A stretch of DNA of 64,000 bases from Pontibacter rufus. Its GTDB lineage: Bacteria > Bacteroidota > Bacteroidia > Cytophagales > Hymenobacteraceae. The notes beneath the pieces were generated by a model, which was not told the origin of the DNA, did no database searches, and saw only the letters and a list, made by a program, of their open reading frames with translations. The DNA lies in NCBI RefSeq assembly GCF_015694705.1, contig NZ_JADQDR010000001.1, positions 310,001 to 374,000 of the forward strand, written 5' to 3'. Shown here one piece after another: positions 1-64,000 of the stretch. Position numbers and translations under genes: made by a program. Each line of letters opens with the position of its first letter. Positions within the stretch are counted from its first letter, which is position 1.

Positions 1-1
1 C

Positions 2-1159
2 AATGGCCGCAGCTGGACAAAGTATAAAAATAATCCCGTGCTGAAGAACCCGGGCATACGTGATTTCCGCGACCCGAAGGTAAGCTGGTACGAAGCAGGG
101 CAGAAGTGGATCATGACGCTGGCCGTAAAGGATCATATCAGCTTTTATTCTTCTAAAAACCTGCTCGACTGGAAACTGGAAAGCGATTTTGGCGCTGATG
201 TAGGGGCACATGGCGGCGTATGGGAATGCCCGGACCTGTTTAAGCTGAAAGTGAACGGTACAAATGAAGAAAAATGGGTGTTGCTGGTGAACATCAATCC
301 CGGCGCGCCGAACGGTGGATCGGGTACCCAATATTTTATAGGCAGCTTTGATGGTAATAGGTTTGTAATGGATCCGCGGTTTGAAGCGGGTTTGAATGCT
401 AAACCGGCCATCGCGACTGCCGTGAACGGGCAGGAAGGCATCTGGCTCGACTATGGCCGGGATGAGTATGCCGGCGTTACCTGGGCCAATGTGCCGGATA
501 GCGATGGCCGCCGCCTGTTTATGGGCTGGATGAGTAACTGGAATTATGCCAATGTGGTGCCGACAGAAAAATGGCGAAGCGCCATGACAGTAGCGCGTAC
601 ACTGGAACTGGAAAATACACCGGCAGGTTTGCGGGTGGTATCTCAGCCGGTACAGGAACTGCAAAATATCTACGGAGACAGTTATACCTTCAAAGAGCAG
701 GCAGTATCAGACACGCTTACTTTGTCAGGAAATGTTCCGTTTACTTCATCTACGTTTGATTTACAGCTGGATTTAGAACGCCTGAGTCCGGACGGGCAAT
801 TTGCAGTAGAACTGTCGAATAATCAGAACCAGAAAGTGCTTATCGGCTACGATGCTGCGCGTGGTCAGTATTACATCGACAGAAGGAAGGCCAGTAGTAA
901 CAGTTTCTCAGACAACTTTGCCGGAATCCACTATGCCCCGCGACTGGCTACAGATGATTCCTTCCCGGTGCGCCTGTTAGTGGATGTGGCTTCTGTGGAG
1001 TTTTTTGCCGATGGCGGCAAAACAGTAATGACGGATATTTTCTTTCCGGATGAAGTATTCACTAAAATAAGGCTGATTGCTGACAAAGGACAGCTCAGGC
1101 TTACATCAGGTATAATCCACGATTTAAAATCTATTTATGCTTCAGCTGAACAAAAGTAG
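2..1159 (+). CDS. GH32 fructan/levan hydrolase, 5'-truncated
   Basis: The reading frame is open from the window edge (first full codon at base 2), so the true start lies upstream; about 385 residues are visible. The first visible residues read NGRSWTKYKNNPVL, followed by FRDP, the GH32 motif holding the transition-state-stabilising Asp. GGVWECPDLF follows, and its EC pair carries the acid/base Glu. The nucleophile motif near WMNDPNG must lie outside the window. The C-terminal half (from about base 650) looks like the GH32 beta-sandwich. GH32 enzymes hydrolyse beta-fructosyl bonds in levan, inulin or sucrose; which substrate applies here cannot be told. A GH95 gene follows on the same strand after 168 bases. 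The protein is probably exported, but its signal peptide is not visible. Confidence 0.9.
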   Translation, partial: NGRSWTKYKNNPVLKNPGIRDFRDPKVSWYEAGQKWIMTLAVKDHISFYSSKNLLDWKLESDFGADVGAHGGVWECPDLFKLKVNGTNEEKWVLLVNINPGAPNGGSGTQYFIGSFDGNRFVMDPRFEAGLNAKPAIATAVNGQEGIWLDYGRDEYAGVTWANVPDSDGRRLFMGWMSNWNYANVVPTEKWRSAMTVARTLELENTPAGLRVVSQPVQELQNIYGDSYTFKEQAVSDTLTLSGNVPFTSSTFDLQLDLERLSPDGQFAVELSNNQNQKVLIGYDAARGQYYIDRRKASSNSFSDNFAGIHYAPRLATDDSFPVRLLVDVASVEFFADGGKTVMTDIFFPDEVFTKIRLIADKGQLRLTSGIIHDLKSIYASAEQK

Positions 1160-1327
1160 CACCGCTAGTCATACAGCCGGAGCACGGAAGTTGCCCATAG
1201 GCTTCCTCAAATCGTGGGTACATCGCTTATCAGGTTGCATGATGAATAAAATAGTATGTACTTTAGTATGCCAGAACTTAAGTGCCGGAGCCTGTCCGGC
1301 TATAAGGTGGCTTACTTATAAGTTATT

Positions 1328-3754
1328 ATGATAAAATACTTCTTAACCGCAGTCGCTTTACTTTACAGTATACTTTCGTTGGCGCAGGCAGACACGGACA
1401 TAAAGTTTGATGCACCGGCAACACATTTTACGCAGTCGCTGCCCCTGGGCAACGGGCGGTTGGGGGCAATGGTGTATGGCGGCACTAACCGGGAAAGACT
1501 AGTGCTTAACGAAATCTCCATGTGGTCGGGCGGCGTGCAGAATCCAAACCGCCCGGACGCTTATCAGTACCTGCCTGCCATCCAGCAACTCCTGAAAGAG
1601 GACAAGAACAAGGAAGCACAGGAATTGCTGCAGCAACACTTTACCAGCGCCGGCAAAGGACCTACGCCCAAGTTTGGTGCTTACCAGATTCTTGCGGATT
1701 TGTTTATCAACTGGGCCGACACCAGCCAGCCGGTTACTAACTACAAACGCACCCTGCACCTGGACAGCGCCCTGGCAGTAACCGAGTGGAAGCGCAGCAA
1801 CACTGCATACAAAGAGGAAGTATGGGTAAGCGCACCGCAGCAGGTTATTGTCATTCGCTTGAGCACAGGCAAAGCCAAAGCCCTGAATTTTGGCATTTCG
1901 ATGAACAGGAAGGAGCGGGCAACCTTTACTTCGTCGGGCAATGCCATTACCATGCAGGGACAACTGGATGGTGGCAGCGGCGATCCCGGAGTTAAGTTTG
2001 CCGCTTACGCAAAAGTGCTGGCGCCGGGCGGAAAAGTAACCGTGCAGGGCAATGGCCTGCAAGTAAAAGGCGGCTCGGAATGCCTGATTATACTTGGAGC
2101 TGCTACCGATCTGAACTGGCCGCACGTAGAAGAGCGGGGGCCTGCGCCTTTACCAGTGGCACAAAAGCAGGTGGCGGCAGCTGCGAAACTGGCGTGGCCG
2201 GTACTTTTAAAAAACCACGTCGCTGATTACGACGCTTACTTTAATCGCTGCCGGCTCTATTTTACTTCAAATACCAATAACGCTGTAGAGAACATGACCA
2301 CGGCTCAGCGGCTGGTGCAGTATGCCGCCGGACAAAATGATGTGCAATTGCCTGCTTTATACTTCAACTTTGGCCGGTATTTGCTTATCTCAAGCTCGCG
2401 GCCCGGCAACTTGCCGGCTAACCTGCAAGGCCTGTGGGCAGAAGAATACCAAACGCCCTGGAACGGCGATTATCATCTCAATATCAACCTGCAGATGAAT
2501 TACTGGCCTGCTGAAGTAACTAATCTGGCCAAATGCCACCTACCGCTGATACAATTTACCAAACAACTGGTGGAGCCGGGCAAGGCAACGGCCAAAGCTT
2601 ACTATAATTCCGATGGATGGGTGGCCCACATGTTCAGCAATCCCTGGAAATTTACGGCTCCAGGCGAGGAGGCATCCTGGGGATCTACCCTGACCGGCGG
2701 CGCCTGGTTGTGTGAGCACCTGTGGCAACACTACATTTTTAATCCTGATAAAGAATATCTTGCTTCTATTTACCCGGTGCTGAAAGGCGCTGCCCGCTTT
2801 TATACCGATATCCTGATAGAAGATCCCAAAACAAAATGGCTCGTAACGGCGCCGTCTAATTCGCCGGAAAACACTTATATCACACCTGGCGGCTTTGCCG
2901 GCCAAACCACGATGGGGCCTGCCATAGACATGCAGATTGGACGGGAGCTGCTAGGCAACACCATTCAGGCCGCTGCTATACTTGGCGTGGATGCTACCTG
3001 GGCCGACTCTCTGAAGCAAATAAAAAGCCGCCTGGCTCCCAATCAAATCAGCCCATCCACCGGAGGTGTGCAGGAGTGGATACGGGACTACAAAGAAGCC
3101 GAACCGCAGCACCGCCATGTGTCGCAGCTGTACGGTTTATACCCTTATGACGAAATCAATGACCTGGATGTGCCCTTGCTGGCTCATGCCGCCCGCAAAA
3201 CACTTTTGCTGCGTGGCGATGCCGGAACAGGCTGGTCCAGGGCCTGGAAAATAAATTTCTGGGCCAGGTTGGGAGACGGCGATCATGCCCTGAAAATGCT
3301 GAAGAGCCTGCTGGAGCCTGCCTTCACCATTGAGAACGGCAAGTATAAAATGGCAGGCGCAGGCACTTATCCCAACTTGTTTTGCGCCCACCCGCCTTTT
3401 CAGATCGACGGAAATTTTGGGGCCACTGCGGCTATTGCCGAAATGCTGCTGCAAAGTAATGGCGATCACCAGGTTATCAGGTTGCTGCCTGCCCTGCCTT
3501 CCGAAGCAGGCTGGCAGCAAGGCCACGTGAATGGTCTAAAAGCACGTAATGGCTTTGAAATCGACTTTGATTGGCAGGAAGGCCAACTCAGCAAAACGCA
3601 AATCACTTCAGAAGCAGGTAAAGACTGTTATGTGCAGCTGCCCGAAGGCTTAAACGTGTACAATGCGGCCGGTAAGAAAGTGAACACAAAGCCACTGGGC
3701 AACAACATCGTCGTATTCCCGACACAAAAGGGAAATAAGTATTTGCTGAAGTAA
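1328..3754 (+). CDS. GH95 alpha-L-fucosidase/galactosidase family protein
   Basis: The product has 808 residues, the usual length for GH95. It starts with a signal peptide (MIKYFLTAVALLYSILSLAQA). The N-terminal beta domain shows the family signature PLGNGRLGAMVYGG followed by LNEISMWSGG. Residues matching the known catalytic network are visible: NINLQMNYWPAE (the two Asn residues), SNSPENTY (general acid Glu) and HPPFQIDGNFG (Asp). GH95 enzymes remove alpha-1,2-L-fucose, or in some members alpha-L-galactose, from glycans by inversion. The protein is likely periplasmic or exported. It follows the GH32 gene, so these two may belong to a carbohydrate locus extending left of the window, distinct from the peptidoglycan genes to the right. 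Confidence 0.92.
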   Translation: MIKYFLTAVALLYSILSLAQADTDIKFDAPATHFTQSLPLGNGRLGAMVYGGTNRERLVLNEISMWSGGVQNPNRPDAYQYLPAIQQLLKEDKNKEAQELLQQHFTSAGKGPTPKFGAYQILADLFINWADTSQPVTNYKRTLHLDSALAVTEWKRSNTAYKEEVWVSAPQQVIVIRLSTGKAKALNFGISMNRKERATFTSSGNAITMQGQLDGGSGDPGVKFAAYAKVLAPGGKVTVQGNGLQVKGGSECLIILGAATDLNWPHVEERGPAPLPVAQKQVAAAAKLAWPVLLKNHVADYDAYFNRCRLYFTSNTNNAVENMTTAQRLVQYAAGQNDVQLPALYFNFGRYLLISSSRPGNLPANLQGLWAEEYQTPWNGDYHLNINLQMNYWPAEVTNLAKCHLPLIQFTKQLVEPGKATAKAYYNSDGWVAHMFSNPWKFTAPGEEASWGSTLTGGAWLCEHLWQHYIFNPDKEYLASIYPVLKGAARFYTDILIEDPKTKWLVTAPSNSPENTYITPGGFAGQTTMGPAIDMQIGRELLGNTIQAAAILGVDATWADSLKQIKSRLAPNQISPSTGGVQEWIRDYKEAEPQHRHVSQLYGLYPYDEINDLDVPLLAHAARKTLLLRGDAGTGWSRAWKINFWARLGDGDHALKMLKSLLEPAFTIENGKYKMAGAGTYPNLFCAHPPFQIDGNFGATAAIAEMLLQSNGDHQVIRLLPALPSEAGWQQGHVNGLKARNGFEIDFDWQEGQLSKTQITSEAGKDCYVQLPEGLNVYNAAGKKVNTKPLGNNIVVFPTQKGNKYLLK

Positions 3755-4370
3755 ACAGGCTGCTATACTTAGTTTTGCCAGACTTCCCTGCTGCATTTCT
3801 GTGCTGCCTGGTTAGCAGGTTGGATGCGGATAGTAAACAACAGGCCTGTCATACTATACTACCTTTAATATAGTATGACAGGCCTGCAAAGCACATCAGC
3901 TTTTCCGTTGCCTCCTGGTATTGTAATCCCGCTGTATATAATCCTCCGACGGTGCTGCTTTGTGCCTGTTCTACATTTCCTAAAAGAATTTTTTATCTCT
4001 CTATCGGGAACATCTCAATCTTATAATGTAATAGTTTTATATTGCTATGCTGGTTTGTGCATCTTTCAAAAAATAATAAGCATAAACGTTAGGCTTTAAA
4101 AATAATTCTTCCTTATTTTAACCTGAAATTAAGTAAGTAAACACTTTTTGCCTTTTGCCTAGGTGCGTTTTCATGCATGTTATTGCTTTCATGATTGGTA
4201 AAATCCGGCATTTTAAGTAGCTGGGGAAGCTTTAAAGGCTGAGAATGCACCTAAGGTATAGGGCCAGGATTTGCGATACTTGGTCCGCAGCCGCTGTGCA
4301 GATAGTATGAAAGGACAGCATAAACCAGCAGGCCTTACGGGTAAAAACGGATGTATAAATATTTTTTGAT
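3755..4370. other. 616-bp intergenic region upstream of namZ
   Basis: No convincing gene is present; a 74-residue open frame at 3875-4099 has no recognisable family features. The region holds the 18-bp hairpin at 3841-3886 and a possible folded leader at about 4150-4260. In the leader, TAGGTGC (4160-4166) can pair with GCACCTA (4247-4253) around an inner region containing GGCTGAGA. I could not match this to any riboswitch class. Confidence 0.5.
3841..3886. terminator. Perfect 18-bp hairpin after the GH95 gene
   Basis: Arms 3841-3858 and 3869-3886 are exact reverse complements (CAGGCCTGTCATACTATA on the left) with a 10-base loop. It lies 87 bases after the GH95 stop. No T-run follows, so it could be a Rho-independent terminator of poor form, an mRNA-stabilising hairpin, or a protein-binding dyad. 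Confidence 0.5.
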
Positions 4371-5648
4371 ATGAATAAGCATCATTTTAAGACAAAGGCT
4401 TTGTTAGGTGTCTGGCTACCGGTCGCGCTTTTTGCCTTAAGCCTGAGTGCCTGTAAGCAGTCACTACAGGCCAAAAGTGCCCTTGCAGAGGAGAGAAATG
4501 ATACCATTCTTCCTGAAAGCAACTCTATCGTAGCCGGTGCCGACCAGACAGCGGAGTATCTGCCTTACCTGAAAGGGAAACGCGTGGGCATGGTAGTAAA
4601 CCCGACATCCATTATCGGAAATACCCCCAGCGTAGACAGTCTGCAGGCGCTTGGCGTTAACATTGTAAAAATATTTGGTCCCGAGCATGGCTTCCGTGGC
4701 GATGCCAGCGCAGGGGTTAAAGTAGACGATAGCATAGATCCGAAAACCGGCATTAAGGTCATTTCGCTGTATGGCAAAAACAGCACTCCATCTAAAGAGA
4801 GCCTCGCCAATATTGACCTCATGATATTCGATATCCAGGACGTAGGCGCAAGGTTTTATACTTACATCGCTACCATGCACCGCGTCATGCAGGCCTGCGC
4901 CGACAATGGCAAAGAACTCCTGATCCTGGACAGGCCCAACCCGAACGGGTACCTGGTAGACGGCCCCATATTGGATATGAGCCTGAAATCGGGCATCGGC
5001 ATGCACCCCATACCCATTGCCCACGGCATGACAGTAGGGGAATTTGCCCAAATGATTAATGGCGAAGGCTGGCTTGAGAATAACCGGAAGTGCCAGATCA
5101 AAATCATAAAGGTGAAGAACTATGCGCACGACATGCCCTATACTTTGCCCGTAAGCCCATCGCCTAACCTGAATACGCAGCAGTCTGTTTTGCTATACCC
5201 ATCTCTGTGCCTGTTCGAGGGAACCGTTATCAGCCAGGGGCGGGGTACACACTTTCCGTTTACCGTATTAGGCAGCCCTGCGCTGAAAGGCAAGTATGAT
5301 TTCTCCTTCACGCCTGTCAGTATCAAAGGAATGAGCGAAACCCCGCTGTACCAGGACCAGGCCTGTTATGGCTTAGACCTGCGCAGGTATGATACCGATA
5401 AATTGCGGCAGAGCGGACAGCTGAACTTAAGCTGGCTGATGGAAATGTACCAGGCCTATCCACACAAAGAAAAGTTCTTCGACTATACGCAAAGCAAACA
5501 GATGGGCAACTTTGATAAACTGGCCGGCACCACGCAGCTCAAAGAGCAGATAATTGCCGGTGTACCGGAAGAAGAGATTCGCAGGAGCTGGGAGCCCGGC
5601 TTGAGCCAGTTTAAAGTAATGCGCGGCAAGTACCTGCTTTACCCCTGA
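4371..5648 (+). CDS. namZ: NamZ-type exo-beta-N-acetylmuramidase (DUF1343/GH171), lipoprotein
   Basis: The product has 425 residues and begins with a lipoprotein signal whose lipobox LSAC places the acylated Cys at residue 28. The DUF1343 core shows RVGMVVNPTS, FGPEHGFRG (residues 102-110, with the catalytic-region Glu), SLYG, DIQDVGARFYTY and LDRPNP, all family landmarks. NamZ removes MurNAc from the non-reducing end of peptidoglycan glycans and is characterised in Bacillus subtilis and Tannerella forsythia. The residues after Cys (KQSL) do not resemble the acidic surface-export signal of Bacteroidota, so a periplasmic location is more likely than the cell surface. It opens a forward block leading to MurQ and a MurT-like transporter, which fits a role in MurNAc release. 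Confidence 0.9.
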   Translation: MNKHHFKTKALLGVWLPVALFALSLSACKQSLQAKSALAEERNDTILPESNSIVAGADQTAEYLPYLKGKRVGMVVNPTSIIGNTPSVDSLQALGVNIVKIFGPEHGFRGDASAGVKVDDSIDPKTGIKVISLYGKNSTPSKESLANIDLMIFDIQDVGARFYTYIATMHRVMQACADNGKELLILDRPNPNGYLVDGPILDMSLKSGIGMHPIPIAHGMTVGEFAQMINGEGWLENNRKCQIKIIKVKNYAHDMPYTLPVSPSPNLNTQQSVLLYPSLCLFEGTVISQGRGTHFPFTVLGSPALKGKYDFSFTPVSIKGMSETPLYQDQACYGLDLRRYDTDKLRQSGQLNLSWLMEMYQAYPHKEKFFDYTQSKQMGNFDKLAGTTQLKEQIIAGVPEEEIRRSWEPGLSQFKVMRGKYLLYP

Positions 5649-5696
5649 TTTTTACATTCAACGCTAATATATCTTACATTCTATCAGTTAAACTTT

Positions 5697-8600
5697 ATGA
5701 AAATATTATTACGGTTTACGATGTTGGCCCTGTGCTTGATGATAGCGCAGGCCGGTTTTGCCCAGAGCAAAACAATTACCGGAACGGTAACTTCTGCCGA
5801 GGATGGCACGGCGCTGCCAGGTGTAAGCATAGTCGTGAAGGGCACCACCAATGGGGTGTCTGCAGGTGCTGATGGTACTTATGCTATTCAGGCGGCGCCG
5901 GGCGATGTGCTGGTGTTCAGCTTTATCGGAATGATGCCCCAGGAGCAGACCGTGGGTGATGCCAATACCATTGACGTGGCGCTGGCACCTGACGCCAAAG
6001 CCCTCGAAGAAGTGGTGGTGGTAGGTTACGGAACGCAGAAAAGGGCAAATCTGACCGGCGCTGTAAGTACAGTTGACACCAAAGTACTGGACTCCAGACC
6101 TATCACGGATGTGGCGCGTGGCCTGCAGGGTACCACGCCGGGCTTAACGGTAACGACCTCCAGTGGCGCCATCGGGCAAAATCCTAACATCCGCCTGAGA
6201 GGTATGACGGGCACGTTGAGAAACCCGGGCGCACAGCCGCTGATATTGGTAGATAACGTGGAGATTCCAAGCCTTCAGATGGTTAACCCCGAAGACATTG
6301 AATCTATCTCGGTGCTGAAAGATGCCGCATCTTCTTCAATTTATGGTGCCAGAGGTGCCTGGGGCGTTATCCTGATTACCACTAAAACGGGAAAGAGAAG
6401 CTCGCCTGTTAAAGTATCTTACTCAAACAACTTTTCCTGGAGCACGCCGACAACAACCCCGGAAATAGCACCGGCCGCCGAAGGAGCGGAAATGGCCTTT
6501 AAAGCTTTGCAACGGAAGAATCCAAATACCAACGTGTTTGGGGTAGTAGGTATGTACATCGACCAGACGTCTATTGATAAGATGCGTGAATGGGAAGCAC
6601 TATACGGCGGACAGGATTTGGGTAACGAGATGGTATTGGGACGTGATTTTGAGATCAGGGAAAACAAACTGTTCTTCTATCGCCCCTGGAGCCCCGGAAA
6701 AATGTATATGAGAGAATGGACGCCGCAGCAAAAACATGATGTTTCTGTATCCGGCGGCAGCGAGAAAACCAACTATTATCTTGGCCTGGGTTATCTGGGG
6801 CAGGAGGGTGTCCTGAAAGTGAATCCGGATAATTTTGACAGATACAGCCTCAACGTAGGGGTGAATACAACTGTAACGGATTGGTTTGATGTACGGGCTA
6901 AAGTGATGTATTCTAAAACGGAGTATACCCGGCCTTTCTACTTCTCCAGCGAAACCTATGATCCCTGGTATTATCTCTACAGGTGGCCTGCCGTGTATCC
7001 TTACGGTACTTATGAGGGCCACCCGTTCCGCAGTGCCATCACTGAAGTGCAGCAGGCCAAAATGAATCAGGAAGATAACGGGATGGCACGCATTAATGTG
7101 GGCGGTACCTTGCGGCCTTTTGAGGGGCTAACCATAGATGCGGATTATACTTATACCCGCAACGAAGGACATGAGCACCAGACAGGCGGCGTGTTATCAG
7201 CTTACAATTTCTGGGCTACCGGTGCCGATTTAAAGTATGAGCCGTATAGCAGCGCTTCTTACAACAGGGTTCAGTATAATTCTGAGTGGAGTAACAGAAG
7301 TGTAGGGAAAGTTTTTGCCACCTACGAGAAAGACCTGAACGACCACTCCTTTAAAGTAATTGCCGGCGGGGATGCGGAAGTGTACGACTACTGGTACCAG
7401 ATGTCTCAGAAGCGCAACCTGATGGACCCGGACAGAGGCGAAATAGACCTGGCAACCGGAGACCAGTTTGTAGACGGTGCCCGTGACAAGTGGGCTAACC
7501 TGGGTGCTTTTGCCCGTTTAAATTACTCGTACAAAGATAAGTATTTGTTGGAACTGAACGGAAGATACGACGGATCTTCCCGCCTGTCGCCCAACCAGAA
7601 ATGGGCCTTTTTCCCGTCCATGTCCGCCGGGTATGTTATCAGCGAGGAGCCTTTTATGGAGGCAACCAAACCTGTGCTGTCGTTCCTGAAGTTAAGAGGC
7701 TCCTGGGGATCTATCGGGAATCCTAACTCCCGCCTGGGTGATATCTATCGCCTGATGTCGTCCTATTCATCGGGCTGGCTGATTGGTGGCGTGAACGTGG
7801 TGACGGCTGCTACGCCGGGCGCTTTTCCGGCAGGCCTTACCTGGGAAACCATTAACACCATTGACTTCGGGCTTGATTCCAGGTTCCTGAACGATAAAGT
7901 CGGCGTAACTTTTGACTGGTATAGAAGAGCCACCAAAAACATGCACAGCGAAGGGCTTGTACTGCCTGGTACATTTGGTACAGGATTTCCTATACGCAAC
8001 AGCGGTGAGTTGCAGAACACAGGCTGGGAACTGGCAGTTGATTTCAACCACACCTTCGGCAATGGCATCAACTTTAGCGTAACCGGAACACTCACGGATT
8101 TTGAAGAAAAGATTGTGGAGTATGCTGATAACAAAGGTTTACTCGAGAACCGCCCTGGCCGGGTGATTGGCGACATCTGGGGATTTGAGACAGATCGCTT
8201 CTTTACAAATGATGATTTTGTGCAGGATGCCGATGGCAATCTGGTGCTCGACAACGGAAAGTATGTACTGAAAGATGGCATTGCGGACCAATCATACTTC
8301 GAGAGTGGCTGGTTTTTCTATGGCCCGGGTGATATCAAGTATAAAGACCTGAACGGCGACGGCAAGATCGATCGTGGCGCCCAGACTGTGGCTGATCACG
8401 GTGACATGAAGGTGATCGGCAATTCTACGCCGCACTACCAGTATGGCTTACGCATGGCCGCCGACTGGAAAGGTGTTGACCTGAGCTTTTTTGTGCAGGG
8501 CGTAGGCAAGCGCGACATGTGGGCAAACGGGCCTCTCTTTATACCTGGATACAGAGCCGGCGAAGCATGGTATGCACATCAGCTCGATTACTGGACGCCG

Positions 8601-8951
8601 GAAAACCCGAATGCCTATTATCCACGGCCAACAGATGCGGAGGGAGCAGCAACGGCTAATAATGCGAAGAACTTTCTGCCACAGACAAAATACCTGCTGA
8701 ACCTGGCATACATGCGCATGAAGAATGTGACAGTGGGCTATACACTGCCTGGCAGCATAAGCAACAAAGTGAAAATCGATAGGCTGCGCGTGTACTTCAG
8801 CGGCGAGAACCTGTTTGAGTTCGATAACCTGGATATTCCGATTGATCCTGAGGTAGATTATACCCAGGCCGGTCTGAATGATTCGAATACCTTTGGCCGG
8901 GTTTATCCTTATCGCAGAACGTTTTCCTGTGGACTGCAGGCAACTTTTTAA
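5697..8951 (+). CDS. SusC/RagA-family TonB-linked outer-membrane protein
   Basis: The product has 1084 residues. A signal peptide ends near residue 23 (GFAQ). A carboxypeptidase-regulatory-like domain follows at about residues 25-100 (GTALPGVSIVVKGT). The TonB-box/plug start is EEVVVVGYGTQKRANLTG at about 104-121, followed by a SusC-type plug (LRGMTG, IYGARGAWGVILITTK) and a long beta-barrel ending in an aromatic residue (ATF). SusC proteins form the outer-membrane importer that pairs with a SusD lid. The gene starts 48 bases after namZ and is followed after 19 bases by its susD partner. In this context the likely cargo is a peptidoglycan fragment or disaccharide, but that is inference from neighbours only. 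Confidence 0.96.
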   Translation: MKILLRFTMLALCLMIAQAGFAQSKTITGTVTSAEDGTALPGVSIVVKGTTNGVSAGADGTYAIQAAPGDVLVFSFIGMMPQEQTVGDANTIDVALAPDAKALEEVVVVGYGTQKRANLTGAVSTVDTKVLDSRPITDVARGLQGTTPGLTVTTSSGAIGQNPNIRLRGMTGTLRNPGAQPLILVDNVEIPSLQMVNPEDIESISVLKDAASSSIYGARGAWGVILITTKTGKRSSPVKVSYSNNFSWSTPTTTPEIAPAAEGAEMAFKALQRKNPNTNVFGVVGMYIDQTSIDKMREWEALYGGQDLGNEMVLGRDFEIRENKLFFYRPWSPGKMYMREWTPQQKHDVSVSGGSEKTNYYLGLGYLGQEGVLKVNPDNFDRYSLNVGVNTTVTDWFDVRAKVMYSKTEYTRPFYFSSETYDPWYYLYRWPAVYPYGTYEGHPFRSAITEVQQAKMNQEDNGMARINVGGTLRPFEGLTIDADYTYTRNEGHEHQTGGVLSAYNFWATGADLKYEPYSSASYNRVQYNSEWSNRSVGKVFATYEKDLNDHSFKVIAGGDAEVYDYWYQMSQKRNLMDPDRGEIDLATGDQFVDGARDKWANLGAFARLNYSYKDKYLLELNGRYDGSSRLSPNQKWAFFPSMSAGYVISEEPFMEATKPVLSFLKLRGSWGSIGNPNSRLGDIYRLMSSYSSGWLIGGVNVVTAATPGAFPAGLTWETINTIDFGLDSRFLNDKVGVTFDWYRRATKNMHSEGLVLPGTFGTGFPIRNSGELQNTGWELAVDFNHTFGNGINFSVTGTLTDFEEKIVEYADNKGLLENRPGRVIGDIWGFETDRFFTNDDFVQDADGNLVLDNGKYVLKDGIADQSYFESGWFFYGPGDIKYKDLNGDGKIDRGAQTVADHGDMKVIGNSTPHYQYGLRMAADWKGVDLSFFVQGVGKRDMWANGPLFIPGYRAGEAWYAHQLDYWTPENPNAYYPRPTDAEGAATANNAKNFLPQTKYLLNLAYMRMKNVTVGYTLPGSISNKVKIDRLRVYFSGENLFEFDNLDIPIDPEVDYTQAGLNDSNTFGRVYPYRRTFSCGLQATF

Positions 8952-8970
8952 TGTATAAATCAAGACAGAA

Positions 8971-10674
8971 ATGAAAACTAAAATAATTGCAATCCTTTTC
9001 TTTTCGCTTGCTTTAAGTGCTTGCGAAAAAGATTTCCTGGATACACCTCCGATAGATAAACTGACAGATGAAACCTATTGGACAAGTGAAGAGAACGTAA
9101 GAACTTTTTCATATGGCTTTTATCCGGCGTACTTTACAGGTTACGGCTCCGGCTATGCCTGGGGAAATTACTTTTCAGGCCAGGCCTTAAACGACAACTT
9201 TGCTCCTTCTAACCCGGCACAGTTTACGCAGAACGTGCCAACTTCAGGTGGCGGCTGGTCCTTTGCCTGGGTGAGAAAAGCCAATATCTTTTTAGATCGG
9301 GTGCAGGATGTGCCGATGAGCGACGAAGCCAAAGCACACTGGACCGGTATCGGCCGTTTTTTCCGTGGCATGGAGTATTCGGACCTGGTAAGCACCTTCG
9401 GAGATGTGCCCTGGTATGATACGGAACTGACCGAAGCGGATATGGAACAGCTGTACAAACCCCGCGATCCCCGCACGTTGGTGATGGACAACGTATTGGC
9501 CGATTTTAAATATGCCGCCGAAAATGTGCGGGAACAGGATGGCGCCAAAGGGCTGACGGTAAACAGAGATGTCGTACTGGCATTTATGTCGCGCGTATTT
9601 TTGTTTGAAGGTACCTGGCAGAAATACCACGAAGGTAACATGGCCAAGGCAGCCGAGTACCTCGAGGCGTCTAAGTGGGCAGCCGAACAACTGATAAGCT
9701 CGGGTAAGTATTCGTTAGGCGATTACAGAGAAGTATTTAGTTCACTTAACCTGGCCGGCAACCCCGAAGTTATACTTTACAGAGAGTATGAGCCCGGCAT
9801 ACTTACACATGCCTTAAACAGCTACAACAACAAGGAGCCGCAGTCCGGCCCGTCCAAAGATGCTATTGAGGCTTATTTGGCTTCAGATGGCCTGCCTATT
9901 GCTGTTTCTCCGCTGTACCAGGGAGATCATGGGATAGAAAATGTGATGGCCAACCGCGATCCGCGTATCACCGAAACCTTTGTGTCAGATGAATTGCGAC
10001 TGAACGGTATTGCCAGTAATTATTCCTCTTCCGGGTATGCTACGCATAAATTCCTGAACGAGGCGATTGCGAATACGCCTGAAGGAAGCTCTAACCTGAA
10101 CCCGACTGATGCGCCCGTAATCCGTTATGGCGAAGTTCTGATGAATTATGCCGAGGCTGCTGCCGAGCTGGGCACAATAGGCGGCCCGGCCTTAACCAAC
10201 GCAGATTTAGACAAATCGATTAATGTACTTCGTACCAGGCCCGGCATCAACATGCCGGCATTGCAGGTGGTTGGCGATCAGCCTGCGGTTGGTGGTGTGG
10301 TATACGATGATCCTGCACGGGATCAGGCTATCCTCCCTGTTATCTGGGAAATCCGCCGCGAACGCCGGGTAGAACTGATGATGGAAGGACTCAGGCTGGA
10401 TGATCTCAGGAGGTGGAAAGAACTGGATAATACCGATGTTGAAGAAAATCCTGATATCAACCGCGGCGCCTGGATCAAAAAAGCTGACTATCCTGGTCTT
10501 AATGCCAGTGTAGAGCTAACGGATGGAACAGAGGGGTATATCATACCGGCTACCAAAGCAGAGTCGCTGAGGCGGTTTGTAGATCCTAAAGTTTACCTGG
10601 AACCACTGCCGCTGGATCAGATTCAGCTGTACAAAGACAATGGTGCCGAGCTGGTACAGAACCCAGGTTGGTAA
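8971..10674 (+). CDS. SusD/RagB-family nutrient-binding outer-membrane lipoprotein
   Basis: The product has 567 residues. The lipobox is SLALSAC with acylated Cys at residue 18, followed by EKDF, whose acidic residues fit surface display. Typical SusD features are present: DFLDTPPIDKLTDETYWTSEENV near the N-terminus, a TPR-like helical core, and the conserved C-terminal ERRVELMMEGLRLDDLRRW segment. It binds the ligand at the cell surface and closes over the SusC barrel encoded 19 bases upstream. A strong terminator follows the stop codon at 10691-10728, so namZ-susC-susD may form one transcription unit. Confidence 0.96.
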   Translation: MKTKIIAILFFSLALSACEKDFLDTPPIDKLTDETYWTSEENVRTFSYGFYPAYFTGYGSGYAWGNYFSGQALNDNFAPSNPAQFTQNVPTSGGGWSFAWVRKANIFLDRVQDVPMSDEAKAHWTGIGRFFRGMEYSDLVSTFGDVPWYDTELTEADMEQLYKPRDPRTLVMDNVLADFKYAAENVREQDGAKGLTVNRDVVLAFMSRVFLFEGTWQKYHEGNMAKAAEYLEASKWAAEQLISSGKYSLGDYREVFSSLNLAGNPEVILYREYEPGILTHALNSYNNKEPQSGPSKDAIEAYLASDGLPIAVSPLYQGDHGIENVMANRDPRITETFVSDELRLNGIASNYSSSGYATHKFLNEAIANTPEGSSNLNPTDAPVIRYGEVLMNYAEAAAELGTIGGPALTNADLDKSINVLRTRPGINMPALQVVGDQPAVGGVVYDDPARDQAILPVIWEIRRERRVELMMEGLRLDDLRRWKELDNTDVEENPDINRGAWIKKADYPGLNASVELTDGTEGYIIPATKAESLRRFVDPKVYLEPLPLDQIQLYKDNGAELVQNPGW

Positions 10675-10690
10675 TACTTGATTTTTTAAT

Positions 10691-10728
10691 AAAAAGCCCT
10701 CCACTGGCGAAAACCTGGAGGGCTTTTT
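10691..10728. terminator. Bidirectional-type Rho-independent terminator after susD
   Basis: Arms 10691-10703 (AAAAAGCCCTCCA) and 10716-10728 are exact reverse complements around a 12-base loop. An A-run precedes and a T-run follows, the classic form on either strand. It sits 17 bases after the susD stop and would separate namZ-susCD from the following glycosidase gene. Confidence 0.88.
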
Positions 10729-10754
10729 TAATCCCGCTTACGCAGTTGCTGACG

Positions 10755-12299
10755 ATGTATAAAAGTTATACTTTCCTTATTGCCCTTCTTTTTACCACAA
10801 CCCTACTACAGGCACAACAGCAGGCACTTGCTCCGAAACGGGAGTTCAGGGGTGTCTGGGTAGCCACGGTGCAGAACATCGACTGGCCATCTAAACCGGT
10901 AGCCGGCGTCACGTCAGACCAGCAGAAGCAGGAATTGGTACAGCTGCTGGACGAACATCAGCAAACAGGTATAAACGCCATTATGCTACAAATTCGTCCC
11001 TCAGCCGATGCTTTTTATGCCAGAGGGCGGGAGGAATGGAGCATGTTCCTGACGGGCAAACAGGGCCAGGCCCCTAATCCGTTTTACGATCCGCTGGATT
11101 TTGCTATACTTGAAGCCCACAAGCGCGGTATGGAACTGCACGCCTGGTTTAACCCTTACCGTGCTACCAACGATCTGGATAATTCCCATACCAGTGCCAC
11201 CCACATCACGCGCACGCATCCCGAATGGTTTTTTACCTATGGCGGTAAAAAGTACTTTAATCCCGGCCTGCCTGAAGTAAGGCAATACATCATACAGGTA
11301 ATTATGGATGTGGTGCGTAACTATGACATCGACGGCGTGCACTTCGATGACTATTTTTATCCTTATCCTGGCAAAGAACCGCTGCCGGATTCTGCTACTT
11401 ATCAACTATACGGGCAGGAATTTGCGGATATTGACGACTGGCGCCGGAACAATGTCGATACGCTTATTCATACTTTGTCGGACAGCATACACGCTGAAAA
11501 AAGCTATGTAAAGTTTGGCATCAGCCCTTTTGGTATCTGGCGCAACAAAGCGCAGGACCCCAGGGGCTCCGAAAGCAACGGCTTGTCGGGCTACAGCGCT
11601 CTGTTTGCCGATGCCCGTAAGTGGGCGCAGCAAGGCTGGGTGGATTATGTAAATCCGCAGGTATACTTTCCGTTTTATTATCCGGCTGCGCCTTATGAAA
11701 AGCTGGTTGACTGGTGGAGTACCAACGCTTACGGGAAGCATTTATACATAGGCCAGGCCGTATACCGCGCTATGGAAGACCGCGAAGGCTGGCGCGACAA
11801 GCAGCAATTGCCTAACCAGATGCGCTACCTGCGCCACAATCCCAGTGTACAGGGCAGCGTGTTTTTCAGCTCCAAATCGCTGACCGATAACCTGGCTGGT
11901 TTCCGCGATTCGCTACAATATAATTTCTACCAATATCCGGCCCTGCCACCCGTGATGACGTGGCTGGACAGTGTGCCACCACCTGCGCCGCAGAACCTGC
12001 GCGAGAAAAAGTTTTTGTTTTTCAACTCGAATAAGAAAACCAGGCTGGAATGGGACAGCCCAAAGGAAAGTGACAGCAGCCAGGTATATGGCTATGTGAT
12101 CTATCGCTTTGCGGACAACGAACCACTTGCCCTGCACAACCCGGCCAACATCATAAAAATAAGCTTCGACCATACACTTACCTCTTTTACAGACGAGGGC
12201 ATGGCGCCTGGCCATACCTACCGCTACGTGGTAACAACCATCGACAGGCTTAAAAACGAAAGCACAACGGCAAACGCGTTAATTAAAAAAATTAAATAA
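10755..12299 (+). CDS. GHL10 glycoside hydrolase, DigH/YngK-like (DUF187)
   Basis: The ATG at 10755 is preferred over an in-frame upstream start inside the terminator; it gives 514 residues with a clean signal peptide (MYKSYTFLIALLFTTTLLQAQ). The core shows the PF02638 signature: REFRGVWVATVQNIDWPS, a GINAIMLQIRPSADAFY strand, MELHAWFNPYRA, HPEWF, GVHFDDYFYPYP and FGISPFGIWRN. A fibronectin-III-like segment follows from about residue 410. The E. coli relative DigH (YddW) is reported to cleave denuded peptidoglycan glycan strands, which suits this locus. It probably acts in the periplasm on glycan chains already stripped of peptides. No lipobox is seen. Confidence 0.85.
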   Translation: MYKSYTFLIALLFTTTLLQAQQQALAPKREFRGVWVATVQNIDWPSKPVAGVTSDQQKQELVQLLDEHQQTGINAIMLQIRPSADAFYARGREEWSMFLTGKQGQAPNPFYDPLDFAILEAHKRGMELHAWFNPYRATNDLDNSHTSATHITRTHPEWFFTYGGKKYFNPGLPEVRQYIIQVIMDVVRNYDIDGVHFDDYFYPYPGKEPLPDSATYQLYGQEFADIDDWRRNNVDTLIHTLSDSIHAEKSYVKFGISPFGIWRNKAQDPRGSESNGLSGYSALFADARKWAQQGWVDYVNPQVYFPFYYPAAPYEKLVDWWSTNAYGKHLYIGQAVYRAMEDREGWRDKQQLPNQMRYLRHNPSVQGSVFFSSKSLTDNLAGFRDSLQYNFYQYPALPPVMTWLDSVPPPAPQNLREKKFLFFNSNKKTRLEWDSPKESDSSQVYGYVIYRFADNEPLALHNPANIIKISFDHTLTSFTDEGMAPGHTYRYVVTTIDRLKNESTTANALIKKIK

Positions 12300-12351
12300 A
12301 CTGGCATGCGCACCAGTTGCAGGGTTTATACTTTTTATGTAACTATACCTG

Positions 12352-14193
12352 ATGCAGAAGATATATAAAAAAGGAATGATGGCGATAAGATTGCTTCTAT
12401 TCATTGCCGGCATTCTTCTTTTACCCGGATGTGCGTCGCATACTTTAAATAAAGATGCGGCAGCCTGGATACGCATCAACCAACTGGGTTATACGCCTGC
12501 AGGCATTAAAGTGGCCGTGTGGGCAAGTAAAGATGATGGCCACCTCAGCAGTTTTGAGCTGGTGGATGCCGGAACCAGCAAAGCTGTTTTTAAAGGCAAA
12601 GCAGGGGAAGCCTTTGGCGCTTACGGACCGTTCCAGGAATCTTACAGGCTTAATTTCACGGGTTTTAACAAGCCGGGCAGCTACTATCTGCGGGCCGGAA
12701 CAGTTACGTCGCCCGTTTTTAAAATAGCGCCGGATGTATACAAGGGCGCTGCCGACTTTGCCTTACGCTACATGCGGCAGCAGCGCAGCGGCTTCAACCC
12801 CTACTTAAAAGACTCCTGCCATACATCCGACGGCTATACCATGTATGGCCCGATGCCCGACAGCACGCTTATCGATGTGTCGGGGGGCTGGCACGATGCG
12901 TCTGACTATTTGCAGTACAGCACCACTTCTGCCAATGCCACCTATCATCTGCTGGCTGCTTACCGCGATTTTCCGGATGTGTTTACGGACGAGCACCTGG
13001 CCAACGGGCTGGCAGGAACCAACAGCGTAGCCGATGTACTGGACGAAGCACGATGGGGCCTCAGCTGGCTCCTGAAAATGCACCCGCGCGAAGACTGGCT
13101 GTTCAACCAGCTGGCCGATGATCGGGATCACCAGGGCATGCGCCTGCCTACGCTGGACAGTGTGGATTATGGCATGGGCAAAGGCGGGGCAAGGCCCGTA
13201 TACTTCGCCACAGGCGAGCCGCAGGGTTTGGGCAAGTATAAAAACAGGGCGACAGGCGTGGCCTCTACGGCAGGTAAATTTGCCAGCGCTTTTGCCCTGG
13301 CTGCTCAGATGTATACTTCCACCAACGACTCTTTAGCCCGCCTGTTTACCCGTAAAGCCTTATCCGCTTATAAACTGGGTTTGGCAAAACCTGGTGTCAG
13401 CCAGACGGCCCCGAATGGAGCGCCCTACTTTTACGAGGAAGATAATTGGTTAGATGATATGGAACTGGGCGCCGCGGCGCTTTACCAGCTGAACGGTGAC
13501 CAAAACTATTTTGAACAGGCTTACAAGTATGGCTTGCAGGAAAAAGTAACGCCCTGGATGGGCGCCGATACCGCCCGGCATTACCAGTGGTATCCCTTCC
13601 ATAATTTCGGCCATTACGAACTGGCCAATAAAGCCGATGCAAAAACCAGATCACAATTAATCAGCTTTTACAAACAAGGTATAGCGCGCGTATTTGCTAA
13701 AGGAAAACAAAATGCTTTTTACCGCGGCATCCCTTTCATCTGGTGCTCCAACAACCTGACAACCTCCTTTGCCATTCAGTGCCATCTGTACCGGCAGCTC
13801 AGCAACGATGATACTTTTGCCGAACTGGAGCAGGCGAACTTCGATTGGCTATTTGGCTGCAACCCGTGGGGCACCAGCATGGTGTATGGCCTGCCCGCTA
13901 CCGGCGATACACCTGTCGATCCGCACTCCGCTTTCACACACCTGTATACTTACCCGGTAGATGGCGGCCTGGTAGACGGGCCCGTGTACGGGAGCATCTT
14001 TAATAACCTGAAAGGGATTACCTTGTATCATCCTGATGAATATGCCCCTTTCCAGTCAGGCCTGGTAGTATACCATGACGATTACGGTGACTACAGCACC
14101 AACGAGCCAACGATGGATGGCACAGCCTCGCTGGTTTACCTGCTGGCAGCCAGGGAACATGATGCGTTGGAGGAGGTACAAACAAAAAAGTAG
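12352..14193 (+). CDS. GH9-family glycoside hydrolase lipoprotein
   Basis: The product has 613 residues. The lipobox LLPGC places the Cys at residue 27, and an internal ATG eight codons in is an alternative start. An N-terminal Ig-like domain of the kind found before GH9 catalytic modules spans about residues 38-125 (INQLGYTPAGIKVAVW). The (alpha/alpha)6 catalytic module follows: GGWHDASDY holds the Asp pair (about residues 182 and 185), and a C-terminal STNEPTMDGTA segment holds the acid Glu (about 585). Most GH9 enzymes are beta-1,4-glucanases, and some act on other beta-1,4 glycans such as chitobiose or glucosamine-containing chains. Between a DigH-like enzyme and murQ, a role on the beta-1,4 backbone of peptidoglycan or chitin is plausible but unproven. 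Confidence 0.88.
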   Translation: MQKIYKKGMMAIRLLLFIAGILLLPGCASHTLNKDAAAWIRINQLGYTPAGIKVAVWASKDDGHLSSFELVDAGTSKAVFKGKAGEAFGAYGPFQESYRLNFTGFNKPGSYYLRAGTVTSPVFKIAPDVYKGAADFALRYMRQQRSGFNPYLKDSCHTSDGYTMYGPMPDSTLIDVSGGWHDASDYLQYSTTSANATYHLLAAYRDFPDVFTDEHLANGLAGTNSVADVLDEARWGLSWLLKMHPREDWLFNQLADDRDHQGMRLPTLDSVDYGMGKGGARPVYFATGEPQGLGKYKNRATGVASTAGKFASAFALAAQMYTSTNDSLARLFTRKALSAYKLGLAKPGVSQTAPNGAPYFYEEDNWLDDMELGAAALYQLNGDQNYFEQAYKYGLQEKVTPWMGADTARHYQWYPFHNFGHYELANKADAKTRSQLISFYKQGIARVFAKGKQNAFYRGIPFIWCSNNLTTSFAIQCHLYRQLSNDDTFAELEQANFDWLFGCNPWGTSMVYGLPATGDTPVDPHSAFTHLYTYPVDGGLVDGPVYGSIFNNLKGITLYHPDEYAPFQSGLVVYHDDYGDYSTNEPTMDGTASLVYLLAAREHDALEEVQTKK

Positions 14194-14599
14194 TAATTTC
14201 CGGTTGTTGTGGATGGCCCCTGAACTGCAGCCATACATAACATTTATGCATCGCTCTGGTATATGCTGCCGGCTTAAGAAGGGAAAGCGGCTTATGCATG
14301 AAATTAGTTTTGCGTTGGAACAGATAAAGCGGGGTTGATTACCAGGTAATACCGATACTGCTGCTTCAGACCTCTGCGTTTTTATGCGTGTTATACTTGA
14401 AATTGCAGTACATAAAAAATGCTTATTTAGAATTTATTTGTAGATTTAGCGTGCCGGAAGAAGAAATTTATACTTAGCGGTGGTAAGTATGCCGCATAAA
14501 ACCGCATCCTGGCTTTTGCGGGCAAAGCATCGGCATAGATGCAGCGTAGGTGAGCGCCTGCAAGCGTTCTTATTCCGGGAAAAGATACCTCTGATGATA
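14194..14599. other. 406-bp intergenic region before the phosphoesterase gene
   Basis: No gene is supported. The region holds two TATACTT heptamers and one AAGTATG, and an AT-rich patch at about 14410-14470 that could contain a promoter. No clear -33/-7 pair of the Bacteroidota type was found. Confidence 0.4.
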
Positions 14600-16465
14600 A
14601 TGAGAATAACTTATACTTTATTATGGCTCCTGGTTGCTTTGCTTGCGCCTTTTGCAAGTATAGCGCAAACGTTTAGCTTTGCTTTTGTAACTGATACCCA
14701 CATCGGCGGCAACACAGCCGCCGAAGATTTGCAACGTACCGTGCAGGATATTAATGCCAACGATTCGCTGCGTTTTGTGGTAATCACAGGTGATATCACT
14801 GAGTTTGGATCTGATGCAGAACTGGCACAGGCAAAGCAGATACTGGATGGGCTAAACAAGCCGTGGCATGTTATTGCCGGTAACCACGATGCCAACTGGT
14901 CGGAGAGCGGCAGCAATACTTTCCGGAAAGTGTTTGGCGCAGAGACATTTGCCTTTACTTACAACGGTTACCTGTTTGCCGGCACCAGCTCGGGCCCAAA
15001 CATGCGCATGGGGCCGGGACAAGTGCCGCGTGAAAACATGGTATGGCTCGATTCGGTGCTGACCAATATGGAAGATCCGCAGATGCCTGTGATTTACCTG
15101 AACCATTATCCGCAGGATTCGGCGCAGAACAACTGGTACGAGGCCATCGATCTGGTAAAACAACGCAACGTGCAGTTAATAATGTGCGGGCACGGGCATG
15201 CCAACCATAAGTATGATTTTGAAGGAATACCGGGTATTATGAGCCGCTCTAACCTGCGGGCAAAAGACAGCCTGGGCGGCTACAACATTGTAACCATAGC
15301 CCACGATACCGCCAGCTTTGCCGTGCGCAGGCCGCAGGTACAAACGTTGCCTGTCTGGGCAAAAGTTGCGCTGGTCAATCATCATTTTGATCGGGATAAA
15401 ACGACGTATGCCAGGCCGTCGTTTGCTGTGAACAAGAAGTATGACCAGGTAGAAGTGGTATGGACGTACCAGGACGACAGCGATGTAGGAGCAGGCACCG
15501 CAACGTATAAAAACCTTGTCATCGCCACCAATACAAAAGGCGAAGTTTACGCGCTGAACAGGAAAACCGGCCGGCGGGAGTGGCTGTTTAAAACGGGTGG
15601 CAAAATATATTCCACCCCGGCTGTAGCCAACGGCTACGTGGTAGTTGGCTCCTCCGACAACAGCATTTACGGCCTCAAAGCTTCCAGTGGAAAGCTAGCC
15701 TGGAAAACAACCACGCAGAAGCCGGTACTCGGCTCGCCCGTTATCCACGGCAAAGTAGCATACATCGGCGGTTCCGACGGGCATTTCAGGGCACTGGATC
15801 TGAAATCCGGCAAAGTGAAGTGGGACTTTGACCAGGTAAAAGGCTTTGTGGTAACCAGGCCGCTGATCTACCAGGATAAAGTATACTTCGGCAGCTGGGG
15901 GGATGATTTTTACGCGCTGGATACGCAAACAGGCAAGCTGGCCTGGAAGTGGAACAACGGTTCGGCTAACCGCATGTTTTCGCCGGCTGCCTGCTACCCG
16001 GTTGCTGTGGATGGCCATGTTTTTATTGTAGCGCCCGACCGCTATATGACTTCGCTGGATGCTGCAACAGGGCAGGTTATATGGCGTAAAAAAATGGACG
16101 ACATACGCGTGCGCGAATCAATGGGCTTGTCAGCCGACGGAGCGCTGGTATACGTAAAAACAATGGATGGCGAGTTGTACGGCGTTTCCACTGCCGCCGA
16201 CACAATGCAACTGGACTGGAAAGCAAAGCTGCAACTTCCTTACGAGTTGGCGCCGTCGGCTATTGTAGAAAGCAGGGGCGTGGTATACGTGCCCTCTCAT
16301 TCAGGTATGGCCAGCGCCGTGGATAGAGAAAGTGGAGAAGTACTCTGGCAGCATAAGATATCGAACAGCCTGATGAACCCCGTGATGCCGTCCGGGAAAA
16401 ACGAAGTAGTGGTCAGTACCATGGATGGCAGGATAGCATGTTTACGCTATCACCCCGAGAAGTAG
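14600..16465 (+). CDS. Exported calcineurin-like phosphoesterase fused to PQQ-type beta-propeller
   Basis: The ATG at 14600 gives 621 residues with a signal peptide (MRITYTLLWLLVALLAPFASIAQ); an upstream in-frame ATG at 14480 would bury it. Metallophosphoesterase motifs are complete: FVTDTHIGG, VVITGDITEFG, AGNHDANW, LNHYPQD and CGHGHANHKYDF. From about residue 320 to the end there are several PQQ/outer-membrane-BamB-like propeller repeats (for example VYALNRKTGRREW, ALDLKSGKVKW, ALDTQTGKLAW). It precedes murQ by 41 bases, so a periplasmic phosphatase or phosphodiesterase serving wall turnover is a reasonable guess. The propeller may hold a ligand or partner. The substrate is unknown. Confidence 0.85.
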   Translation: MRITYTLLWLLVALLAPFASIAQTFSFAFVTDTHIGGNTAAEDLQRTVQDINANDSLRFVVITGDITEFGSDAELAQAKQILDGLNKPWHVIAGNHDANWSESGSNTFRKVFGAETFAFTYNGYLFAGTSSGPNMRMGPGQVPRENMVWLDSVLTNMEDPQMPVIYLNHYPQDSAQNNWYEAIDLVKQRNVQLIMCGHGHANHKYDFEGIPGIMSRSNLRAKDSLGGYNIVTIAHDTASFAVRRPQVQTLPVWAKVALVNHHFDRDKTTYARPSFAVNKKYDQVEVVWTYQDDSDVGAGTATYKNLVIATNTKGEVYALNRKTGRREWLFKTGGKIYSTPAVANGYVVVGSSDNSIYGLKASSGKLAWKTTTQKPVLGSPVIHGKVAYIGGSDGHFRALDLKSGKVKWDFDQVKGFVVTRPLIYQDKVYFGSWGDDFYALDTQTGKLAWKWNNGSANRMFSPAACYPVAVDGHVFIVAPDRYMTSLDAATGQVIWRKKMDDIRVRESMGLSADGALVYVKTMDGELYGVSTAADTMQLDWKAKLQLPYELAPSAIVESRGVVYVPSHSGMASAVDRESGEVLWQHKISNSLMNPVMPSGKNEVVVSTMDGRIACLRYHPEK

Positions 16466-16506
16466 CCGGCGACAGAAATAAAGGTGCCGTATAAATAGTT
16501 GGAAGA

Positions 16507-17352
16507 ATGCTGGACAACAGCAAAAGAAATCACATAGAAATGGAAATAGTTACTGAAAGAGATTCAAATTATAACGATCTCGAGAAGATGTCTGTCAGGG
16601 AGATCCTGGAGAACATCAACAATGAAGATAAAACTGTTCCGCTTGCCGTGGAGAAAGTGATTCCGCAGATAGAGCAACTGGCAGAGATAACGGCGGAGAA
16701 GATGAAAGCAGGCGGCCGCCTGTTTTATATTGGCGCCGGTACCAGTGGCCGCCTGGGTGTGCTGGATGCTTCGGAATGCCCGCCTACTTTTGGCGTGCCT
16801 TTTGACAGGGTGGTGGGCCTGATAGCAGGAGGGGATGGCGCTATCCGCAAAGCCGTGGAATTTGCTGAAGACGACATGGAGCAGGCCTGGAAAGATTTGC
16901 AGGTGTATAACATAAGCGACCAGGATGTGGTAGTAGGCCTCGCTGCTTCGGGCACCACGCCCTACGTTATCGGCGGGCTGCGGATGGCCAACAAACATGG
17001 CATTGTGACGGGGTGCGTGGTCTGCAATGCCGGCAGTCTGGTAGCTGCCGAGGCAAAGTACCCGGTAGAAGTGGTGGTAGGACCTGAATTTCTGTCCGGC
17101 TCAACGCGCATGAAATCCGGCACCGCGCAGAAGCTCGTACTGAATATGCTCACAACCACGGTAATGATACAGCTGGGCAAGGTGAAAGGAAACAAAATGG
17201 TAGACATGCAGCTCAGCAACCACAAGCTCTATCACCGTGGTGTCCGGATTATTATGGCCGAGACAGGAAAGGATGAGCAAACGGCCACTGCACTTTTAGA
17301 TAAGTATGGCAATGTGCGCAAAGCCATAGAAAGCGTGATGATATCGTCCTGA
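16507..17352 (+). CDS. murQ: N-acetylmuramic acid 6-phosphate etherase
   Basis: The product has 281 residues from the ATG at 16507; an internal ATG at 16540 (MEIVTERDSNYNDLEK) fits the family start equally well. MurQ signatures are clear: a SIS-domain phosphosugar site (FYIGAGTSGRLGVLDASECPPTFG, split here at the SECPPTFG motif with the catalytic Glu), GGDGAIRKAVEFAED, GLAASGTTPYVIGGL and SGSTRMKSGTAQKLVLNMLTT. It cleaves the lactyl ether of MurNAc-6-phosphate in the cytoplasm to give GlcNAc-6-phosphate and D-lactate. Bacteroidota such as Tannerella forsythia feed it with a dedicated kinase (MurK). No such kinase gene is visible in this window. Confidence 0.95.
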   Translation: MLDNSKRNHIEMEIVTERDSNYNDLEKMSVREILENINNEDKTVPLAVEKVIPQIEQLAEITAEKMKAGGRLFYIGAGTSGRLGVLDASECPPTFGVPFDRVVGLIAGGDGAIRKAVEFAEDDMEQAWKDLQVYNISDQDVVVGLAASGTTPYVIGGLRMANKHGIVTGCVVCNAGSLVAAEAKYPVEVVVGPEFLSGSTRMKSGTAQKLVLNMLTTTVMIQLGKVKGNKMVDMQLSNHKLYHRGVRIIMAETGKDEQTATALLDKYGNVRKAIESVMISS

Positions 17353-17395
17353 TTAGGCTTGCATCAATAGATTATAGCTATCGCCGCTGTCTTAT

Positions 17396-17483
17396 GCTAG
17401 AGCGAGCTTGCAGCTCGTTCTAAATTAGCTTTGAGACAAGGGTACTTAAAAATAAAAAGTACGAGCTGCAAGCTCGCACCAGC
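17396..17483. repeat. Repeat family A, copy 1: inverted pair AGCGAGCTTGCAGCTCGT
   Basis: Arms 17396-17420 and 17459-17483 are near-perfect reverse complements (22 of 25) around 38 bases. The same arms, as a perfect 27-bp pair, recur at 61323-61394. It lies in the gap between murQ and the symporter gene. The small, structured, dispersed, intergenic form is typical of REP- or MITE-like elements. Confidence 0.85.
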
Positions 17484-17632
17484 AAAAGCAGTGTGGGTTA
17501 CTTTATAGCATCCTAACCTGGGTTCTACAGCCAGTAAATTACAACTTGTAAATCAATCTTAGAATGAAGTATGACTAAGCGCAGCGATGCCTCTATACTT
17601 TGTTTTAACTCATATTCTGATACATAAAGCGT

Positions 17633-19147
17633 ATGCCACCCATTGTTCTTCTGTTATTTCTGGTAGGTTATTTTGCTGTGCTGATAGGTATTTCCCGCCT
17701 GACTTCGAGAGGGGCATCCGACAACTCCACCTTCTTTATCGCCAACCGGAATTCAAAGTGGTACTTCGTGGCTTTCGGCATGATTGGCACTGCCTTGTCG
17801 GGAGTTACGTTTATTTCAGTGCCGGGTGCCGTGAGCAACAACAGCTTCGGCTACTTCCAGTTTGTGCTCGGCAATGCGGTAGGTTTTGTGCTCATAGCCA
17901 CGGTGCTGCTGCCCCTGTATTACCGCATGAACCTGATCTCGATTTATACTTACCTGGAGCGGCGCATGGGGTTCTGGAGTTACAAATCAGGGGCGATGAT
18001 CTTTCTGGTTTCCCGCATTATCGGCTCTGCTTTCAGGCTATACCTGGTGGCCATTGTGCTGCAAAAGTTTATTTTTGATGCCTGGCAGGTGCCTTTTGGC
18101 GTTACAGTAGCCATCTGTCTTATACTTATCTGGTGCTATACTTACAAGGGCGGACTTAAAACCATCGTTATCACCGATACGCTCCAGACTGTTTTCCTGC
18201 TCTCGTCAGTGCTGCTGTCTATCTGGTTTATTGCTGATAGCCTGAATCTGGATCTGATGGGAACCTTTGAGGCAGTCAAAAACAGCTCCTATTCTAAAAT
18301 ATTTTTCTGGGAGGATTTCATCGGCAGCAAGAACCACTTTCTCAAGCAGTTTCTGGGCGGCATTTTTGTTACCATAGCCATGACGGGCCTTGATCAGGAT
18401 TTGATGCAGAAAAACCTGAGCTGCAAAAACATTGGAGAAGCCCAGAAAAACATGCTCACTTTTACGGTTGTGTTTGTGTGCATCAACATCTTTTTCCTGA
18501 GTGTGGGCGCCCTGCTTTACCAGTATGCCGATGCTAACCAAATCAACGTGGCCGCCCTGCGCACACCCGATTACCTGTTCCCAGAGATTGCTTTAAACTA
18601 CCTGAATGTTGTGCCGGCCGTGGTGTTTATGCTCGGGTTAACGGCCGCTACCTTCGCCACTACCGATTCGGCGCTGACCGCTTTGACAACTTCCTTTTGC
18701 ATCGACTTCCTCAATTTCGAGAAGAAAGAAGATCAGAATGATCGCCGGCTGGTTCGTACCCGGCACATCGTGCACGTAGCTTTTTCGGTGGTGATGCTGC
18801 TGGTGATACTGGTTTTCCGGATAATTAACGACGACTCCGTGGTGAACGCAATTTTCAAAGCAGCCGGTTATACGTATGGGCCGCTGCTGGGCCTGTTTAC
18901 TTTTGGTATGATAAGCAAACGCATTGTTACAGACAGGCTGGTGCCGTTTATCTGCCTGCTTTCCCCGGCCATTACCTATATCATAGACAGTTATTCGCTG
19001 ACCTGGATTGGCTACATGATGGGCTTTGAACTGATCGTAGTGAATGGTTTGATTACGTTCCTCTGCCTGCTGATCACCAGTAAACCCAACAGAGGCGAAG
19101 TAACGCGCTGGAAGGCTACCGACAAGGTAATGTCGACCTCAAAATAA
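17633..19147 (+). CDS. Sodium/solute symporter (SSS family), MurT-like
   Basis: The product has 504 residues and many hydrophobic segments (about 13 predicted by eye). SSS features include an early TFFIANRNSKWYFVAFGMIGTALSG segment (seen in pieces), GAVSNNSFGYFQFVLGN, YLERRMGFWSYKSGAM and GLDQDLMQKNLSCKN. It sits 280 bases after murQ on the same strand. In Tannerella forsythia a member of this class, MurT, is encoded beside murQ and imports MurNAc, so a MurNAc or muropeptide-sugar importer is the best guess. The specificity is inferred from context only. A family A repeat lies between murQ and this gene. Confidence 0.88.
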   Translation: MPPIVLLLFLVGYFAVLIGISRLTSRGASDNSTFFIANRNSKWYFVAFGMIGTALSGVTFISVPGAVSNNSFGYFQFVLGNAVGFVLIATVLLPLYYRMNLISIYTYLERRMGFWSYKSGAMIFLVSRIIGSAFRLYLVAIVLQKFIFDAWQVPFGVTVAICLILIWCYTYKGGLKTIVITDTLQTVFLLSSVLLSIWFIADSLNLDLMGTFEAVKNSSYSKIFFWEDFIGSKNHFLKQFLGGIFVTIAMTGLDQDLMQKNLSCKNIGEAQKNMLTFTVVFVCINIFFLSVGALLYQYADANQINVAALRTPDYLFPEIALNYLNVVPAVVFMLGLTAATFATTDSALTALTTSFCIDFLNFEKKEDQNDRRLVRTRHIVHVAFSVVMLLVILVFRIINDDSVVNAIFKAAGYTYGPLLGLFTFGMISKRIVTDRLVPFICLLSPAITYIIDSYSLTWIGYMMGFELIVVNGLITFLCLLITSKPNRGEVTRWKATDKVMSTSK

Positions 19148-19210
19148 CCGCTGTAACGCTGGCTTTTACCCCATCCCTAAAACTACGATTAGGACATAAG
19201 TCCATTTATG

Positions 19211-19341
19211 TTTCAAGTCTGTGACTTGGAGCTATTATGAGGCCAGTTTTTAACTGGCGTAAATTGTTTTCAAACCGGATTCATACTTACGCCAGTTAAA
19301 AGCCGGCTTCATTTCCACCACAAGTTGGAAACTTGCGGTAT
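19211..19341. repeat. Repeat family B, copy 1: three-hairpin element
   Basis: Starts TTTCAAGT…ACTTGGAGCT and ends ACTTGCGGTA. It folds as a short hairpin, a long central stem (ATGAGGCCAG…AACTGGCGTAA against TTACGCCAGTT…GGCTTCAT) and a second short hairpin (CAAGTT/AACTTG). A second copy with the same architecture is at 30384-30508. It lies between the convergent ends of the symporter and DeoR-type genes. Confidence 0.8.
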
Positions 19342-19401
19342 AAAATTTACTTTTCATTTTGTGTCCCTATTGTAGGTTTTTAGGGGAAGGGTGGCGAACG
19401 G

Positions 19402-20145
19402 TTAAAGTACAGTAACAGCTTTGGCATATTCCTTCAGCGCGGCGCTGCCGGGTTTCAGATCGGTAACGAGGTAATGGATGGCGTTCAGGTTGCAGACTTT
19501 CATGTTCTGGATCGAGTCAAGCTTTTCGGCAATGCTCATAACGGCTGTTTTCCTGGCAGATTTCAGCATGGCTTTTTTCACCTGCACTACTTCCCAATCC
19601 GAATCCGTCATGCCATCGGCCAGTGAAAGCCCGTTTGTTCCTAAAATGCACAGATCTACCCGAATCTCAGAAAGCTGGTTAATTACCTGTGCGCCATAGT
19701 TTATATGGGAACTCTTCGACAACTGGCCTCCTATAAGTATAACATCAACATTGGGGCGTTCGGCCAGTTCGAGCGCCACCAAAGGACTTACGGTAAAAAA
19801 AGTACATTTCAGGCTGTCGGGGAGCATACGTGCCACCTCTATCATCGTGGTGCCACCGCCTACCAGCACAAACATATCGTCGTGCAGCAACTGAATAACT
19901 TTCCGGGCTATTTCCTTTTTAGAGTCTTTGGCGTATACTTCGCTTTGCTGGAAAGGATAGTGGAACGACCGCGACAAAGCACCGCCGTGTACTTTCAGAA
20001 TTTTGCCACTTTCGGCCAGTTCATGCAAATCCCTGCGGATGGTATCTTCCGATACATTAAGCTGTGTGCTCAGATCTGAGGAAAGCACTTTGTTGTGCAG
20101 GTTTATTTGCTTGATGATGAAAGCCTGCCGTTCTTCCTTTAGCAT
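19402..20145 (-). CDS. DeoR/GlpR-family transcriptional regulator
   Basis: The product has 247 residues. The N-terminal winged helix carries the family pattern MLKEERQAFIIKQI followed by VSEDTIRRDLHELAESG and KVHGGAL. The remainder is a DeoR sugar-phosphate-sensing domain (FVLVGGGTTMIEVARMLP, ILIGGQLS, LCILGTNGLSLADGMT). Such regulators usually repress catabolic genes and release DNA on binding a phosphosugar. Placed convergently with the MurQ/symporter block, it is a natural candidate to sense MurNAc-6-phosphate or GlcNAc-6-phosphate. No operator could be identified by eye. Confidence 0.93.
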   Translation of the reverse strand: MLKEERQAFIIKQINLHNKVLSSDLSTQLNVSEDTIRRDLHELAESGKILKVHGGALSRSFHYPFQQSEVYAKDSKKEIARKVIQLLHDDMFVLVGGGTTMIEVARMLPDSLKCTFFTVSPLVALELAERPNVDVILIGGQLSKSSHINYGAQVINQLSEIRVDLCILGTNGLSLADGMTDSDWEVVQVKKAMLKSARKTAVMSIAEKLDSIQNMKVCNLNAIHYLVTDLKPGSAALKEYAKAVTVL

Positions 20146-20338
20146 TATGTCAGGGTTAGAGATATCTTCAAATATAAGTATAGGTACAGAATAATTTAAA
20201 CTATTTTATCGTCCTGAAAGCATCCTTCTCGCACTCACACCAGCCGGAGGCTATACTTTACGCACCCTCCAAATCATACTTCACGATTAACCCGGTAAAT
20301 CAAAGTTTTAGACCTTTTCCAAAGTCTTACCTCTGGAA

Positions 20339-21526
20339 TCAGGAGCCGGCATTTGCTTTAAATACCCGGATAAAGTTGCCGCCTAAAATCTTTTCGATGT
20401 CCGTTTTGCTGTAGCCCCTAGCCAGGAGTTCCTTCGTGATGAGCGGGAAGTCCGTTACATCATCCAGTTGCTGCGGTGTGGAGGAGATGCCGTCGAAGTC
20501 GGAGCCAAGCCCCACATGATCTACGCCAACCAGCCGCACAATATGATCCAGGTGATCGAGCAGCAGCGATAGCGGCGGACGCACCTGGGTAGCCTCCCGG
20601 GGATATTGCTTTGTCAGCCATGCCGTTCTGGCATCGGAAGACCAGTTAAGTTGTTTCAAGGAATCCAGTTCCGGCTTGTGCCTGGCCATAAACTGCGCCT
20701 GGCGCTTATCGAAACCACTGTCCAGGAAACCGGAGAAAAAGTTCAGATCGATTACGCCGCCGTTTTTACCTACGGCTTTTATTTGTGCGTCCGTCAGGTT
20801 CCTGAAATGCGGGTTTATGGCATGCACACAGCTATGCGACACCAGCACGGGTTTGGTAGTGGTTTGGATAGCATCCCAGAAGGTCTGCTCGCCCACATGG
20901 CTCAGGTCCACCATCATGCCCAGTTTATTCATCCGGCGCACCACTTGTTTACCAAAGTCATTTAGTCCTTTCTTCGCGTTGGGCACGGTGCCTTCTGCTT
21001 CGTCTTTGGCCGACGAGGCCCAGGAGGTAGAATTGTTCCAGGTAAGCGTCATGTAGCGCGTGCCAAGTGCATACAGGCTGTCGAGGTAAGCCAGGTTATC
21101 TTCTATCATGTGGCCGCCTTCCACCCCGATCATGGCCGCCAGCTTTTTTTGCTTCACTGCTGCCATCAATCCGGCGGGCGTGGTTACTACCTGCATCTTA
21201 TCCGGGTTGCGGGCCGCAAGGGCATACAATGAGTCGATTTGTGCAAGCGCATATTTAAACTCACGGCCTTTGCCCAGGCTGCCCTCGCTCCAGACAGAGA
21301 AAACCTGCACATCCACGCCGCCTTCTTTAAACCGTGCCAGGTCAGAGTGCGTCTTGCCGGTCAGGTCGTCTGCTATGTCGAGGCCTTCCATCACGTTTAT
21401 CAGCACATCATTGTGCGTGTCAACTACAATGGCTTCCTGGTGCAGTTTTTTGTAATCCTGCGCCCATACAAAGGTGCCATGGAGCAGGAGCGTAGCCAGC
21501 ACGGGTAAGAGTTTCGCTGTTTTCAT
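20339..21526 (-). CDS. Exported M19-family membrane dipeptidase
   Basis: The product has 395 residues with a signal peptide (MKTAKLLPVLATLLLHGTFVWAQ). M19 landmarks are present: VVDTHNDVL (H38 and D40 zinc ligands), GVEGGHMIEDNL (bridging Glu), VDLSHVG, PVLVSHSCVHA and GVDHVGLGSDFDGI. M19 enzymes cleave dipeptides, including ones with a C-terminal D-residue, and so suit the L-Ala-D-Glu type products of peptide-stem trimming. It is predicted to be periplasmic. It lies on the minus strand behind the regulator gene, with 193 bases between them. Confidence 0.93.
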   Translation of the reverse strand: MKTAKLLPVLATLLLHGTFVWAQDYKKLHQEAIVVDTHNDVLINVMEGLDIADDLTGKTHSDLARFKEGGVDVQVFSVWSEGSLGKGREFKYALAQIDSLYALAARNPDKMQVVTTPAGLMAAVKQKKLAAMIGVEGGHMIEDNLAYLDSLYALGTRYMTLTWNNSTSWASSAKDEAEGTVPNAKKGLNDFGKQVVRRMNKLGMMVDLSHVGEQTFWDAIQTTTKPVLVSHSCVHAINPHFRNLTDAQIKAVGKNGGVIDLNFFSGFLDSGFDKRQAQFMARHKPELDSLKQLNWSSDARTAWLTKQYPREATQVRPPLSLLLDHLDHIVRLVGVDHVGLGSDFDGISSTPQQLDDVTDFPLITKELLARGYSKTDIEKILGGNFIRVFKANAGS

Positions 21527-21804
21527 TCAGTTCTGTTTTGTTGAAGCCGGGTGCGCTGCTTCTTTGCAGCGCGGCGCAGGTATGATGCTATAAGTATGGA
21601 TGAACGCGTACATGCCTGCTTACCGGCAGCACAGCAAGTATGGTCAGGAAAAGATAAGAAAAAGCTGGTTGAAACCCAAGTATACTTTGGTGGCGAACGG
21701 GAGTATGGCAGCGCATGAACAAACCCGAAAACCGGGAGATATTGCAGATATTGTAAAAGTGCTGTACCTTAAATGCCAGGCTACACCTCAAGCCTACAAT
21801 TTTA

Positions 21805-23061
21805 ATGCTTCATACTATGAATTTCCCTTTCCTGATGCTCACCTGCCTTATACTTGGCGCGACATACGCTTCTGCTTCGGCGCAGCAAAAAGACAGCCGC
21901 TGGCTCGAAGAACTGCTGCATGCGCAGGCTTCGCCGCTGCTGCAAAACATACTCAACAAGCCCGATACTTTTCAGTACCAGATTATTTATACCCGCATCA
22001 ATCGCGATAAAAACAACCGGACGCATTTTAAAAACTATTACCTGAACGTAGATCGCAACAGGTATTTCAATCCCGCCTCTACCGTAAAATTGCCAACTGC
22101 GCTGCTGGCCCTCGAAAAGTTAAACAGCTTAACAGACAAAGGCATCGATAAGTATACGCCTATGCTCACCGACAGCGCTTTCAGTAAGCAAACAGCGGTA
22201 TTGGCTGATTCTACTGCTGAAAACGGTTTGCCATCCATTGCACATTACATCAAAAAAGTATTTCTGGTAAGCGACAACGATGCCTACAACCGCCTGTATG
22301 AATTTGTAGGACAGCAAACACTCAATGAGAAGCTGTGGCAGAAAGGCTATAAAGATGTGCGCATCACGCGCCGCTTTACGCCCATGTCGGAAGAGGAAAA
22401 CCGCCATACCAACCCCATCCGTTTTGTGCAGGACGGAAAAGTATTGTACACCCAGCCGGCAGCACGCAGCAATGTTACATTCGACTTCAGCAAAGCCGTT
22501 CATATCGGGAAGGCTTATTACAATTGGGAGGAGCAGCTGATTCAGGAGCCGATGGACTTCACCACGCACAACAACCTGCCACTGGACGATCTGCGGCAGA
22601 TGCTGCAGTCAGTGCTGTTCCCGGAATCGGTGTCGGCACAGCAGCGCTTTGACCTGAGTCCGGAGGATTATGCTTTTCTGTATGAAAACATGCCCAAGCT
22701 GCCGTTCGAGAGTAATTTTCCGAAGTATGATACCACCGAGTTTTTCGACAGCTATACCAAATTCTTTATGTATAAAGCTGATAAGAGCAAGATACCGGAG
22801 TATATCCGCATCTATAACAAGCCCGGCTGGTCGTACGGTTTCCTGACGGATGCCGCTTACATTGCTGATCTGAAAAACGAGGTTGAGTTTATGCTTTCGG
22901 CCGTTATTTACGTGAACAGCGATGGCGTGCTGAACGATGACAAGTATGATTACGATACAATCGGTTATCCGTTCTTCAAAGAAATAGGGGAGATTATCTA
23001 CAAGTATGAGCTCGGAAGAGAACGCAAGTATAAGCCGGATTTAAGCAAGTTTAAGCGGTAG
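21805..23061 (+). CDS. Exported class-A beta-lactamase-fold serine hydrolase
   Basis: The product has 418 residues, and an internal ATG at 21817 gives an equally good signal peptide (NFPFLMLTCLILGATYASASAQ). The active-site SxxK is in NPASTVKLPTALLAL and the SDN loop is intact in FLVSDNDAYNRL. Where beta-lactamases have KTG or KSG this protein reads NKPGWSYG. Family PF13354-like proteins of this sort in Bacteroidota are often annotated simply as serine hydrolases. The altered third motif argues against a classical beta-lactamase. In a locus full of wall enzymes, a D,D-peptidase or esterase acting on muropeptides is more likely. The gene ends before a perfect 23-bp terminator shared with the convergent susD. 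Confidence 0.75.
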   Translation: MLHTMNFPFLMLTCLILGATYASASAQQKDSRWLEELLHAQASPLLQNILNKPDTFQYQIIYTRINRDKNNRTHFKNYYLNVDRNRYFNPASTVKLPTALLALEKLNSLTDKGIDKYTPMLTDSAFSKQTAVLADSTAENGLPSIAHYIKKVFLVSDNDAYNRLYEFVGQQTLNEKLWQKGYKDVRITRRFTPMSEEENRHTNPIRFVQDGKVLYTQPAARSNVTFDFSKAVHIGKAYYNWEEQLIQEPMDFTTHNNLPLDDLRQMLQSVLFPESVSAQQRFDLSPEDYAFLYENMPKLPFESNFPKYDTTEFFDSYTKFFMYKADKSKIPEYIRIYNKPGWSYGFLTDAAYIADLKNEVEFMLSAVIYVNSDGVLNDDKYDYDTIGYPFFKEIGEIIYKYELGRERKYKPDLSKFKR

Positions 23062-23106
23062 TAAGTATGGGAAGTTTGGCTAAAGCAGTTGTAGCAGCAT
23101 CCCAAA

Positions 23107-23249
23107 GACCTCGCAGTGTGCGCAGCTCCTGCGAGCGTCTGGAGAGTTAGAGAGTTAAAATGTTGATCTTATAGCATATGCGTCCGCTTGCGCTATAGAT
23201 TCTGCTGCATAGCCCAGATACTTGCAGGAGCTGCGCACACTGCAAGGTC
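23107..23249. repeat. Repeat family C, copy 1: 29-bp inverted pair
   Basis: Arms 23107-23135 and 23221-23249 are reverse complements at 27 of 29 positions (core GTGTGCGCAGCTCCTGC) around 85 bases. Copies of the same arm sequence occur at 36683-36719 (single arm) and 49325-49552 (perfect 38-bp pair). Confidence 0.85.
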
Positions 23250-23256
23250 AGGATTG

Positions 23257-23308
23257 ATTAAACCAAAAAGCCCCTGCAGCGCAAACTGCAGGGGCTTTTT
23301 GGTTTAAT
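23257..23308. terminator. Bidirectional terminator between convergent genes
   Basis: Perfect 23-bp inverted repeat (23257-23279 and 23286-23308) with a 6-base loop. An A-rich side and a TTTTT run flank a GC stem centred on GCCCCTGCAG. It ends 11 bases before the stop of the convergent susD gene and would terminate transcripts from both directions. Confidence 0.92.
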
Positions 23309-23319
23309 GTAATGATGTG

Positions 23320-24747
23320 TTACTCTACATCCCACCAAAGCCGGTCGGCCAGTGATGACACAGCAGGCACGTTAGCGCCGTTCTTGCTTGATTCTCCCTG
23401 CGGGTAAGCTACCCGGCGGATAAAGGTCGGCAGCGCGGCGCCTTCGGGCAAGGTGAAATTCGCATACTGGTAATCATAGCGTCTGGCATCGTTCCAGGCT
23501 TCGGGATTCAGGTAGGTGGCGATATACTTTTCTTTGAAAATCAAATCGAGCGTAAGGTTTTGCGCGCCAACCGCCACGGCCGGGTTCGACAGATAAGCAT
23601 CGCGTTCAGCCGGCGCTACTTCCAGTTGCTCCATACTTGCCCTGATGCCCTCAAGGTAAGCTGCATAAGCGCGATCCAGGTTACCTGCCCGGAAAGCCGC
23701 CTCTGCCTCAATAAATTTAACCTCGGCATAAGAGATGATAACCAGTGGCGACAGGTCGCCGGTTAAAGGAGAGTTCTGAGAGATGTAAGACTCGTCTCTG
23801 ACGGTGTTGTTGGCCGGGCCCACGTTGCCTGTGCCGTTCGGAGTGCCTTTGTAATCGCCATTAACGGTTTTATCTGTGATTTTGGCAATGCGCGGGTCAA
23901 ATACGCCATACGTAGTGCCATCCAGGTGTTCTACTAATTGCGTGGAAAGCCATCCGCCGAGTACCAGTTGGGTGTTACTCAGCGCAATAGCGGCCCATGG
24001 ATTTCGTGCTGCAAAAACGCTCATCTGTGCGTTGTCAGCATTGGAGGTATAAGCCTGATCAACGGCAGCCAGCACATCCTGCGGATTGTAGGCTGTTGTC
24101 TTGCTTATCTTGTTCAGAAATCTTGCTTTAAGCGCATAAGCTGTCTTTATCCAGTTTTCTACACTACCGCCATGTATCAGGTCGTTGTCCGGATCAAGCG
24201 TCAGTTTAGAGTCTGGTTTATTCAATTCTGCAATGGCCTCGTCCAGCAGTCTCACCGTTTCCTGGTACAGTTCTTCCTGCGTGTCGAATTTGGGCGTGAG
24301 TGTGCTGCCGTTAAAGGCTTCGGAGTAGGGTGCATCACCAAACATATCGGTTACAAGGCTCAGGTTATAGGCCATCAGCACATCGGCAACGCCCACATAC
24401 TGGCTGGCACCTTCTTCCTGGGCCTTTTGCTTCATGTCATAAATATCGGCCATCGCCAGGTATAAATTATCCCAGATACTGGTGTAATCAGACACCTGGT
24501 ACGTATCCGTGGCGCTGCCGGCAGACGGGTTGGCCAGGTACTGCACAAAGTAGGAGGTAACAGCCGCGACACGCTGGCTGTTGAGGGCCGTTTTCTGTGT
24601 AGTAGTGGACAGCAAAGCGTTTAACGGTGGGTTCGTAACCAGGTTGGGATTCTCATCCAGGTCAAAATAGTCCTTACAACTCTGTAAGCTCATCATGGCC
24701 CCCGTTATCAGGATAAGGGCAAGGGTATAGCTGCGTATCTTTTTCAT
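23320..24747 (-). CDS. SusD-like (SusD/RagB subgroup 2) outer-membrane lipoprotein
   Basis: The product has 475 residues. The lipobox LQSC gives an acylated Cys at residue 24, followed by KDYFD, acidic enough for surface export. The N-terminal DLDENPNLVTNPPLNALLS and the WDNLYLAMADIYDMKQKA and AYNLSLVTDMFGDAPYSEA segments are typical of the SusD-like_2 type (PF12771). The C-terminus shows LIFKEKYIATYLNPEAWNDARRYDYQ. It lies 12 bases downstream of its susC partner on the minus strand. The two together form a second uptake system, distinct from the one at 5.7-10.7 kb. Confidence 0.94.
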   Translation of the reverse strand: MKKIRSYTLALILITGAMMSLQSCKDYFDLDENPNLVTNPPLNALLSTTTQKTALNSQRVAAVTSYFVQYLANPSAGSATDTYQVSDYTSIWDNLYLAMADIYDMKQKAQEEGASQYVGVADVLMAYNLSLVTDMFGDAPYSEAFNGSTLTPKFDTQEELYQETVRLLDEAIAELNKPDSKLTLDPDNDLIHGGSVENWIKTAYALKARFLNKISKTTAYNPQDVLAAVDQAYTSNADNAQMSVFAARNPWAAIALSNTQLVLGGWLSTQLVEHLDGTTYGVFDPRIAKITDKTVNGDYKGTPNGTGNVGPANNTVRDESYISQNSPLTGDLSPLVIISYAEVKFIEAEAAFRAGNLDRAYAAYLEGIRASMEQLEVAPAERDAYLSNPAVAVGAQNLTLDLIFKEKYIATYLNPEAWNDARRYDYQYANFTLPEGAALPTFIRRVAYPQGESSKNGANVPAVSSLADRLWWDVE

Positions 24748-24759
24748 ACTTCGTTCAAA

Positions 24760-27700
24760 TTAAAATCCAACATTCAGGGTGAACAAATAACTTCTGACAG
24801 CCGGGTAAGTAAAACCGGCAAACCCATCCACGTTGCTACCGCTCGGGGAAGAACTGTTTTCCGGATCGTAGCCCGAATACTTGGTGGAAAGCCACAGGTT
24901 GTTGCCGGTGAGCGATACAGAGGTGTTTTTGATAAAAATATCTTCAAACCATCTGCTTGGCAGGTTGTAGCTGAGCGTCAGGGAGCGCAGGCGCACCCAA
25001 GAGGCATCTTCCACAAAGTTCTCTGACACGCCGCGGTGAATGTTGCGGTAAAAGCCATCGCCGTAATCCACACCATCCGGGCCGATGCCCTGCCCTAAAT
25101 AAACAGGCTTTGTGTTAGGTGTTCCGTCTGCCAGTACGCCGTCAAAAACAATAACTTCATCGCGGTTCTCGGTATATTCGGCAATACCGAATGCTGAGAA
25201 GAAATTACCCATCTGGTTATACTTCTCCTGTCCTACGCGGGCATCAATTAAGCCGGAGAGGCTGAAGTCCTTATACGTAAAGGTGTTGGTCAGGCCGCCA
25301 ATCCAGTCCGGTTGCGAGTTGCCCAAAATCTTCTGATCAGAAGTAGCGGATCGGATGGGGAAGCCGTCTTCGCCAATCAGAAGCGGTCTGGATTCGTCGA
25401 TATGCATTGGATCTTCCTCGTCTGATCCATAATAGCGTTTGTAGTAGGTGCCATAAATGTTACCAAAAGATTCGCCCGGTATCAGCTTCATGGTGACAGT
25501 GGAACCGAGATAGCCGAACTGCGAAGCGTACGGGATTTCGGTGAGGCCTTCGCGGATGGTCAGAATTTTGTTACGGTTAGCAGAGAAAACCAGGCTGGTG
25601 TTCCATGTGAAGTCCGTTGATCTGATCGGCGTGGCATTCAGCGCCAGTTCTATGCCTTTGTTGCGCATGGTGCCGGAGTTTACGGCAGCTCTTACAAAGC
25701 CTGTGGAGCTGGGAACATCGATGTTGATGATCTGGTCTTTGCTCAGGGAACGGTAATAGCTGATATCAAAACCGAGGCGGTTATCCAGGAATTGCATCTC
25801 AAGGCCGGCCTCAAAGGTATTGGTATATTCCGGAAGCAGGGCTCTGTTGCCCAGCAGGGCAGCTCTTGTAAAACCAGTATAGCCTGTAGGCAAGCCGGTA
25901 TAAGGTGAATAGCCGAAAGAGGTAGAGTATGGCTCTGCATCTTTACCAATGCCGGCATACGAGATTCTGAACTTACCAAGGTTTACATAAGCCGGCAGTT
26001 GCAGGTGATCAGAGAACACATAGCTCAAACTGGCTGAAGGATAGAATAGGGAGTTGTTCGGGCTTATCAGGGTAGATGTGATATCGTTTCTGCCGGTTAA
26101 AGTCAGGAACAGGAAATCTTTATAATCGAGTGTCGCTTCTCCGAAAAAGCCCATCAGCCGGTACTCCTCTTCTCTTTGTCTGGAGTTTAAGATTTTGGCA
26201 TTCTGCAGATTGAAGTAATCGAATATAGCCAGTTCACTGCCTTCCACACCAAAGCTCTTGGCGCGCCTGTCGTATAGTTCATGACCCAGGCGGAGCGTTC
26301 CGGAGAAGTCGCTTCCAAAATCAGAGCTTAACGTAACTACAAATGTGGAGTTGATGGTTCTGGACTTGGTGCTGTATTGGTTTACAAAGCCGAGTCCGTT
26401 ATCTTCATACACCACTTCATCGGCAAATCCGCGGGGGCCAGGCGCTGTAGCGGTGCGGCCGTCGGTATAGGTGTCGAGGCCAATACGGTAGTTGAAGTTT
26501 AACCAGGTAGTAGGCGTATAACCAAAATTTAAGCTACCGATAAACCTGTTTACGTCGTCTTCCAGCAGGTTGGTGGCAGCGCCGTAAATAGGGTTGTTGT
26601 TTCCGTAGGTTTTCATGGTGCCGTCCGGTTTTATGTAATCTGTTACATCCCAGCGCGGAGACCAGTAGCTCAGGCTTTCGCTGTAGCGATCAGCATTATA
26701 GCGGTTGCCTCCTGAGTTGATGTAGTTAAAGTTGGCGCCGGTCGTAAATTTGTCGCTGAACTTTACCTCTGTATTCAGGCGGGCAGAAAAATTCTGGTAA
26801 TCCGTAAAAGGTATAATGCCTTTATGATCCAGGTGAGAGATGGACGACAGGAACGTAATTGCCTCGTTTCCGCCGGAGAAAGACAGGGAGTTCCTGAACT
26901 GTGAGCCCGTTTCGTAAGCATCACGGAAGTGGTTATACAACTCTGCAGGGTGGGTGGGATCTAACTGCCGGGCCTCTGCTACGGTTGGTCCCCAGGATGG
27001 CCAGAAACTGGCTGGATCGTATTCGCCCTTATATCCCTGGGTATACTCATCCTGAATTTCAGGTACCTTGTTTACCTCTTCTATACCCGCTGTGCTGGTA
27101 AAATTAACCCGCAGGGCTCCTTTTTGTCCGCTCTTGGTCGTTATTACCACTACCCCGTTCACGCCCCTCAAACCATACAAAGCAGTAGCCGCGCCACCTT
27201 TCAGCACATTTATACTTTCAATGTCATTCGGGTTGATGTCAGCCAGCCTGTTGCTCATGCCTCTTAGTTCGGCTCCCTCGCCAAAGGTGGAAGTTGAGTT
27301 GTCTACCAGCACGCCGTCAATTACAAAAAGCGGCTGGTGTGAGCGGTTTACGTCAATAGAGTTAATGCCGCGTATGCGGATATCAGCACCCTGGCCTGGC
27401 GCGCCGCCGGTGCTGGAAATAACCGCGCCGGCCACCTTGCCCTGCAACGCGTTTAGCACGTTTGGTTGCTTGTTGCGCGTAATCTCCTGCGCCCCAACCG
27501 ACTGCGCCGCATAGCCTAACGATTTCTTTTCGCGCGAAATACCCAAAGCCGTTACCACTACTTCCTGCAGTTGCTCGGTATCCGTGCTCAGGCTCACGTT
27601 AATCTCCGACTGGCTGCCTACTGTTACCTCCTTGGGCTGGTAGCCGAGGAACCTGAAAACCAGAACAGCGTTGTTGTCCGGCACCCGGATCTGGTAGTTG

Positions 27701-27879
27701 CCGCCGGCATCGGTGGAAGTGCCTGTGGTGGTGCCTTTTACGATTACACTCACACCGGGCAGGGCCATGCCCTCTTCTGCACCCGTTACTTTGCCGCTTA
27801 CGAGGGTGCCCTGGGCAGAGGCACTTGTCGCCCAGCACACCAGCAGCAGGAAAATCAAGGTAAAGCTGTTTCTCATCAT
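24760..27879 (-). CDS. SusC/RagA-family TonB-linked outer-membrane protein (second system)
   Basis: The product has 1039 residues. The signal peptide ends at ATSASAQ (about residue 23). A carboxypeptidase-regulatory-like domain (about 25-98) precedes the TonB-box/plug start EEVVVTALGISREKKSLGY in its TALGI variant. The plug motifs IRGINSIDVNRS, INVLKGGAATALYGLRG and GVVVITTKSG are clear, and the barrel runs to the aromatic end NVGF. It pairs with the downstream SusD-like gene. Divergent from an S9 peptidase gene across 281 bases, which suggests peptide-containing cargo, though this is inference. Confidence 0.95.
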   Translation of the reverse strand: MMRNSFTLIFLLLVCWATSASAQGTLVSGKVTGAEEGMALPGVSVIVKGTTTGTSTDAGGNYQIRVPDNNAVLVFRFLGYQPKEVTVGSQSEINVSLSTDTEQLQEVVVTALGISREKKSLGYAAQSVGAQEITRNKQPNVLNALQGKVAGAVISSTGGAPGQGADIRIRGINSIDVNRSHQPLFVIDGVLVDNSTSTFGEGAELRGMSNRLADINPNDIESINVLKGGAATALYGLRGVNGVVVITTKSGQKGALRVNFTSTAGIEEVNKVPEIQDEYTQGYKGEYDPASFWPSWGPTVAEARQLDPTHPAELYNHFRDAYETGSQFRNSLSFSGGNEAITFLSSISHLDHKGIIPFTDYQNFSARLNTEVKFSDKFTTGANFNYINSGGNRYNADRYSESLSYWSPRWDVTDYIKPDGTMKTYGNNNPIYGAATNLLEDDVNRFIGSLNFGYTPTTWLNFNYRIGLDTYTDGRTATAPGPRGFADEVVYEDNGLGFVNQYSTKSRTINSTFVVTLSSDFGSDFSGTLRLGHELYDRRAKSFGVEGSELAIFDYFNLQNAKILNSRQREEEYRLMGFFGEATLDYKDFLFLTLTGRNDITSTLISPNNSLFYPSASLSYVFSDHLQLPAYVNLGKFRISYAGIGKDAEPYSTSFGYSPYTGLPTGYTGFTRAALLGNRALLPEYTNTFEAGLEMQFLDNRLGFDISYYRSLSKDQIINIDVPSSTGFVRAAVNSGTMRNKGIELALNATPIRSTDFTWNTSLVFSANRNKILTIREGLTEIPYASQFGYLGSTVTMKLIPGESFGNIYGTYYKRYYGSDEEDPMHIDESRPLLIGEDGFPIRSATSDQKILGNSQPDWIGGLTNTFTYKDFSLSGLIDARVGQEKYNQMGNFFSAFGIAEYTENRDEVIVFDGVLADGTPNTKPVYLGQGIGPDGVDYGDGFYRNIHRGVSENFVEDASWVRLRSLTLSYNLPSRWFEDIFIKNTSVSLTGNNLWLSTKYSGYDPENSSSPSGSNVDGFAGFTYPAVRSYLFTLNVGF

Positions 27880-28160
27880 AAAGAGGTCTAGTTATTTTGA
27901 AACAATGTATAAAATTATACTTACTCAGCCCGCCCCGCCTGCAGGATGTTACCGGATGGCTGCTACAGGCCTGGCATTCCGGGCAACAGGCAGATACTGC
28001 AACAACATGCAGCCCGATAGCGGCTTAAGTGATGCTGTATGCATGAAGTTGAAAATTTTAATCTAATATAGGAACAAAAACGCAAATAGTGTTACCTTAA
28101 GCTTAATACATTTTATATTTTCAACTTTAGATTACACCAGAAAGCAAACATCGTTTAGAC
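27880..28160. other. Divergent intergenic region between susC and the S9 peptidase gene
   Basis: These 281 bases should hold promoters for both genes. An AT-rich stretch lies at 28050-28130, and a TATACTT heptamer lies near 27917. I could not assign -33/-7 elements with confidence. Confidence 0.4.
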
Positions 28161-30293
28161 ATGCTTATGAAAAAGAATATTACTTATATCCTGCTCGTAT
28201 ATTGCATGCTTACTTTCCGAACTATGCCGTCTCAAGCGCAGGGCTTCACGCTCGAAGCCGTTAAAAGTTACCCTTTCCCCAGCGGGCTCATTGCCGCTGC
28301 ACACGGAGCTCGCATTGCCTGGGTTTTTGATGAACAGGGCCAACGCAACATTTATGTAGCTGAAGGACCTGCCTTTTTGCCGCGCAGGCTTACCAACTAT
28401 ACCCAGGACGACGGCCAGGAAATCTCCGGCCTGTCGCTTTCGCCGGATGGGCAGTGGGCAGTGTATGTGCGGGGCGGCGATCATGGTTCTATCTGGAATG
28501 AAAGCGATGCTGTAAATCCATCTTTTGCACCCCTCGTTTCACGCACACAGATATGGCGTATACCATTTGCCGGAGGTGAGCCCGTTGCCATAGCAGAAGG
28601 AGATAACCCGGTGCCTTCGCCCAACAGCAGAGATGTCGCGTTTATGAAAGGTGGACAGGTATGGCTGGCGCCGCTGGACGGTTCGGCACCCGCCAGAAAT
28701 CTCTTCAGGGTACGTGGCGAAGTGCGTGCATTGGAGTGGTCGCCAGACGGATCGCGGCTTGCTTTTGTGGCCGATCGGGGGGAACATGCCTTTATCGGCG
28801 TTTTTACAGACGAAAAAACACCCATCACCTGGCTGGCGCCTTCGTTTCATAAAGATGTTTCGCCCCGCTGGTCGCCGGATGGCTCTGAAATTGTGTTTGT
28901 CCGGACGCAGGGAACAGGCGGCGCGCCAAAATCATACTTAGAGAATCATCATAAACCCTGGGCCATCTGGGTGGCAGATGCGGCAACCGGCAAAGCCACA
29001 CAACTATGGAAAGCGCCGGCCACGCTGGCCGGCTCCGTGCCGAACACGCAGGGTGGGTTTAATTTACATTGGGCTGCCGGAGATCGTATTGTTTTTATGT
29101 CGCACCAGGATGGCTGGCCGCACCTTTACAGCATTCCTGCCGCAGGCGGCGCTCCTTTGCTGCTGACGCCGGGCGCGTTTATGGCCGAGCACATCCGCCT
29201 GAGCCCCGATAGAAAATGGCTCGTATTCAGCGCCAATACCGGCCCCGATAAGCTGGACATCGACCGCAGGCATGTGGCACGCGTACCCGTAGACAAAGCA
29301 AGTATGGAAGTGCTCACGCCCGGCAGCGGCATAGAAGCTTTTCCGGTACTGACCGGCGATGGAGCGACACTGGCCATGCTGAGCGCTACCGCGCAGCGGC
29401 CACTGCTGCCGGCCATCATGCCGTTTAAAATGCAGGCAAAGCTCCAGGTACTTGCCGCAGATCTGGTCCCTGCCGCCTTTCCGCAGAACAAGCTCGTTAC
29501 ACCCAAACAGGTCATCTACAAAGCACCAGATGGGCTGACCATACATGCGCAGTTATTTGAAACAAAGGGAGGCCCGGCCAAAAAGCCAGCTATTGTGTAT
29601 GTACATGGCGGCCCGTCGCGCCAGATGCTGCTGGGCTGGAACTACTCCGATTATTATGCCAACGCTTATGCCATGAACCAGTATCTCGCCAGCCTTGGCT
29701 TTGTGGTACTGTCGGTAAATTACAGGCTCGGCATCGGGTATGGGTATGATTTTCATAATCCGGAGAAGGCAGGAATGGCTGGCGCTGCCGAATACCAGGA
29801 TATAAAAGCAGCTGCCAAATGGCTGGCTGAACAGCCGCAGGTTGATGCAGCACGCATCGGCGTGTATGGCGGTTCGTATGGCGGCTATTTAACGGGCTTG
29901 GCTTTAGGCAGAGACTCTAAACTTTTTGCAGCCGGTGTAGACATTCATGGCATGAGCGACCGCACCGAGGGGCGCATCCGCAGCCTTGTTTCGCCGGATC
30001 GCTTTGAGCGCGCACCCGATGCCGATCAGGCAGCAAAGGTGATGTGGGCCTCTTCTCCGGCGTCTTCCGTAGCTACCTGGACCTCGCCTGTTTTGCTGAT
30101 ACACGGAGACGATGACCGTAATGTATCATTCAGCAACAGTATAGATCTGGTAAACCGCCTGGAAGATAAAGGCGTGCCCTACGAAACACTGGTGATTGTG
30201 GACGACACGCACCACTGGATGAAGTATAGCAACGCCATCACCGTGAACAAGGCTGTAGCTGATTTTTTTAAGCGTAAGCTGATGAAGAAGTAA
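28161..30293 (+). CDS. Exported S9-family (prolyl-oligopeptidase-type) peptidase
   Basis: The product has 710 residues; an ATG two codons in (MKKNITYILL) is an alternative start, and the signal peptide ends near PSQAQ. Residues about 40-400 form a WD40/TolB-like propeller (LSPDGQWAVYVRGG, WSPDGSRLAFVADRG, WSPDGSEIVFVRTQG). The C-terminal alpha/beta-hydrolase domain has the nucleophile elbow GGSYGG (Ser572), the Asp in IHGDDDRNVSF and the His in DDTHHWMKY. Such enzymes cut short peptides, often after Pro, Ala or at dipeptide spacing, in the periplasm. Divergent from the second SusCD pair, it may process peptides that system brings in. Confidence 0.93.
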   Translation: MLMKKNITYILLVYCMLTFRTMPSQAQGFTLEAVKSYPFPSGLIAAAHGARIAWVFDEQGQRNIYVAEGPAFLPRRLTNYTQDDGQEISGLSLSPDGQWAVYVRGGDHGSIWNESDAVNPSFAPLVSRTQIWRIPFAGGEPVAIAEGDNPVPSPNSRDVAFMKGGQVWLAPLDGSAPARNLFRVRGEVRALEWSPDGSRLAFVADRGEHAFIGVFTDEKTPITWLAPSFHKDVSPRWSPDGSEIVFVRTQGTGGAPKSYLENHHKPWAIWVADAATGKATQLWKAPATLAGSVPNTQGGFNLHWAAGDRIVFMSHQDGWPHLYSIPAAGGAPLLLTPGAFMAEHIRLSPDRKWLVFSANTGPDKLDIDRRHVARVPVDKASMEVLTPGSGIEAFPVLTGDGATLAMLSATAQRPLLPAIMPFKMQAKLQVLAADLVPAAFPQNKLVTPKQVIYKAPDGLTIHAQLFETKGGPAKKPAIVYVHGGPSRQMLLGWNYSDYYANAYAMNQYLASLGFVVLSVNYRLGIGYGYDFHNPEKAGMAGAAEYQDIKAAAKWLAEQPQVDAARIGVYGGSYGGYLTGLALGRDSKLFAAGVDIHGMSDRTEGRIRSLVSPDRFERAPDADQAAKVMWASSPASSVATWTSPVLLIHGDDDRNVSFSNSIDLVNRLEDKGVPYETLVIVDDTHHWMKYSNAITVNKAVADFFKRKLMKK

Positions 30294-30383
30294 GTATAAT
30301 CTTCGGATGATTGTAGTGTGAACATGGCATACTCGTGGTTATACTTAAGGCAAGTCTTCAGACCTGGAGAAGAGTTTATTCTG

Positions 30384-30508
30384 CTTCAAGTTTACAACTT
30401 GGAGCTTTTCATGGGGCAAGCTTTCAGCTTGCGTTGATAACGTAAGAATAAAGCTACGCAAGCTGAAAGCTTGCCTCATTTCTACCACAAGCTGAAAGCT
30501 TGCGGTAG
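30384..30508. repeat. Repeat family B, copy 2: three-hairpin element
   Basis: Same architecture as the copy at 19211: CTTCAAGT…ACTTGGAGCT at the left and CTTGCGGTAG at the right. The central stem is GCAAGCTTTCAGCTTGCGT against ACGCAAGCTGAAAGCTTGC. The arm GCTTTCAGCTTGC-type sequence appears three times. It lies between the convergent S9 and GH3 genes. Confidence 0.82.
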
Positions 30509-30536
30509 GAGTAGGATGAATGTAGGCTATATACAA

Positions 30537-30572
30537 CAAAGGCCCGCTCCACATACATGGAGCGGGCCTTTG
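30537..30572. terminator. Rho-independent terminator between convergent genes
   Basis: Perfect 15-bp stem (30537-30551, CAAAGGCCCGCTCCA, and 30558-30572) with a 6-base loop. It is positioned 30 bases beyond the stop of the GH3 gene on the minus strand and after the S9 gene on the plus strand. Confidence 0.85.
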
Positions 30573-30601
30573 CTTTAAAGTATGCTTCTGATTGGCTTCA
30601 G

Positions 30602-33600
30602 TTATTGCTCCATAGATATGGCGCTTTTTCTTGCTTCTGCCTTTTTCATGGCATCGTATACCACTTCCAATACCTGGGTGCGGGTGTTCAGTTTGCTAAG
30701 CTTGTTGTTTTCGCGGGTCGGATTTACGCGATTAGACAGGAACACGTACACGAGGTTGTTTACCGGATCGATCCAGGTATAGGTGCCCGTAAATCCGGAG
30801 TGGCCGAAGCTCTCGGCAGGTGCACTTGGGGCGGAATTGCTGTTTTCGGCGCCGGGTTTGGCCGGACGGTCGAAGCCGAGCGCGCGGTAGTTACCTTGGT
30901 CGCAGAACTGGCATTTGCTGAATTCGCTTACTGTACTGTCTGCAATAATGCGCTTGCCGCCATAAATACCATCGTTCAGGTATAACTGCATCAGCTTGGC
31001 CAAATCGTTAGCATCGCCAAACAAACCGGCGTGGCCGCTGATGCCGCCCAGCATGGCTGCACCCTCATCGTGCACGGTGCCGTGCAGCAGTTGCATCCGG
31101 AAAAGCGTATCGACTTCGGTCGGCACAATGCGCGACAAAGGATAGTGCTTGTAAGGATTAAACGTGAGCGTGCTGGCGCCAATCGGCTTGTAAATGTTCT
31201 CTTTCAGGTACGTCTGGAAATCTACGCCGGTGATATTTTGCACTACCAGTGGAGCAAGTATAAAGGAGAGGTCGCTGTATACGTAGCCGGGCTTTTCGTT
31301 GAGCGGCGACTCCTTGATTTGCTTGTAGATTTTTTTAGCGTAGTTGCGGTTGATGTATAAATTATCGGCTACTTTATAAGGAAAGCTTGCAGAAGAGTCA
31401 GTCCTGTAAATATCTTTCTTGAACTTGCCGTTCTTCTTCTTGGTTTCCTGCCAGAAGGATATCCACGACTTAAGGCGCGCCTGGTGCGTCAGGATGTCGC
31501 GGTACTTCAGGTTCTCCTTGTTGGAGCCTTCCATCATCGGTAAATAATGGCCCAGTGTCTGGTCTACGTCAAAGCGGCCTTCGCCTTTCAGCTTCATAAA
31601 AGCAGCCAGCGAGGTGCTGATTTTGGTAACAGAAGCCATATCGTAGAGGTCGGTGTTCTGTACCGGCACTTGCTTGTCGTAAGTATGATAGCCAAACGAC
31701 TTGTAGTAAATCACCTTGCCGTCTTTTGCCACCAGCACCTGCGCACCCGGCGTGGCTTTCTCCTGTATCGCCTCTGCTACCAGCGAATCAATACCTGCCA
31801 GATCCTGCGTTTTCAGTCCCACTTCTTCCGGCACGGTATAAGCAAACCGAAGGCCGCCCTGCGTTTGCAAACCATCACCGATAGCAAAGGCATTGTTTAC
31901 TGTTACCGGCAGCTTCCCTTTCGCGCCGATACCGCCGAAAATCAGCTGAGCTGCCAGATCCTGTGTCAGGTAATTTTCCTGGTAAGCCGCTATTACGGCG
32001 TCAGCTTTTTCGATGCCTTCAAACTTGGCCAGGCTGTACACGTTTCCGAAATCGGCCACAATGGTCGGCTTGGAGCGGATAAGGTCTTTCAGAAACAGGT
32101 TCATTTCTGAGGTGATGCCGAAGGCGCCGCTGCCCGCTTTCAACTGCAGCTTGTGCACACCGGCAATTATCAGATTATAATCTTCCAGTTGCTCTTTCAG
32201 GCGCTGCAGATCGGCAATAGAGCTGCTGGGCGGCAGAAAAAATGTGTCGACTTTGGTATACCTGGCCAGTCCGCGCTGAAAGGCGGTTTCTTCCGTCGTG
32301 CCGATGGCCAGCGCTGCTATTTTCAGCGTGTCCAGCGTGCGGATAGGCAGTATGTTATTCTCGTTTCGCAGCAATGTTAGTGATGCTTCTACCAGCTGGC
32401 GGTTCAGGTACTCGGCATGCGGGTTGTTCAGGTCATCAATCAGGTGTTCTGTTTCGATGGGTTCCCATTCATCCAGGCCCATCCACTGCTTGGCAGCCAG
32501 CACCTTACGGCAGCGGGCATCTATCTCTTGCTGGGTGATTTCTTTGTTCTGAATGGCTTTTTTAACCTCCTGTATCGTGGTTTTTACGTCCATCGTATTC
32601 AGCAACACGTCGTTTCCGGCCAGCAGAGCCTTCACATCCACAACGCCCGGCGGATAAAATTTGGCTACGCCCTGCATGTTCAGCGCATCGGTAAACACAA
32701 GGCCTTTGAAACCAAGTTCACCCTTGAGCAAATCAGTAACAATGGGCTTGGAGAGTGTAGAGGCCAGATTTGGTGTATTGTCCAGCACCGGGATGTTCAT
32801 GTGCGCCACCATCACGCTGCCCAGCCCATGCGCTATCAGCTCACGGAAAGGGTAGAGCTCCGTAGAATCGAGGCGGATGCGGGAGAAATCGATAAGCGGC
32901 AGGCCCAGGTGCGAGTCTACATTGGTGTCGCCGTGGCCCGGAAAGTGTTTGGCGCTTGCCAGCACATGATGGTCCTGCATGCCTTTCATATAGGCCAGCG
33001 ATTTTTTGGTTACATTATACTTGTCTTCGCCGAAAGAGCGAAAGCCGATAACGGGGTTGTTGGCGTTGTTGTTAATGTCGATATCGGGTGCAAAGTTTAT
33101 ATTAATGCCCATGCGCTTGCACTGGCGGGCAATCTCGGCGCCCATTTCATAGATAAGCTGCTCGTCTTCGATGCCGCCCATCGTCATCTGGTACGGAAAG
33201 CGCACGGTGCTATCCAGGCGCATGCCCAGTCCCCATTCGCCATCAATGGAAATCATCAGCGGCACCTTACTTTCGCGCTGGTAGCGGTTGGTCATCTTTG
33301 CCTGCCGCACCGGTCCGCCCTGGAAAAAGATGAGGCCACCTACCTTATAGGTATTAATCAGGTTGCTGATAGAGTCGATGTGCGCCTGATCTTTATTGGA
33401 GTAAACCGGAATCATGATGAGCTGCGCGATTCGCTCGTCAGGCGTCAGGGTATTGAATACAGAGTCTACCCAGTGCGGATCAGCGTTCAGGAAGGGCGGA
33501 TCGGTGGCCGGATTAAAAATCTGGGGCGGAGCAGCCTTCGTAGCAGACTTTTGCGCTTTGGCGCCGGTGCGCCTGGACTGGCCCTGCGACTGGCTTACGC

Positions 33601-33664
33601 AAAGTATCATCAGTAAAAGAAAGGCAAGCGGGAAGACGTATGATTTTTTCAAAACAACTAACAT
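30602..33664 (-). CDS. NagZ-type GH3 beta-N-acetylglucosaminidase fused to a beta-lactamase-fold domain
   Basis: The product has 1020 residues with an N-terminal signal or anchor (LAFLLLMILCVSQSQGQ). The GH3 module (about 60-600) has the NagZ histidine loop KHFPGHGDTNVDSH (239-252) and the nucleophile Asp in FTDALNM (D326). The C-terminal module (about 620-1010) is class-C beta-lactamase/D,D-peptidase-like: SVTK (678-681), YSD (796-798) and HSG (955-957). This two-domain arrangement is known in Bacteroidota. The first module would remove GlcNAc from wall fragments. The second could act on the peptide or ester part. The protein is predicted to be periplasmic. A complete locus partner for NamZ. 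Confidence 0.93.
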   Translation of the reverse strand: MLVVLKKSYVFPLAFLLLMILCVSQSQGQSRRTGAKAQKSATKAAPPQIFNPATDPPFLNADPHWVDSVFNTLTPDERIAQLIMIPVYSNKDQAHIDSISNLINTYKVGGLIFFQGGPVRQAKMTNRYQRESKVPLMISIDGEWGLGMRLDSTVRFPYQMTMGGIEDEQLIYEMGAEIARQCKRMGININFAPDIDINNNANNPVIGFRSFGEDKYNVTKKSLAYMKGMQDHHVLASAKHFPGHGDTNVDSHLGLPLIDFSRIRLDSTELYPFRELIAHGLGSVMVAHMNIPVLDNTPNLASTLSKPIVTDLLKGELGFKGLVFTDALNMQGVAKFYPPGVVDVKALLAGNDVLLNTMDVKTTIQEVKKAIQNKEITQQEIDARCRKVLAAKQWMGLDEWEPIETEHLIDDLNNPHAEYLNRQLVEASLTLLRNENNILPIRTLDTLKIAALAIGTTEETAFQRGLARYTKVDTFFLPPSSSIADLQRLKEQLEDYNLIIAGVHKLQLKAGSGAFGITSEMNLFLKDLIRSKPTIVADFGNVYSLAKFEGIEKADAVIAAYQENYLTQDLAAQLIFGGIGAKGKLPVTVNNAFAIGDGLQTQGGLRFAYTVPEEVGLKTQDLAGIDSLVAEAIQEKATPGAQVLVAKDGKVIYYKSFGYHTYDKQVPVQNTDLYDMASVTKISTSLAAFMKLKGEGRFDVDQTLGHYLPMMEGSNKENLKYRDILTHQARLKSWISFWQETKKKNGKFKKDIYRTDSSASFPYKVADNLYINRNYAKKIYKQIKESPLNEKPGYVYSDLSFILAPLVVQNITGVDFQTYLKENIYKPIGASTLTFNPYKHYPLSRIVPTEVDTLFRMQLLHGTVHDEGAAMLGGISGHAGLFGDANDLAKLMQLYLNDGIYGGKRIIADSTVSEFSKCQFCDQGNYRALGFDRPAKPGAENSNSAPSAPAESFGHSGFTGTYTWIDPVNNLVYVFLSNRVNPTRENNKLSKLNTRTQVLEVVYDAMKKAEARKSAISMEQ

Positions 33665-33716
33665 TTTAAGAATAGCAGATATACGGCAAGTTAAAATATT
33701 TCGGCTTACTTATCTT

Positions 33717-33753
33717 TTTATTTGCAGGGATTTTTTGAATTCCTGCAAATAAA
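33717..33753. promoter_or_regulatory. 12-bp dyad between the divergent GH3 and amidase genes
   Basis: Arms TTTATTTGCAGG (33717-33728) and CCTGCAAATAAA (33742-33753) are exact reverse complements around 13 bases. The dyad lies 53 bases upstream of the minus-strand GH3 start and 143 bases upstream of the plus-strand amidase start. It is therefore placed for a regulator binding site or a 5'-leader hairpin of the GH3 gene. Confidence 0.45.
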
Positions 33754-33896
33754 GGCAATATTGGTAAGACGATAAGAAAGTATAGCGCTGATCCTGAAAC
33801 AACATTAGTGCCTAAGTATACATGTTGCGAGCTGCTTTTATACTTTTCAGTGTTATAACTACTGTGCGTCCGCTTATTTCTACATAGCTTAACCAT

Positions 33897-34886
33897 ATGA
33901 AACATAATTTACGCTGGATTTTATTTCTGTTGCTGGCGAGCGGTTTAATTGCCTCCTGCGCCACCAATCCTTATGCTGTGACAAACCGATCTTACAAAAA
34001 GCAGGCAAAAGCTTATGCCCGCTCTTTAAGAACTGTTCCTGAAGTAAAGCCAGGGGATGAGGCATACCAGCAAGGAGATTACTGGGTGGGTACCACCAAC
34101 TTTAGCATGCGCAAGCCAAACTATGTAGTCATCCACCATACCGCCCAGAACTCCACGGAACAAACCCTGAAGACCTTTACCACACCGGAAACGCAGGTAA
34201 GCGCACATTATGTAATCGGGCGCGACGGCAAAGTATACCACATGCTCAACGATTACCTGCGCGCCTGGCATGGCGGCGTAGGCAAATGGGGCAACAACAC
34301 GGATTTGAATTCCTCATCTATCGGCATAGAGCTCGACAACAATGGTTTTGAGCCTTTCTCTGATGCCCAGATTAACAGCCTGCTGAATGTATTAGCCATG
34401 CTGAAGAAGAAGTATAGTATACCAACCGCCAATTTTATCGGCCATTCTGATATTGCGCCAATCCGCAAAGTAGATCCCAACCCAACCTTTCCGTGGAAGA
34501 AACTGGCCGAAAACGGCTATGGCCTGTGGTACGATGAAGCCATACTTGACAGCAGCTATACACAAAGCCCAGTCCTGGTTTCGGACAGTGCGATTGCCCT
34601 GAACATTGCCCTGCTTCCTGACAGCACACTTGCACTGGGTACATTTTTAACGCCCGACAGCCTCGTTGTGTTTGGAAACGTTATCGTGGACAGCGCAAGC
34701 GTGCAGGTAAGTATCCCGGATCCCATCAACCCCGAAGATGCCCTGCGTATCATCGGCTACGATACCCGGGATTTAAGCGCTGCCATCAGGGCCTTTAAAC
34801 TGCACTTTATACAAACCGATCTCAGCGATACTTTAACCGCAAAAGATAAAAAAGTGCTGTTTAACCTGTATAAGAAGTATTTGTAA
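33897..34886 (+). CDS. N-acetylmuramoyl-L-alanine amidase, AmiD-like lipoprotein
   Basis: The product has 329 residues with a lipobox IASC (Cys21). The Amidase_2 domain spans about residues 60-215: VVIHHTAQ carries a zinc His (80/81), AHYVIGRDGKVYHML follows, GIELDNNG lies centrally, and IGHSDIAPIRKVDPNPTFPW supplies His183 and Asp193. These match the zinc ligands of E. coli AmiD. A tail of about 115 residues follows, ending in an AIRAFKLHFIQ…DKKVLFNLYKKY segment that resembles a peptidoglycan-binding_1 domain. It would release stem peptides from MurNAc, including anhydro forms. The post-Cys residues ATNP lack an export signal, so a periplasmic, inner-leaflet position is inferred. Confidence 0.93.
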   Translation: MKHNLRWILFLLLASGLIASCATNPYAVTNRSYKKQAKAYARSLRTVPEVKPGDEAYQQGDYWVGTTNFSMRKPNYVVIHHTAQNSTEQTLKTFTTPETQVSAHYVIGRDGKVYHMLNDYLRAWHGGVGKWGNNTDLNSSSIGIELDNNGFEPFSDAQINSLLNVLAMLKKKYSIPTANFIGHSDIAPIRKVDPNPTFPWKKLAENGYGLWYDEAILDSSYTQSPVLVSDSAIALNIALLPDSTLALGTFLTPDSLVVFGNVIVDSASVQVSIPDPINPEDALRIIGYDTRDLSAAIRAFKLHFIQTDLSDTLTAKDKKVLFNLYKKYL

Positions 34887-35011
34887 TAGGTGAGGAAGAT
34901 ATAAGACACAAGATTCTTCAGCCAAGAGCAATCATGCCGGCAGTTTTCATATCAAGAAAATAATGATTAGGGCATACTTTTAATCTGTTTTCTATGAAAT
35001 AGGAACCTTTG

Positions 35012-35154
35012 CCAGGTGCACTTTACGACACTCCACTGTTCGAGCGTTCAGCGAGTTTGGAGGGTCTTGATTCTTTTGCTTACGGGGGTAGGGGCCCTCT
35101 CTTTTTCTTATCAAGAAGAAAAGTAGGGCCCCGCCGGCGAGGCGAAAAGCTAAA
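35012..35154. repeat. Repeat family D, copy 1
   Basis: Begins CCAGGTGCACTTTACGACA, contains CCACTGTTCGAGC and TTTGGAGGGTC, and ends AAGAAAAGTAGGGCC then GCCGGCGAGGCGAAAAGC. A diverged copy with the same order of blocks lies at 38944-39122. Together with flanking sequence it fills the 406-bp gap (34887-35292) between the amidase and carboxypeptidase genes, where no gene is supported. Confidence 0.75.
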
Positions 35155-35225
35155 AATGAAACTTAAACCTTTAAATTAGTAAAAGAGTCTCTTCAACGCA
35201 GCTATATCAATATGCTAAATAGATA

Positions 35226-35269
35226 GCTCTGAAAGTATAAATCTAAAGTTGTCTTTATACTTTCAGAGC
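35226..35269 (+). promoter_or_regulatory. 16-bp leader hairpin before the carboxypeptidase gene
   Basis: Arms GCTCTGAAAGTATAAA (35226-35241) and its exact complement (35254-35269) with a 12-base loop. The 3' arm ends 23 bases before the ATG at 35293. Each arm contains the AAGTATA heptamer, so the pair is an inverted repeat of that motif. It could be a regulatory leader hairpin or a terminator of upstream transcription. Confidence 0.5.
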
Positions 35270-35292
35270 AACATAAACATACAACATCATCC

Positions 35293-36639
35293 ATGAGAAC
35301 CTTCCGGTATTTGCTACTAAGTATGAATCTGCTGTTGCTGGCGGCGTGCAGCACCACAAAGCAGGCGCCTGTCGCCAGTACACCGGCTGCCGCGCCATAC
35401 GGGCCAGCAGCTATCGAGCACGAGATTGAGGAATCAGAAAAGCGCATGCACGACTTTATTGGTTTTGCGCTCTATGATCCACAAATGAACCAGATGGTGG
35501 TGTCGCACAACGCCGATAAGTATTTTGTGCCGGCCTCTAACACCAAGCTGTTTACGTTTTATACCTGCCTCAACATGCTGGGCGATTCCATACCGGCGCT
35601 GAAGTATGCGGTGCACGGTGACTCGCTGCTGTTCTGGGGCACCGGCGACCCGATTTTTACGCACATGGACGTGAAGAACTCTGTGGTGTATGATTTCCTG
35701 AAAAGCCGGCCCGAAAAGTTATACTACTTCGATGCGCCTTTTGAAAGCACGCCTTTTGCTACCAACTGGGGCTGGGACGATTACAACTATTATTACCAGC
35801 CTGAGCGAAGTGTGTTTCCCATACATGGCAACATCGTGAAGTTTACCCGCAAAGACAGCCTGTCGGCTTATACCACCACGCCTGCGCTATTTAAAGCAAT
35901 GGTGAAAACCGATACCGGCAGTAATGCTGCGGGCGATTCGTTTGTGCGTGCCTGGCGGACGAACGAATTTACTTTTTACCCGAAATATGCCAAAGCCGCT
36001 TTTTCGGTGGAGGTGCCTTTCATCACCTCCCCTGAAATAACCGTGAAGCTGCTGGCCGATACGCTGGATCGTCCGGTAGTATGGGTAAAGCGGCCTGTTC
36101 CGGATGAAGCGCAGACGTTTTATAGTTTACCCGCCGATACGGTGTACAAACGCATGCTGCAGGTAAGCGATAATCTGCTGGCCGAGCAACTGATGGCGCT
36201 TTGTTCGGGCACTATCTCCGATACGGTTTCGGTAGCACGCGGCATCAAATATTCGCTCAATCATTACCTCTCAGATTTGCCCGATAAGCCGGTTTGGGTA
36301 GATGGATCAGGTTTGTCGAGTATGAATATGTTTACACCGCGGGATATTATTGTGCTGCTGCAAAAGCTGCTGCAGGAGCGCCCAAGAGAGCAATTATTCC
36401 CGCTGCTGGCTGCCGGCGGCCAGCCGGGTACGTTCCGCAATATTTACAAAGCGGAGGTGCCGTATGTGTTTGGCAAATCGGGAACGCTGGCGCATGTGCA
36501 CAACCAGAGCGGCTACATTATCACCAAAAGCGGCAAGCTGCTGCTCTTTAGCTTTATGAACAACAACTTTCCGGTGTCTTCTTCCGAGATCCGGAACGAA
36601 ATGGTGCGCATCATGACGGAAGTACACGAAAAATATTAG
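35293..36639 (+). CDS. D-alanyl-D-alanine carboxypeptidase/endopeptidase, PBP4-type (S13), lipoprotein
   Basis: The product has 448 residues and a lipobox LAAC (Cys19). Penicillin-binding motifs are complete: PASNTKLF (Ser82, Lys85), VSDNLLAEQ for the SxN motif and FGKSGTLAHV for KSG. The order and spacing match the S13 (DacB) family, in which an inserted domain separates the first two motifs. It removes the terminal D-Ala from pentapeptides and may cut 4-3 crosslinks in the periplasm. An unusual hairpin lies in its leader. It begins the run of genes leading to the epimerase and NlpC/P60 enzyme, though a 157-base gap follows it. Confidence 0.92.
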   Translation: MRTFRYLLLSMNLLLLAACSTTKQAPVASTPAAAPYGPAAIEHEIEESEKRMHDFIGFALYDPQMNQMVVSHNADKYFVPASNTKLFTFYTCLNMLGDSIPALKYAVHGDSLLFWGTGDPIFTHMDVKNSVVYDFLKSRPEKLYYFDAPFESTPFATNWGWDDYNYYYQPERSVFPIHGNIVKFTRKDSLSAYTTTPALFKAMVKTDTGSNAAGDSFVRAWRTNEFTFYPKYAKAAFSVEVPFITSPEITVKLLADTLDRPVVWVKRPVPDEAQTFYSLPADTVYKRMLQVSDNLLAEQLMALCSGTISDTVSVARGIKYSLNHYLSDLPDKPVWVDGSGLSSMNMFTPRDIIVLLQKLLQERPREQLFPLLAAGGQPGTFRNIYKAEVPYVFGKSGTLAHVHNQSGYIITKSGKLLLFSFMNNNFPVSSSEIRNEMVRIMTEVHEKY

Positions 36640-36682
36640 AGATTGTGCTTTTGAATTTGCTGTCGCAAGCAAGTATAGCGGA

Positions 36683-36751
36683 GGCCTCGCAGCGTGCGTA
36701 GCTCCTGCGGAGCGTCTGAATCAGGACGAAGAACCTTAAACCCTGATTCAG
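36683..36751. repeat. Repeat family C, copy 2 (single arm) plus small hairpin
   Basis: 36683-36719 reads GCCTCGCAGCGTGCGTAGCT then CCTGCGGAGCGTCTGA, one arm of the family C repeat. A 10-bp hairpin CTGAATCAGG/CCTGATTCAG follows (36716-36725, 36742-36751). No second family C arm is present, so this looks like a decayed copy. Confidence 0.7.
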
Positions 36752-36796
36752 ATAAAGTTTAATCCGGGAAATCTCAACAGATAAATAATAACTATA

Positions 36797-37810
36797 ATGA
36801 AACTAATCATCCGGTCTTTTGAGCTGCCGCTGCGGCATACGTTTACCATTTCCTACGATTCGCGCGACATGCAGGAAACGTTGGTGGTGGAGTTGCAGCA
36901 GGACGGGCACAAAGGGTATGGCGAAGCGACCAGCAATCCCTATTATGGATTCACGATTGAAAACATGACGGAGGCGCTGGAAAACATCCGCAATCTGATT
37001 GAAGCAACGGACTTAACCAGCCCTGAGGAATTCTGGGCCACGATGCAGCCGCACCTGGCAGACAATCCTTTTGCACTTTGCGCCCTCGATATGGCTGCCA
37101 ACGACCTGTCCGGCAGGATAAAGGGGCAACCGCTGTACCAGTTATGGGGACTCAGCGCAGATAGAATGCCGCTTACCGACTATACCATTGGCATCGATAC
37201 GATAGACAACATGGTGAGAAAGCTGAAGGAGCGACCATGGCCGATTTACAAGATAAAGCTCGGAACACCAGAGGATGTTGCCATTGTAAAAGAACTGCGC
37301 AAGCACACGATCGCCGTCTTCCGGGTAGATGCCAACGGTGCCTGGGGTGTGGAAGAAACAATCGAGAATGCCCGGCAGCTGAAGCCTTTGGGCGTGGAGT
37401 TTATAGAGCAACCTATGCGTGCCGACGATCTGGAGGGCATGAAGGAAGTATACCAGCACTCAGTGTTGCCGCTTATAGCCGATGAAAGCTGCATTACGGA
37501 AGCCGATGTAGCCAAATGCCACGGACATTTTCACGGCGTAAATATTAAGCTGGTAAAGTGCGGCGGACTTACGTCCGCCCGCCGCATGATTGCGGAAGCC
37601 AGAAAACTGGGCATGAAAGTGATGGTTGGCTGCATGACCGAATCAAGTATAGGCATCTCGGCTATTGCGCAACTGCTGCCGCTGCTGGATTATGTAGACA
37701 TGGACGGTGCGTTGCTGCTGCGCCAGGATATTGCCAAAGGCGTTACCATCGATTATGGCAGAGTCAGCTACAGTGGTTTAAATGGAACCGGCGTTACACT
37801 GCTCGCCTGA
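36797..37810 (+). CDS. L-Ala-D/L-Glu (dipeptide) epimerase
   Basis: The product has 337 residues of the enolase superfamily, muconate-lactonising subgroup. The capping domain is followed by the barrel motifs YKIKLG (KxK base pair), FRVDANGAWG, EFIEQPM and IADESC (metal ligands), VNIKLVKCGG (second-face Lys) and YVDMDGALLL. This pattern matches the YcjG/YkfB dipeptide epimerases, which turn L-Ala-D-Glu from peptidoglycan into L-Ala-L-Glu. It has no signal peptide, so it acts in the cytoplasm. Its stop overlaps the ATG of the next gene by one base (TGATG), showing translational coupling to the PLP enzyme. Confidence 0.92.
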   Translation: MKLIIRSFELPLRHTFTISYDSRDMQETLVVELQQDGHKGYGEATSNPYYGFTIENMTEALENIRNLIEATDLTSPEEFWATMQPHLADNPFALCALDMAANDLSGRIKGQPLYQLWGLSADRMPLTDYTIGIDTIDNMVRKLKERPWPIYKIKLGTPEDVAIVKELRKHTIAVFRVDANGAWGVEETIENARQLKPLGVEFIEQPMRADDLEGMKEVYQHSVLPLIADESCITEADVAKCHGHFHGVNIKLVKCGGLTSARRMIAEARKLGMKVMVGCMTESSIGISAIAQLLPLLDYVDMDGALLLRQDIAKGVTIDYGRVSYSGLNGTGVTLLA

Positions 37811-38910
37811 TGTATGGTCCCGATCATATCACCACTGACCAACTGCCTGGCCGCACGCTAAGTATAAATGGTGCGGAATACCTGTTTTGCAGCGGCACCT
37901 CTTACCTGGGTATTTCCTGCAACGAGGCTTTCCGGCAATGCCTGCTGGATGGTATGCAGCGCTATGGTACCAATTACTCCAGTTCCCGCAATTCAAATTT
38001 ACAGTTACAGGTATTTGACGAAGTCGAGAATTACCTGGCAGCTTATACCGGGGCAGCGGCAGCGCTCACCATGTCGTCTGGTTACCTGGCGGGGCAGGTG
38101 GTGGTGCAGGCACTAAAAGATGAGGGACGGTTCCTGTATGCGCCCGGCACCCACCCGGCCATGTGGCGAAGTATGGCCGATGCGCCGGATGATGGTAGAA
38201 CGCATGTAGAATGGGTAAACCAGTTGCTGCAGGAGGCGCCGCGTTTGCCTGATGAGCACCTTATACTTGTCTGCAATTCGCTGGACCCGCTGAAAGCAGA
38301 GAAGTATACGTTCGACTGGGTGGCTGCTTTGCCGGACAATAAGCAGATTACGCTCATTGTAGATGACTCGCATGGGTTTGGCGTAACGGGTGATAATGGG
38401 GCAGGGGTTTACAGGCAACTGCGGCAGTTGCAAAGTATAAGAAAGATGAGGCTGGTGGTGATAAGCTCCTTCGGCAAAGCATTCGGCATTCCGGCAGGCC
38501 TTATACTTGCCGACAGCCCGTTTATTGAACAGCTGAAGAGCAGTCCATACTTTGGGGGCGCCTCGCCGGCGGTGCCGGCTTATCTGTACGCTTTCCTGCA
38601 CAGCAAAAGTATATTCGAGGAAGCGCGGCAGAAGCTGCTTGCCAATATCTTATACTTCCGGCAGCGGCTGGCTTGCCCGGAGCTGTTCAGCTCTTTTGAG
38701 GATTACCCGGTATTTTATACTTCCAGCGAAGCGCTTTGCCCATACCTGCTGCAGCACCGGGTCTTTATTTCCAGCTTCCGGTACCCGACACCGGCTGATG
38801 CGCCCATCACGCGCGTTATACTCAACGCGCTGCACACACCCGAAGATTTAAATCGCTTGGCAGCATTAATTAATCAGTTTAAAGAAAAGGACACAAGTAT
38901 CAAGACATAA
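37810..38910 (+). CDS. Alpha-oxoamine-synthase-like PLP enzyme (8-amino-7-oxononanoate synthase family)
   Basis: The ATG at 37810 overlaps the epimerase stop (TGATG) and gives 366 residues; an open frame extends upstream, but coupling decides this start. Fold-type I PLP features include GTSYLGIS, YGTNYSSSRNSNL, THPAMWRSM (stacking His), IVDDSHGFGVTG (Asp to the pyridine nitrogen) and SSFGKAFGIPAG with the Schiff-base Lys. AONS enzymes condense an amino acid with an acyl-CoA; biotin genes are absent here. The tight link to a dipeptide epimerase suggests it uses L-Ala or Glu released from muropeptides. The actual reaction is unknown. This gene holds eight exact AAGTATA/TATACTT heptamers, the densest run in the window. 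Confidence 0.85.
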   Translation: MYGPDHITTDQLPGRTLSINGAEYLFCSGTSYLGISCNEAFRQCLLDGMQRYGTNYSSSRNSNLQLQVFDEVENYLAAYTGAAAALTMSSGYLAGQVVVQALKDEGRFLYAPGTHPAMWRSMADAPDDGRTHVEWVNQLLQEAPRLPDEHLILVCNSLDPLKAEKYTFDWVAALPDNKQITLIVDDSHGFGVTGDNGAGVYRQLRQLQSIRKMRLVVISSFGKAFGIPAGLILADSPFIEQLKSSPYFGGASPAVPAYLYAFLHSKSIFEEARQKLLANILYFRQRLACPELFSSFEDYPVFYTSSEALCPYLLQHRVFISSFRYPTPADAPITRVILNALHTPEDLNRLAALINQFKEKDTSIKT

Positions 38911-38943
38911 GATATTAGACTCATCTACATACGAAGGTAACTA

Positions 38944-39122
38944 CCAGGTGCATTTTATGAAGCTTCACTGTTCGAGCATTGATTTGGAGGGTCCAAAGCC
39001 TTTTGTATTCCCCTCCTTTTTTCAAGGAGGGGTGCCGCAGGCGGGGTGGTTCATCTTTTTAGCGAGGGCTCCTGCCCGATCAGGAAGAAAAGTAAGGCCC
39101 AGCCGGCGAGGCGAAAAGCCAA
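38944..39122. repeat. Repeat family D, copy 2
   Basis: Starts CCAGGTGCATTTTATGAAGC, includes CACTGTTCGAGC and TTTGGAGGGTC, and ends GGAAGAAAAGTAAGGCCC then GCCGGCGAGGCGAAAAGCC. It carries an insertion with a CCCCTCCTT/AAGGAGGGG hairpin (39010-39018, 39024-39032) absent from the copy at 35012. It fills most of the 315-bp gap between the PLP enzyme and the DUF819 gene. Confidence 0.75.
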
Positions 39123-39225
39123 TAGATAGCTTCTAAATAAAGAACAAGGAATGGCAGATACTCTAAATTAATCTTTAGAATCATATTAAAAGCCTTACAA
39201 TATCAAAGCAACATAACAACAACAC

Positions 39226-40488
39226 ATGGAGCAACAAGCCGCAGCACAAGTACCATACATTACCAACGATGCCGTTGTGCTGGGCATACTGGTCATCATT
39301 TTAGCGCTCATTTTTAAGACATCGGCAAGTGAACGGCCGTTTTTCAGAAAGTTTTATGCCGTAGTGCCTTCGCTGCTGCTTTGTTACCTTATTCCCAGCC
39401 TGCTGAACTCCTTTGGCATTATCTCCGGTGAATATTCGGGGCTGTACCAGATGGCTTCGCGATATCTGTTACCTGCCAGTTTGGTGCTGTTCACCATCAG
39501 CCTTGATCTGAAAGAAATCTGGAAACTGCGCCACAAAGCCGGCCTGATGTTTATTACCGGAAGTATAGGCATTATGCTGGGCGGCCCGGTGGCGATTCTG
39601 ATCGTATCGTCTTTCGCACCCGACATAGTAGGCGGGCAGGGACCTGAGGCAGTGTGGCGGGGATTGTCTACTATTGCGGGGAGCTGGATTGGTGGCGGCG
39701 CCAACCAACTGGCCATGTACGAGGTTTTTCAGCCTGACCCTAACCTTTTTTCTGCCGTGATAGCGGTGGATGTGATTGTGGCTAACATCTGGATGGCGGT
39801 GCTGCTGTACGGCGCCGGCAAATCAGAGCGGATAGACCGGTATTTTAAAGCTGACAACACGGCGGTGAATGACCTGAAAAACAAAGTGGAAAAGTACCGC
39901 CTCAGCATCATGCGGATTCCGTCCTTAACCGATACCGTGCTGATTGTAGGCATCGGGCTGGGGGTAACGGGAGCGGCACACTTCTTCGCCGACCTGATTG
40001 CTCCCTGGATCAGTACCTACGCGCCATACCTGGAACAGTTCAGCCTGACATCCGCTTTTTTCTGGCTCGTGGTGCTGGCGACTGCTTTTGGCATTCTGCT
40101 GTCCTTTACCCAGGCGCGTCAGTTGGAAGGGGCGGGGGCTTCGCGCATTGGCAGCCTGTTTCTATATATCATGGTCGCCACCATTGGGATGCAGATGGAT
40201 GTAACAGCTGTTTTCAGCAATCCGGGCCTGTTTCTGGTAGGCTTTATCTGGATATGTGTGCATATGCTGCTGCTGATCATCGTTGGCAGGCTCATCAAGG
40301 CGCCCTTTTTCTTTCTGGCGGTGGGCAGCCAGGCCAATGTGGGAGGGGCAGCATCTGCCCCCATTGTGGCAGCGGCGTTTCATCCGGCGCTGGCCCCGGT
40401 TGGCGTGCTGCTGGCCATCTTCGGGTATGCCATCGGCACATATGCTGCTTACATCAGTGCCCTTATGATGCAGGCGGTGGCGCCATAA
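39226..40488 (+). CDS. DUF819 (YjcL-like) membrane protein, putative transporter
   Basis: The product has 420 residues and about eleven to twelve hydrophobic segments. DUF819 hallmarks are visible: an early TNDAVVLGILVIILAL helix, YLLPASLVLFTISLDLKEI, GSIGIMLGGPVAI, IAGSWIGGGANQLAM and GSQANVGGAASAPIVAAAF. The family resembles sodium-coupled anion and organic-acid transporters in topology, but no substrate is established to my knowledge. Its position between a muropeptide epimerase pair and an NlpC/P60 peptidase makes it a candidate importer of L-Ala-D-Glu or related short peptides. A family D repeat separates it from the upstream genes. Confidence 0.85.
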   Translation: MEQQAAAQVPYITNDAVVLGILVIILALIFKTSASERPFFRKFYAVVPSLLLCYLIPSLLNSFGIISGEYSGLYQMASRYLLPASLVLFTISLDLKEIWKLRHKAGLMFITGSIGIMLGGPVAILIVSSFAPDIVGGQGPEAVWRGLSTIAGSWIGGGANQLAMYEVFQPDPNLFSAVIAVDVIVANIWMAVLLYGAGKSERIDRYFKADNTAVNDLKNKVEKYRLSIMRIPSLTDTVLIVGIGLGVTGAAHFFADLIAPWISTYAPYLEQFSLTSAFFWLVVLATAFGILLSFTQARQLEGAGASRIGSLFLYIMVATIGMQMDVTAVFSNPGLFLVGFIWICVHMLLLIIVGRLIKAPFFFLAVGSQANVGGAASAPIVAAAFHPALAPVGVLLAIFGYAIGTYAAYISALMMQAVAP

Positions 40489-40663
40489 AGAAGTATAATT
40501 TATGAAACGGACGCTGCGGAACCACAGGGAATCAACTAAAATCATCTGAATTGAACAATAAGCAGCTGTACAGCATTAATGAAGTATACATCGGGATTAG
40601 GGATTTGGCTGCTTACTTAGTCCCTTAGAACATAAACAAATGAGCACATTGACTTAGTACCTT

Positions 40664-41845
40664 ATGCGACAAAACTTTTATATACTTCTGCTGGGTTTAC
40701 TGATGGCTTGCACCAGCGGCAAACCTGTAACAGAATCATCCTCTGCGGGCACTACGCTGTCTTCTTATATTGAGGGCATCCGCAAGCAATTTGCACCTGA
40801 TAAGCGTACGGCTTTGTTTCAGGTTGAGTCGCAAGGAAATGTGCTCTCCGGCGAAACAAATATGCCGGCAGCAAAGGCTGCTTTGCTCAATCAATTGCAG
40901 GCAGCGCATGTTGCTTATGTAGACAGCATCGGGGTGTTGCCGGCGCCTGACCTGCAAGGAAAACACCAGGCGATCATCACGATTTCGGTGGCTAACTTAC
41001 GTACAAAGCCGGAACATTCGGCAGAACTGGCCTCGCAGGCTACGCTGGGCACGCCCGTGCAGGTGTGGAAGGAAAATGACGGCTGGTACCTGGTGCAGAC
41101 CCCGGATAAATACCTGGCCTGGGTAGATGCCGGCGGTATTGCCCTGATGGATGATAACAACTTTTCGGGCTGGCAGAACAGCGAGAAAGTAATCTATACC
41201 CATCCGTATGGCTTTGCGTATGCGGGGCCTGATGCAGCAGGTACAACAGTTTCTGATTTGGTGTATGGCGATGTGCTGGCGCTGAAGAATCAGGCGGGTA
41301 GATTTTATGAAGTAGCGTTTCCGGACGGACGCACCGCGTATGTACCTGCCAGCGAAGCTACAACTTATAAAGTATGGACCGCCAGCCGCCAGCCGACCGA
41401 GAACAACCTGGTGCAGACAAGCAAACGCCTGATGGGCGTACCATACCTGTGGGGCGGCACCTCCTTTAAAGGCGTGGACTGCAGCGGCTTTACCAAAACA
41501 GTTTATTTTATGAACGGGCTGGTGCTGCCGCGCGACGCATCGCAGCAGGTACACGCCGGCGAACTGGTGGATACTTCCAACGGTTGGGAAAACATGCGCC
41601 CGGGTGATTTGCTTTTCTTTGGGGTGCCGGCAAAAGACGGTAAGCCCGAACGCGTAGTGCATGTAGGTATGTGGATTGGCGAAAACCAGGAGTTTATACA
41701 TTCTTCCGGCCGTGTGCGCGTCAGCAGCATGAACCCCGATGCATCCAACTATGATGCGTATAATCGTAACCGTTTCCTGCGGGCTAAGCGCATTTCGCCG
41801 CAAGCTGCCCTGCTCGATTTACGTACCGCCGCTCTTTATCAGTAG
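40664..41845 (+). CDS. NlpC/P60 gamma-D-Glu-diamino-acid endopeptidase, YkfC-like lipoprotein
   Basis: The product has 393 residues and a lipobox LMAC (Cys16). Two SH3b-like domains (about 105-165 and 175-240) precede the NlpC/P60 domain. The domain shows GVPYLWGGTSFKGVDCSGF with the catalytic Cys273, RDASQQ, MRPGDLLFFG, VVHVGMWIG with His333, and a further polar His346 in EFIHSSG. This architecture matches YkfC-type enzymes that cut gamma-D-Glu-mDAP in free stem peptides with an exposed N-terminal L-Ala. It would supply L-Ala-D-Glu to the epimerase encoded upstream. Predicted periplasmic, lipid-anchored. Confidence 0.93.
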   Translation: MRQNFYILLLGLLMACTSGKPVTESSSAGTTLSSYIEGIRKQFAPDKRTALFQVESQGNVLSGETNMPAAKAALLNQLQAAHVAYVDSIGVLPAPDLQGKHQAIITISVANLRTKPEHSAELASQATLGTPVQVWKENDGWYLVQTPDKYLAWVDAGGIALMDDNNFSGWQNSEKVIYTHPYGFAYAGPDAAGTTVSDLVYGDVLALKNQAGRFYEVAFPDGRTAYVPASEATTYKVWTASRQPTENNLVQTSKRLMGVPYLWGGTSFKGVDCSGFTKTVYFMNGLVLPRDASQQVHAGELVDTSNGWENMRPGDLLFFGVPAKDGKPERVVHVGMWIGENQEFIHSSGRVRVSSMNPDASNYDAYNRNRFLRAKRISPQAALLDLRTAALYQ

Positions 41846-42157
41846 CGCAGAAGCCTAAGAATTCCTGTCTTCAAAGTATAAACTTTAGGTATAAGTACAC
41901 ATGTGAAGCATCTTTGGTCCGGTGCTTTTCCTTACCACCATATAACAGTACGCCCGTAATCCTATGTTGATTTTATAACTGAAGAAGACAGTTATGGATT
42001 CTGCGTGTGTCTTTACCTCAAAACCCAATCAACTCCCCAGCGCCATGCAACAGCATGACTTGTAATCCGTTTCAGGTAGCAGGCCATTAAAATAGTAGCT
42101 ACAGCCGGCACTTGCCAGTACCTGGCGCGAACGCCTGCCAACAACCAATCTACAGTC
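41846..42157. other. 312-bp intergenic region before the MscS gene
   Basis: No gene is supported. It contains one AAGTATA heptamer near 41875 and a 7-bp dyad ATAACTG/CAGTTAT (41975-41981, 41989-41995). Nothing else was recognised. Confidence 0.4.
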
Positions 42158-43108
42158 ATGCAGAATTCTACTTCTTTTGATTTCAGTAATACCCTTGATG
42201 ATCTGACCGCAGTAGTAAATACTTATTGGGGAAGGTTCCTGTTTCTGCTGCCAAACATTCTGGCCGCTGCGCTGATTTTCTTTATTGCCCTTTGGCTGGC
42301 ATCTAAAGTAAAATCGTTGCTGGAGGTCCACCTGATAAGCAAAGCACACGACCGGATTACGGGGCAATATATTGCTACAGTTTGTAAGTGGGCTATTCTG
42401 GTAATAGGGGTACTGCTGGTGCTGCAGACGCTGGGCTTGGGTGGCATAGCGGCAGGGGTGCTGGCTAGTGCCAGCTTGTCGGCGGTGGTCATCGGGTTCG
42501 CTTTCAAGGATATCGCCGAGAACTTTCTGGCCGGTCTTATCCTGGCGTTTAACCGTCCTTTTGAGGTAAATGACAGCATCACCGTAAACGAGCACACAGG
42601 CAAAGTAATGGCCCTCGATCTGCGGACAACCCACATCAGAACATTCGACAGCCGTGATATTTTTATTCCGAACGGCAACATTCTGACTTCTGCGGTTACT
42701 AACCTGACCAAAAACGGCCTGATACGGATGGACTTTGTAGTAGGCATCGACTACAACGACAACATACAGGACGCTATTAACCTGATAGAAAAAACGGCAA
42801 CGGGTGTAGAGGGCATCCTGCACAAAGATCCGCCTTATGCTACTGTAGATGAGCTGGCAACCAATACCGTCAATATCAAAGTTTTCTTTTGGGCTGAAAC
42901 CGATGACTATAAAAAAGGAGTGGTGCTGCTGAAAGGAAAAATAATGCAGCAAGTGAAAGAGGCGCTTCTGCACAACGGTTTCGGGTTGCCGGCCAATATT
43001 CAGGAACTCAAACTTTACGATTACCAGAAAGATATTCCTGTGCGACTCTTAAAAGAGGAAAATTCGGATGCGGATGCCGCAGATGCTGATTCCAAAGAAA
43101 GCGCTTGA
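42158..43108 (+). CDS. MscS-family small-conductance mechanosensitive channel
   Basis: The product has 316 residues. Three hydrophobic helices lie in the first 120 residues, the last being the pore-lining, glycine/alanine-rich segment LGGIAAGVLASASLSAVVIGFAFKD, read here in parts. FAFKDIAENFLAGLILAFNRPF is the MscS signature at the start of the cytoplasmic beta domain (FEVNDSITVNEHTGKV). The C-terminus has an acidic Asp-rich tail. It releases solutes on osmotic downshock. Monocistronic by spacing; not obviously part of the wall locus, though osmotic relief is relevant to wall turnover. Confidence 0.94.
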   Translation: MQNSTSFDFSNTLDDLTAVVNTYWGRFLFLLPNILAAALIFFIALWLASKVKSLLEVHLISKAHDRITGQYIATVCKWAILVIGVLLVLQTLGLGGIAAGVLASASLSAVVIGFAFKDIAENFLAGLILAFNRPFEVNDSITVNEHTGKVMALDLRTTHIRTFDSRDIFIPNGNILTSAVTNLTKNGLIRMDFVVGIDYNDNIQDAINLIEKTATGVEGILHKDPPYATVDELATNTVNIKVFFWAETDDYKKGVVLLKGKIMQQVKEALLHNGFGLPANIQELKLYDYQKDIPVRLLKEENSDADAADADSKESA

Positions 43109-43151
43109 TGGAAGTATAAATCCTGCAGAGCGGACTACTACGTTGTAAAAG

Positions 43152-43637
43152 CTATTGTCTTTTAGTGAACGAATGCCGCACCACCATTTTTGCGGCTGTT
43201 TTGGTGTCAGTTGAGTCCTGGTAAGCCTGGTTTTGATATACATTTTCCCATTCCATGGCCGAGCCCGAAATAGATTTGATAACTGTATTTGAGTAGCCGC
43301 TGCTACCTAAAGTAAAAGTAATACGCGGCGTGCCTTCAATCTCTGATAATTTGAAAGATGCGGTTTCCAGTGTTTTTATACTGCTGGTTGAGTCGTTTGT
43401 AAACAGGGTGGAGTCCAGGATGATGGCAAGGGTTTTATCCGTAAACCTGTATACCAGGCTGTCAGGCTGCGGCGAGCGTTCATAAACAAGCTTATCAGAG
43501 GCATCATAATATTCCTGCACCACGGCAGTATTTATCCAACTACCCTGTAGCTGGGCGGCAACGGCCGGATCAGCCGTTTCGATGGTCTGGCATCCTGCCA
43601 GCAAAAGCAGGAGCGGAAGGAGCAGTAGCTTTCGCAT
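43152..43637 (-). CDS. Hypothetical lipoprotein
   Basis: The product has 161 residues. The signal is MRKLLLLPLLLLLAGC with acylated Cys16. The rest is predicted beta-rich (LQGSWINTAVVQEYYD, SLVYRFTDKTLAIILD, PRITFTLGSSGYSN), in the style of lipocalin-like or META-like small lipoproteins, but I do not recognise a named family. It is convergent with mscS, 43 bases from its stop. No function is assigned. Confidence 0.75.
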   Translation of the reverse strand: MRKLLLLPLLLLLAGCQTIETADPAVAAQLQGSWINTAVVQEYYDASDKLVYERSPQPDSLVYRFTDKTLAIILDSTLFTNDSTSSIKTLETASFKLSEIEGTPRITFTLGSSGYSNTVIKSISGSAMEWENVYQNQAYQDSTDTKTAAKMVVRHSFTKRQ

Positions 43638-43790
43638 AAATTTGATATACTTTTTTGTGGTAAATACGGCCTGTAAGCCTGCCGCAAGTAAAGGTAAGCA
43701 ATAGAGGCATCAGATTCTATTCGTTTATATGGCAGCAGGTCCACTTTTTTATACCTGCACCTACAGGTATTATTCCCGTATAAGCAGCTT

Positions 43791-44288
43791 ATGGCATACG
43801 ACAACACGCGCTACAACCGCACTCCTCAGTCTGAGAAACTAAAATGGGTAGACCACGTGTCGCACCTGATGGATAGCCAGTTCCGGGTGCCCGGCACCAG
43901 TTTCCGCTTTGGCCTGGACCCAATTCTGGGGCTGCTGCCCATTGCCGGCGATCTGGCTTCCTTTAGCGTATCGGCGATGCTGATTCTGACGATGGCACGG
44001 CATGGGGCGAGTGGCAAACTGGTGGCGCTGATGCTGCTCAATGTGGGCCTTGATACGCTTATCGGCAGCATTCCCATACTTGGCAGTCTTTTCGATTTTG
44101 CTTTTAAAGCCAACGACCGCAATGTGCGCCTGCTGCGCCGCCATTATGAAGAAGGCAAATACCAGGGCAGTGGCAAAGGCATAATTATAGGCGTTGTTGT
44201 CGGGCTTGTGGTGTTGCTTATACTTTTGGTGTGGGCGCTGTGGCAGATGGGCGAATGGCTGTTTCACCTGCTTGGCTCATACTTTTAG
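43791..44288 (+). CDS. DUF4112-family membrane protein
   Basis: The product has 165 residues. A central LDPILGLLPIAGDLASFSVSA segment and GLDTLIGSIPILGSLFDFAFKANDRNVRLL match DUF4112 proteins. A C-terminal hydrophobic helix (GIIIGVVVGLVVLLILLVWAL, listed in part) follows. The function is unknown. The last 12 bases overlap the end of the convergent uvsE gene. Confidence 0.85.
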   Translation: MAYDNTRYNRTPQSEKLKWVDHVSHLMDSQFRVPGTSFRFGLDPILGLLPIAGDLASFSVSAMLILTMARHGASGKLVALMLLNVGLDTLIGSIPILGSLFDFAFKANDRNVRLLRRHYEEGKYQGSGKGIIIGVVVGLVVLLILLVWALWQMGEWLFHLLGSYF

Positions 44289-45176
44289 GCGGCCAAGCGC
44301 GCGGGCTACTTCCACGGCTTTCAGGGCGCTGGCTTCTTTGTTTTTTATCTCCAGCATAATGTCCATGTTCAGGCCTTCGGTTTCTACCAGAAAGTCGTGG
44401 AAAGCTTCTTCCTGTATACTTTGCACGTGCTTGCCCTTGCGCTCGCCCGGCGATTGTGCACTATAATCCATCATCAGGATACCGTCTTTTGCAGCATCCC
44501 AGGTGGCAGCGGCCATTGCTACGGCTTCATGCATGGGTTCGCCGTTGTTCACACATTCGTGGTGCAGGTTATCAAAAATGATGGGCACGCCGGTGAGTTC
44601 GTGTAGTTGCAGGCAATCCTGCAAAGTATAGGTGCGATCGTCGTTTTCTACACAGAGGCGGACTTTCACAGCTTCGGGCAGGCTGGTATGGTATACTTCG
44701 GCAAAGCGCTGCATGGCGGCAGGTTTATCGCCGTACGCGCCGCCGCCATGTATCTGCAGTTTAGCCGTTGTGTCGAGTTCCATCAAATCAAGTATACTTC
44801 CCTGGTATACCAGTTCGGCAATGGAGTTTTTTACCGTTTGCCCGTTGGGTGAGTTGAGCACCACAAACTGATCCGGATGCATGGAGATGCGCATGTTGTT
44901 GTTCCGGATGTAGCTGCCCAGTTCCCGGAAAGTACTTTTGAAGTGATCCTGCCAGTTATACCTGTTTATTTCGTGCGAGGCAAAAGGCACCAGATCGGAG
45001 GTAAGGCGGAAGAAGAGCAGGTTATGCTGCACGTTGTATTCGAGGATGCGTTGCAGGCAGGCCAGGTTCTGTTCCACGGTTTCCAGCAGGCGCTCTTCGC
45101 TGTAGGAGGCAAGCCGGAAGGTGCGGGACGAACTACAATCCAGGGTTTGGTTGATGCAGGGATATCCGATTTTCAT
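44277..45176 (-). CDS. uvsE: UV damage endonuclease UvsE/UvdE
   Basis: The product has 299 residues, the normal length. Family landmarks are IGYPCINQTL at the N-terminus, LFFRLTSDLVPFASHE, ISMHPDQFVVLNSPN (metal ligands), LQIHGGGAYGDK, LCVENDDRTYT and PIIFDNLHHECVN. It is a TIM-barrel, metal-dependent enzyme that nicks DNA 5' of UV photoproducts and some other lesions. It starts repair independently of UvrABC and photolyase. Its 3' end overlaps the convergent DUF4112 gene by 12 bases. Two overlapping heptamer copies form AAGTATACTT within it (44790-44799). Confidence 0.95.
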   Translation of the reverse strand: MKIGYPCINQTLDCSSSRTFRLASYSEERLLETVEQNLACLQRILEYNVQHNLLFFRLTSDLVPFASHEINRYNWQDHFKSTFRELGSYIRNNNMRISMHPDQFVVLNSPNGQTVKNSIAELVYQGSILDLMELDTTAKLQIHGGGAYGDKPAAMQRFAEVYHTSLPEAVKVRLCVENDDRTYTLQDCLQLHELTGVPIIFDNLHHECVNNGEPMHEAVAMAAATWDAAKDGILMMDYSAQSPGERKGKHVQSIQEEAFHDFLVETEGLNMDIMLEIKNKEASALKAVEVARALGRLKV

Positions 45177-45234
45177 AGCAGGTTTGGGTTTAGTATACCC
45201 ATAACCTAATCAGCAGTACAATGTTTTGCTGGTT

Positions 45235-45870
45235 TTACTCGTAACCGGTGTTATTCTTGAAGAACTTATTATACTCCTCCTGCTCTTTTCGCCGGCGTTC
45301 TTCCTCTTGCTGCTTCAGCAACTCATTCAGCTTGCGTTTTTCTTTGCCTTCCTTCGACAGCATATCATACAGCAAGGTAGCCGGGCTGCCAATAGTAGCG
45401 GCGGGCGCTGCCGGCGGAGGCGGAGGCTCCAGGCCGGGAATATAACCGGGCTTTTTCACCTGGCTGGTTTCCTGGCGTTTCATGTTGCGCAGGGCGCGCT
45501 GTATCATTTCCGGCGAGGGGCGGCTTGTTATTTCTACTTCGCCCAGCAGCACGCTGTCTTCGTTCATCACAATGTTCACGCGCAACTCCGACACCGGCAA
45601 GGGCTTGGGCAGGTATAGTACCGGCTTAAAACCTAAAGCCCGGATAAGCAGCGTGTCTTCCTGTGCTACGTCTATTTTAAACTTACCGTCTTTGTCAGTC
45701 AGCACACCCATCTGGCTGTTTACCTTTACTACGGTAGCGCCGGGTATAGGCGTTGTGCGGTCTGATTGCAGCACCGTACCACTTACCCTTATAGTTTTCT
45801 GGGCTACGGCCGGCAGACAGCAGAGCAGTAGCAACAAGGTAAGCAGGCAGAACAGGGGCTGTTTAGGCAT
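45235..45870 (-). CDS. Exported protein with CarboxypepD_reg-like domain
   Basis: The product has 211 residues. A signal peptide (MPKQPLFCLLTLLLLLCCLPAVAQ) is followed by a CarboxypepD_reg-like Ig fold at about residues 28-110 (VSGTVLQSDRTTPIPGATVVKV, DKDGKFKIDV, LLIRALGFKPV), the module found at the front of SusC proteins. No plug or barrel follows. The rest is proline-rich (PPPPPAAPAA) and ends in a charged helix (LKQQEEERRRKEQEEYNKF). It may act as a small periplasmic or outer-membrane-associated scaffold. The function is unknown. Confidence 0.8.
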   Translation of the reverse strand: MPKQPLFCLLTLLLLLCCLPAVAQKTIRVSGTVLQSDRTTPIPGATVVKVNSQMGVLTDKDGKFKIDVAQEDTLLIRALGFKPVLYLPKPLPVSELRVNIVMNEDSVLLGEVEITSRPSPEMIQRALRNMKRQETSQVKKPGYIPGLEPPPPPAAPAATIGSPATLLYDMLSKEGKEKRKLNELLKQQEEERRRKEQEEYNKFFKNNTGYE

Positions 45871-46017
45871 GTATAATTCGATGGAAGAGCGGCTGCGGCC
45901 CGGAACAATTTACACTAGTACGACAAAGTTCGCCAAAAAGTATGCCAACGTCAAATAATATAGCGTTTGATAGATGCGCAGGTGGCGTTAAGCCGGAAGC
46001 GCAGCCGTAAAAAGCAG

Positions 46018-46046
46018 AAGCCTGCAGCTACGGGTGCTGCAGGCTT
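46018..46046 (-). terminator. Terminator after the minus-strand lipoprotein gene
   Basis: Arms 46018-46028 (AAGCCTGCAGC) and 46036-46046 are exact complements around a 7-base loop. Read on the minus strand it is followed by a T-rich stretch (CTGCTTTTTAC), 70 bases beyond the stop of the lipoprotein gene. Confidence 0.6.
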
Positions 46047-46115
46047 TGGAAAGTATATTTAATTTAAAGAGATGTCCTGGCTTCAGGCGTACTGCCCGGT
46101 TCTGCTGCATGCTTT

Positions 46116-46751
46116 TTACTCTTTCATTCTACTGGTTGGATCGGTAAAGGCAACGTCTATTTCTTTCTGCATCTTATCATACTTGGCGCGGTTCTGCTCA
46201 TACATTTTCCATTGCTCGGGGGTGAGGATGGTTTGCAACTGGCGGTTGGCTTCGTCGTTGATGCGCTGGCGGGCTGCCTCCATGTCTGCTGCCGGCATAG
46301 TAGTGTTATTGTTTGCCTGGGCATTTGCATCGGCGCGCAGGGTATCTACGGTGTTAGCTTCTATAGGGGCATCTCCTCTGCTGGCACTGCCGGTGCCCAC
46401 ATCCGAACCGCCGGAGCTGCTGCCGGCCGTATTGCCGTTGCGCAGGTCGCCGAGCTTTTTGCTGCGGTTATAGTATACATCACGCACACGTGATTTCGTG
46501 CCGTCATTCAGTTGCAGGTCGGCAGCTACCTGTGCAGTCATTTCGTCTGCGTTGCTCCTGTATTGCTCATCAATATCGGTATTTGTTTCGGAGCCGGGTA
46601 TTGCGGCATAATCACGGATGTGCTCCGGGTCTACATCCTCGTTGTTGTTCGCATCTGCCACCTCCATAGAAGTACCTTTTTCATCGGTGTTGCAGGAAGT
46701 AGCAAAAAATATGGTGCAGACAGCAAATATAGAATAGCAAATCTTTTTCAT
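46116..46751 (-). CDS. Hypothetical lipoprotein with C-terminal helical region
   Basis: The ATG at 46751 is preferred because it begins a lipoprotein signal (MKKICYSIFAVCTIFFATSC, Cys20); an upstream in-frame ATG at 46793 would displace it. It gives 211 residues. The middle is low-complexity and polar (Asn, Asp, Ser, Gly). The C-terminal LTPEQWKMYEQNRAKYDKMQ resembles the LTPEQ segments of CpxP/Spy-like periplasmic chaperones, but the match is short. No function is assigned. Confidence 0.75.
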   Translation of the reverse strand: MKKICYSIFAVCTIFFATSCNTDEKGTSMEVADANNNEDVDPEHIRDYAAIPGSETNTDIDEQYRSNADEMTAQVAADLQLNDGTKSRVRDVYYNRSKKLGDLRNGNTAGSSSGGSDVGTGSASRGDAPIEANTVDTLRADANAQANNNTTMPAADMEAARQRINDEANRQLQTILTPEQWKMYEQNRAKYDKMQKEIDVAFTDPTSRMKE

Positions 46752-47116
46752 AGTGTGACAGGCGTTAAGTTTGAATAGGTTAAACATCAGCAAATAGTAT
46801 AAAAACCGATGTGGGGTGCTGTTGCTGTTTTACGGGCACTACAGGTTAATGTTTGTCGGGTAAATGCATTGGCAAAGGGCAGCCCAGCTGTAAAAGCACA
46901 GCAAAAGCAGCTGGCCAGGAGTTTAAAATCCTGCTTGGAATGGCATGATGTAAAGCATAGAAACAGGCTTCGTAAGCTATTAAAAGATGCGCTTTTCAGG
47001 TTTGTCTTCCACCAAATATAGAAATGCCTGTACAGTACATTACAGGAAAGCAAACACCGGGTATAGGCACTGCCCTGATGCTTAAAAGCTGCTATACTTG
47101 CTGGAAATGTATCCTG
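46752..47116. other. 365-bp intergenic region
   Basis: No gene is supported. Open frames of 70-88 residues on either strand here show no family features. One TATACTT heptamer lies near 47093. Confidence 0.4.
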
Positions 47117-48361
47117 TCAGGCTCTCTTCAGTTCAAAAACCGTAATCTCAGGCAGAAAGCCTACGCGGCCCGGATATCCTAAAAAGCCCAGGCCGGTGTT
47201 TACATACAGGTACTGGTTCCCTTTTTTATACAAACCGGCCCACTGCCTGTACATGTACTGCACCGGGCTCCACTTCCAGCCGGGTATGTTGATGCCAAAC
47301 TGCATGCCGTGGGTATGGCCTGACAAGGTGAGATCGATGTCCTGGTACTGCTGGTTCACTTCGCCATCCCAATGCGACGGATCATGGGAGAGGAGCACTT
47401 TAAAGGGAGCCTGGGCCGCGCCCGCGTAAGCTTTGTTGAGGCGGCCATACTTCGGGAAGCCGGCTTTGTTGCCCCAGTTCTCTACGCCAAGTATGGCAAT
47501 GTGCTCGCCGTCTTTTTCAATAATGCGGTGCTCGTTCATCAGGATATCCCAACCCATTTTGCCGTGGCTGTCAATCAGGGTAAGTAAATTTTTGCGTTTC
47601 ACCTCCGGGCCCGGCCAGGCTACATAGTCGCCGTAGTCGTGGTTGCCGAGCACTGAGAAAACGGCTGTTTTAGCTTTTATTCCGCCAAGTGTGTCGATGT
47701 GTTGCTGCACTTCCACGGCCATATTGTTCACCAGGTCGCCGGTAAAAAATACGATATCGGCATGCTGTTGGTTAATCAACTGCACGGCTTCCTTGAGCGG
47801 ATCGGTAGAAGTAAAACTGCCTGTGTGCAAATCCGATATTTGCAGCATTTTATACCCATCGAAGGCTTGCGGCAGGTTGGGGAAGCGTAGCGTAATGTGT
47901 TTCACGCGGTACTCGTAAGCTCCTTTCACCATGCCCCAGATAAAAGCTGTCAGCGGAACAGCGGCAACCACCAGCCCCAACTGGCTCAGGAATTTGCTGC
48001 GCGACGGATCGAAAGCGGCCTCGTTGCCGGCGCTGTTGAGGGCTACCTTGCCCAGGCGCAGCACGTCGTCCAGCATCAGGAAAACGACCACCACCAACTT
48101 GGAAGCGAAGATAATGAAAAGTGTGCTCGCCAGGTAAGTCTGGAAGGCGCTTGGCGGCGCACCACGTGTAACGGAAATGAGGACGAAGGTGGCAGCCGTA
48201 ACTACAAAAACCGCCCAGTAAATAACATACATAATGCGCTGCACTGCAGGCGGTAGCGTTTGCGAAACGATTCGGACGGACTGGAAAACATAGAGGTCTA
48301 TCAGAAACAGGATCAGAACCACTATTCCTACGGATAGGAACTTAGAGAATAATCGTTGCAT
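47117..48361 (-). CDS. Membrane-anchored metallophosphoesterase
   Basis: The product has 414 residues. Four hydrophobic segments fill the first 160 residues (for example VGIVVLILFLIDLYVF and LGLVVAAVPLTAFIWGMV). The calcineurin-like catalytic domain follows: MLQISDLHTGSF, IVFFTGDLVNNM, VLGNHDYGDY, VLLSHDP and LTLSGHTHGMQFG. Relatives such as YkuE and YaeI act on lipid-linked or small phosphates, but the substrate is unknown here. Unlike the enzyme at 14.6 kb it lacks a propeller and is held in the inner membrane. Confidence 0.92.
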   Translation of the reverse strand: MQRLFSKFLSVGIVVLILFLIDLYVFQSVRIVSQTLPPAVQRIMYVIYWAVFVVTAATFVLISVTRGAPPSAFQTYLASTLFIIFASKLVVVVFLMLDDVLRLGKVALNSAGNEAAFDPSRSKFLSQLGLVVAAVPLTAFIWGMVKGAYEYRVKHITLRFPNLPQAFDGYKMLQISDLHTGSFTSTDPLKEAVQLINQQHADIVFFTGDLVNNMAVEVQQHIDTLGGIKAKTAVFSVLGNHDYGDYVAWPGPEVKRKNLLTLIDSHGKMGWDILMNEHRIIEKDGEHIAILGVENWGNKAGFPKYGRLNKAYAGAAQAPFKVLLSHDPSHWDGEVNQQYQDIDLTLSGHTHGMQFGINIPGWKWSPVQYMYRQWAGLYKKGNQYLYVNTGLGFLGYPGRVGFLPEITVFELKRA

Positions 48362-48517
48362 AAGTATAAATTCATAGCAGGCAAGGTTGCCTGTGCCTGT
48401 TTTAATATAGCTGGTTAAAGTATAATTATTTTTAAATTCAAGGAGGCTCCGGCTGAACTAATTTCTGCTGAATCGGCTTGAGGTAACATTCCACTACTTA
48501 TCAAAATCTGTACCGCT

Positions 48518-49243
48518 GTGAAAGATGCTGCCATTGCTTCCGAACCTGTCCTTTACGAGGCCTCGCTTAACATCAAAACCTGGGCTGAAGAAGACCGTCC
48601 GCGCGAAAAGCTGCTGCTGAAAGGCAAAGCTGCTCTCAGCGATGCCGAACTGATTGCCATACTTATCGGCTCGGGCACTGCCAAACTTACCGCCGTAGAT
48701 GTGGCCAAGCTTATACTTGCCGCCGTAGGCAACGACCTGAACGAACTGGCGCGGCTAACGGTCAAAGATTTGATGAAGCATAAAGGTATTGGCGAGGCCA
48801 AAGCCATCTCTATCGTAAGCGCGCTGGAACTGGGCCGCCGCCGCAAAGAAACTGCTGCCACCGCTAAAACGCGCATCACCTGCTCCACCGACATCTATAA
48901 CTACATCAAGCCACAATTGTTGGACTTACCGCACGAAGAGTTCTGGATTATACTGCTGAACCGCGCCAATGTGGTCATGAAAAAGGAAAGCATTAGTTCC
49001 GGTGGCGTGGCCGGCACCGTAGCCGACCCGAAACTTATCTTTAAAAAGGCGCTGGAACAGCTGGCAAGTTCGATTATACTGGTGCACAACCACCCGAGCG
49101 GCAACATCAAACCCAGCGCCGCCGACATCTCGCTCACCCGGAAAATGAAAGAAGCGGGCCAGTTTCTGGATTTGCCCGTGCTCGATCACCTCATCTTTAC
49201 CGACAACGACTACTACAGCTTCGCCGACGAAGGAATTCTTTAG
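48518..49243 (+). CDS. radC: RadC-family JAB-domain protein
   Basis: The product has 241 residues from a GTG start at 48518; no ATG is available in frame before the conserved region. An N-terminal helix-hairpin-helix portion (DRPREKLLLKGKAALSDAELIAILIGSG, in part) precedes the JAB metalloprotease-like domain with EEFWIILLNRANVV, SGGVAGTVADPKLIFKKAL and VHNHPSGNIKPSAADI, which carries the HxHP-x-S zinc site. Historically linked to DNA repair or recombination, its biochemical role is not settled. No operon partner is seen. Confidence 0.94.
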   Translation: MKDAAIASEPVLYEASLNIKTWAEEDRPREKLLLKGKAALSDAELIAILIGSGTAKLTAVDVAKLILAAVGNDLNELARLTVKDLMKHKGIGEAKAISIVSALELGRRRKETAATAKTRITCSTDIYNYIKPQLLDLPHEEFWIILLNRANVVMKKESISSGGVAGTVADPKLIFKKALEQLASSIILVHNHPSGNIKPSAADISLTRKMKEAGQFLDLPVLDHLIFTDNDYYSFADEGIL

Positions 49244-49324
49244 GAGTTAGAAAGTTAAAGGGTTAAAGAGTTTGGGAGTTAAAAAGTTAGAGGTATGAGT
49301 GAAGAGAGGTTGAGGAACATTATA

Positions 49325-49552
49325 AAAGACCTCGCAGCGTGCGCAGCTCCTGCGAGCGTCTGGCCTGCTACGAAGCAATTGTCTGAATCAGGATTTTCAG
49401 GATTAAAGAATTTGCTGGATTATTATACTTTAGGTTGAAATCAACTGTAGCTGTTTTTAAAGTTTATACTTCCTGCATCCTATCCATTATCAATCTAAAG
49501 AGCTAGCTGTGTGTCAGACGCTCGCAGGAGCTGCGCACGCTGCGAGGTCTTT
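49325..49552. repeat. Repeat family C, copy 3: perfect 38-bp inverted pair
   Basis: Arms 49325-49362 and 49515-49552 are exact reverse complements over 38 bases (core GCAGCGTGCGCAGCTCCTGC) separated by 152 bases. The loop holds TCTGAATCAGGA, also seen beside the single-arm copy near 36715, and two TATACTT heptamers. It fills the radC-ywbE gap (49244-49561), whose first part is a string of short AGTTA-type repeats. No protein is encoded. Confidence 0.88.
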
Positions 49553-49561
49553 AACGCAAAA

Positions 49562-49762
49562 TCAGTCTTCCGGCAGAATTTCCTGCACGCGGCCTACTTC
49601 GCCGGTTTCGAGCCGCACTTTGATGCCGTGCGGGTGCGCGGGCGAATTTGTCAGGATGTCTTGTACATAGCCTTCGATGAGGCGGCCAGTGCGCTGGTCT
49701 TCCTTCAGCACAATATTTACATGCAGCCCTGGTTTGATGTTAGCGCGTTTTTTCCCGTCCAT
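49562..49762 (-). CDS. YwbE-family protein
   Basis: The product has 66 residues, the full family length. It matches the YwbE pattern (DUF2196): MDGKKRANIKPGLHVNIVLK, QRTGRLIEGYVQDILT, HPHGIKVRLETGEVGRVQEI. Likely a small beta-barrel, KOW/SH3-like fold. The cellular role is unknown. It is flanked by a family C repeat on the downstream side. Confidence 0.9.
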   Translation of the reverse strand: MDGKKRANIKPGLHVNIVLKEDQRTGRLIEGYVQDILTNSPAHPHGIKVRLETGEVGRVQEILPED

Positions 49763-49928
49763 AGTTAAGTTTTATACTTGCTTGACCGCTTTAGCGCCGA
49801 TAGCTCTGTTTATAGCTACATCGGGCGGCAAATGCCGCAGCGGGTACATCGGTAAAGGTAGCAAGAACGCTTTATACTTCAGGCTGATAACTTATGCCGC
49901 TCGGAAATAGCATAGTATAGGTTAGCCA

Positions 49929-50441
49929 TTAAGGTTGCGGCTGTTTTGTTACGATGTTAAGGTACAACGCATCCTCGTCAAAGCTGAAGCGGGCGGGTGC
50001 CGTAACGTCCTGCTTTTTAACTTCTACTTTCCGGATTTCCTCCAGGTTGGCCAATAGCAGTTCGGGGTTACCTACCAGTTTGTCGTTTATGGCTACCGGC
50101 AGGTTCTGCTGCTGTGCCGGCACTTTAAAAGCAGTATATACCTGCTCCATACGCGCCAGTTGCATGTTGTTTTTTAAGGCGATTAGCACGGCGCCGTCTT
50201 TTGCCTTGTCTCCAAACTTAGCTGTTGCTTCCGCCCCTTTGTACACGTTTATACTTTCAATCAGGTTCGGATCGAGGATTAAAGCGCCCATTGCTGTTTT
50301 CTCATCGCCGACCAGCACCAAAGGCTGTGGCAGACTTATACTTCCCTGCTTTGTTACTTGTGCGGGCATTAATTTCTGTTGCTGCGCCTGTGCCGTAAGG
50401 CAGATAAAAGACAGCAGCATTGCTGCAAGGTATGCTTTCAT
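49929..50441 (-). CDS. Exported TonB-plug-like small protein without a barrel
   Basis: The ATG at 50441 gives a signal peptide (MKAYLAAMLLSFICLTAQAQ) and 170 residues; an upstream start at 50486 is less likely. The segment LILDPNLIESINVYKGAEAT followed by FGDKAKDGAVLIALK resembles the plug-domain strand of TonB-dependent receptors (usually IESI.VLKDA.A...YG..A..GVVIITTK). There is no barrel. The C-terminal half (FSFDEDALYLNIVTKQ) is not recognised. The upstream neighbour encoding a small membrane protein ends five bases away, so the two are probably cotranscribed. Confidence 0.75.
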   Translation of the reverse strand: MKAYLAAMLLSFICLTAQAQQQKLMPAQVTKQGSISLPQPLVLVGDEKTAMGALILDPNLIESINVYKGAEATAKFGDKAKDGAVLIALKNNMQLARMEQVYTAFKVPAQQQNLPVAINDKLVGNPELLLANLEEIRKVEVKKQDVTAPARFSFDEDALYLNIVTKQPQP

Positions 50442-50446
50442 AGGTT

Positions 50447-50680
50447 TTATTTGTTTTTGTATTCTTTGGCTTGCGTGTGCAGCCACTCGTTCCGGTTTTC
50501 CATGTCTCTTATTTGCTTCATCTGCAGCAGGATGGCTGTAAGTATAAACAGGTGGCCCGCCAGAACAAGGTGCATGCCAAGATCATGGATTGAAAGGTGC
50601 AGGAGGCAAACTGCGGCGCCGGCTACAATCAAAAGTGCAGCCGCTACATAAAGCCACTTTACCGGGTTTTGTTGATTCAT
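50447..50680 (-). CDS. Small two-helix membrane protein
   Basis: The product has 77 residues. Two hydrophobic helices (WLYVAAALLIVAGAAVCLL and LGMHLVLAGHLFILTAILLQM, shown in part) and a charged C-terminal tail (QIRDMENRNEWLHTQAKEYKNK, in part). I do not recognise a family. The five-base gap to the following plug-like gene suggests an operon. Confidence 0.6.
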   Translation of the reverse strand: MNQQNPVKWLYVAAALLIVAGAAVCLLHLSIHDLGMHLVLAGHLFILTAILLQMKQIRDMENRNEWLHTQAKEYKNK

Positions 50681-50777
50681 CAGCTAAAAATTTGATTAAA
50701 CCAATTGCTATACCTAATTGTACCCTGCCTGTAAACCTGTTGGGCAGCGAAAAATAAATTTATAAAAATAATTCTAT

Positions 50778-50802
50778 AAATCACAAATTATACTTGTGAT
50801 TT
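50778..50802. terminator. 9-bp dyad downstream of the pyruvate-kinase-like gene
   Basis: Arms AAATCACAA (50778-50786) and TTGTGATTT (50794-50802) around ATTATAC. On the minus strand it lies 52 bases after the stop at 50854 and is followed by an AT-rich stretch. It could be a weak terminator, or an operator for the small membrane protein gene starting at 50680. Confidence 0.4.
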
Positions 50803-50853
50803 TGAAAGGTATAGCGCAGGAACAACCGGAAACCTGTAAAAGCATTGCTGCGG

Positions 50854-52701
50854 TTATTCCGTTTGTTCCTGCATATCGGAAATGTGCAGGCTGCCCAGCA
50901 TAGACGTTTTTTTGTGCTGATGCGCCTGCATACGGGTCAGGATGTCGTCCAGGAGCTGGATGGCCTGCACGATGTAAGGCCCCTTGTTCAGCATCACGCA
51001 GTCGGCGCGTTGTGCCATGGCAGCATCCGTTATCTCGGCCCGCGAAGGGCGGCCTTTCTTGGCCAGCGTCTCCAGCACCTGCGTAGCCCATACCACGGGC
51101 AGGTGTGCCGCCTCGCACAGCCACAAAATCTCTTCCTGCACCTCGGCCAGCCGCTGCCAGCCACATTCCACCGCCAGATCGCCGCGCGCAATCATAATGC
51201 CGGCGGGGTAGCTGCGCATAACCGCCAGCAGCAGGTGCGGCAGGTTCCGGAAGGCTTCCTGGGTTTCTATCTTCAGCATGATGGCTGCATTTGTCGCACC
51301 CAATTGCCGGAGTTCCTGTTGCAGCGCCTCCACCATCGCTGTATTGTTTACAAAAGACAACCCCACAATGTCGGCATGTTTGGCTACAAATCGCAGGTCT
51401 TCTTTGTCTTTTTCGGTGAGGCCATGCAGGTGAAGCTCCGTTTCGGGCAGGTTAATGCCGTTGTCGGCCCGCAGCTTGCTGCCTGCATCGCTGGCATACG
51501 TTATCTGTACCAATAGCTGATCAGGGCTCACCTGCAGTACTTTGCCTTCAATTTTACCATCGTTGAACAGGATTGGCTGGCCGGCTTTTACATGTGCAAA
51601 CACTTCCGGCAGCGTACATGAGATGTGAGCAGGCTGCACCACATGGCCCTGTGCATCGAAACGGGCGGGCTCGCCGGGTATAGGAGCTTTGGTGAGCACC
51701 AGGAAATGATCTTTTCTGAGCAGGAGGGGTGGTGTTGCAGCAGGCAACTCACCGACAGCAGCCTTCCGCGATGCAACGGTATCGGTTTTTACTTTCAGCT
51801 GGGTACCCGTTGTGATATAAGAGGTTTTAAGCAGGTGCGCCATCACCCCGTTTGCCTCTTTGTGCACCACCGATAGTTGCCTGCGGCGGCCACGGGTATC
51901 GGTAAAGTATAAAGTATCACCCTGCTGTAGCTGCGCCAGCCAGTCGGCCTCCAGGGGCAGCGTGGCGTCTGCCTGCACGGGCGGCGTTATGCCCGCAGGC
52001 GCGAGCCATACTTTGGCCGGGGCGGTTACCTGCCCCAGCTCGTTTTGCACCGGGCGGATTACCAGCAGGGCTGGTCCTGGTTGCAGCGGGCCTGTACGCA
52101 ACTTTGGCCCCATCAGATCCATCAGGATTTTGCAGGGGAGATTAAGTTCGCGGCTTGCCCGCTGCACATGCTGTACCATTTGTAGCCATACTTCGGGGTG
52201 GTCGTGGGCACAGTTAATGCGGGCGCAGTTCATGCCGGCTTTCATTAGGCGGCACACCAGTTCATAGTCATCGGCCAGGTCTGAAGAGAAAGTAACCATA
52301 ATGCGGGTGCTGCGGCTGCCTGGGGCAGGGCCAAGGAGATCCTGCGTGTGGCTCGCCAGAAGCGCCTGGCTCTCTGAAAAAGAAACAGGCAAGGGTTTTC
52401 CGTTTGGTGCGCAGTCGGCTAAGTGGCACAACTGGTGGCGTACCGCTTCCAGGCTGGTCAGCACATGCGCCTCAGCCCTGCCCAGCGATGAAAGGCCCAG
52501 CTGTGCCAGGCTTTCCTGCAGTTCGCGGATGTCGTGCTGGCGCAAAGCCAGGTAATGCAGCAGGTTCCGGGCACTGTTTCTGAAATTTGGATGCGCTTTT
52601 TCGATAAGTGGCTCAAATTTCTGTTCCAGCTCCAAGGCCTGTTGGTGCAGCTGGTCCAACTGGGCAATCAGCGCTTTGTAATGTTCTTCGTTGTGCGGCA
52701 T
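50854..52701 (-). CDS. Divergent pyruvate-kinase-like protein with N-terminal extension
   Basis: The product has 615 residues. An N-terminal helical extension of about 130 residues precedes a pyruvate-kinase barrel: RSTRIMVTFSSDLADD, AGMNCARINCAHD (canonical proteins have RLNFSHG), ILMDLMGPKLRT (canonical LDTKGPEIRT), IMLKIETQEAF (catalytic Lys kept), GIMIARGDLAVE and VVWATQVLETLAKKGRPSRAEITDAAM. The usual VMLSGETA is VMLNKGPY, and the C-terminal allosteric domain is missing. The retained ARGDL and KIE motifs keep the metal/enolate core, but the lost Ser, Lys and SGETA residues make true pyruvate kinase activity uncertain. A proper housekeeping pyruvate kinase would be expected elsewhere. Confidence 0.85.
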   Translation of the reverse strand: MPHNEEHYKALIAQLDQLHQQALELEQKFEPLIEKAHPNFRNSARNLLHYLALRQHDIRELQESLAQLGLSSLGRAEAHVLTSLEAVRHQLCHLADCAPNGKPLPVSFSESQALLASHTQDLLGPAPGSRSTRIMVTFSSDLADDYELVCRLMKAGMNCARINCAHDHPEVWLQMVQHVQRASRELNLPCKILMDLMGPKLRTGPLQPGPALLVIRPVQNELGQVTAPAKVWLAPAGITPPVQADATLPLEADWLAQLQQGDTLYFTDTRGRRRQLSVVHKEANGVMAHLLKTSYITTGTQLKVKTDTVASRKAAVGELPAATPPLLLRKDHFLVLTKAPIPGEPARFDAQGHVVQPAHISCTLPEVFAHVKAGQPILFNDGKIEGKVLQVSPDQLLVQITYASDAGSKLRADNGINLPETELHLHGLTEKDKEDLRFVAKHADIVGLSFVNNTAMVEALQQELRQLGATNAAIMLKIETQEAFRNLPHLLLAVMRSYPAGIMIARGDLAVECGWQRLAEVQEEILWLCEAAHLPVVWATQVLETLAKKGRPSRAEITDAAMAQRADCVMLNKGPYIVQAIQLLDDILTRMQAHQHKKTSMLGSLHISDMQEQTE

Positions 52702-52944
52702 GGCAATTAACCGGTTTATACTTGTTTATCCTACAGCTATAGCTGCGGGAGCCGTGATGAGGGCGCTACAGGAAAGGTGTAGAATAGCGTCGGCATGGCA
52801 GGCTAATAGCTGCAATTTGCTGAAAGCATTAAAGTTAAGCAAAGGTTAGGCAGGTAAAAGATGCCTGTTGTAAAGAGAAACTAAGAATAGCTGTTCCTGT
52901 CTTCCTTTCTGCTGGTATTCTTCAAGCAAGCCAAAAGGATTCGT

Positions 52945-53490
52945 TCAATCTGCAGCCATGTTGGCTAACCTGGCTACCGTTTTCCAGTTGCGGGTTGTGG
53001 CGGCTACTTTCAGTTTGTTCTCGAAGAACTTGTTAGATAATTTGGTTTCTCCATACTTGTCGGGGCAGTGCAGGAATACTTCTCTGCCGATAATAACAAA
53101 CTGATCGGGTGGAGAGTGGAAGCCTTTTATACTTTCCAGCTTTTCCTGTTCCGGAATTTCATTCAGGAAAGTAACATGCAGTTTCTCCTGGTCAATGCTC
53201 ATATCTTTTAAAAAGGGATTTACAGCAAGTATGTTTTCCATTTCTGCAGCAGTCCGGATGATGACGGGCACGTGGAAGTTATACTTTTCAGCAATGGCGG
53301 CCTCAATTTTTCCGGCAAGCTCCTTTCCGTTACTGCCTTCTGGAGCGGTAAAAACAACATTGCCACTCTGGATGTAAGTGCTGACGTTTTCGAATCCCAG
53401 ATTTTCGAACAGCGCTTTTAAATCAGCCATCAGTATTTTCTTCTGGCCACTTACATTGATGCCCCGCAGAATCGAAATAAAGGTTTCCAT
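52945..53490 (-). CDS. DUF1697-family protein
   Basis: The product has 181 residues, the normal family length. It matches DUF1697: ISILRGINVSGQKKILMADLKALFENLGFENVSTYIQSGNVVF (read in pieces) at the N-terminus, then PVIIRTAAEMENILAVNPF, VTFLNEIP, and LSNKFFENKLKVAATTRNWKTV at the C-terminus. Function unknown. It is the last typical-composition gene before the AT-rich islet. Confidence 0.92.
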   Translation of the reverse strand: METFISILRGINVSGQKKILMADLKALFENLGFENVSTYIQSGNVVFTAPEGSNGKELAGKIEAAIAEKYNFHVPVIIRTAAEMENILAVNPFLKDMSIDQEKLHVTFLNEIPEQEKLESIKGFHSPPDQFVIIGREVFLHCPDKYGETKLSNKFFENKLKVAATTRNWKTVARLANMAAD

Positions 53491-53588
53491 GTGTTTTTAT
53501 AAATGACCAGATAAAATCAAATAGTTAAAATTAATATGTAATTACCTGAAAGGAACACATCAGATGATATCAAGAAGTCTGCTTCACC

Positions 53589-53795
53589 TTAATACTTCTT
53601 GAGTTTATCCTTTGAAAGAATAAACATCCCACAGTGTTTCTTTGAATTGACACATACAGGATTTTCAATACTTATTATGTCAACCACATAAAATGATTTA
53701 TAATTTTCTTCTCCTTTATAGTTGATGTCATACTGCTGTTGGTTGCATGAGGTCAATGAAAGAATAGCAAACAGAAGAATCCATATGTTTCCCAT
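53589..53795 (-). CDS. Small hypothetical lipoprotein in AT-rich islet
   Basis: The product has 68 residues: signal MGNIWILLFAILSLTSC (Cys17), then a short polar, beta-type region (NYKGEENYKSFYVVDIISI) ending DKLKKY. I do not recognise it. It is AT-rich like the ApeA-type gene and lies on the same strand, 113 bases from it. It could be an accessory passenger, or the remains of a longer gene. Confidence 0.55.
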   Translation of the reverse strand: MGNIWILLFAILSLTSCNQQQYDINYKGEENYKSFYVVDIISIENPVCVNSKKHCGMFILSKDKLKKY

Positions 53796-53832
53796 TTTAC
53801 GATTCCTCTCGATTTCATATATTACAATTTAT

Positions 53833-53906
53833 GGCTAACGGTTCGTATAGGCAATGGGTGAAGCATAAGCTGAACATAATGCTTGTGTCTTGTTATAGGC
53901 AGGCTT
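53833..53906 (-). other. attC-like recombination site candidate
   Basis: On the minus strand the 74 bases run from an inverse-core-like GCCTATAAC to a core-like GTTAGCC. An inner stem AAGCAT/ATGCTT (53861-53866, 53879-53884) lies between them. Core sites of integrons fit GTTRRRY, and GTTAGCC deviates at one position. The sequence AAGCCTGCCTATAAC is complementary at 14 of 15 positions to the sequence at the far side of the ApeA-type gene (55358-55372), as expected for the two ends of one gene cassette. No integrase is present here. Confidence 0.4.
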
Positions 53907-55371
53907 TTTATTTTTTCTCTTCTCTCCAGTTAGTTAGGTGATTAAAAAGAATCCATTTAAGTTTATCTAAAGATAGAGCTAGCTTATCTTTGGGAAGACC
54001 AATTTCTTCTAAAAATGAGCAAACAAGTAAAATTTTTAACCTTTCTGAAAGATAAAATAACTCAGTACCTTTTAAAGCTTTTTTCTTACCATCATTAGAG
54101 TAGTGAGTGTAATAATTCCTAGAATTCTTAACATTAAGAACGAATTGCTCCTTAGCTCCTAAAATTTGATCTAGTATTTCATTAGAGTATTTCTCGGTAA
54201 GTTCTGTTAATCTAGCGTGAAGATTTAGATTATTGCCAAAGTTGAATTGGTCTTTTAGCCAACCATGATATTGGATAGGAGAAACTTTTAATATTTCTTC
54301 TTTCATGCTTTTATACTCAGGCTTTGGAATTCTTGTATGATTATGAATTCTTGCATGAAAAGTTTCCGCTGACTGAGCTAAATTTAAGAAGGTGTTCTCA
54401 GTAAAGCGATTGCCATTATAAAATTGCTCAAAAACTAAATTAAAAGCAGGTTCAAGTAATTCATATTTAGCAAACCAATTTTTTATGATTACTGGAAAAT
54501 TTTCTTTAATTCTTTTATAGCTAAATATCATTTCAAAGTCTAGTTTCAACTTTTCATGCTCTTTGAAATTTGATATTGCGAAGTAAAGCTTTATGTCTTT
54601 TTTATATGTTTTCCCGTCTCCATAATCATTTTTATGCTTTTCTCCACTTAAAGTAATAGATATTGGAAACGTACTGCGGTATAATGCTAGGATAAGAAAA
54701 TTCTGGAAACTGAGTATATATTTTAATAAGTCGCCAATAGATTTTTCAGTCTTAGTCTCAGCTTGAAACTGAACCCTTTGCGTTATGTTGACAGTTTTTT
54801 GGTAACGTGAAATCCCTGGATGGTTTGCTGTAAAATTGAACCTCCCGTTGGTTTCTTTGTCAATTTGAAACTTGATTGGTTCTGGTAGCTTATATTCTAC
54901 ATTAATTTTATAACGATTATTGTCACTGAAATCTGTTGGATGGTTTACGAAACCACTAATACCTATCCATTCATCAAGGTTAAATATCTCACTTGATATT
55001 TTGTTGAATATTAAATCATCTGGTGAGTTAACATGTAAGCCGATAAGAATATATCCTATTGAATATGAAACAGAAGGTTTACCTGACTCACCGCCTTTTA
55101 CAAGAGTAGTACCACCTGATTTGGTCATGTAACAATCAGATAAGGTTATTTGCTTGCTGTCAGAAGATAAACCTAATATTACATCTTGGTCTTTAAAACC
55201 TGGGAAAAAACCTTCACCATATAAGCTACCATATAGTTCTAAATCTGCCCCTTCTGTTGGATGAAATTTTAATGTTCCATGAACTCTGTAGGTAGGACTT
55301 GATGGTAGGAACCACTCTCCTTTGATAGTAAAATCTTTTATCATGCTTTTTCCTTTTAAGCTTGCCTATAA
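53839..55371 (-). mobile_element. Putative integron-type gene cassette carrying an ApeA-type gene
   Basis: A single AT-rich gene is bounded by GTTATAGGCAGGCTT (53892-53906) just beyond its stop and AAGCTTGCCTATAAC (55358-55372) just before its start, complementary at 14 of 15 positions. In integron cassettes the first bases are complementary to the inverse core of the cassette's own attC, which is the pattern here. Three sampled 60-base lines of the gene have 28-32% G+C, against roughly 50% around it. The AAGTATA heptamer that is frequent elsewhere is absent. Both points indicate recent acquisition. Confidence 0.45.
53908..55344 (-). CDS. ApeA-type HEPN anti-phage protein
   Basis: The product has 478 residues. 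The N-terminal half is beta-rich (GEWFLPSSPTYRVHGTLKF, ADLELYGSLYG, WIGISGF), as in the ApeA N-terminal domain 1. The C-terminal part is helical (FEQFYNGNRFTENTFLNLAQSAE…LTELTEKYSNEILDQ). It contains the HEPN RNase signature Rx4H as RNYYTH in VKNSRNYYTHYSN, followed by LKGTELFYLSERLKILLVCSFL. ApeA proteins have been reported as single-gene, abortive-type phage defence HEPN nucleases. An RBS-like AAGGAAAAA lies before the ATG. Strong AT bias and cassette-like ends indicate horizontal transfer. Assignment rests on domain pattern only. Confidence 0.82.
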   Translation of the reverse strand: MIKDFTIKGEWFLPSSPTYRVHGTLKFHPTEGADLELYGSLYGEGFFPGFKDQDVILGLSSDSKQITLSDCYMTKSGGTTLVKGGESGKPSVSYSIGYILIGLHVNSPDDLIFNKISSEIFNLDEWIGISGFVNHPTDFSDNNRYKINVEYKLPEPIKFQIDKETNGRFNFTANHPGISRYQKTVNITQRVQFQAETKTEKSIGDLLKYILSFQNFLILALYRSTFPISITLSGEKHKNDYGDGKTYKKDIKLYFAISNFKEHEKLKLDFEMIFSYKRIKENFPVIIKNWFAKYELLEPAFNLVFEQFYNGNRFTENTFLNLAQSAETFHARIHNHTRIPKPEYKSMKEEILKVSPIQYHGWLKDQFNFGNNLNLHARLTELTEKYSNEILDQILGAKEQFVLNVKNSRNYYTHYSNDGKKKALKGTELFYLSERLKILLVCSFLEEIGLPKDKLALSLDKLKWILFNHLTNWREEKK

Positions 55372-55557
55372 CTACCAACTAGCAGGAACTACTCCTGCTA
55401 TACTCCTAAATCAGCTGGCTAAGAGGAATAGCCTTACACATATTGCAATATATAAATTAAAATGAATGCTTATACAGCTTAAACCGGCTGTAGCTTAATT
55501 TCTGTCTCTCTCCCAAAAATTTCCGAACTTTGCACAAACCTACGGCCTCAAAACCTC

Positions 55558-56190
55558 ATGCAACGACCGCTTAAGCTAATTATATTTGCCGGCATCGCGC
55601 TGGTGCTTTTTTATTTTTTGAAGGATACCATCTTCAACGACGACAACTACATCAAACCGCTGCTGCAGGAGCGCGAGAACAAAGAGCTTTCGTTCCGGAG
55701 CCGCGAGAATTCTCCGTTTACGGAGGAAGGCCGCCTGGCTTTTAAGAAGCTAAATTACTACGAACCTAAGCTCGATTACCGCATCAGGGCGGAGGTAAAA
55801 GAACTGCCGCAGCAGGATACCGTGCAGATGAAGATGAACAACGGTACCGCCGAGTCATACCTGCGCTATGCAGAGGCCACTTTTGAACTGGAGGGGCAGC
55901 CGCAGCGCCTGATTCTGTTTAAGCGCCTGAGCGGCGAGAAGCAGGACGAACTGTTTGTGCCCTTTACCGACAAAACCAACGGCTTCGAGACTTATGGGGG
56001 CGGCCGCTACATGGATGTGCCTTATGAGGAGGGAGACGAAACGGTTATGCTGGATTTTAACCGCGCCTACAGCCCTTACTGCAACTATAACCCCGATTAC
56101 GTGTGCCCGGTGCCGCCGCCCGATAATCGCCTGACCGTGGCTGTGCCGGCAGGGGAGAAAACATATGAGGAGGCGCAGAAGGCCGGGTAA
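55558..56190 (+). CDS. DUF1684-family protein, N-terminally anchored
   Basis: The product has 210 residues. An N-terminal hydrophobic anchor (LIIFAGIALVLFYFL) precedes the DUF1684 core: ENSPFTEEGRLAFKKLNYYEP, LFVPFTDKTNGFETYGGGRYMDVP (in two parts), VMLDFNRAYSPYCNYNPDYVCPVPPPDNRL (in parts) and AGEKTY. The conserved Cys-Pro and Asn-Arg-Ala-Tyr blocks are intact. The function is unknown. It marks the return to the normal base composition after the AT-rich islet. Confidence 0.92.
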   Translation: MQRPLKLIIFAGIALVLFYFLKDTIFNDDNYIKPLLQERENKELSFRSRENSPFTEEGRLAFKKLNYYEPKLDYRIRAEVKELPQQDTVQMKMNNGTAESYLRYAEATFELEGQPQRLILFKRLSGEKQDELFVPFTDKTNGFETYGGGRYMDVPYEEGDETVMLDFNRAYSPYCNYNPDYVCPVPPPDNRLTVAVPAGEKTYEEAQKAG

Positions 56191-56325
56191 GGAACTTTGG
56201 AAAAGGATTAGCAGGAAAAGGTCTTTAGGACAAAAGACAAAGGAATCAACTCACCTGCTCTCCCATATGTTCATAATTCGGAACTCGTAATCCGTAATTC
56301 GTAATTCCTATAACGGAATTATGTT

Positions 56326-56333
56326 TAATTTTG
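56326..56333 (+). promoter_or_regulatory. Putative Bacteroidota -7 promoter element for pheT
   Basis: TAATTTTG fits the TAnnTTTG consensus and lies 52 bases before the pheT ATG. No good -33 TTTG was found at the usual spacing; a run of short AATTCGTAATTC-type repeats occupies the upstream bases. Confidence 0.35.
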
Positions 56334-56385
56334 AAGACTTAGGCCGCTGTAGCGAAGCCATACTCTAAAAACAGATAAGAACAAC

Positions 56386-58797
56386 ATGCTGATTTCATTT
56401 GACTGGCTGAAACAACTCATAAACATAGATAAATCCGCAGAGGAGACAGGCGCATTGCTCACCGATGCAGGACTGGAAGTAGAGGGTATCCATACTTTTG
56501 AGGCGGTGCCCGGTGGCCTGGAGGGCATTGTATTGGGCGAGGTGCTAACCTGCCAACAACATCCCGACGCGGATCGCCTGCGCATCACCACTGTAGATAT
56601 CGGCACAGACACGCCCAGCCAGATTGTGTGCGGTGCGCCCAACGTAGCGGCCGGGCAGCGCGTGGTAGTGGCTACTGTTAACAGCACCCTGTATCCTACA
56701 GGCGGCGAGCCTTTCAAAATCAAGAAGTCCAAGATCCGGGGAGCGGTGTCCGAAGGTATGATTTGTGCCGAGGACGAGATTGGCCTAGGTGCCTCGCATG
56801 CCGGCATTATGGTGCTGGACACAGATTTACCCAACGGAACGCCTGCCGCCCAGTTTTTTGGTTTAGGTTCTGATAAGGTTTTTGAAATTGGCCTGACGCC
56901 GAACCGCGCCGATGCGGCCTCGCACTTCGGCGTAGCCCGCGACCTGCAGGCGCTCACCGATGCCAAAGCGGTGCTGCCCTCTGTAGAGGAATTTGAAGTG
57001 AATAATACCTCCAGAAGTATAAGTGTGGAGGTGGAAAATACTGCTGCCTGTCCGCGCTATGCGGGCGTAACGGTAACGGGTATAAAAGTGGGGCCGTCGC
57101 CGGAATGGATGCAGCGGCGCCTGCGCGCCATCGGCCTCTCACCCATAAACAACGTGGTGGATGTGACCAATTACGTGCTGCACGAACTGGGCCAGCCGCT
57201 CCACGCCTTTGATGCAGACAAGATAAAAGGCGATAAGATTATAGTAAAGACAGTAGCCGAAGGTACTACTTTCAAAACACTGGATGGTGTGGAACGCAAA
57301 CTGCAGGCAACCGATCTGATGATTTGCAACGCGGAGGAGCCAATGGCCATCGGCGGCGTGTTCGGCGGAGTAGAATCCGGTGTGTCAAACGAAACCACGA
57401 GCATCTTTATCGAAAGCGCCTATTTCTCGCCGGACTGGGTGCGCCGCACAGGTATGGCGCATGGCCTGAAAACCGATGCTTCTTTCCGCTTCGAGCGTGG
57501 TACCGATCCGAACATGGTGCTGACAGCCCTGAAGCGTGCGGCGCTGCTGGTGCAGGAAGTTGCCGGGGGCGAGGTGTCATCCGACATTATAGACGTATAC
57601 CCGGACCCTGTTCAGAACCACGAAGTGGAACTAAGTATAGCGCGTGCCCACAAGTTGATTGGACAATACATCGGCGTGGAGCGCATCAAAACTATACTGA
57701 CGGATTTGGGCATTCAGGTTACAGGCGAAAGCGATACGCATTTGTCTTTGTCGGTGCCGCCATTTAAGGTGGACGTAACGCGCGAGGCAGACGTGATAGA
57801 GGAGATCCTGCGCATCTATGGCTTCAATAACATTGCCGTGGGTGAGCACATGTCGTCTACGTTTCTGGCCAACTTCCCGCGCCCGAATCCGGAAGACATC
57901 ACCGATACCATCATGGATTACATTGCCGACAACGGCTTTCATGAGATCATCACCAACTCTATTACCAATTCCGGTTATTATACTTCGGCAGGAGAAGCGG
58001 ACGGGTTGGTACAGGTCGTGAACTACAACTCCGAGGATTTGGATGTGCTGCGCAAAAGTATGGTGTTCTCGGGATTGGAGGTGCTGCGCCGCAACATCAA
58101 CCGCCGCCAGCGCGACCTGAAGCTGTTTGAACTAGGTAAAGTATACACGCAGCAGGAAGGCGCCTATGAAGAGAGCCGCAGGCTGGTGTTATACATGGCC
58201 GGCAACGTAGCCGCCGAAAGCTGGAAACAACCGGGTATGAAAGCTGCTTTCCATGATTTGGCCGGCGTGGTGCAGAACGTACTGCGCAAACTAAACGCAG
58301 CTGATTTTGAGGTGCAGCCACTGGAGCCGAACAGCTACCTGAAGCAGGGGATTGCCTATACCAAGAATGGCACCGTGCTTGCCGAACTTGGTCCGCTGGA
58401 TGCTGCGGTGGCGCGCCGGATGGAGGTGAAGGAGCAGGTATGGTACGCCGAACTGAACTGGGATTACCTGCTGAAGAAGTATAAAGACAAGCTGGTGGCC
58501 GAAGAGCTGCCGAAATTCCCGGAGGTGCGCCGCGATTTGTCGCTGGTGCTGGATAAAAACATTACCTTCGACCAGGTTAAACAAATTGCTTTCCGTACCG
58601 AGCGCAAGCTGCTGCAGGGCGTAAACGTGTTTGATGTGTACGAGGGCGACAAGATTGATGCAGGTAAGAAAGCCTACGCGCTCAGCTTCACGTTGCTGGA
58701 CAAACAGCAAACCCTGACCGATAAGGTGATCGACAGTACTATGAACCGCCTGATGCAGCAATTCGAAAAACAATTGGGAGCTTTTATACGCAAATAA
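56386..58797 (+). CDS. pheT: Phenylalanine-tRNA ligase beta subunit
   Basis: The product has 803 residues, the usual bacterial length. A tRNA-binding OB domain lies at about 40-155 (VLGEVLTCQQHPDADRLRI, QIVCGAPNVAAGQRVVVA). B3/B4 follows from about 210-370 (YAGVTVTGI, RAIGLSPINNVVDVTNYVL, IGGVFGG, TDASFRFERGTDP). B5 lies at about 405-475. A catalytic-like core and a C-terminal FDX-ACB domain (FPEVRRDLSLVLD and the rest) complete it. It pairs with PheS, encoded elsewhere, to charge tRNA-Phe. It is followed after four bases by a coiled-coil gene, then zapA and rny. Confidence 0.97.
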   Translation: MLISFDWLKQLINIDKSAEETGALLTDAGLEVEGIHTFEAVPGGLEGIVLGEVLTCQQHPDADRLRITTVDIGTDTPSQIVCGAPNVAAGQRVVVATVNSTLYPTGGEPFKIKKSKIRGAVSEGMICAEDEIGLGASHAGIMVLDTDLPNGTPAAQFFGLGSDKVFEIGLTPNRADAASHFGVARDLQALTDAKAVLPSVEEFEVNNTSRSISVEVENTAACPRYAGVTVTGIKVGPSPEWMQRRLRAIGLSPINNVVDVTNYVLHELGQPLHAFDADKIKGDKIIVKTVAEGTTFKTLDGVERKLQATDLMICNAEEPMAIGGVFGGVESGVSNETTSIFIESAYFSPDWVRRTGMAHGLKTDASFRFERGTDPNMVLTALKRAALLVQEVAGGEVSSDIIDVYPDPVQNHEVELSIARAHKLIGQYIGVERIKTILTDLGIQVTGESDTHLSLSVPPFKVDVTREADVIEEILRIYGFNNIAVGEHMSSTFLANFPRPNPEDITDTIMDYIADNGFHEIITNSITNSGYYTSAGEADGLVQVVNYNSEDLDVLRKSMVFSGLEVLRRNINRRQRDLKLFELGKVYTQQEGAYEESRRLVLYMAGNVAAESWKQPGMKAAFHDLAGVVQNVLRKLNAADFEVQPLEPNSYLKQGIAYTKNGTVLAELGPLDAAVARRMEVKEQVWYAELNWDYLLKKYKDKLVAEELPKFPEVRRDLSLVLDKNITFDQVKQIAFRTERKLLQGVNVFDVYEGDKIDAGKKAYALSFTLLDKQQTLTDKVIDSTMNRLMQQFEKQLGAFIRK

Positions 58798-58801
58798 TGT
58801 T

Positions 58802-59098
58802 ATGCCACAGGAAAAGCAACTACAACAACTCCAGCATATTGAAGATAAGCTGCGCCGGGTTTTAAACCGCTATGCCGATGTGCAACAGCGCCTTGCCCGG
58901 GCCCAGCAGGAGATACAGACCCTGGAAGAACAGGTCGCGGAAAAGGAGCAGCAAATAAAAAATTTTCAAAATCAGGAGAATATTGTTAAAATTGTAGACG
59001 CGATGGCAGGAAACCCTGCAAATTCGACAGAGTTAAAGCTCAAACTAAACGAATACATAAGAGAAATTGATAAGTGTATTGCTTACCTGCAGGACTAA
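58802..59098 (+). CDS. Small coiled-coil protein, ZapB-like
   Basis: The product has 98 residues, nearly all heptad-type coiled coil (LEEQVAEKEQQIKNFQN and neighbours), with a C-terminal LKLKLNEYIREIDKCIAYL segment. It starts four bases after pheT and lies directly before zapA, so a role in Z-ring assembly like ZapB is plausible from position and shape only. I know this gene order as common in Bacteroidota. Confidence 0.8.
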   Translation: MPQEKQLQQLQHIEDKLRRVLNRYADVQQRLARAQQEIQTLEEQVAEKEQQIKNFQNQENIVKIVDAMAGNPANSTELKLKLNEYIREIDKCIAYLQD

Positions 59099-59172
59099 AG
59101 CTGAAGTATGAGCGGCCGCGAGGGCCGGGAAACAGCAGAAGCCGGATGAACCTGACATAACCTACGCAACGG

Positions 59173-59460
59173 ATGAGTGAATTAGCTATCAAGATTCGCA
59201 TTGCGGAACGCGAGTATCCGATGCGGGTGAAGGAAGAGGAGGAAGAAAGGCTGCGGGTGGTTGGGAAACTGCTGAACGAGCGCCTGCGCTTCTTTAAAGA
59301 CCAGTTTGGGATACAGGAAAAACAGGATTTGCTCGCCATGGTGGCCTTCGAGACTATGGTAGACAAGCTGAAGCTGGAGGATGAAAGGAATGATCATCAA
59401 ACCAGTATAGACCAAAAGCTCAACCTACTCGACGAACTCTTATCGTCGGCCAGTAAATAA
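59173..59460 (+). CDS. zapA: Cell division protein ZapA
   Basis: The product has 95 residues. The N-terminal SELAIKIRIAEREYPMRVKEEEEERL and the later QDLLAMVAFETMVDKLKLED match ZapA, which binds FtsZ and cross-links protofilaments. The C-terminal half is coiled coil. It lies 75 bases after the coiled-coil gene and 118 bases before rny. Confidence 0.93.
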   Translation: MSELAIKIRIAEREYPMRVKEEEEERLRVVGKLLNERLRFFKDQFGIQEKQDLLAMVAFETMVDKLKLEDERNDHQTSIDQKLNLLDELLSSASK

Positions 59461-59577
59461 GCATTGGCGGCCTGCTGCGGCCATTCCATAGCTTATACTT
59501 CGTTTAGGCACATAAGCCACACTTTGTTATTTGCAGGCACTACCAGGCGTTTTTATAAACCATAAAAGCTACTAGTT

Positions 59578-61209
59578 ATGCCCGATATTATTTACATTTT
59601 ACTAACGGCCATTGTGGCGCTCGGAGTGGGCGTATACATTGGACGTATGCTGCTGCAGAAAGTATACAAGCAGCAGGAGGAAGTTGCCCGCCAGACTGCT
59701 AAAACGATTATTCGTGAGGCAGAGCTCAATGCCGAGAGCATCAAGAAAGATCGCATCCTGGAAGCCAAGGAGAAATACCTGAAGCTGAAATCTGAGTTTG
59801 AAGAAGAATCAAACAAGAAAAAGAACATCATCATCCAGAATGAGAACAAGGTAAAACAGCGTGAGCAGCTGGTAAACAAGCAGATGGAACAGGCGAAACG
59901 CCTCGAAGCCGAGCTTGCCAAAGAGAAAGAGCAGTTAACCACACAGCTCGACAAAGAAAGGGAGCAGCTGAACGCACAACTGGAAAAAGAAAAGGAGCAC
60001 CTGCAGGCACAGGCCGAAAGTTACCGGAAGCGCAAAGAAGAAGTAGAACAGCAGCACCAGGAAATTGTAGGGCAATTGGAGCGCATTGCCGGCCTTACGG
60101 CTTCCGAAGCCCGTGAGCAACTGGTAGAAGCCCTGAAAAGCGAGGCCCAGACGCAAGCCTCTTCACACATCAAGGACATTGTGGCGCAGGCCAGGCTCAC
60201 CGCTACCAAAGAAGCCAAGAAAATCGTTATCGAAACCATTCAGCGCACCGCTGCTGAGCACGCCATCGAAAACTGCGTGTCCGTTTTTAACATCGAGAGC
60301 GACGATATCAAAGGAAAAATTATTGGACGCGAAGGCCGCAACATTCGTGCGCTGGAAGCTGCTACCGGTGTGGAAATTATTGTGGATGATACGCCTGAGG
60401 CCATCATTATCTCCGGTTTCGACCCTGTTCGCCGCGAAATTGCCCGCTTGTCGCTGCACCGTCTTGTAGCTGACGGCCGTATTCACCCGGCCCGCATCGA
60501 GGAAGTAGTGGCCAAAACCCGCAAGAACATTGATGAGGAGATTGTAGAGATAGGGGAGCGTACGGCTATTGATTTAGGTATACATGGCTTGCACCCGGAG
60601 CTGATTAAAATGGTGGGCCGCATGCGTTTTCGCTCGTCTTACGGTCAGAACCTGTTGCAACACTCCCGTGAGGTGGCTAACCTTTGTGCTACCATGGCGG
60701 CCGAACTTGGCCTGAACGTGAAGCACGCCAAACGTGCCGGCCTGCTGCACGACATCGGCAAAGTGACCCCGGACGAGCCGGAGCTGCCGCACGCCATTAT
60801 TGGTATGGAGCTGGCCAAGAAGTATAAAGAACATCCGGATGTAGTAAACGCGATTGGTGCTCACCACGATGAGGTGGAAATGACTGCCATGGTTTCGCCG
60901 CTGGTGCAGGCCTGCGATGCCATTTCCGGCTCCAGACCGGGCGCTCGCCGCGAAATAATGGAATCATACATCAAGCGTCTGAAAGAGCTGGAAGAAACCG
61001 CTATTTCGTTTGAAGGTGTGAACCAGTGCTACGCTATCCAGGCCGGCCGCGAGCTGCGTGTGATGGTAGATGCCGACAACGTAACAGATGAAAAAGCGGC
61101 CGAAATCTCGTACGATATCTCCCAGAAAATAGAGAAAGAGATGCAGTATCCGGGACAAATCAAGATTACGGTTATCCGCGAGATGCGCGCCATCAGCTAC
61201 GCCAAATAA
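59578..61209 (+). CDS. rny: Ribonuclease Y
   Basis: The product has 543 residues, normal for RNase Y. One N-terminal membrane helix ([19 protein letters not shown]) anchors it. A long charged coiled coil spans about 30-190. A KH domain follows ([28 protein letters not shown], in parts). The HD domain holds [18 protein letters not shown] and AIGAHHDE, the metal site. It starts bulk and regulated mRNA decay at the membrane. A strong terminator follows the stop. Confidence 0.97.
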
Positions 61210-61236
61210 GTATAGCTGATTTAATAAATTAAGGGG

Positions 61237-61268
61237 AAGCCGCCTGCCACTTTTGTGGCAGGCGGCTT
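61237..61268 (+). terminator. Rho-independent terminator after rny
   Basis: Perfect 14-bp stem (61237-61250, AAGCCGCCTGCCAC, and 61255-61268) with a TTTT loop, 28 bases after the stop. T-rich sequence follows. Confidence 0.88.
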
Positions 61269-61322
61269 TGTTATATAATTGTACTTGCCTGCTGTACCTG
61301 TTTCATTACAATTGCTTCTCTA

Positions 61323-61394
61323 GCTGGTGCGAGCTTGCAGCTCGTACCTACTCTTTCGTGAATTTAAAGGTACGAGCTGCAAGCTCGCACCAGC
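61323..61394. repeat. Repeat family A, copy 2: perfect 27-bp inverted pair
   Basis: Arms 61323-61349 and 61368-61394 are exact complements (GCTGGTGCGAGCTTGCAGCT then CGTACCT on the left) around 18 bases. The arm sequence matches the copy at 17396-17483. It is located between rny and proB. Confidence 0.88.
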
Positions 61395-61453
61395 ATAGGC
61401 ATCAGCACGATTAGTAAGGCACCAGCCAAGCAAAGAGCACAATTACTGCTTTG

Positions 61454-61483
61454 TTTGCTTCTCTTTTATAAAGTTTAGCTTTA
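61454..61483 (+). promoter_or_regulatory. Putative promoter of proBA
   Basis: TTTG at 61454-61457, then 18 bases, then TAGCTTTA at 61476-61483, close to the Bacteroidota TTTG/TAnnTTTG arrangement. It lies 31 bases before the proB ATG. Confidence 0.4.
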
Positions 61484-61514
61484 AATTGGTTTTTAATTAA
61501 CAAAGCAGCAGTGG

Positions 61515-62618
61515 ATGGCCTTACTTTATAAGAGAATCATCATTAAAATAGGGTCTAACGTGCTCACCCTGGACAATGGCATGCCCGACTTGGCAAGAAT
61601 GAGCCACCTGGTAGAGCAGATAGCCGAAATAAAGCGGCAGGGTAAGGAGGTGATTCTGGTGTCTTCGGGGGCAGTGGCTTCGGGGAGAAGTATGGTAAAA
61701 GTATCAGAAAAGTTTGATGCGGTGGCCAGCCGGCAGCTGCTGGCTTCGGTGGGGCAGGTGAAGCTGATAAACACCTATTCGGAACAGTTTGGCCGGTTTG
61801 GGCTGGTCTGTGCCCAGGTGCTGGTTACCAAAGAAGATTTCCGTGACCGGCTGCACTACCTGAACATGAAGAACTGCTTCCAAATCCTTTTGCAGCACGA
61901 CATCATCCCGGTTATCAACGAAAATGACGTGATTTCGATAACGGAGCTCATGTTTACCGATAACGACGAACTCGCCGGACTGGTAGCCTCGATGCTCAAT
62001 GCCGATGCCCTGATTATACTTTCTAACGTGGATGGCATTTACAACGGAAACCCAAAAGACGCCGGCTCAGAAGTAATCCGTGAGATAGACCACACGGCCA
62101 CAGGCCTGTCCTCTTTTATTACCACGCAGCGGTCGCAGTTTGGCCGCGGTGGCATGCTTACCAAGAGCCACATGGCCCGGAAGGTGGCGCAACTGGGTAT
62201 TGCCGTGCACATCGCCAACGGCAAAACCGACAACATACTTACCCGGCTGCTGCAGGAGGAGGTGGTGAACACTCGTTTTTTGCCCCATAAGGCTGCATCG
62301 GGCAGGAAAAAGTGGCTGGCCCACAACGAGAATAACGCCAAGGGAGTCGTCCGGATAAACCAGGGAGCCCGGGAAGCGCTCGTTTCCTCCAGGGCTACCA
62401 GCCTGCTTCCTGTAGGTGTTACAGGCATTAGCGGGGAATTCCTGAAAGGAGATGTAGTGAAGCTGCTGGATGAAAATGGCGGACTGCTGGGCCTGGGCAT
62501 AGCGGAGTACGGCTCAGACAAAGCGCTGGAACGCATCGGGCAGAAAAACCAGAAACCGCTGGTGCATTATGATTACCTGTTTTTATACCCTGAACCATCT
62601 GATAATGGAGCTAAATAA
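61515..62618 (+). CDS. proB: Glutamate 5-kinase
   Basis: The product has 367 residues. The amino-acid kinase domain starts [12 protein letters not shown] and includes [56 protein letters not shown] (in parts) and [18 protein letters not shown]-terminal PUA domain follows (about 270-367: [35 protein letters not shown]). It makes glutamyl-5-phosphate, the first step of proline synthesis. The end overlaps proA by 14 bases. Confidence 0.97.
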
Positions 62619-63855
62619 CATATTTGAGCGCACGCGCAAAGCCAGCAGAAGCCTGAGCATGCTGCCATCCAAAACAGTCGACGCTGTTTTGCGGGAGGTG
62701 GCTGCCGCAGCGGTGGCGCATACGGCTTTTCTGCTTTCCGAAAATGAGAAAGACCTGGACAGGATGCACCCTGACGATCCGAAATACGACCGGCTGAAGC
62801 TGACAAAGGCGCGCATAGAAGGGATTGCAGCAGATATCAGCAACGTGGCCGGCCTGATGTCTCCGCTAAACGAGGTGTTGCTGGAGCGGGAGCTTCCGAA
62901 CGGGCTGCACCTCTCTAAGGTGCGCGTGCCGCTGGGCGTGGTTGGGGTAATTTACGAGGCCAGGCCCAATGTAACGTTTGATGTGTTTTCGCTGTGCCTG
63001 AAAACCGGAAATGCCTGTTTGCTGAAAGGGGGAAGCGATGCGGCTTTTTCGAATGAGGCCATCGTGTACGTAATCCACCAGGTGCTGGAAAAGCATGGCA
63101 TCAGCAAAGACATTGTTGCGTTGCTCCCCCCTGACAGGGCTGCCACCGAAGCGCTGCTGGGCGCCGTTGGCTATGTAGATGTACTGATACCGCGCGGAAG
63201 CCAGCAGTTAATTGACTTTGTACGGCAGCATGCCAAAGTACCCGTTATCGAAACCGGCGCCGGCATTGTGCATACTTATTTCGATGAAACCGCTGACCTG
63301 GCAAAAGGAAAGGAGATTATACATAATGCCAAAACGCGGCGCGTAAGTGTGTGCAACGCCCTGGACTGCCTGCTTGTGCACCGAAGCCGCCTGCATGATC
63401 TGGCAGAACTGACCGCTCCGCTGGCTGCGGCCGGTGTCATCATTTTTGCAGACGAGCCTTCTTTTACGGTATTACAGCAAAGTTATCCGGCGGACTTGCT
63501 GAAACCTGCTTCGGAAGAAGATTTCGGGACAGAGTTCTTATCACTAAAAATGGCGCTGAAAACCGTAGACAACCTGGTGGAAGCACTCGATCATATTGCC
63601 AATTATAGTTCCGGGCACAGCGAAGCTATCATATCCGAAAGCGATGCACACATCAATCGCTTTTTACAAAGTGTGGATGCCGCAGCTGTGTATGCCAACG
63701 CCTCTACGGCTTTTACCGATGGCGCGCAGTTTGGACTGGGGGCGGAGATAGGCATCAGCACACAAAAACTCCACGCCCGTGGCCCAATGGGATTAGAGGA
63801 ACTCACCAGCTATAAATGGCTCATAAAAGGGAACGGACAAATCAGGCCCGCATAG
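62605..63855 (+). CDS. proA: Glutamate-5-semialdehyde dehydrogenase
   Basis: The ATG at 62605 ([15 protein letters not shown]) fits the family start and overlaps proB by 14 bases, giving 416 residues; an upstream in-frame ATG at 62569 is rejected. ProA landmarks are present: [61 protein letters not shown], the catalytic Cys in [13 protein letters not shown], and [17 protein letters not shown] at the end. It reduces glutamyl-5-phosphate in proline synthesis. Translational coupling to proB is evident. Confidence 0.97.
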
Positions 63856-63928
63856 TTTCCGGAAAAACACATGCTAATTGCGCGGGTACATCCGGGGCAG
63901 AAAAAAGCAAGTATGGCAGACGGGCTAT

Positions 63929-63974
63929 AAGTATAAAAGCGCACCCTCAGGTATGAGAGCGCGCTTTTATACTT
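63929..63974. terminator. Hairpin terminator after proBA
   Basis: Arms AAGTATAAAAGCGC (63929-63942) and its exact complement (63961-63974) enclose a further CTCA/TGAG step. The T-rich 3' arm and its distance of 74 bases from the proA stop fit a terminator. The outer arms are an inverted pair of the AAGTATA heptamer. Confidence 0.65.
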
Positions 63975-64000
63975 TGGTTCCTTGTTATGATACTGTGTTT

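Follow-up and report, generated by a model that had tools for sequence, protein, structure and literature searches.

A putative murein-utilization locus of Pontibacter rufus with a conserved glycan core, a candidate DeoR operator and local insertions

The window, i.e., the whole analysed stretch of 64,000 nucleotides from the genome of Pontibacter rufus, contains a large cluster of predicted cell wall genes between positions 4371 and 41845 (Table 1). The open reading frames of this locus were scanned with Pfam and NCBIfam, and all gene families that an initial annotation of the sequence had named were found at the positions it had given. The start sites of the phosphoesterase, the GHL10 protein and the PLP enzyme were corrected to about 14600, 10755 and 37810, respectively. 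The terminator-like hairpin after SusD1, which is a possible partial transcription stop, and gaps of 406 nt after GH9 and 280 nt after MurQ indicate that the locus is not one tight operon. A scan for sigma-70-type promoters was uninformative (31 sites versus 20.0 expected). The upstream genes GH32 and GH95 were rejected as members, because the conserved set does not include them and GH95 is separated from NamZ by more than 600 nt. A 20-pair hairpin between GH95 and NamZ (3840-3887) resembles a terminator only on the minus strand, and thus does not prove a boundary.

Table 1. Genes and other features of the locus, with positions in the window.
Feature	Position	Strand	Basis or remark
Candidate operator TGC-N7-TGC-N19-GCA, upstream of NamZ	4048..4082	+	
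NamZ, exo-beta-N-acetylmuramidase family, lipoprotein-like, accessory clade	4371..5648	+	NamZ_N/NamZ_C
SusC1, TonB-dependent transporter	5697..8951	+	family scans
SusD1, surface glycan-binding lipoprotein family	8971..10674	+	family scans
Hairpin and T-run after SusD1	10691..10731	+	read from sequence; not among terminator scan results
GHL10/DigH-type protein	10755..12299	+	family scan; closest solved relative Cwp19
GH9 with CelD_N	12352..14193	+	family scan; GGWHDA.D and NEPT motifs invariant
Secreted calcineurin-like phosphoesterase with PQQ-type beta-propeller	14600..16465	+	family scan
MurQ, MurNAc-6-phosphate etherase	16507..17352	+	TIGR00274, 326 bits versus cut-off 302
SSF-family symporter	17633..19147	+	family scan; labelled MurT-like from family and position
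DeoR/GlpR-type regulator, may recognize the TGC element	19402..20145	-	family scans
M19 dipeptidase	20339..21526	-	family scan; local addition
Class-A serine hydrolase, beta-lactamase fold (STVK, SDN)	21805..23061	+	local addition
SusD2 (SusD-like_2)	23320..24747	-	local addition
SusC2	24760..27879	-	local addition
S9 prolyl oligopeptidase	28161..30293	+	local addition
GH3 fused to beta-lactamase/PBP4B-like domain	30602..33664	-	family scans
Candidate operator TGC-N7-TGC-N19-GCA, upstream of GH3	33723..33757	-	region shared with divergent Amidase_2
Amidase_2, AmpD/AmiD-like lipoprotein	33897..34886	+	family scans
S13 (PBP4-type) DD-carboxypeptidase/endopeptidase	35293..36639	+	family scans
L-Ala-D/L-Glu epimerase family (MR_MLE relative)	36797..37810	+	family scans; closest solved relative 3iji
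BioF/KBL-like PLP enzyme	37810..38910	+	family scans; start overlaps epimerase stop
DUF819 membrane protein	39226..40488	+	family scan
NlpC/P60 endopeptidase	40664..41845	+	family scan; closest solved relative 3npf

The glycan core reaches from NamZ, both domains of which scored above the Pfam cut-off, to the symporter. SusC1 and SusD1 are adjacent (19-nt gap), and linked glycan-active enzymes recur with this pair, as is characteristic of polysaccharide utilization loci (PULs). Cwp19, the closest solved relative of the GHL10 protein, is titled a lytic transglycosylase. The metal motifs of the phosphoesterase were invariant in 16 sequences; in a structure search with its predicted model (pLDDT 88) the best 50 rows all matched via the propeller half. 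MurQ is above the TIGR00274 cut-off, as expected for a MurNAc catabolic locus of the murTKQ type, and it is the only MurQ match in the P. rufus genome. The symporter had been called MurT-like, a putative assignment from its SSF family and its neighbour MurQ. A MurK kinase was not found among the locus ORFs of the window, and a D-lactate-dehydrogenase-like gene and NagX are also absent from the window. All three steps are supplied in relatives, several of which have a MurK-like kinase adjoining MurQ or near SusC1. The P. rufus genome contains AnmK and, elsewhere, a BadF-type kinase (C3) with a His at the position of MurK T94, for which a clash with the lactyl group is expected (PMC10465942).

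The GH3 protein carries KHFPGHG....DSH, the NagZ signature, and is thus classified as NagZ-type. The DUF819 protein is a candidate dipeptide permease. The dipeptide epimerase lies within 26 kb of the locus-type MurQ in 16 of 23 cases, and it is also present (at least 77% identity) in 13 genomes of the same genus that have no locus-type MurQ. The epimerase is thus also found where the glycan part is lacking. The interval between DeoR and GH3 was read in 13 loci of the same genus. M19 and the class-A hydrolase were present in one of them (G085), which also holds a pair of the SusD-like_2 type, and S9 was present in none of the 13. S9, M19, the class-A hydrolase and SusC2/SusD2 thus look like local additions. 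Both results would fit a chance pile-up of separate units. The linkage of the core, however, recurs in different families and orders, and an upstream element is shared. A pile-up is unlikely for the core, holds for the insertions, and is hardly credible as an account of the whole 37 kb. The initial annotation had suggested a candidate locus for murein that is arranged like a PUL and has SusCD genes of its own. This was largely supported: synteny is conserved, and the shared upstream element and the local DeoR hint, at the level of sequence, at co-regulation. A single 37-kb unit with two SusCD pairs was not supported.

Synteny was compared as the annotation had suggested, and conservation was found that extends well beyond the Hymenobacteraceae. 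Within the genus, 14 loci were fetched from the 17 in the sample with a NamZ of at least 69% identity. The core NamZ-SusC-SusD-GHL10-[GH9]-phosphoesterase-MurQ-symporter was present in all 14, and GH9 in 11 of them. Nine contained all of 11 genes chosen from NamZ to NlpC, and several of the others end at the fetched length or at a contig end. In 12 of the 14 loci the slot of SusCD1 is filled by another SusCD type, and, thus, SusD1 is not the sole solution.

In other families and orders the gene neighbourhoods of SusD1 relatives are reshuffled versions of the locus. The flanks, up to 10 kb, were scored for NamZ, MurQ, GHL10, Amidase_2, NlpC, the epimerase, a close GH3 and a MurK-like kinase. 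At least one of these genes was found for 29 of 35 named relatives of at least 50% identity (two are Pontibacter), and for none of six more distant relatives. In a phylum sample, SusD1 was detected at E 1e-80 in only 17 of 395 genomes, including its own; of the 16 others, 11 had NamZ within 10 kb and 7 had MurQ within 15 kb of SusD1. A compact version was present in five genomes of one genus, in which DeoR and SusC-SusD-NamZ-MurQ-SSF-GH3-NagX are divergently oriented and a D-lactate-dehydrogenase-like protein is weakly matched (25-26%) close by. As a control, 20 other SusD regions of the P. rufus genome (16-20 kb each) were analyzed. They yielded no match to NamZ, MurQ, GHL10, Amidase_2, NlpC, the epimerase, GH9 or the phosphoesterase, and held SusC/SusD and single weak matches to GH3 (24%), DeoR (26%), S9 (28%) and GH95 (42%). 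The murein gene set around SusCD1 exceeds chance.

SusCD1 could also serve another glycan, e.g., a cellulose- or chitin-like glycan or a secondary wall polymer, with MurNAc genes that handle only by-products. GH9 is known mainly for its cellulases, the solved structures nearest to the locus GH9 are endoglucanases (the mean pLDDT of its predicted model is 67), and Chitinophaga SusD1 loci contain GH9 and neither NamZ nor MurQ in the flank read. However, many SusD1 loci include NamZ, MurQ or GHL10 and no GH9, and the only glycosidase families among the scanned ORFs of the locus are NamZ, GHL10, GH9 and GH3. We regard this explanation as very unlikely, and the locus GH9 is proposed to be an exo-(N-acetyl)glucosaminidase.

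The distribution in the family bears on a further possibility, namely that the locus recovers shed fragments of the cell's own wall, with SusCD as a recapture port. Of 200 family genomes, 199 contain NamZ, predominantly that of the other clade, and all contain MurQ, whereas the locus-type MurQ was found in 23. A NamZ of at least 60% identity to that of the locus occurs in 48 of the 200. High NamZ identity alone was rejected as a locus marker, because all 19 further accessory-clade copies that were fetched lack the cluster; of these, 18 belong to other genera and one, G052, to the same genus. Recycling via MurQ would have to use the locus MurQ, as it is the only one of the genome, and the mur operon of Tannerella forsythia is discussed for both recycling and salvage in the available text of its sources. 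The near-universal NamZ and MurQ argue against own-wall recovery, and the patchy accessory distribution and the D-lactate-dehydrogenase-like gene of relatives suggest catabolism; own-wall recovery was thus rated as unlikely.

The shared element, TGC-N7-TGC-N19-GCA, was defined post hoc from both upstream sets in related genomes, and the stricter pattern was set only after the loose-core matches were known. Likewise, a 17-base pattern for genome-wide use was derived from the two window sites, which match it exactly by construction. The exact element is upstream of NamZ in 11 of 15 loci of the same genus, including the window (the exceptions are G038, G069, G103 and G109), and upstream of the NagZ-type GH3 in 18 of 19. 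The sole GH3 locus without it, G095, has no DeoR in the 20 kb read. It was found upstream of none of 170 other gene starts tested; for DeoR itself the count was 0 of 18. A hint from a first scan that it also precedes the phosphoesterase was dropped, as the count in the genus was 0 of 17. Out of sample, the loose core matched at five intergenic and six coding sites; one match (L092, with L173 of that genome) was dropped, since it is inside the coding region of the GH9 signal peptide. The DeoR gene is located between the NamZ-side and the GH3-side units, which together form a candidate regulon.

Taken together, gene content, conserved linkage, the shared element and motif residues make it likely that this is an accessory locus for the utilization of murein (the peptidoglycan glycan), built as a PUL and repressed by DeoR via the TGC element; substrate, enzyme specificities, DeoR as reader and induction are predicted from them. 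SusC1/SusD1 would capture and import wall glycan fragments, and GHL10, Amidase_2, S13 and NlpC/P60 would cut the strands and strip or open the stem peptides. NamZ would free MurNAc at non-reducing ends, the NagZ-type GH3, and probably also GH9, would release GlcNAc/GlcN, and the phosphoesterase may take off phosphate-linked substituents. MurNAc would be moved into the cytoplasm by the SSF symporter, converted to MurNAc-6-P by a kinase outside the locus (BadF-type, or AnmK for anhydro-MurNAc), and cleaved by MurQ to GlcNAc-6-P and D-lactate. L-Ala-D-Glu could be processed via NlpC/P60, DUF819 and the epimerase. DeoR is predicted to keep the NamZ and GH3 units repressed as long as no phosphorylated amino sugar is present.

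A wider proposal is tentative and rather doubtful: that DeoR-controlled murein PULs in several Bacteroidota families and orders feed Gram-negatives on the walls of other bacteria, including Gram-positives. The conserved phosphoesterase, and in some relatives a PF09992 phosphodiester glycosidase, would then remove wall polymers that are attached to C6 of MurNAc via phosphate (GlcNAc-1-P-6-MurNAc linkage), and GH9 and a NodB-type deacetylase would form a second, deacetylation-dependent GlcNAc route. 

On the main reading, the conserved genes look made to degrade, take up and catabolize the walls of other bacteria, with surface-import machinery of the type that relatives generally use for plant and algal sugars. 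Peptidoglycan is very abundant among bacterial polymers, and the conserved SusCD-linked set with its predicted operator offers a way to spot murein eaters in genomes. SusD1 is named as a candidate murein binder, and one locus links MurNAc release, its etherase and, in relatives, the use of D-lactate.

A murein PUL was found in no title or abstract among the matches listed, and no paper with NamZ in title or abstract was found, in searches mostly outside subscription journals. RmNag3 of Rhodothermus has the same GH3 and beta-lactamase architecture as the locus GH3; the available text treats it as a beta-N-acetylglucosaminidase of peptidoglycan turnover and does not say that it lies next to SusCD, NamZ or MurQ (PMC6987092). 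Bacteroidota also have a known dipeptide epimerase and NlpC/P60 (3iji and 3npf, the closest solved relatives of the locus proteins); unlike these, the P. rufus proteins have DUF819 and a PLP enzyme as neighbours and are joined to a glycan locus. The T. forsythia operon Tanf_08345-08385 comprises gtf, lytB, ampG, ybbC, murT, murK and murQ. We take its YbbC to belong to the NamZ family, and it shares YbbC and MurQ with the P. rufus locus; its sodium-symporter-type MurNAc transporter has a putative counterpart there in the SSF symporter. In the available text the operon is a single transcript through which external MurNAc and muropeptides are salvaged (PMC5388701, PMC5790795, PMC7670621). As listed there, it has no SusC/SusD and, unlike the P. 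rufus locus, contains AmpG and MurK; it is regulated by GppX instead of DeoR and serves a MurNAc auxotroph. Peptidoglycan GH families are under-represented in PULs, yet occur in several predicted PULs, according to the available part of one survey (PMC6499787). The P. rufus locus resembles the Sus-type PULs of Bacteroidota in its tandem SusC-SusD, glycosidases, inner-membrane transporter and local regulator, and it differs from them in its substrate, which we infer to be murein.

The gene families that the initial annotation had listed for the locus were borne out by family scans of the window, which lies at G000:C11:310001-374000 of the 5.03 Mb genome (21 contigs). The closest solved relatives were 4jja for NamZ, 3iji for the epimerase, 3npf for NlpC/P60 and endoglucanase 3x17 for GH9; for the latter, profile comparison also gave 5dgq, which we take to be an exo-beta-glucosaminidase. 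The catalytic parts of the locus enzymes look intact at the sequence level. In alignments, the phosphoesterase motifs D-x-H, G-D, G-N-H, H and G-H-G-H were kept in 16 of 16 sequences, and the GH9 motifs GGWHDA.D and YS.NEPT in 14 of 14. GH3 contains KHFPGHG....DSH and a second domain with S-x-x-K, and NlpC contains DCSG and a downstream His. S-x-x-K and S-x-N-type motifs are present in both S13 and the class-A hydrolase; a simple pattern search detected KTG/KSG in neither. In the solved-structure search, the sole match of GHL10 was Cwp19 (5oq2, E 2.7e-101), a lytic transglycosylase according to the title of PMC6016235.

No kinase was found in the ORFs of the locus. Contig C3 carries a BadF-type kinase that matched the solved MurK 8ow9 (E 6.5e-66); Asp95 is kept, Pro-Ser-Leu is found at 133-135, and His stands at T94, a position tied to MurNAc fit in an excerpt of PMC10465942. 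An Echinicola kinase adjoining MurQ has Gly in the T94 column of alignments to related kinases. AnmK was found in the own genome, and by this route anhydro-MurNAc could supply MurQ if GHL10 is a transglycosylase.

NamZ was detected in 199 of 200 family genomes and MurQ in all 200. Among the matches listed, 48 of the 200 genomes had a NamZ copy with at least 60% identity to that of the window, and the remaining copies had about 50-59%. Close relatives of the window MurQ (locus-type, at least 78%) occurred in 23 genomes; these all belong to the same genus, from which 50 were sampled, and mostly have a second MurQ as well. In the own genome the locus MurQ was the only match. Locus-type MurQ and accessory NamZ (the clade of the window NamZ) lay no more than about 23 kb apart on one contig in 18 of the 23, the exceptions being G033, G075, G077, G091 and G095.

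Synteny was conserved within the genus. NamZ of at least 69% identity was present in 17 other same-genus sample genomes, and 14 of these loci were read. In all 14, SusCD, GHL10, phosphoesterase, MurQ and SSF followed downstream of NamZ; GH9 was present in 11 and an HGSNAT_cat protein, presumably NagX-like, in 12. DeoR and a close GH3 (at least 76%) came next in 13, and in G109 the contig ends before this position. Nine loci had the complete NamZ-to-NlpC set of 11 chosen genes; the span read stops short of it in G101 and G085, and the epimerase is on a different contig in G103, G109 and G113. Where the DeoR-GH3 interval was read (13 loci), S9 was found in none, and M19 plus the class-A hydrolase in one (G085). 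The SusCD slot was occupied by the first type (SusC1/SusD1) only in G109 and G113, and in the other 12 by a pair like SusD2/SusC2 (about 30% identity); SusD2/SusC2 itself looks like a local addition in the window. SusD1 of the window shares 77% identity with its counterpart in Pontibacter chinhatensis and 79% with the one in P. ummariensis, in agreement with a placement in the Hymenobacteraceae. In 16 of 23 genomes, the epimerase and locus-type MurQ were at most 26 kb apart; the epimerase was also found (at least 77%) in 13 same-genus genomes without locus-type MurQ, and the peptide part is thus separable from the glycan part. A D-lactate dehydrogenase/GlcD-type FAD/Fe-S protein was present in 14/14 same-genus loci and 4/5 further ones (18/19 in total); it was not found in the window, and elsewhere in the own genome the match was only 29%.

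Several side features were seen. A strong terminator-like hairpin stands immediately 3' of SusD1, so that the downstream enzymes may have lower expression, via read-through. Two similar GCGAGCTTGCAGCTCG hairpins in the MurQ-symporter gap are possibly a repeat element. The locus is directly preceded by GH95 and by GH32, which the window start truncates; neither belongs to the conserved set. G101 (L044) carries a tandem pair of NamZ-SusCD units.

Positions of features in the window and in loci of relatives
Feature	Sequence	Position
GH32 and GH95	window	38-3754
Element sites, NamZ and GH3	window	4048-4082, 33723-33757
SusC1/SusD1	window	5697-10674
Hairpin 3' of SusD1	window	10691-10731
Paired hairpins	window	17398-17480
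SusD2/SusC2	window	23320-27879
PF09992 beside NamZ	L087	4565-5416
PF09992 beside NamZ	L132	14310-18155
NodB fused to/beside GH9	L097	7394-9868
NodB fused to/beside GH9	L173	928-1569
NodB fused to/beside GH9	L075	11731-12618
D-lactate-dehydrogenase/GlcD-like	L115	17403-19934
D-lactate-dehydrogenase/GlcD-like, weak match near locus	L165	1574-4489
YkuD_2 L,D-transpeptidase	L093	1818-2561
Cleanest version	L161, L162, L165, L170, L172	

As controls, 20 kb was read at each of 19 additional accessory NamZ loci, of which one is from the same genus and 18 are from other genera; none had the cluster genes, apart from a weak SusC match in two. Seven universal-copy NamZ loci had no core genes. SusD-like_3 occurs at 32 places in the own genome, 31 of them above the cut-off; NamZ, MurQ, GHL10, Amidase_2, NlpC, epimerase, GH9 and phosphoesterase were found in none of the 20 of its other SusD regions that were read.

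Scanning DNA with SusD1 revealed loci beyond the family as well: 41 were found, in genera including Olivibacter, Mucilaginibacter, Sphingobacterium, Echinicola, Algoriphagus, Sinomicrobium, Galbibacter and Fodinibius. In the flanks read, 29 of the 35 loci with at least 50% identity (two from Pontibacter) had a murein-related marker or MurK-like kinase (26 with the kinase left out); none of the six more distant ones did. Among the 35, six lacked both: GH9 was present in the five from Chitinophaga, DeoR and phosphoesterase in the one from Flavihumibacter. One Chitinophaga locus (L093) has an L,D-transpeptidase, GH9 and a NagA-like amidohydrolase, and no NamZ/MurQ in the flank read. In an even phylum sample, SusD1 was found at E 1e-80 in 17/395 genomes, own included. 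NamZ lay within 10 kb in 11 of the 16 others (chance about 1% per genome by our arithmetic, given 1-3 NamZ per genome), five of these 11 being from one genus, and MurQ within 15 kb in 7/16. The two counts overlap, since at the least G540, G553 and G626 among the 16 correspond to named loci of the SusD1 scan. The cleanest version is that of this one genus: DeoR lies on one strand and SusC-SusD-NamZ-MurQ-SSF-GH3-NagX on the opposite strand, and a weak D-lactate-dehydrogenase-like match is no more than a few kb away.

Aligned upstream regions revealed a conserved block upstream of GH3 in 18/19 loci, and its spacing recurs upstream of NamZ. The exact element TGC-N7-TGC-N19-GCA, searched up to 450 nt upstream on the gene strand, was found for NamZ in 11/15 and GH3 in 18/19, its core being defined from these same alignments of related genomes. 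It was found in 0/170 regions upstream of 14 other genes (SusC, SusD and PLP enzyme left out; the GH3 site, which Amidase_2 shares in reverse orientation, not counted). Control DNA (396 kb) contained it 10 times, at a rate of 0.006 for every 450 nt of one strand, and among 55 spacings tried upstream of NamZ the element spacing scored 11 versus a mean of 0.13. A 17-base version was derived from the pair of sites in the window; allowing at most two mismatches, it had one further place in the whole genome, and its reversal none. A stricter form was found five times in 39 loci from other genera; 30 simulated sets had 0.13 on average and at most 1. Two of the five lie in Mucilaginibacter, upstream of the PF09992 gene preceding NamZ; one is upstream of NagX (Olivibacter), one upstream of MurQ (Sphingobacterium allocomposti), and one within a GH9 coding sequence. 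Thus, four of five immediately precede a cluster gene, on the strand of that gene. The stricter form was found in 2/17 phylum-sample loci (L173, the same GH9 case, and L174), and thus most relatives are without the element. The DeoR family binds 10-bp-spaced repeats; together with its gene position, this binding habit makes DeoR a candidate reader.

Relatives carry additional enzymes. A PF09992 phosphodiester glycosidase adjoins NamZ in Mucilaginibacter, and in G077 PF09992 and another phosphoesterase domain form one protein adjoining a NamZ of 36% identity; wall-teichoic-acid stripping is a possible role. In S. allocomposti a NodB-type polysaccharide deacetylase and GH9 form one protein; in two others the deacetylase lies next to GH9. 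Speculatively, both hint at processing of phosphate-linked wall polymers and deacetylated glucosamine.

Taken together, the locus reads as a PUL with murein as its inferred substrate. Among the matches listed, no description of a murein PUL was found in the literature. One source on PULs is presumably by Lapebie et al. An excerpt of it names GH23, GH24, GH25 and GH73 as families under-represented in PULs, yet present in several predicted ones (PMC6499787). In T. forsythia, ybbC, AmpG and murTKQ are on one transcript according to an excerpt of PMC5388701; SusCD is absent from the gene list of that operon in the excerpt, whereas the window locus includes SusCD.
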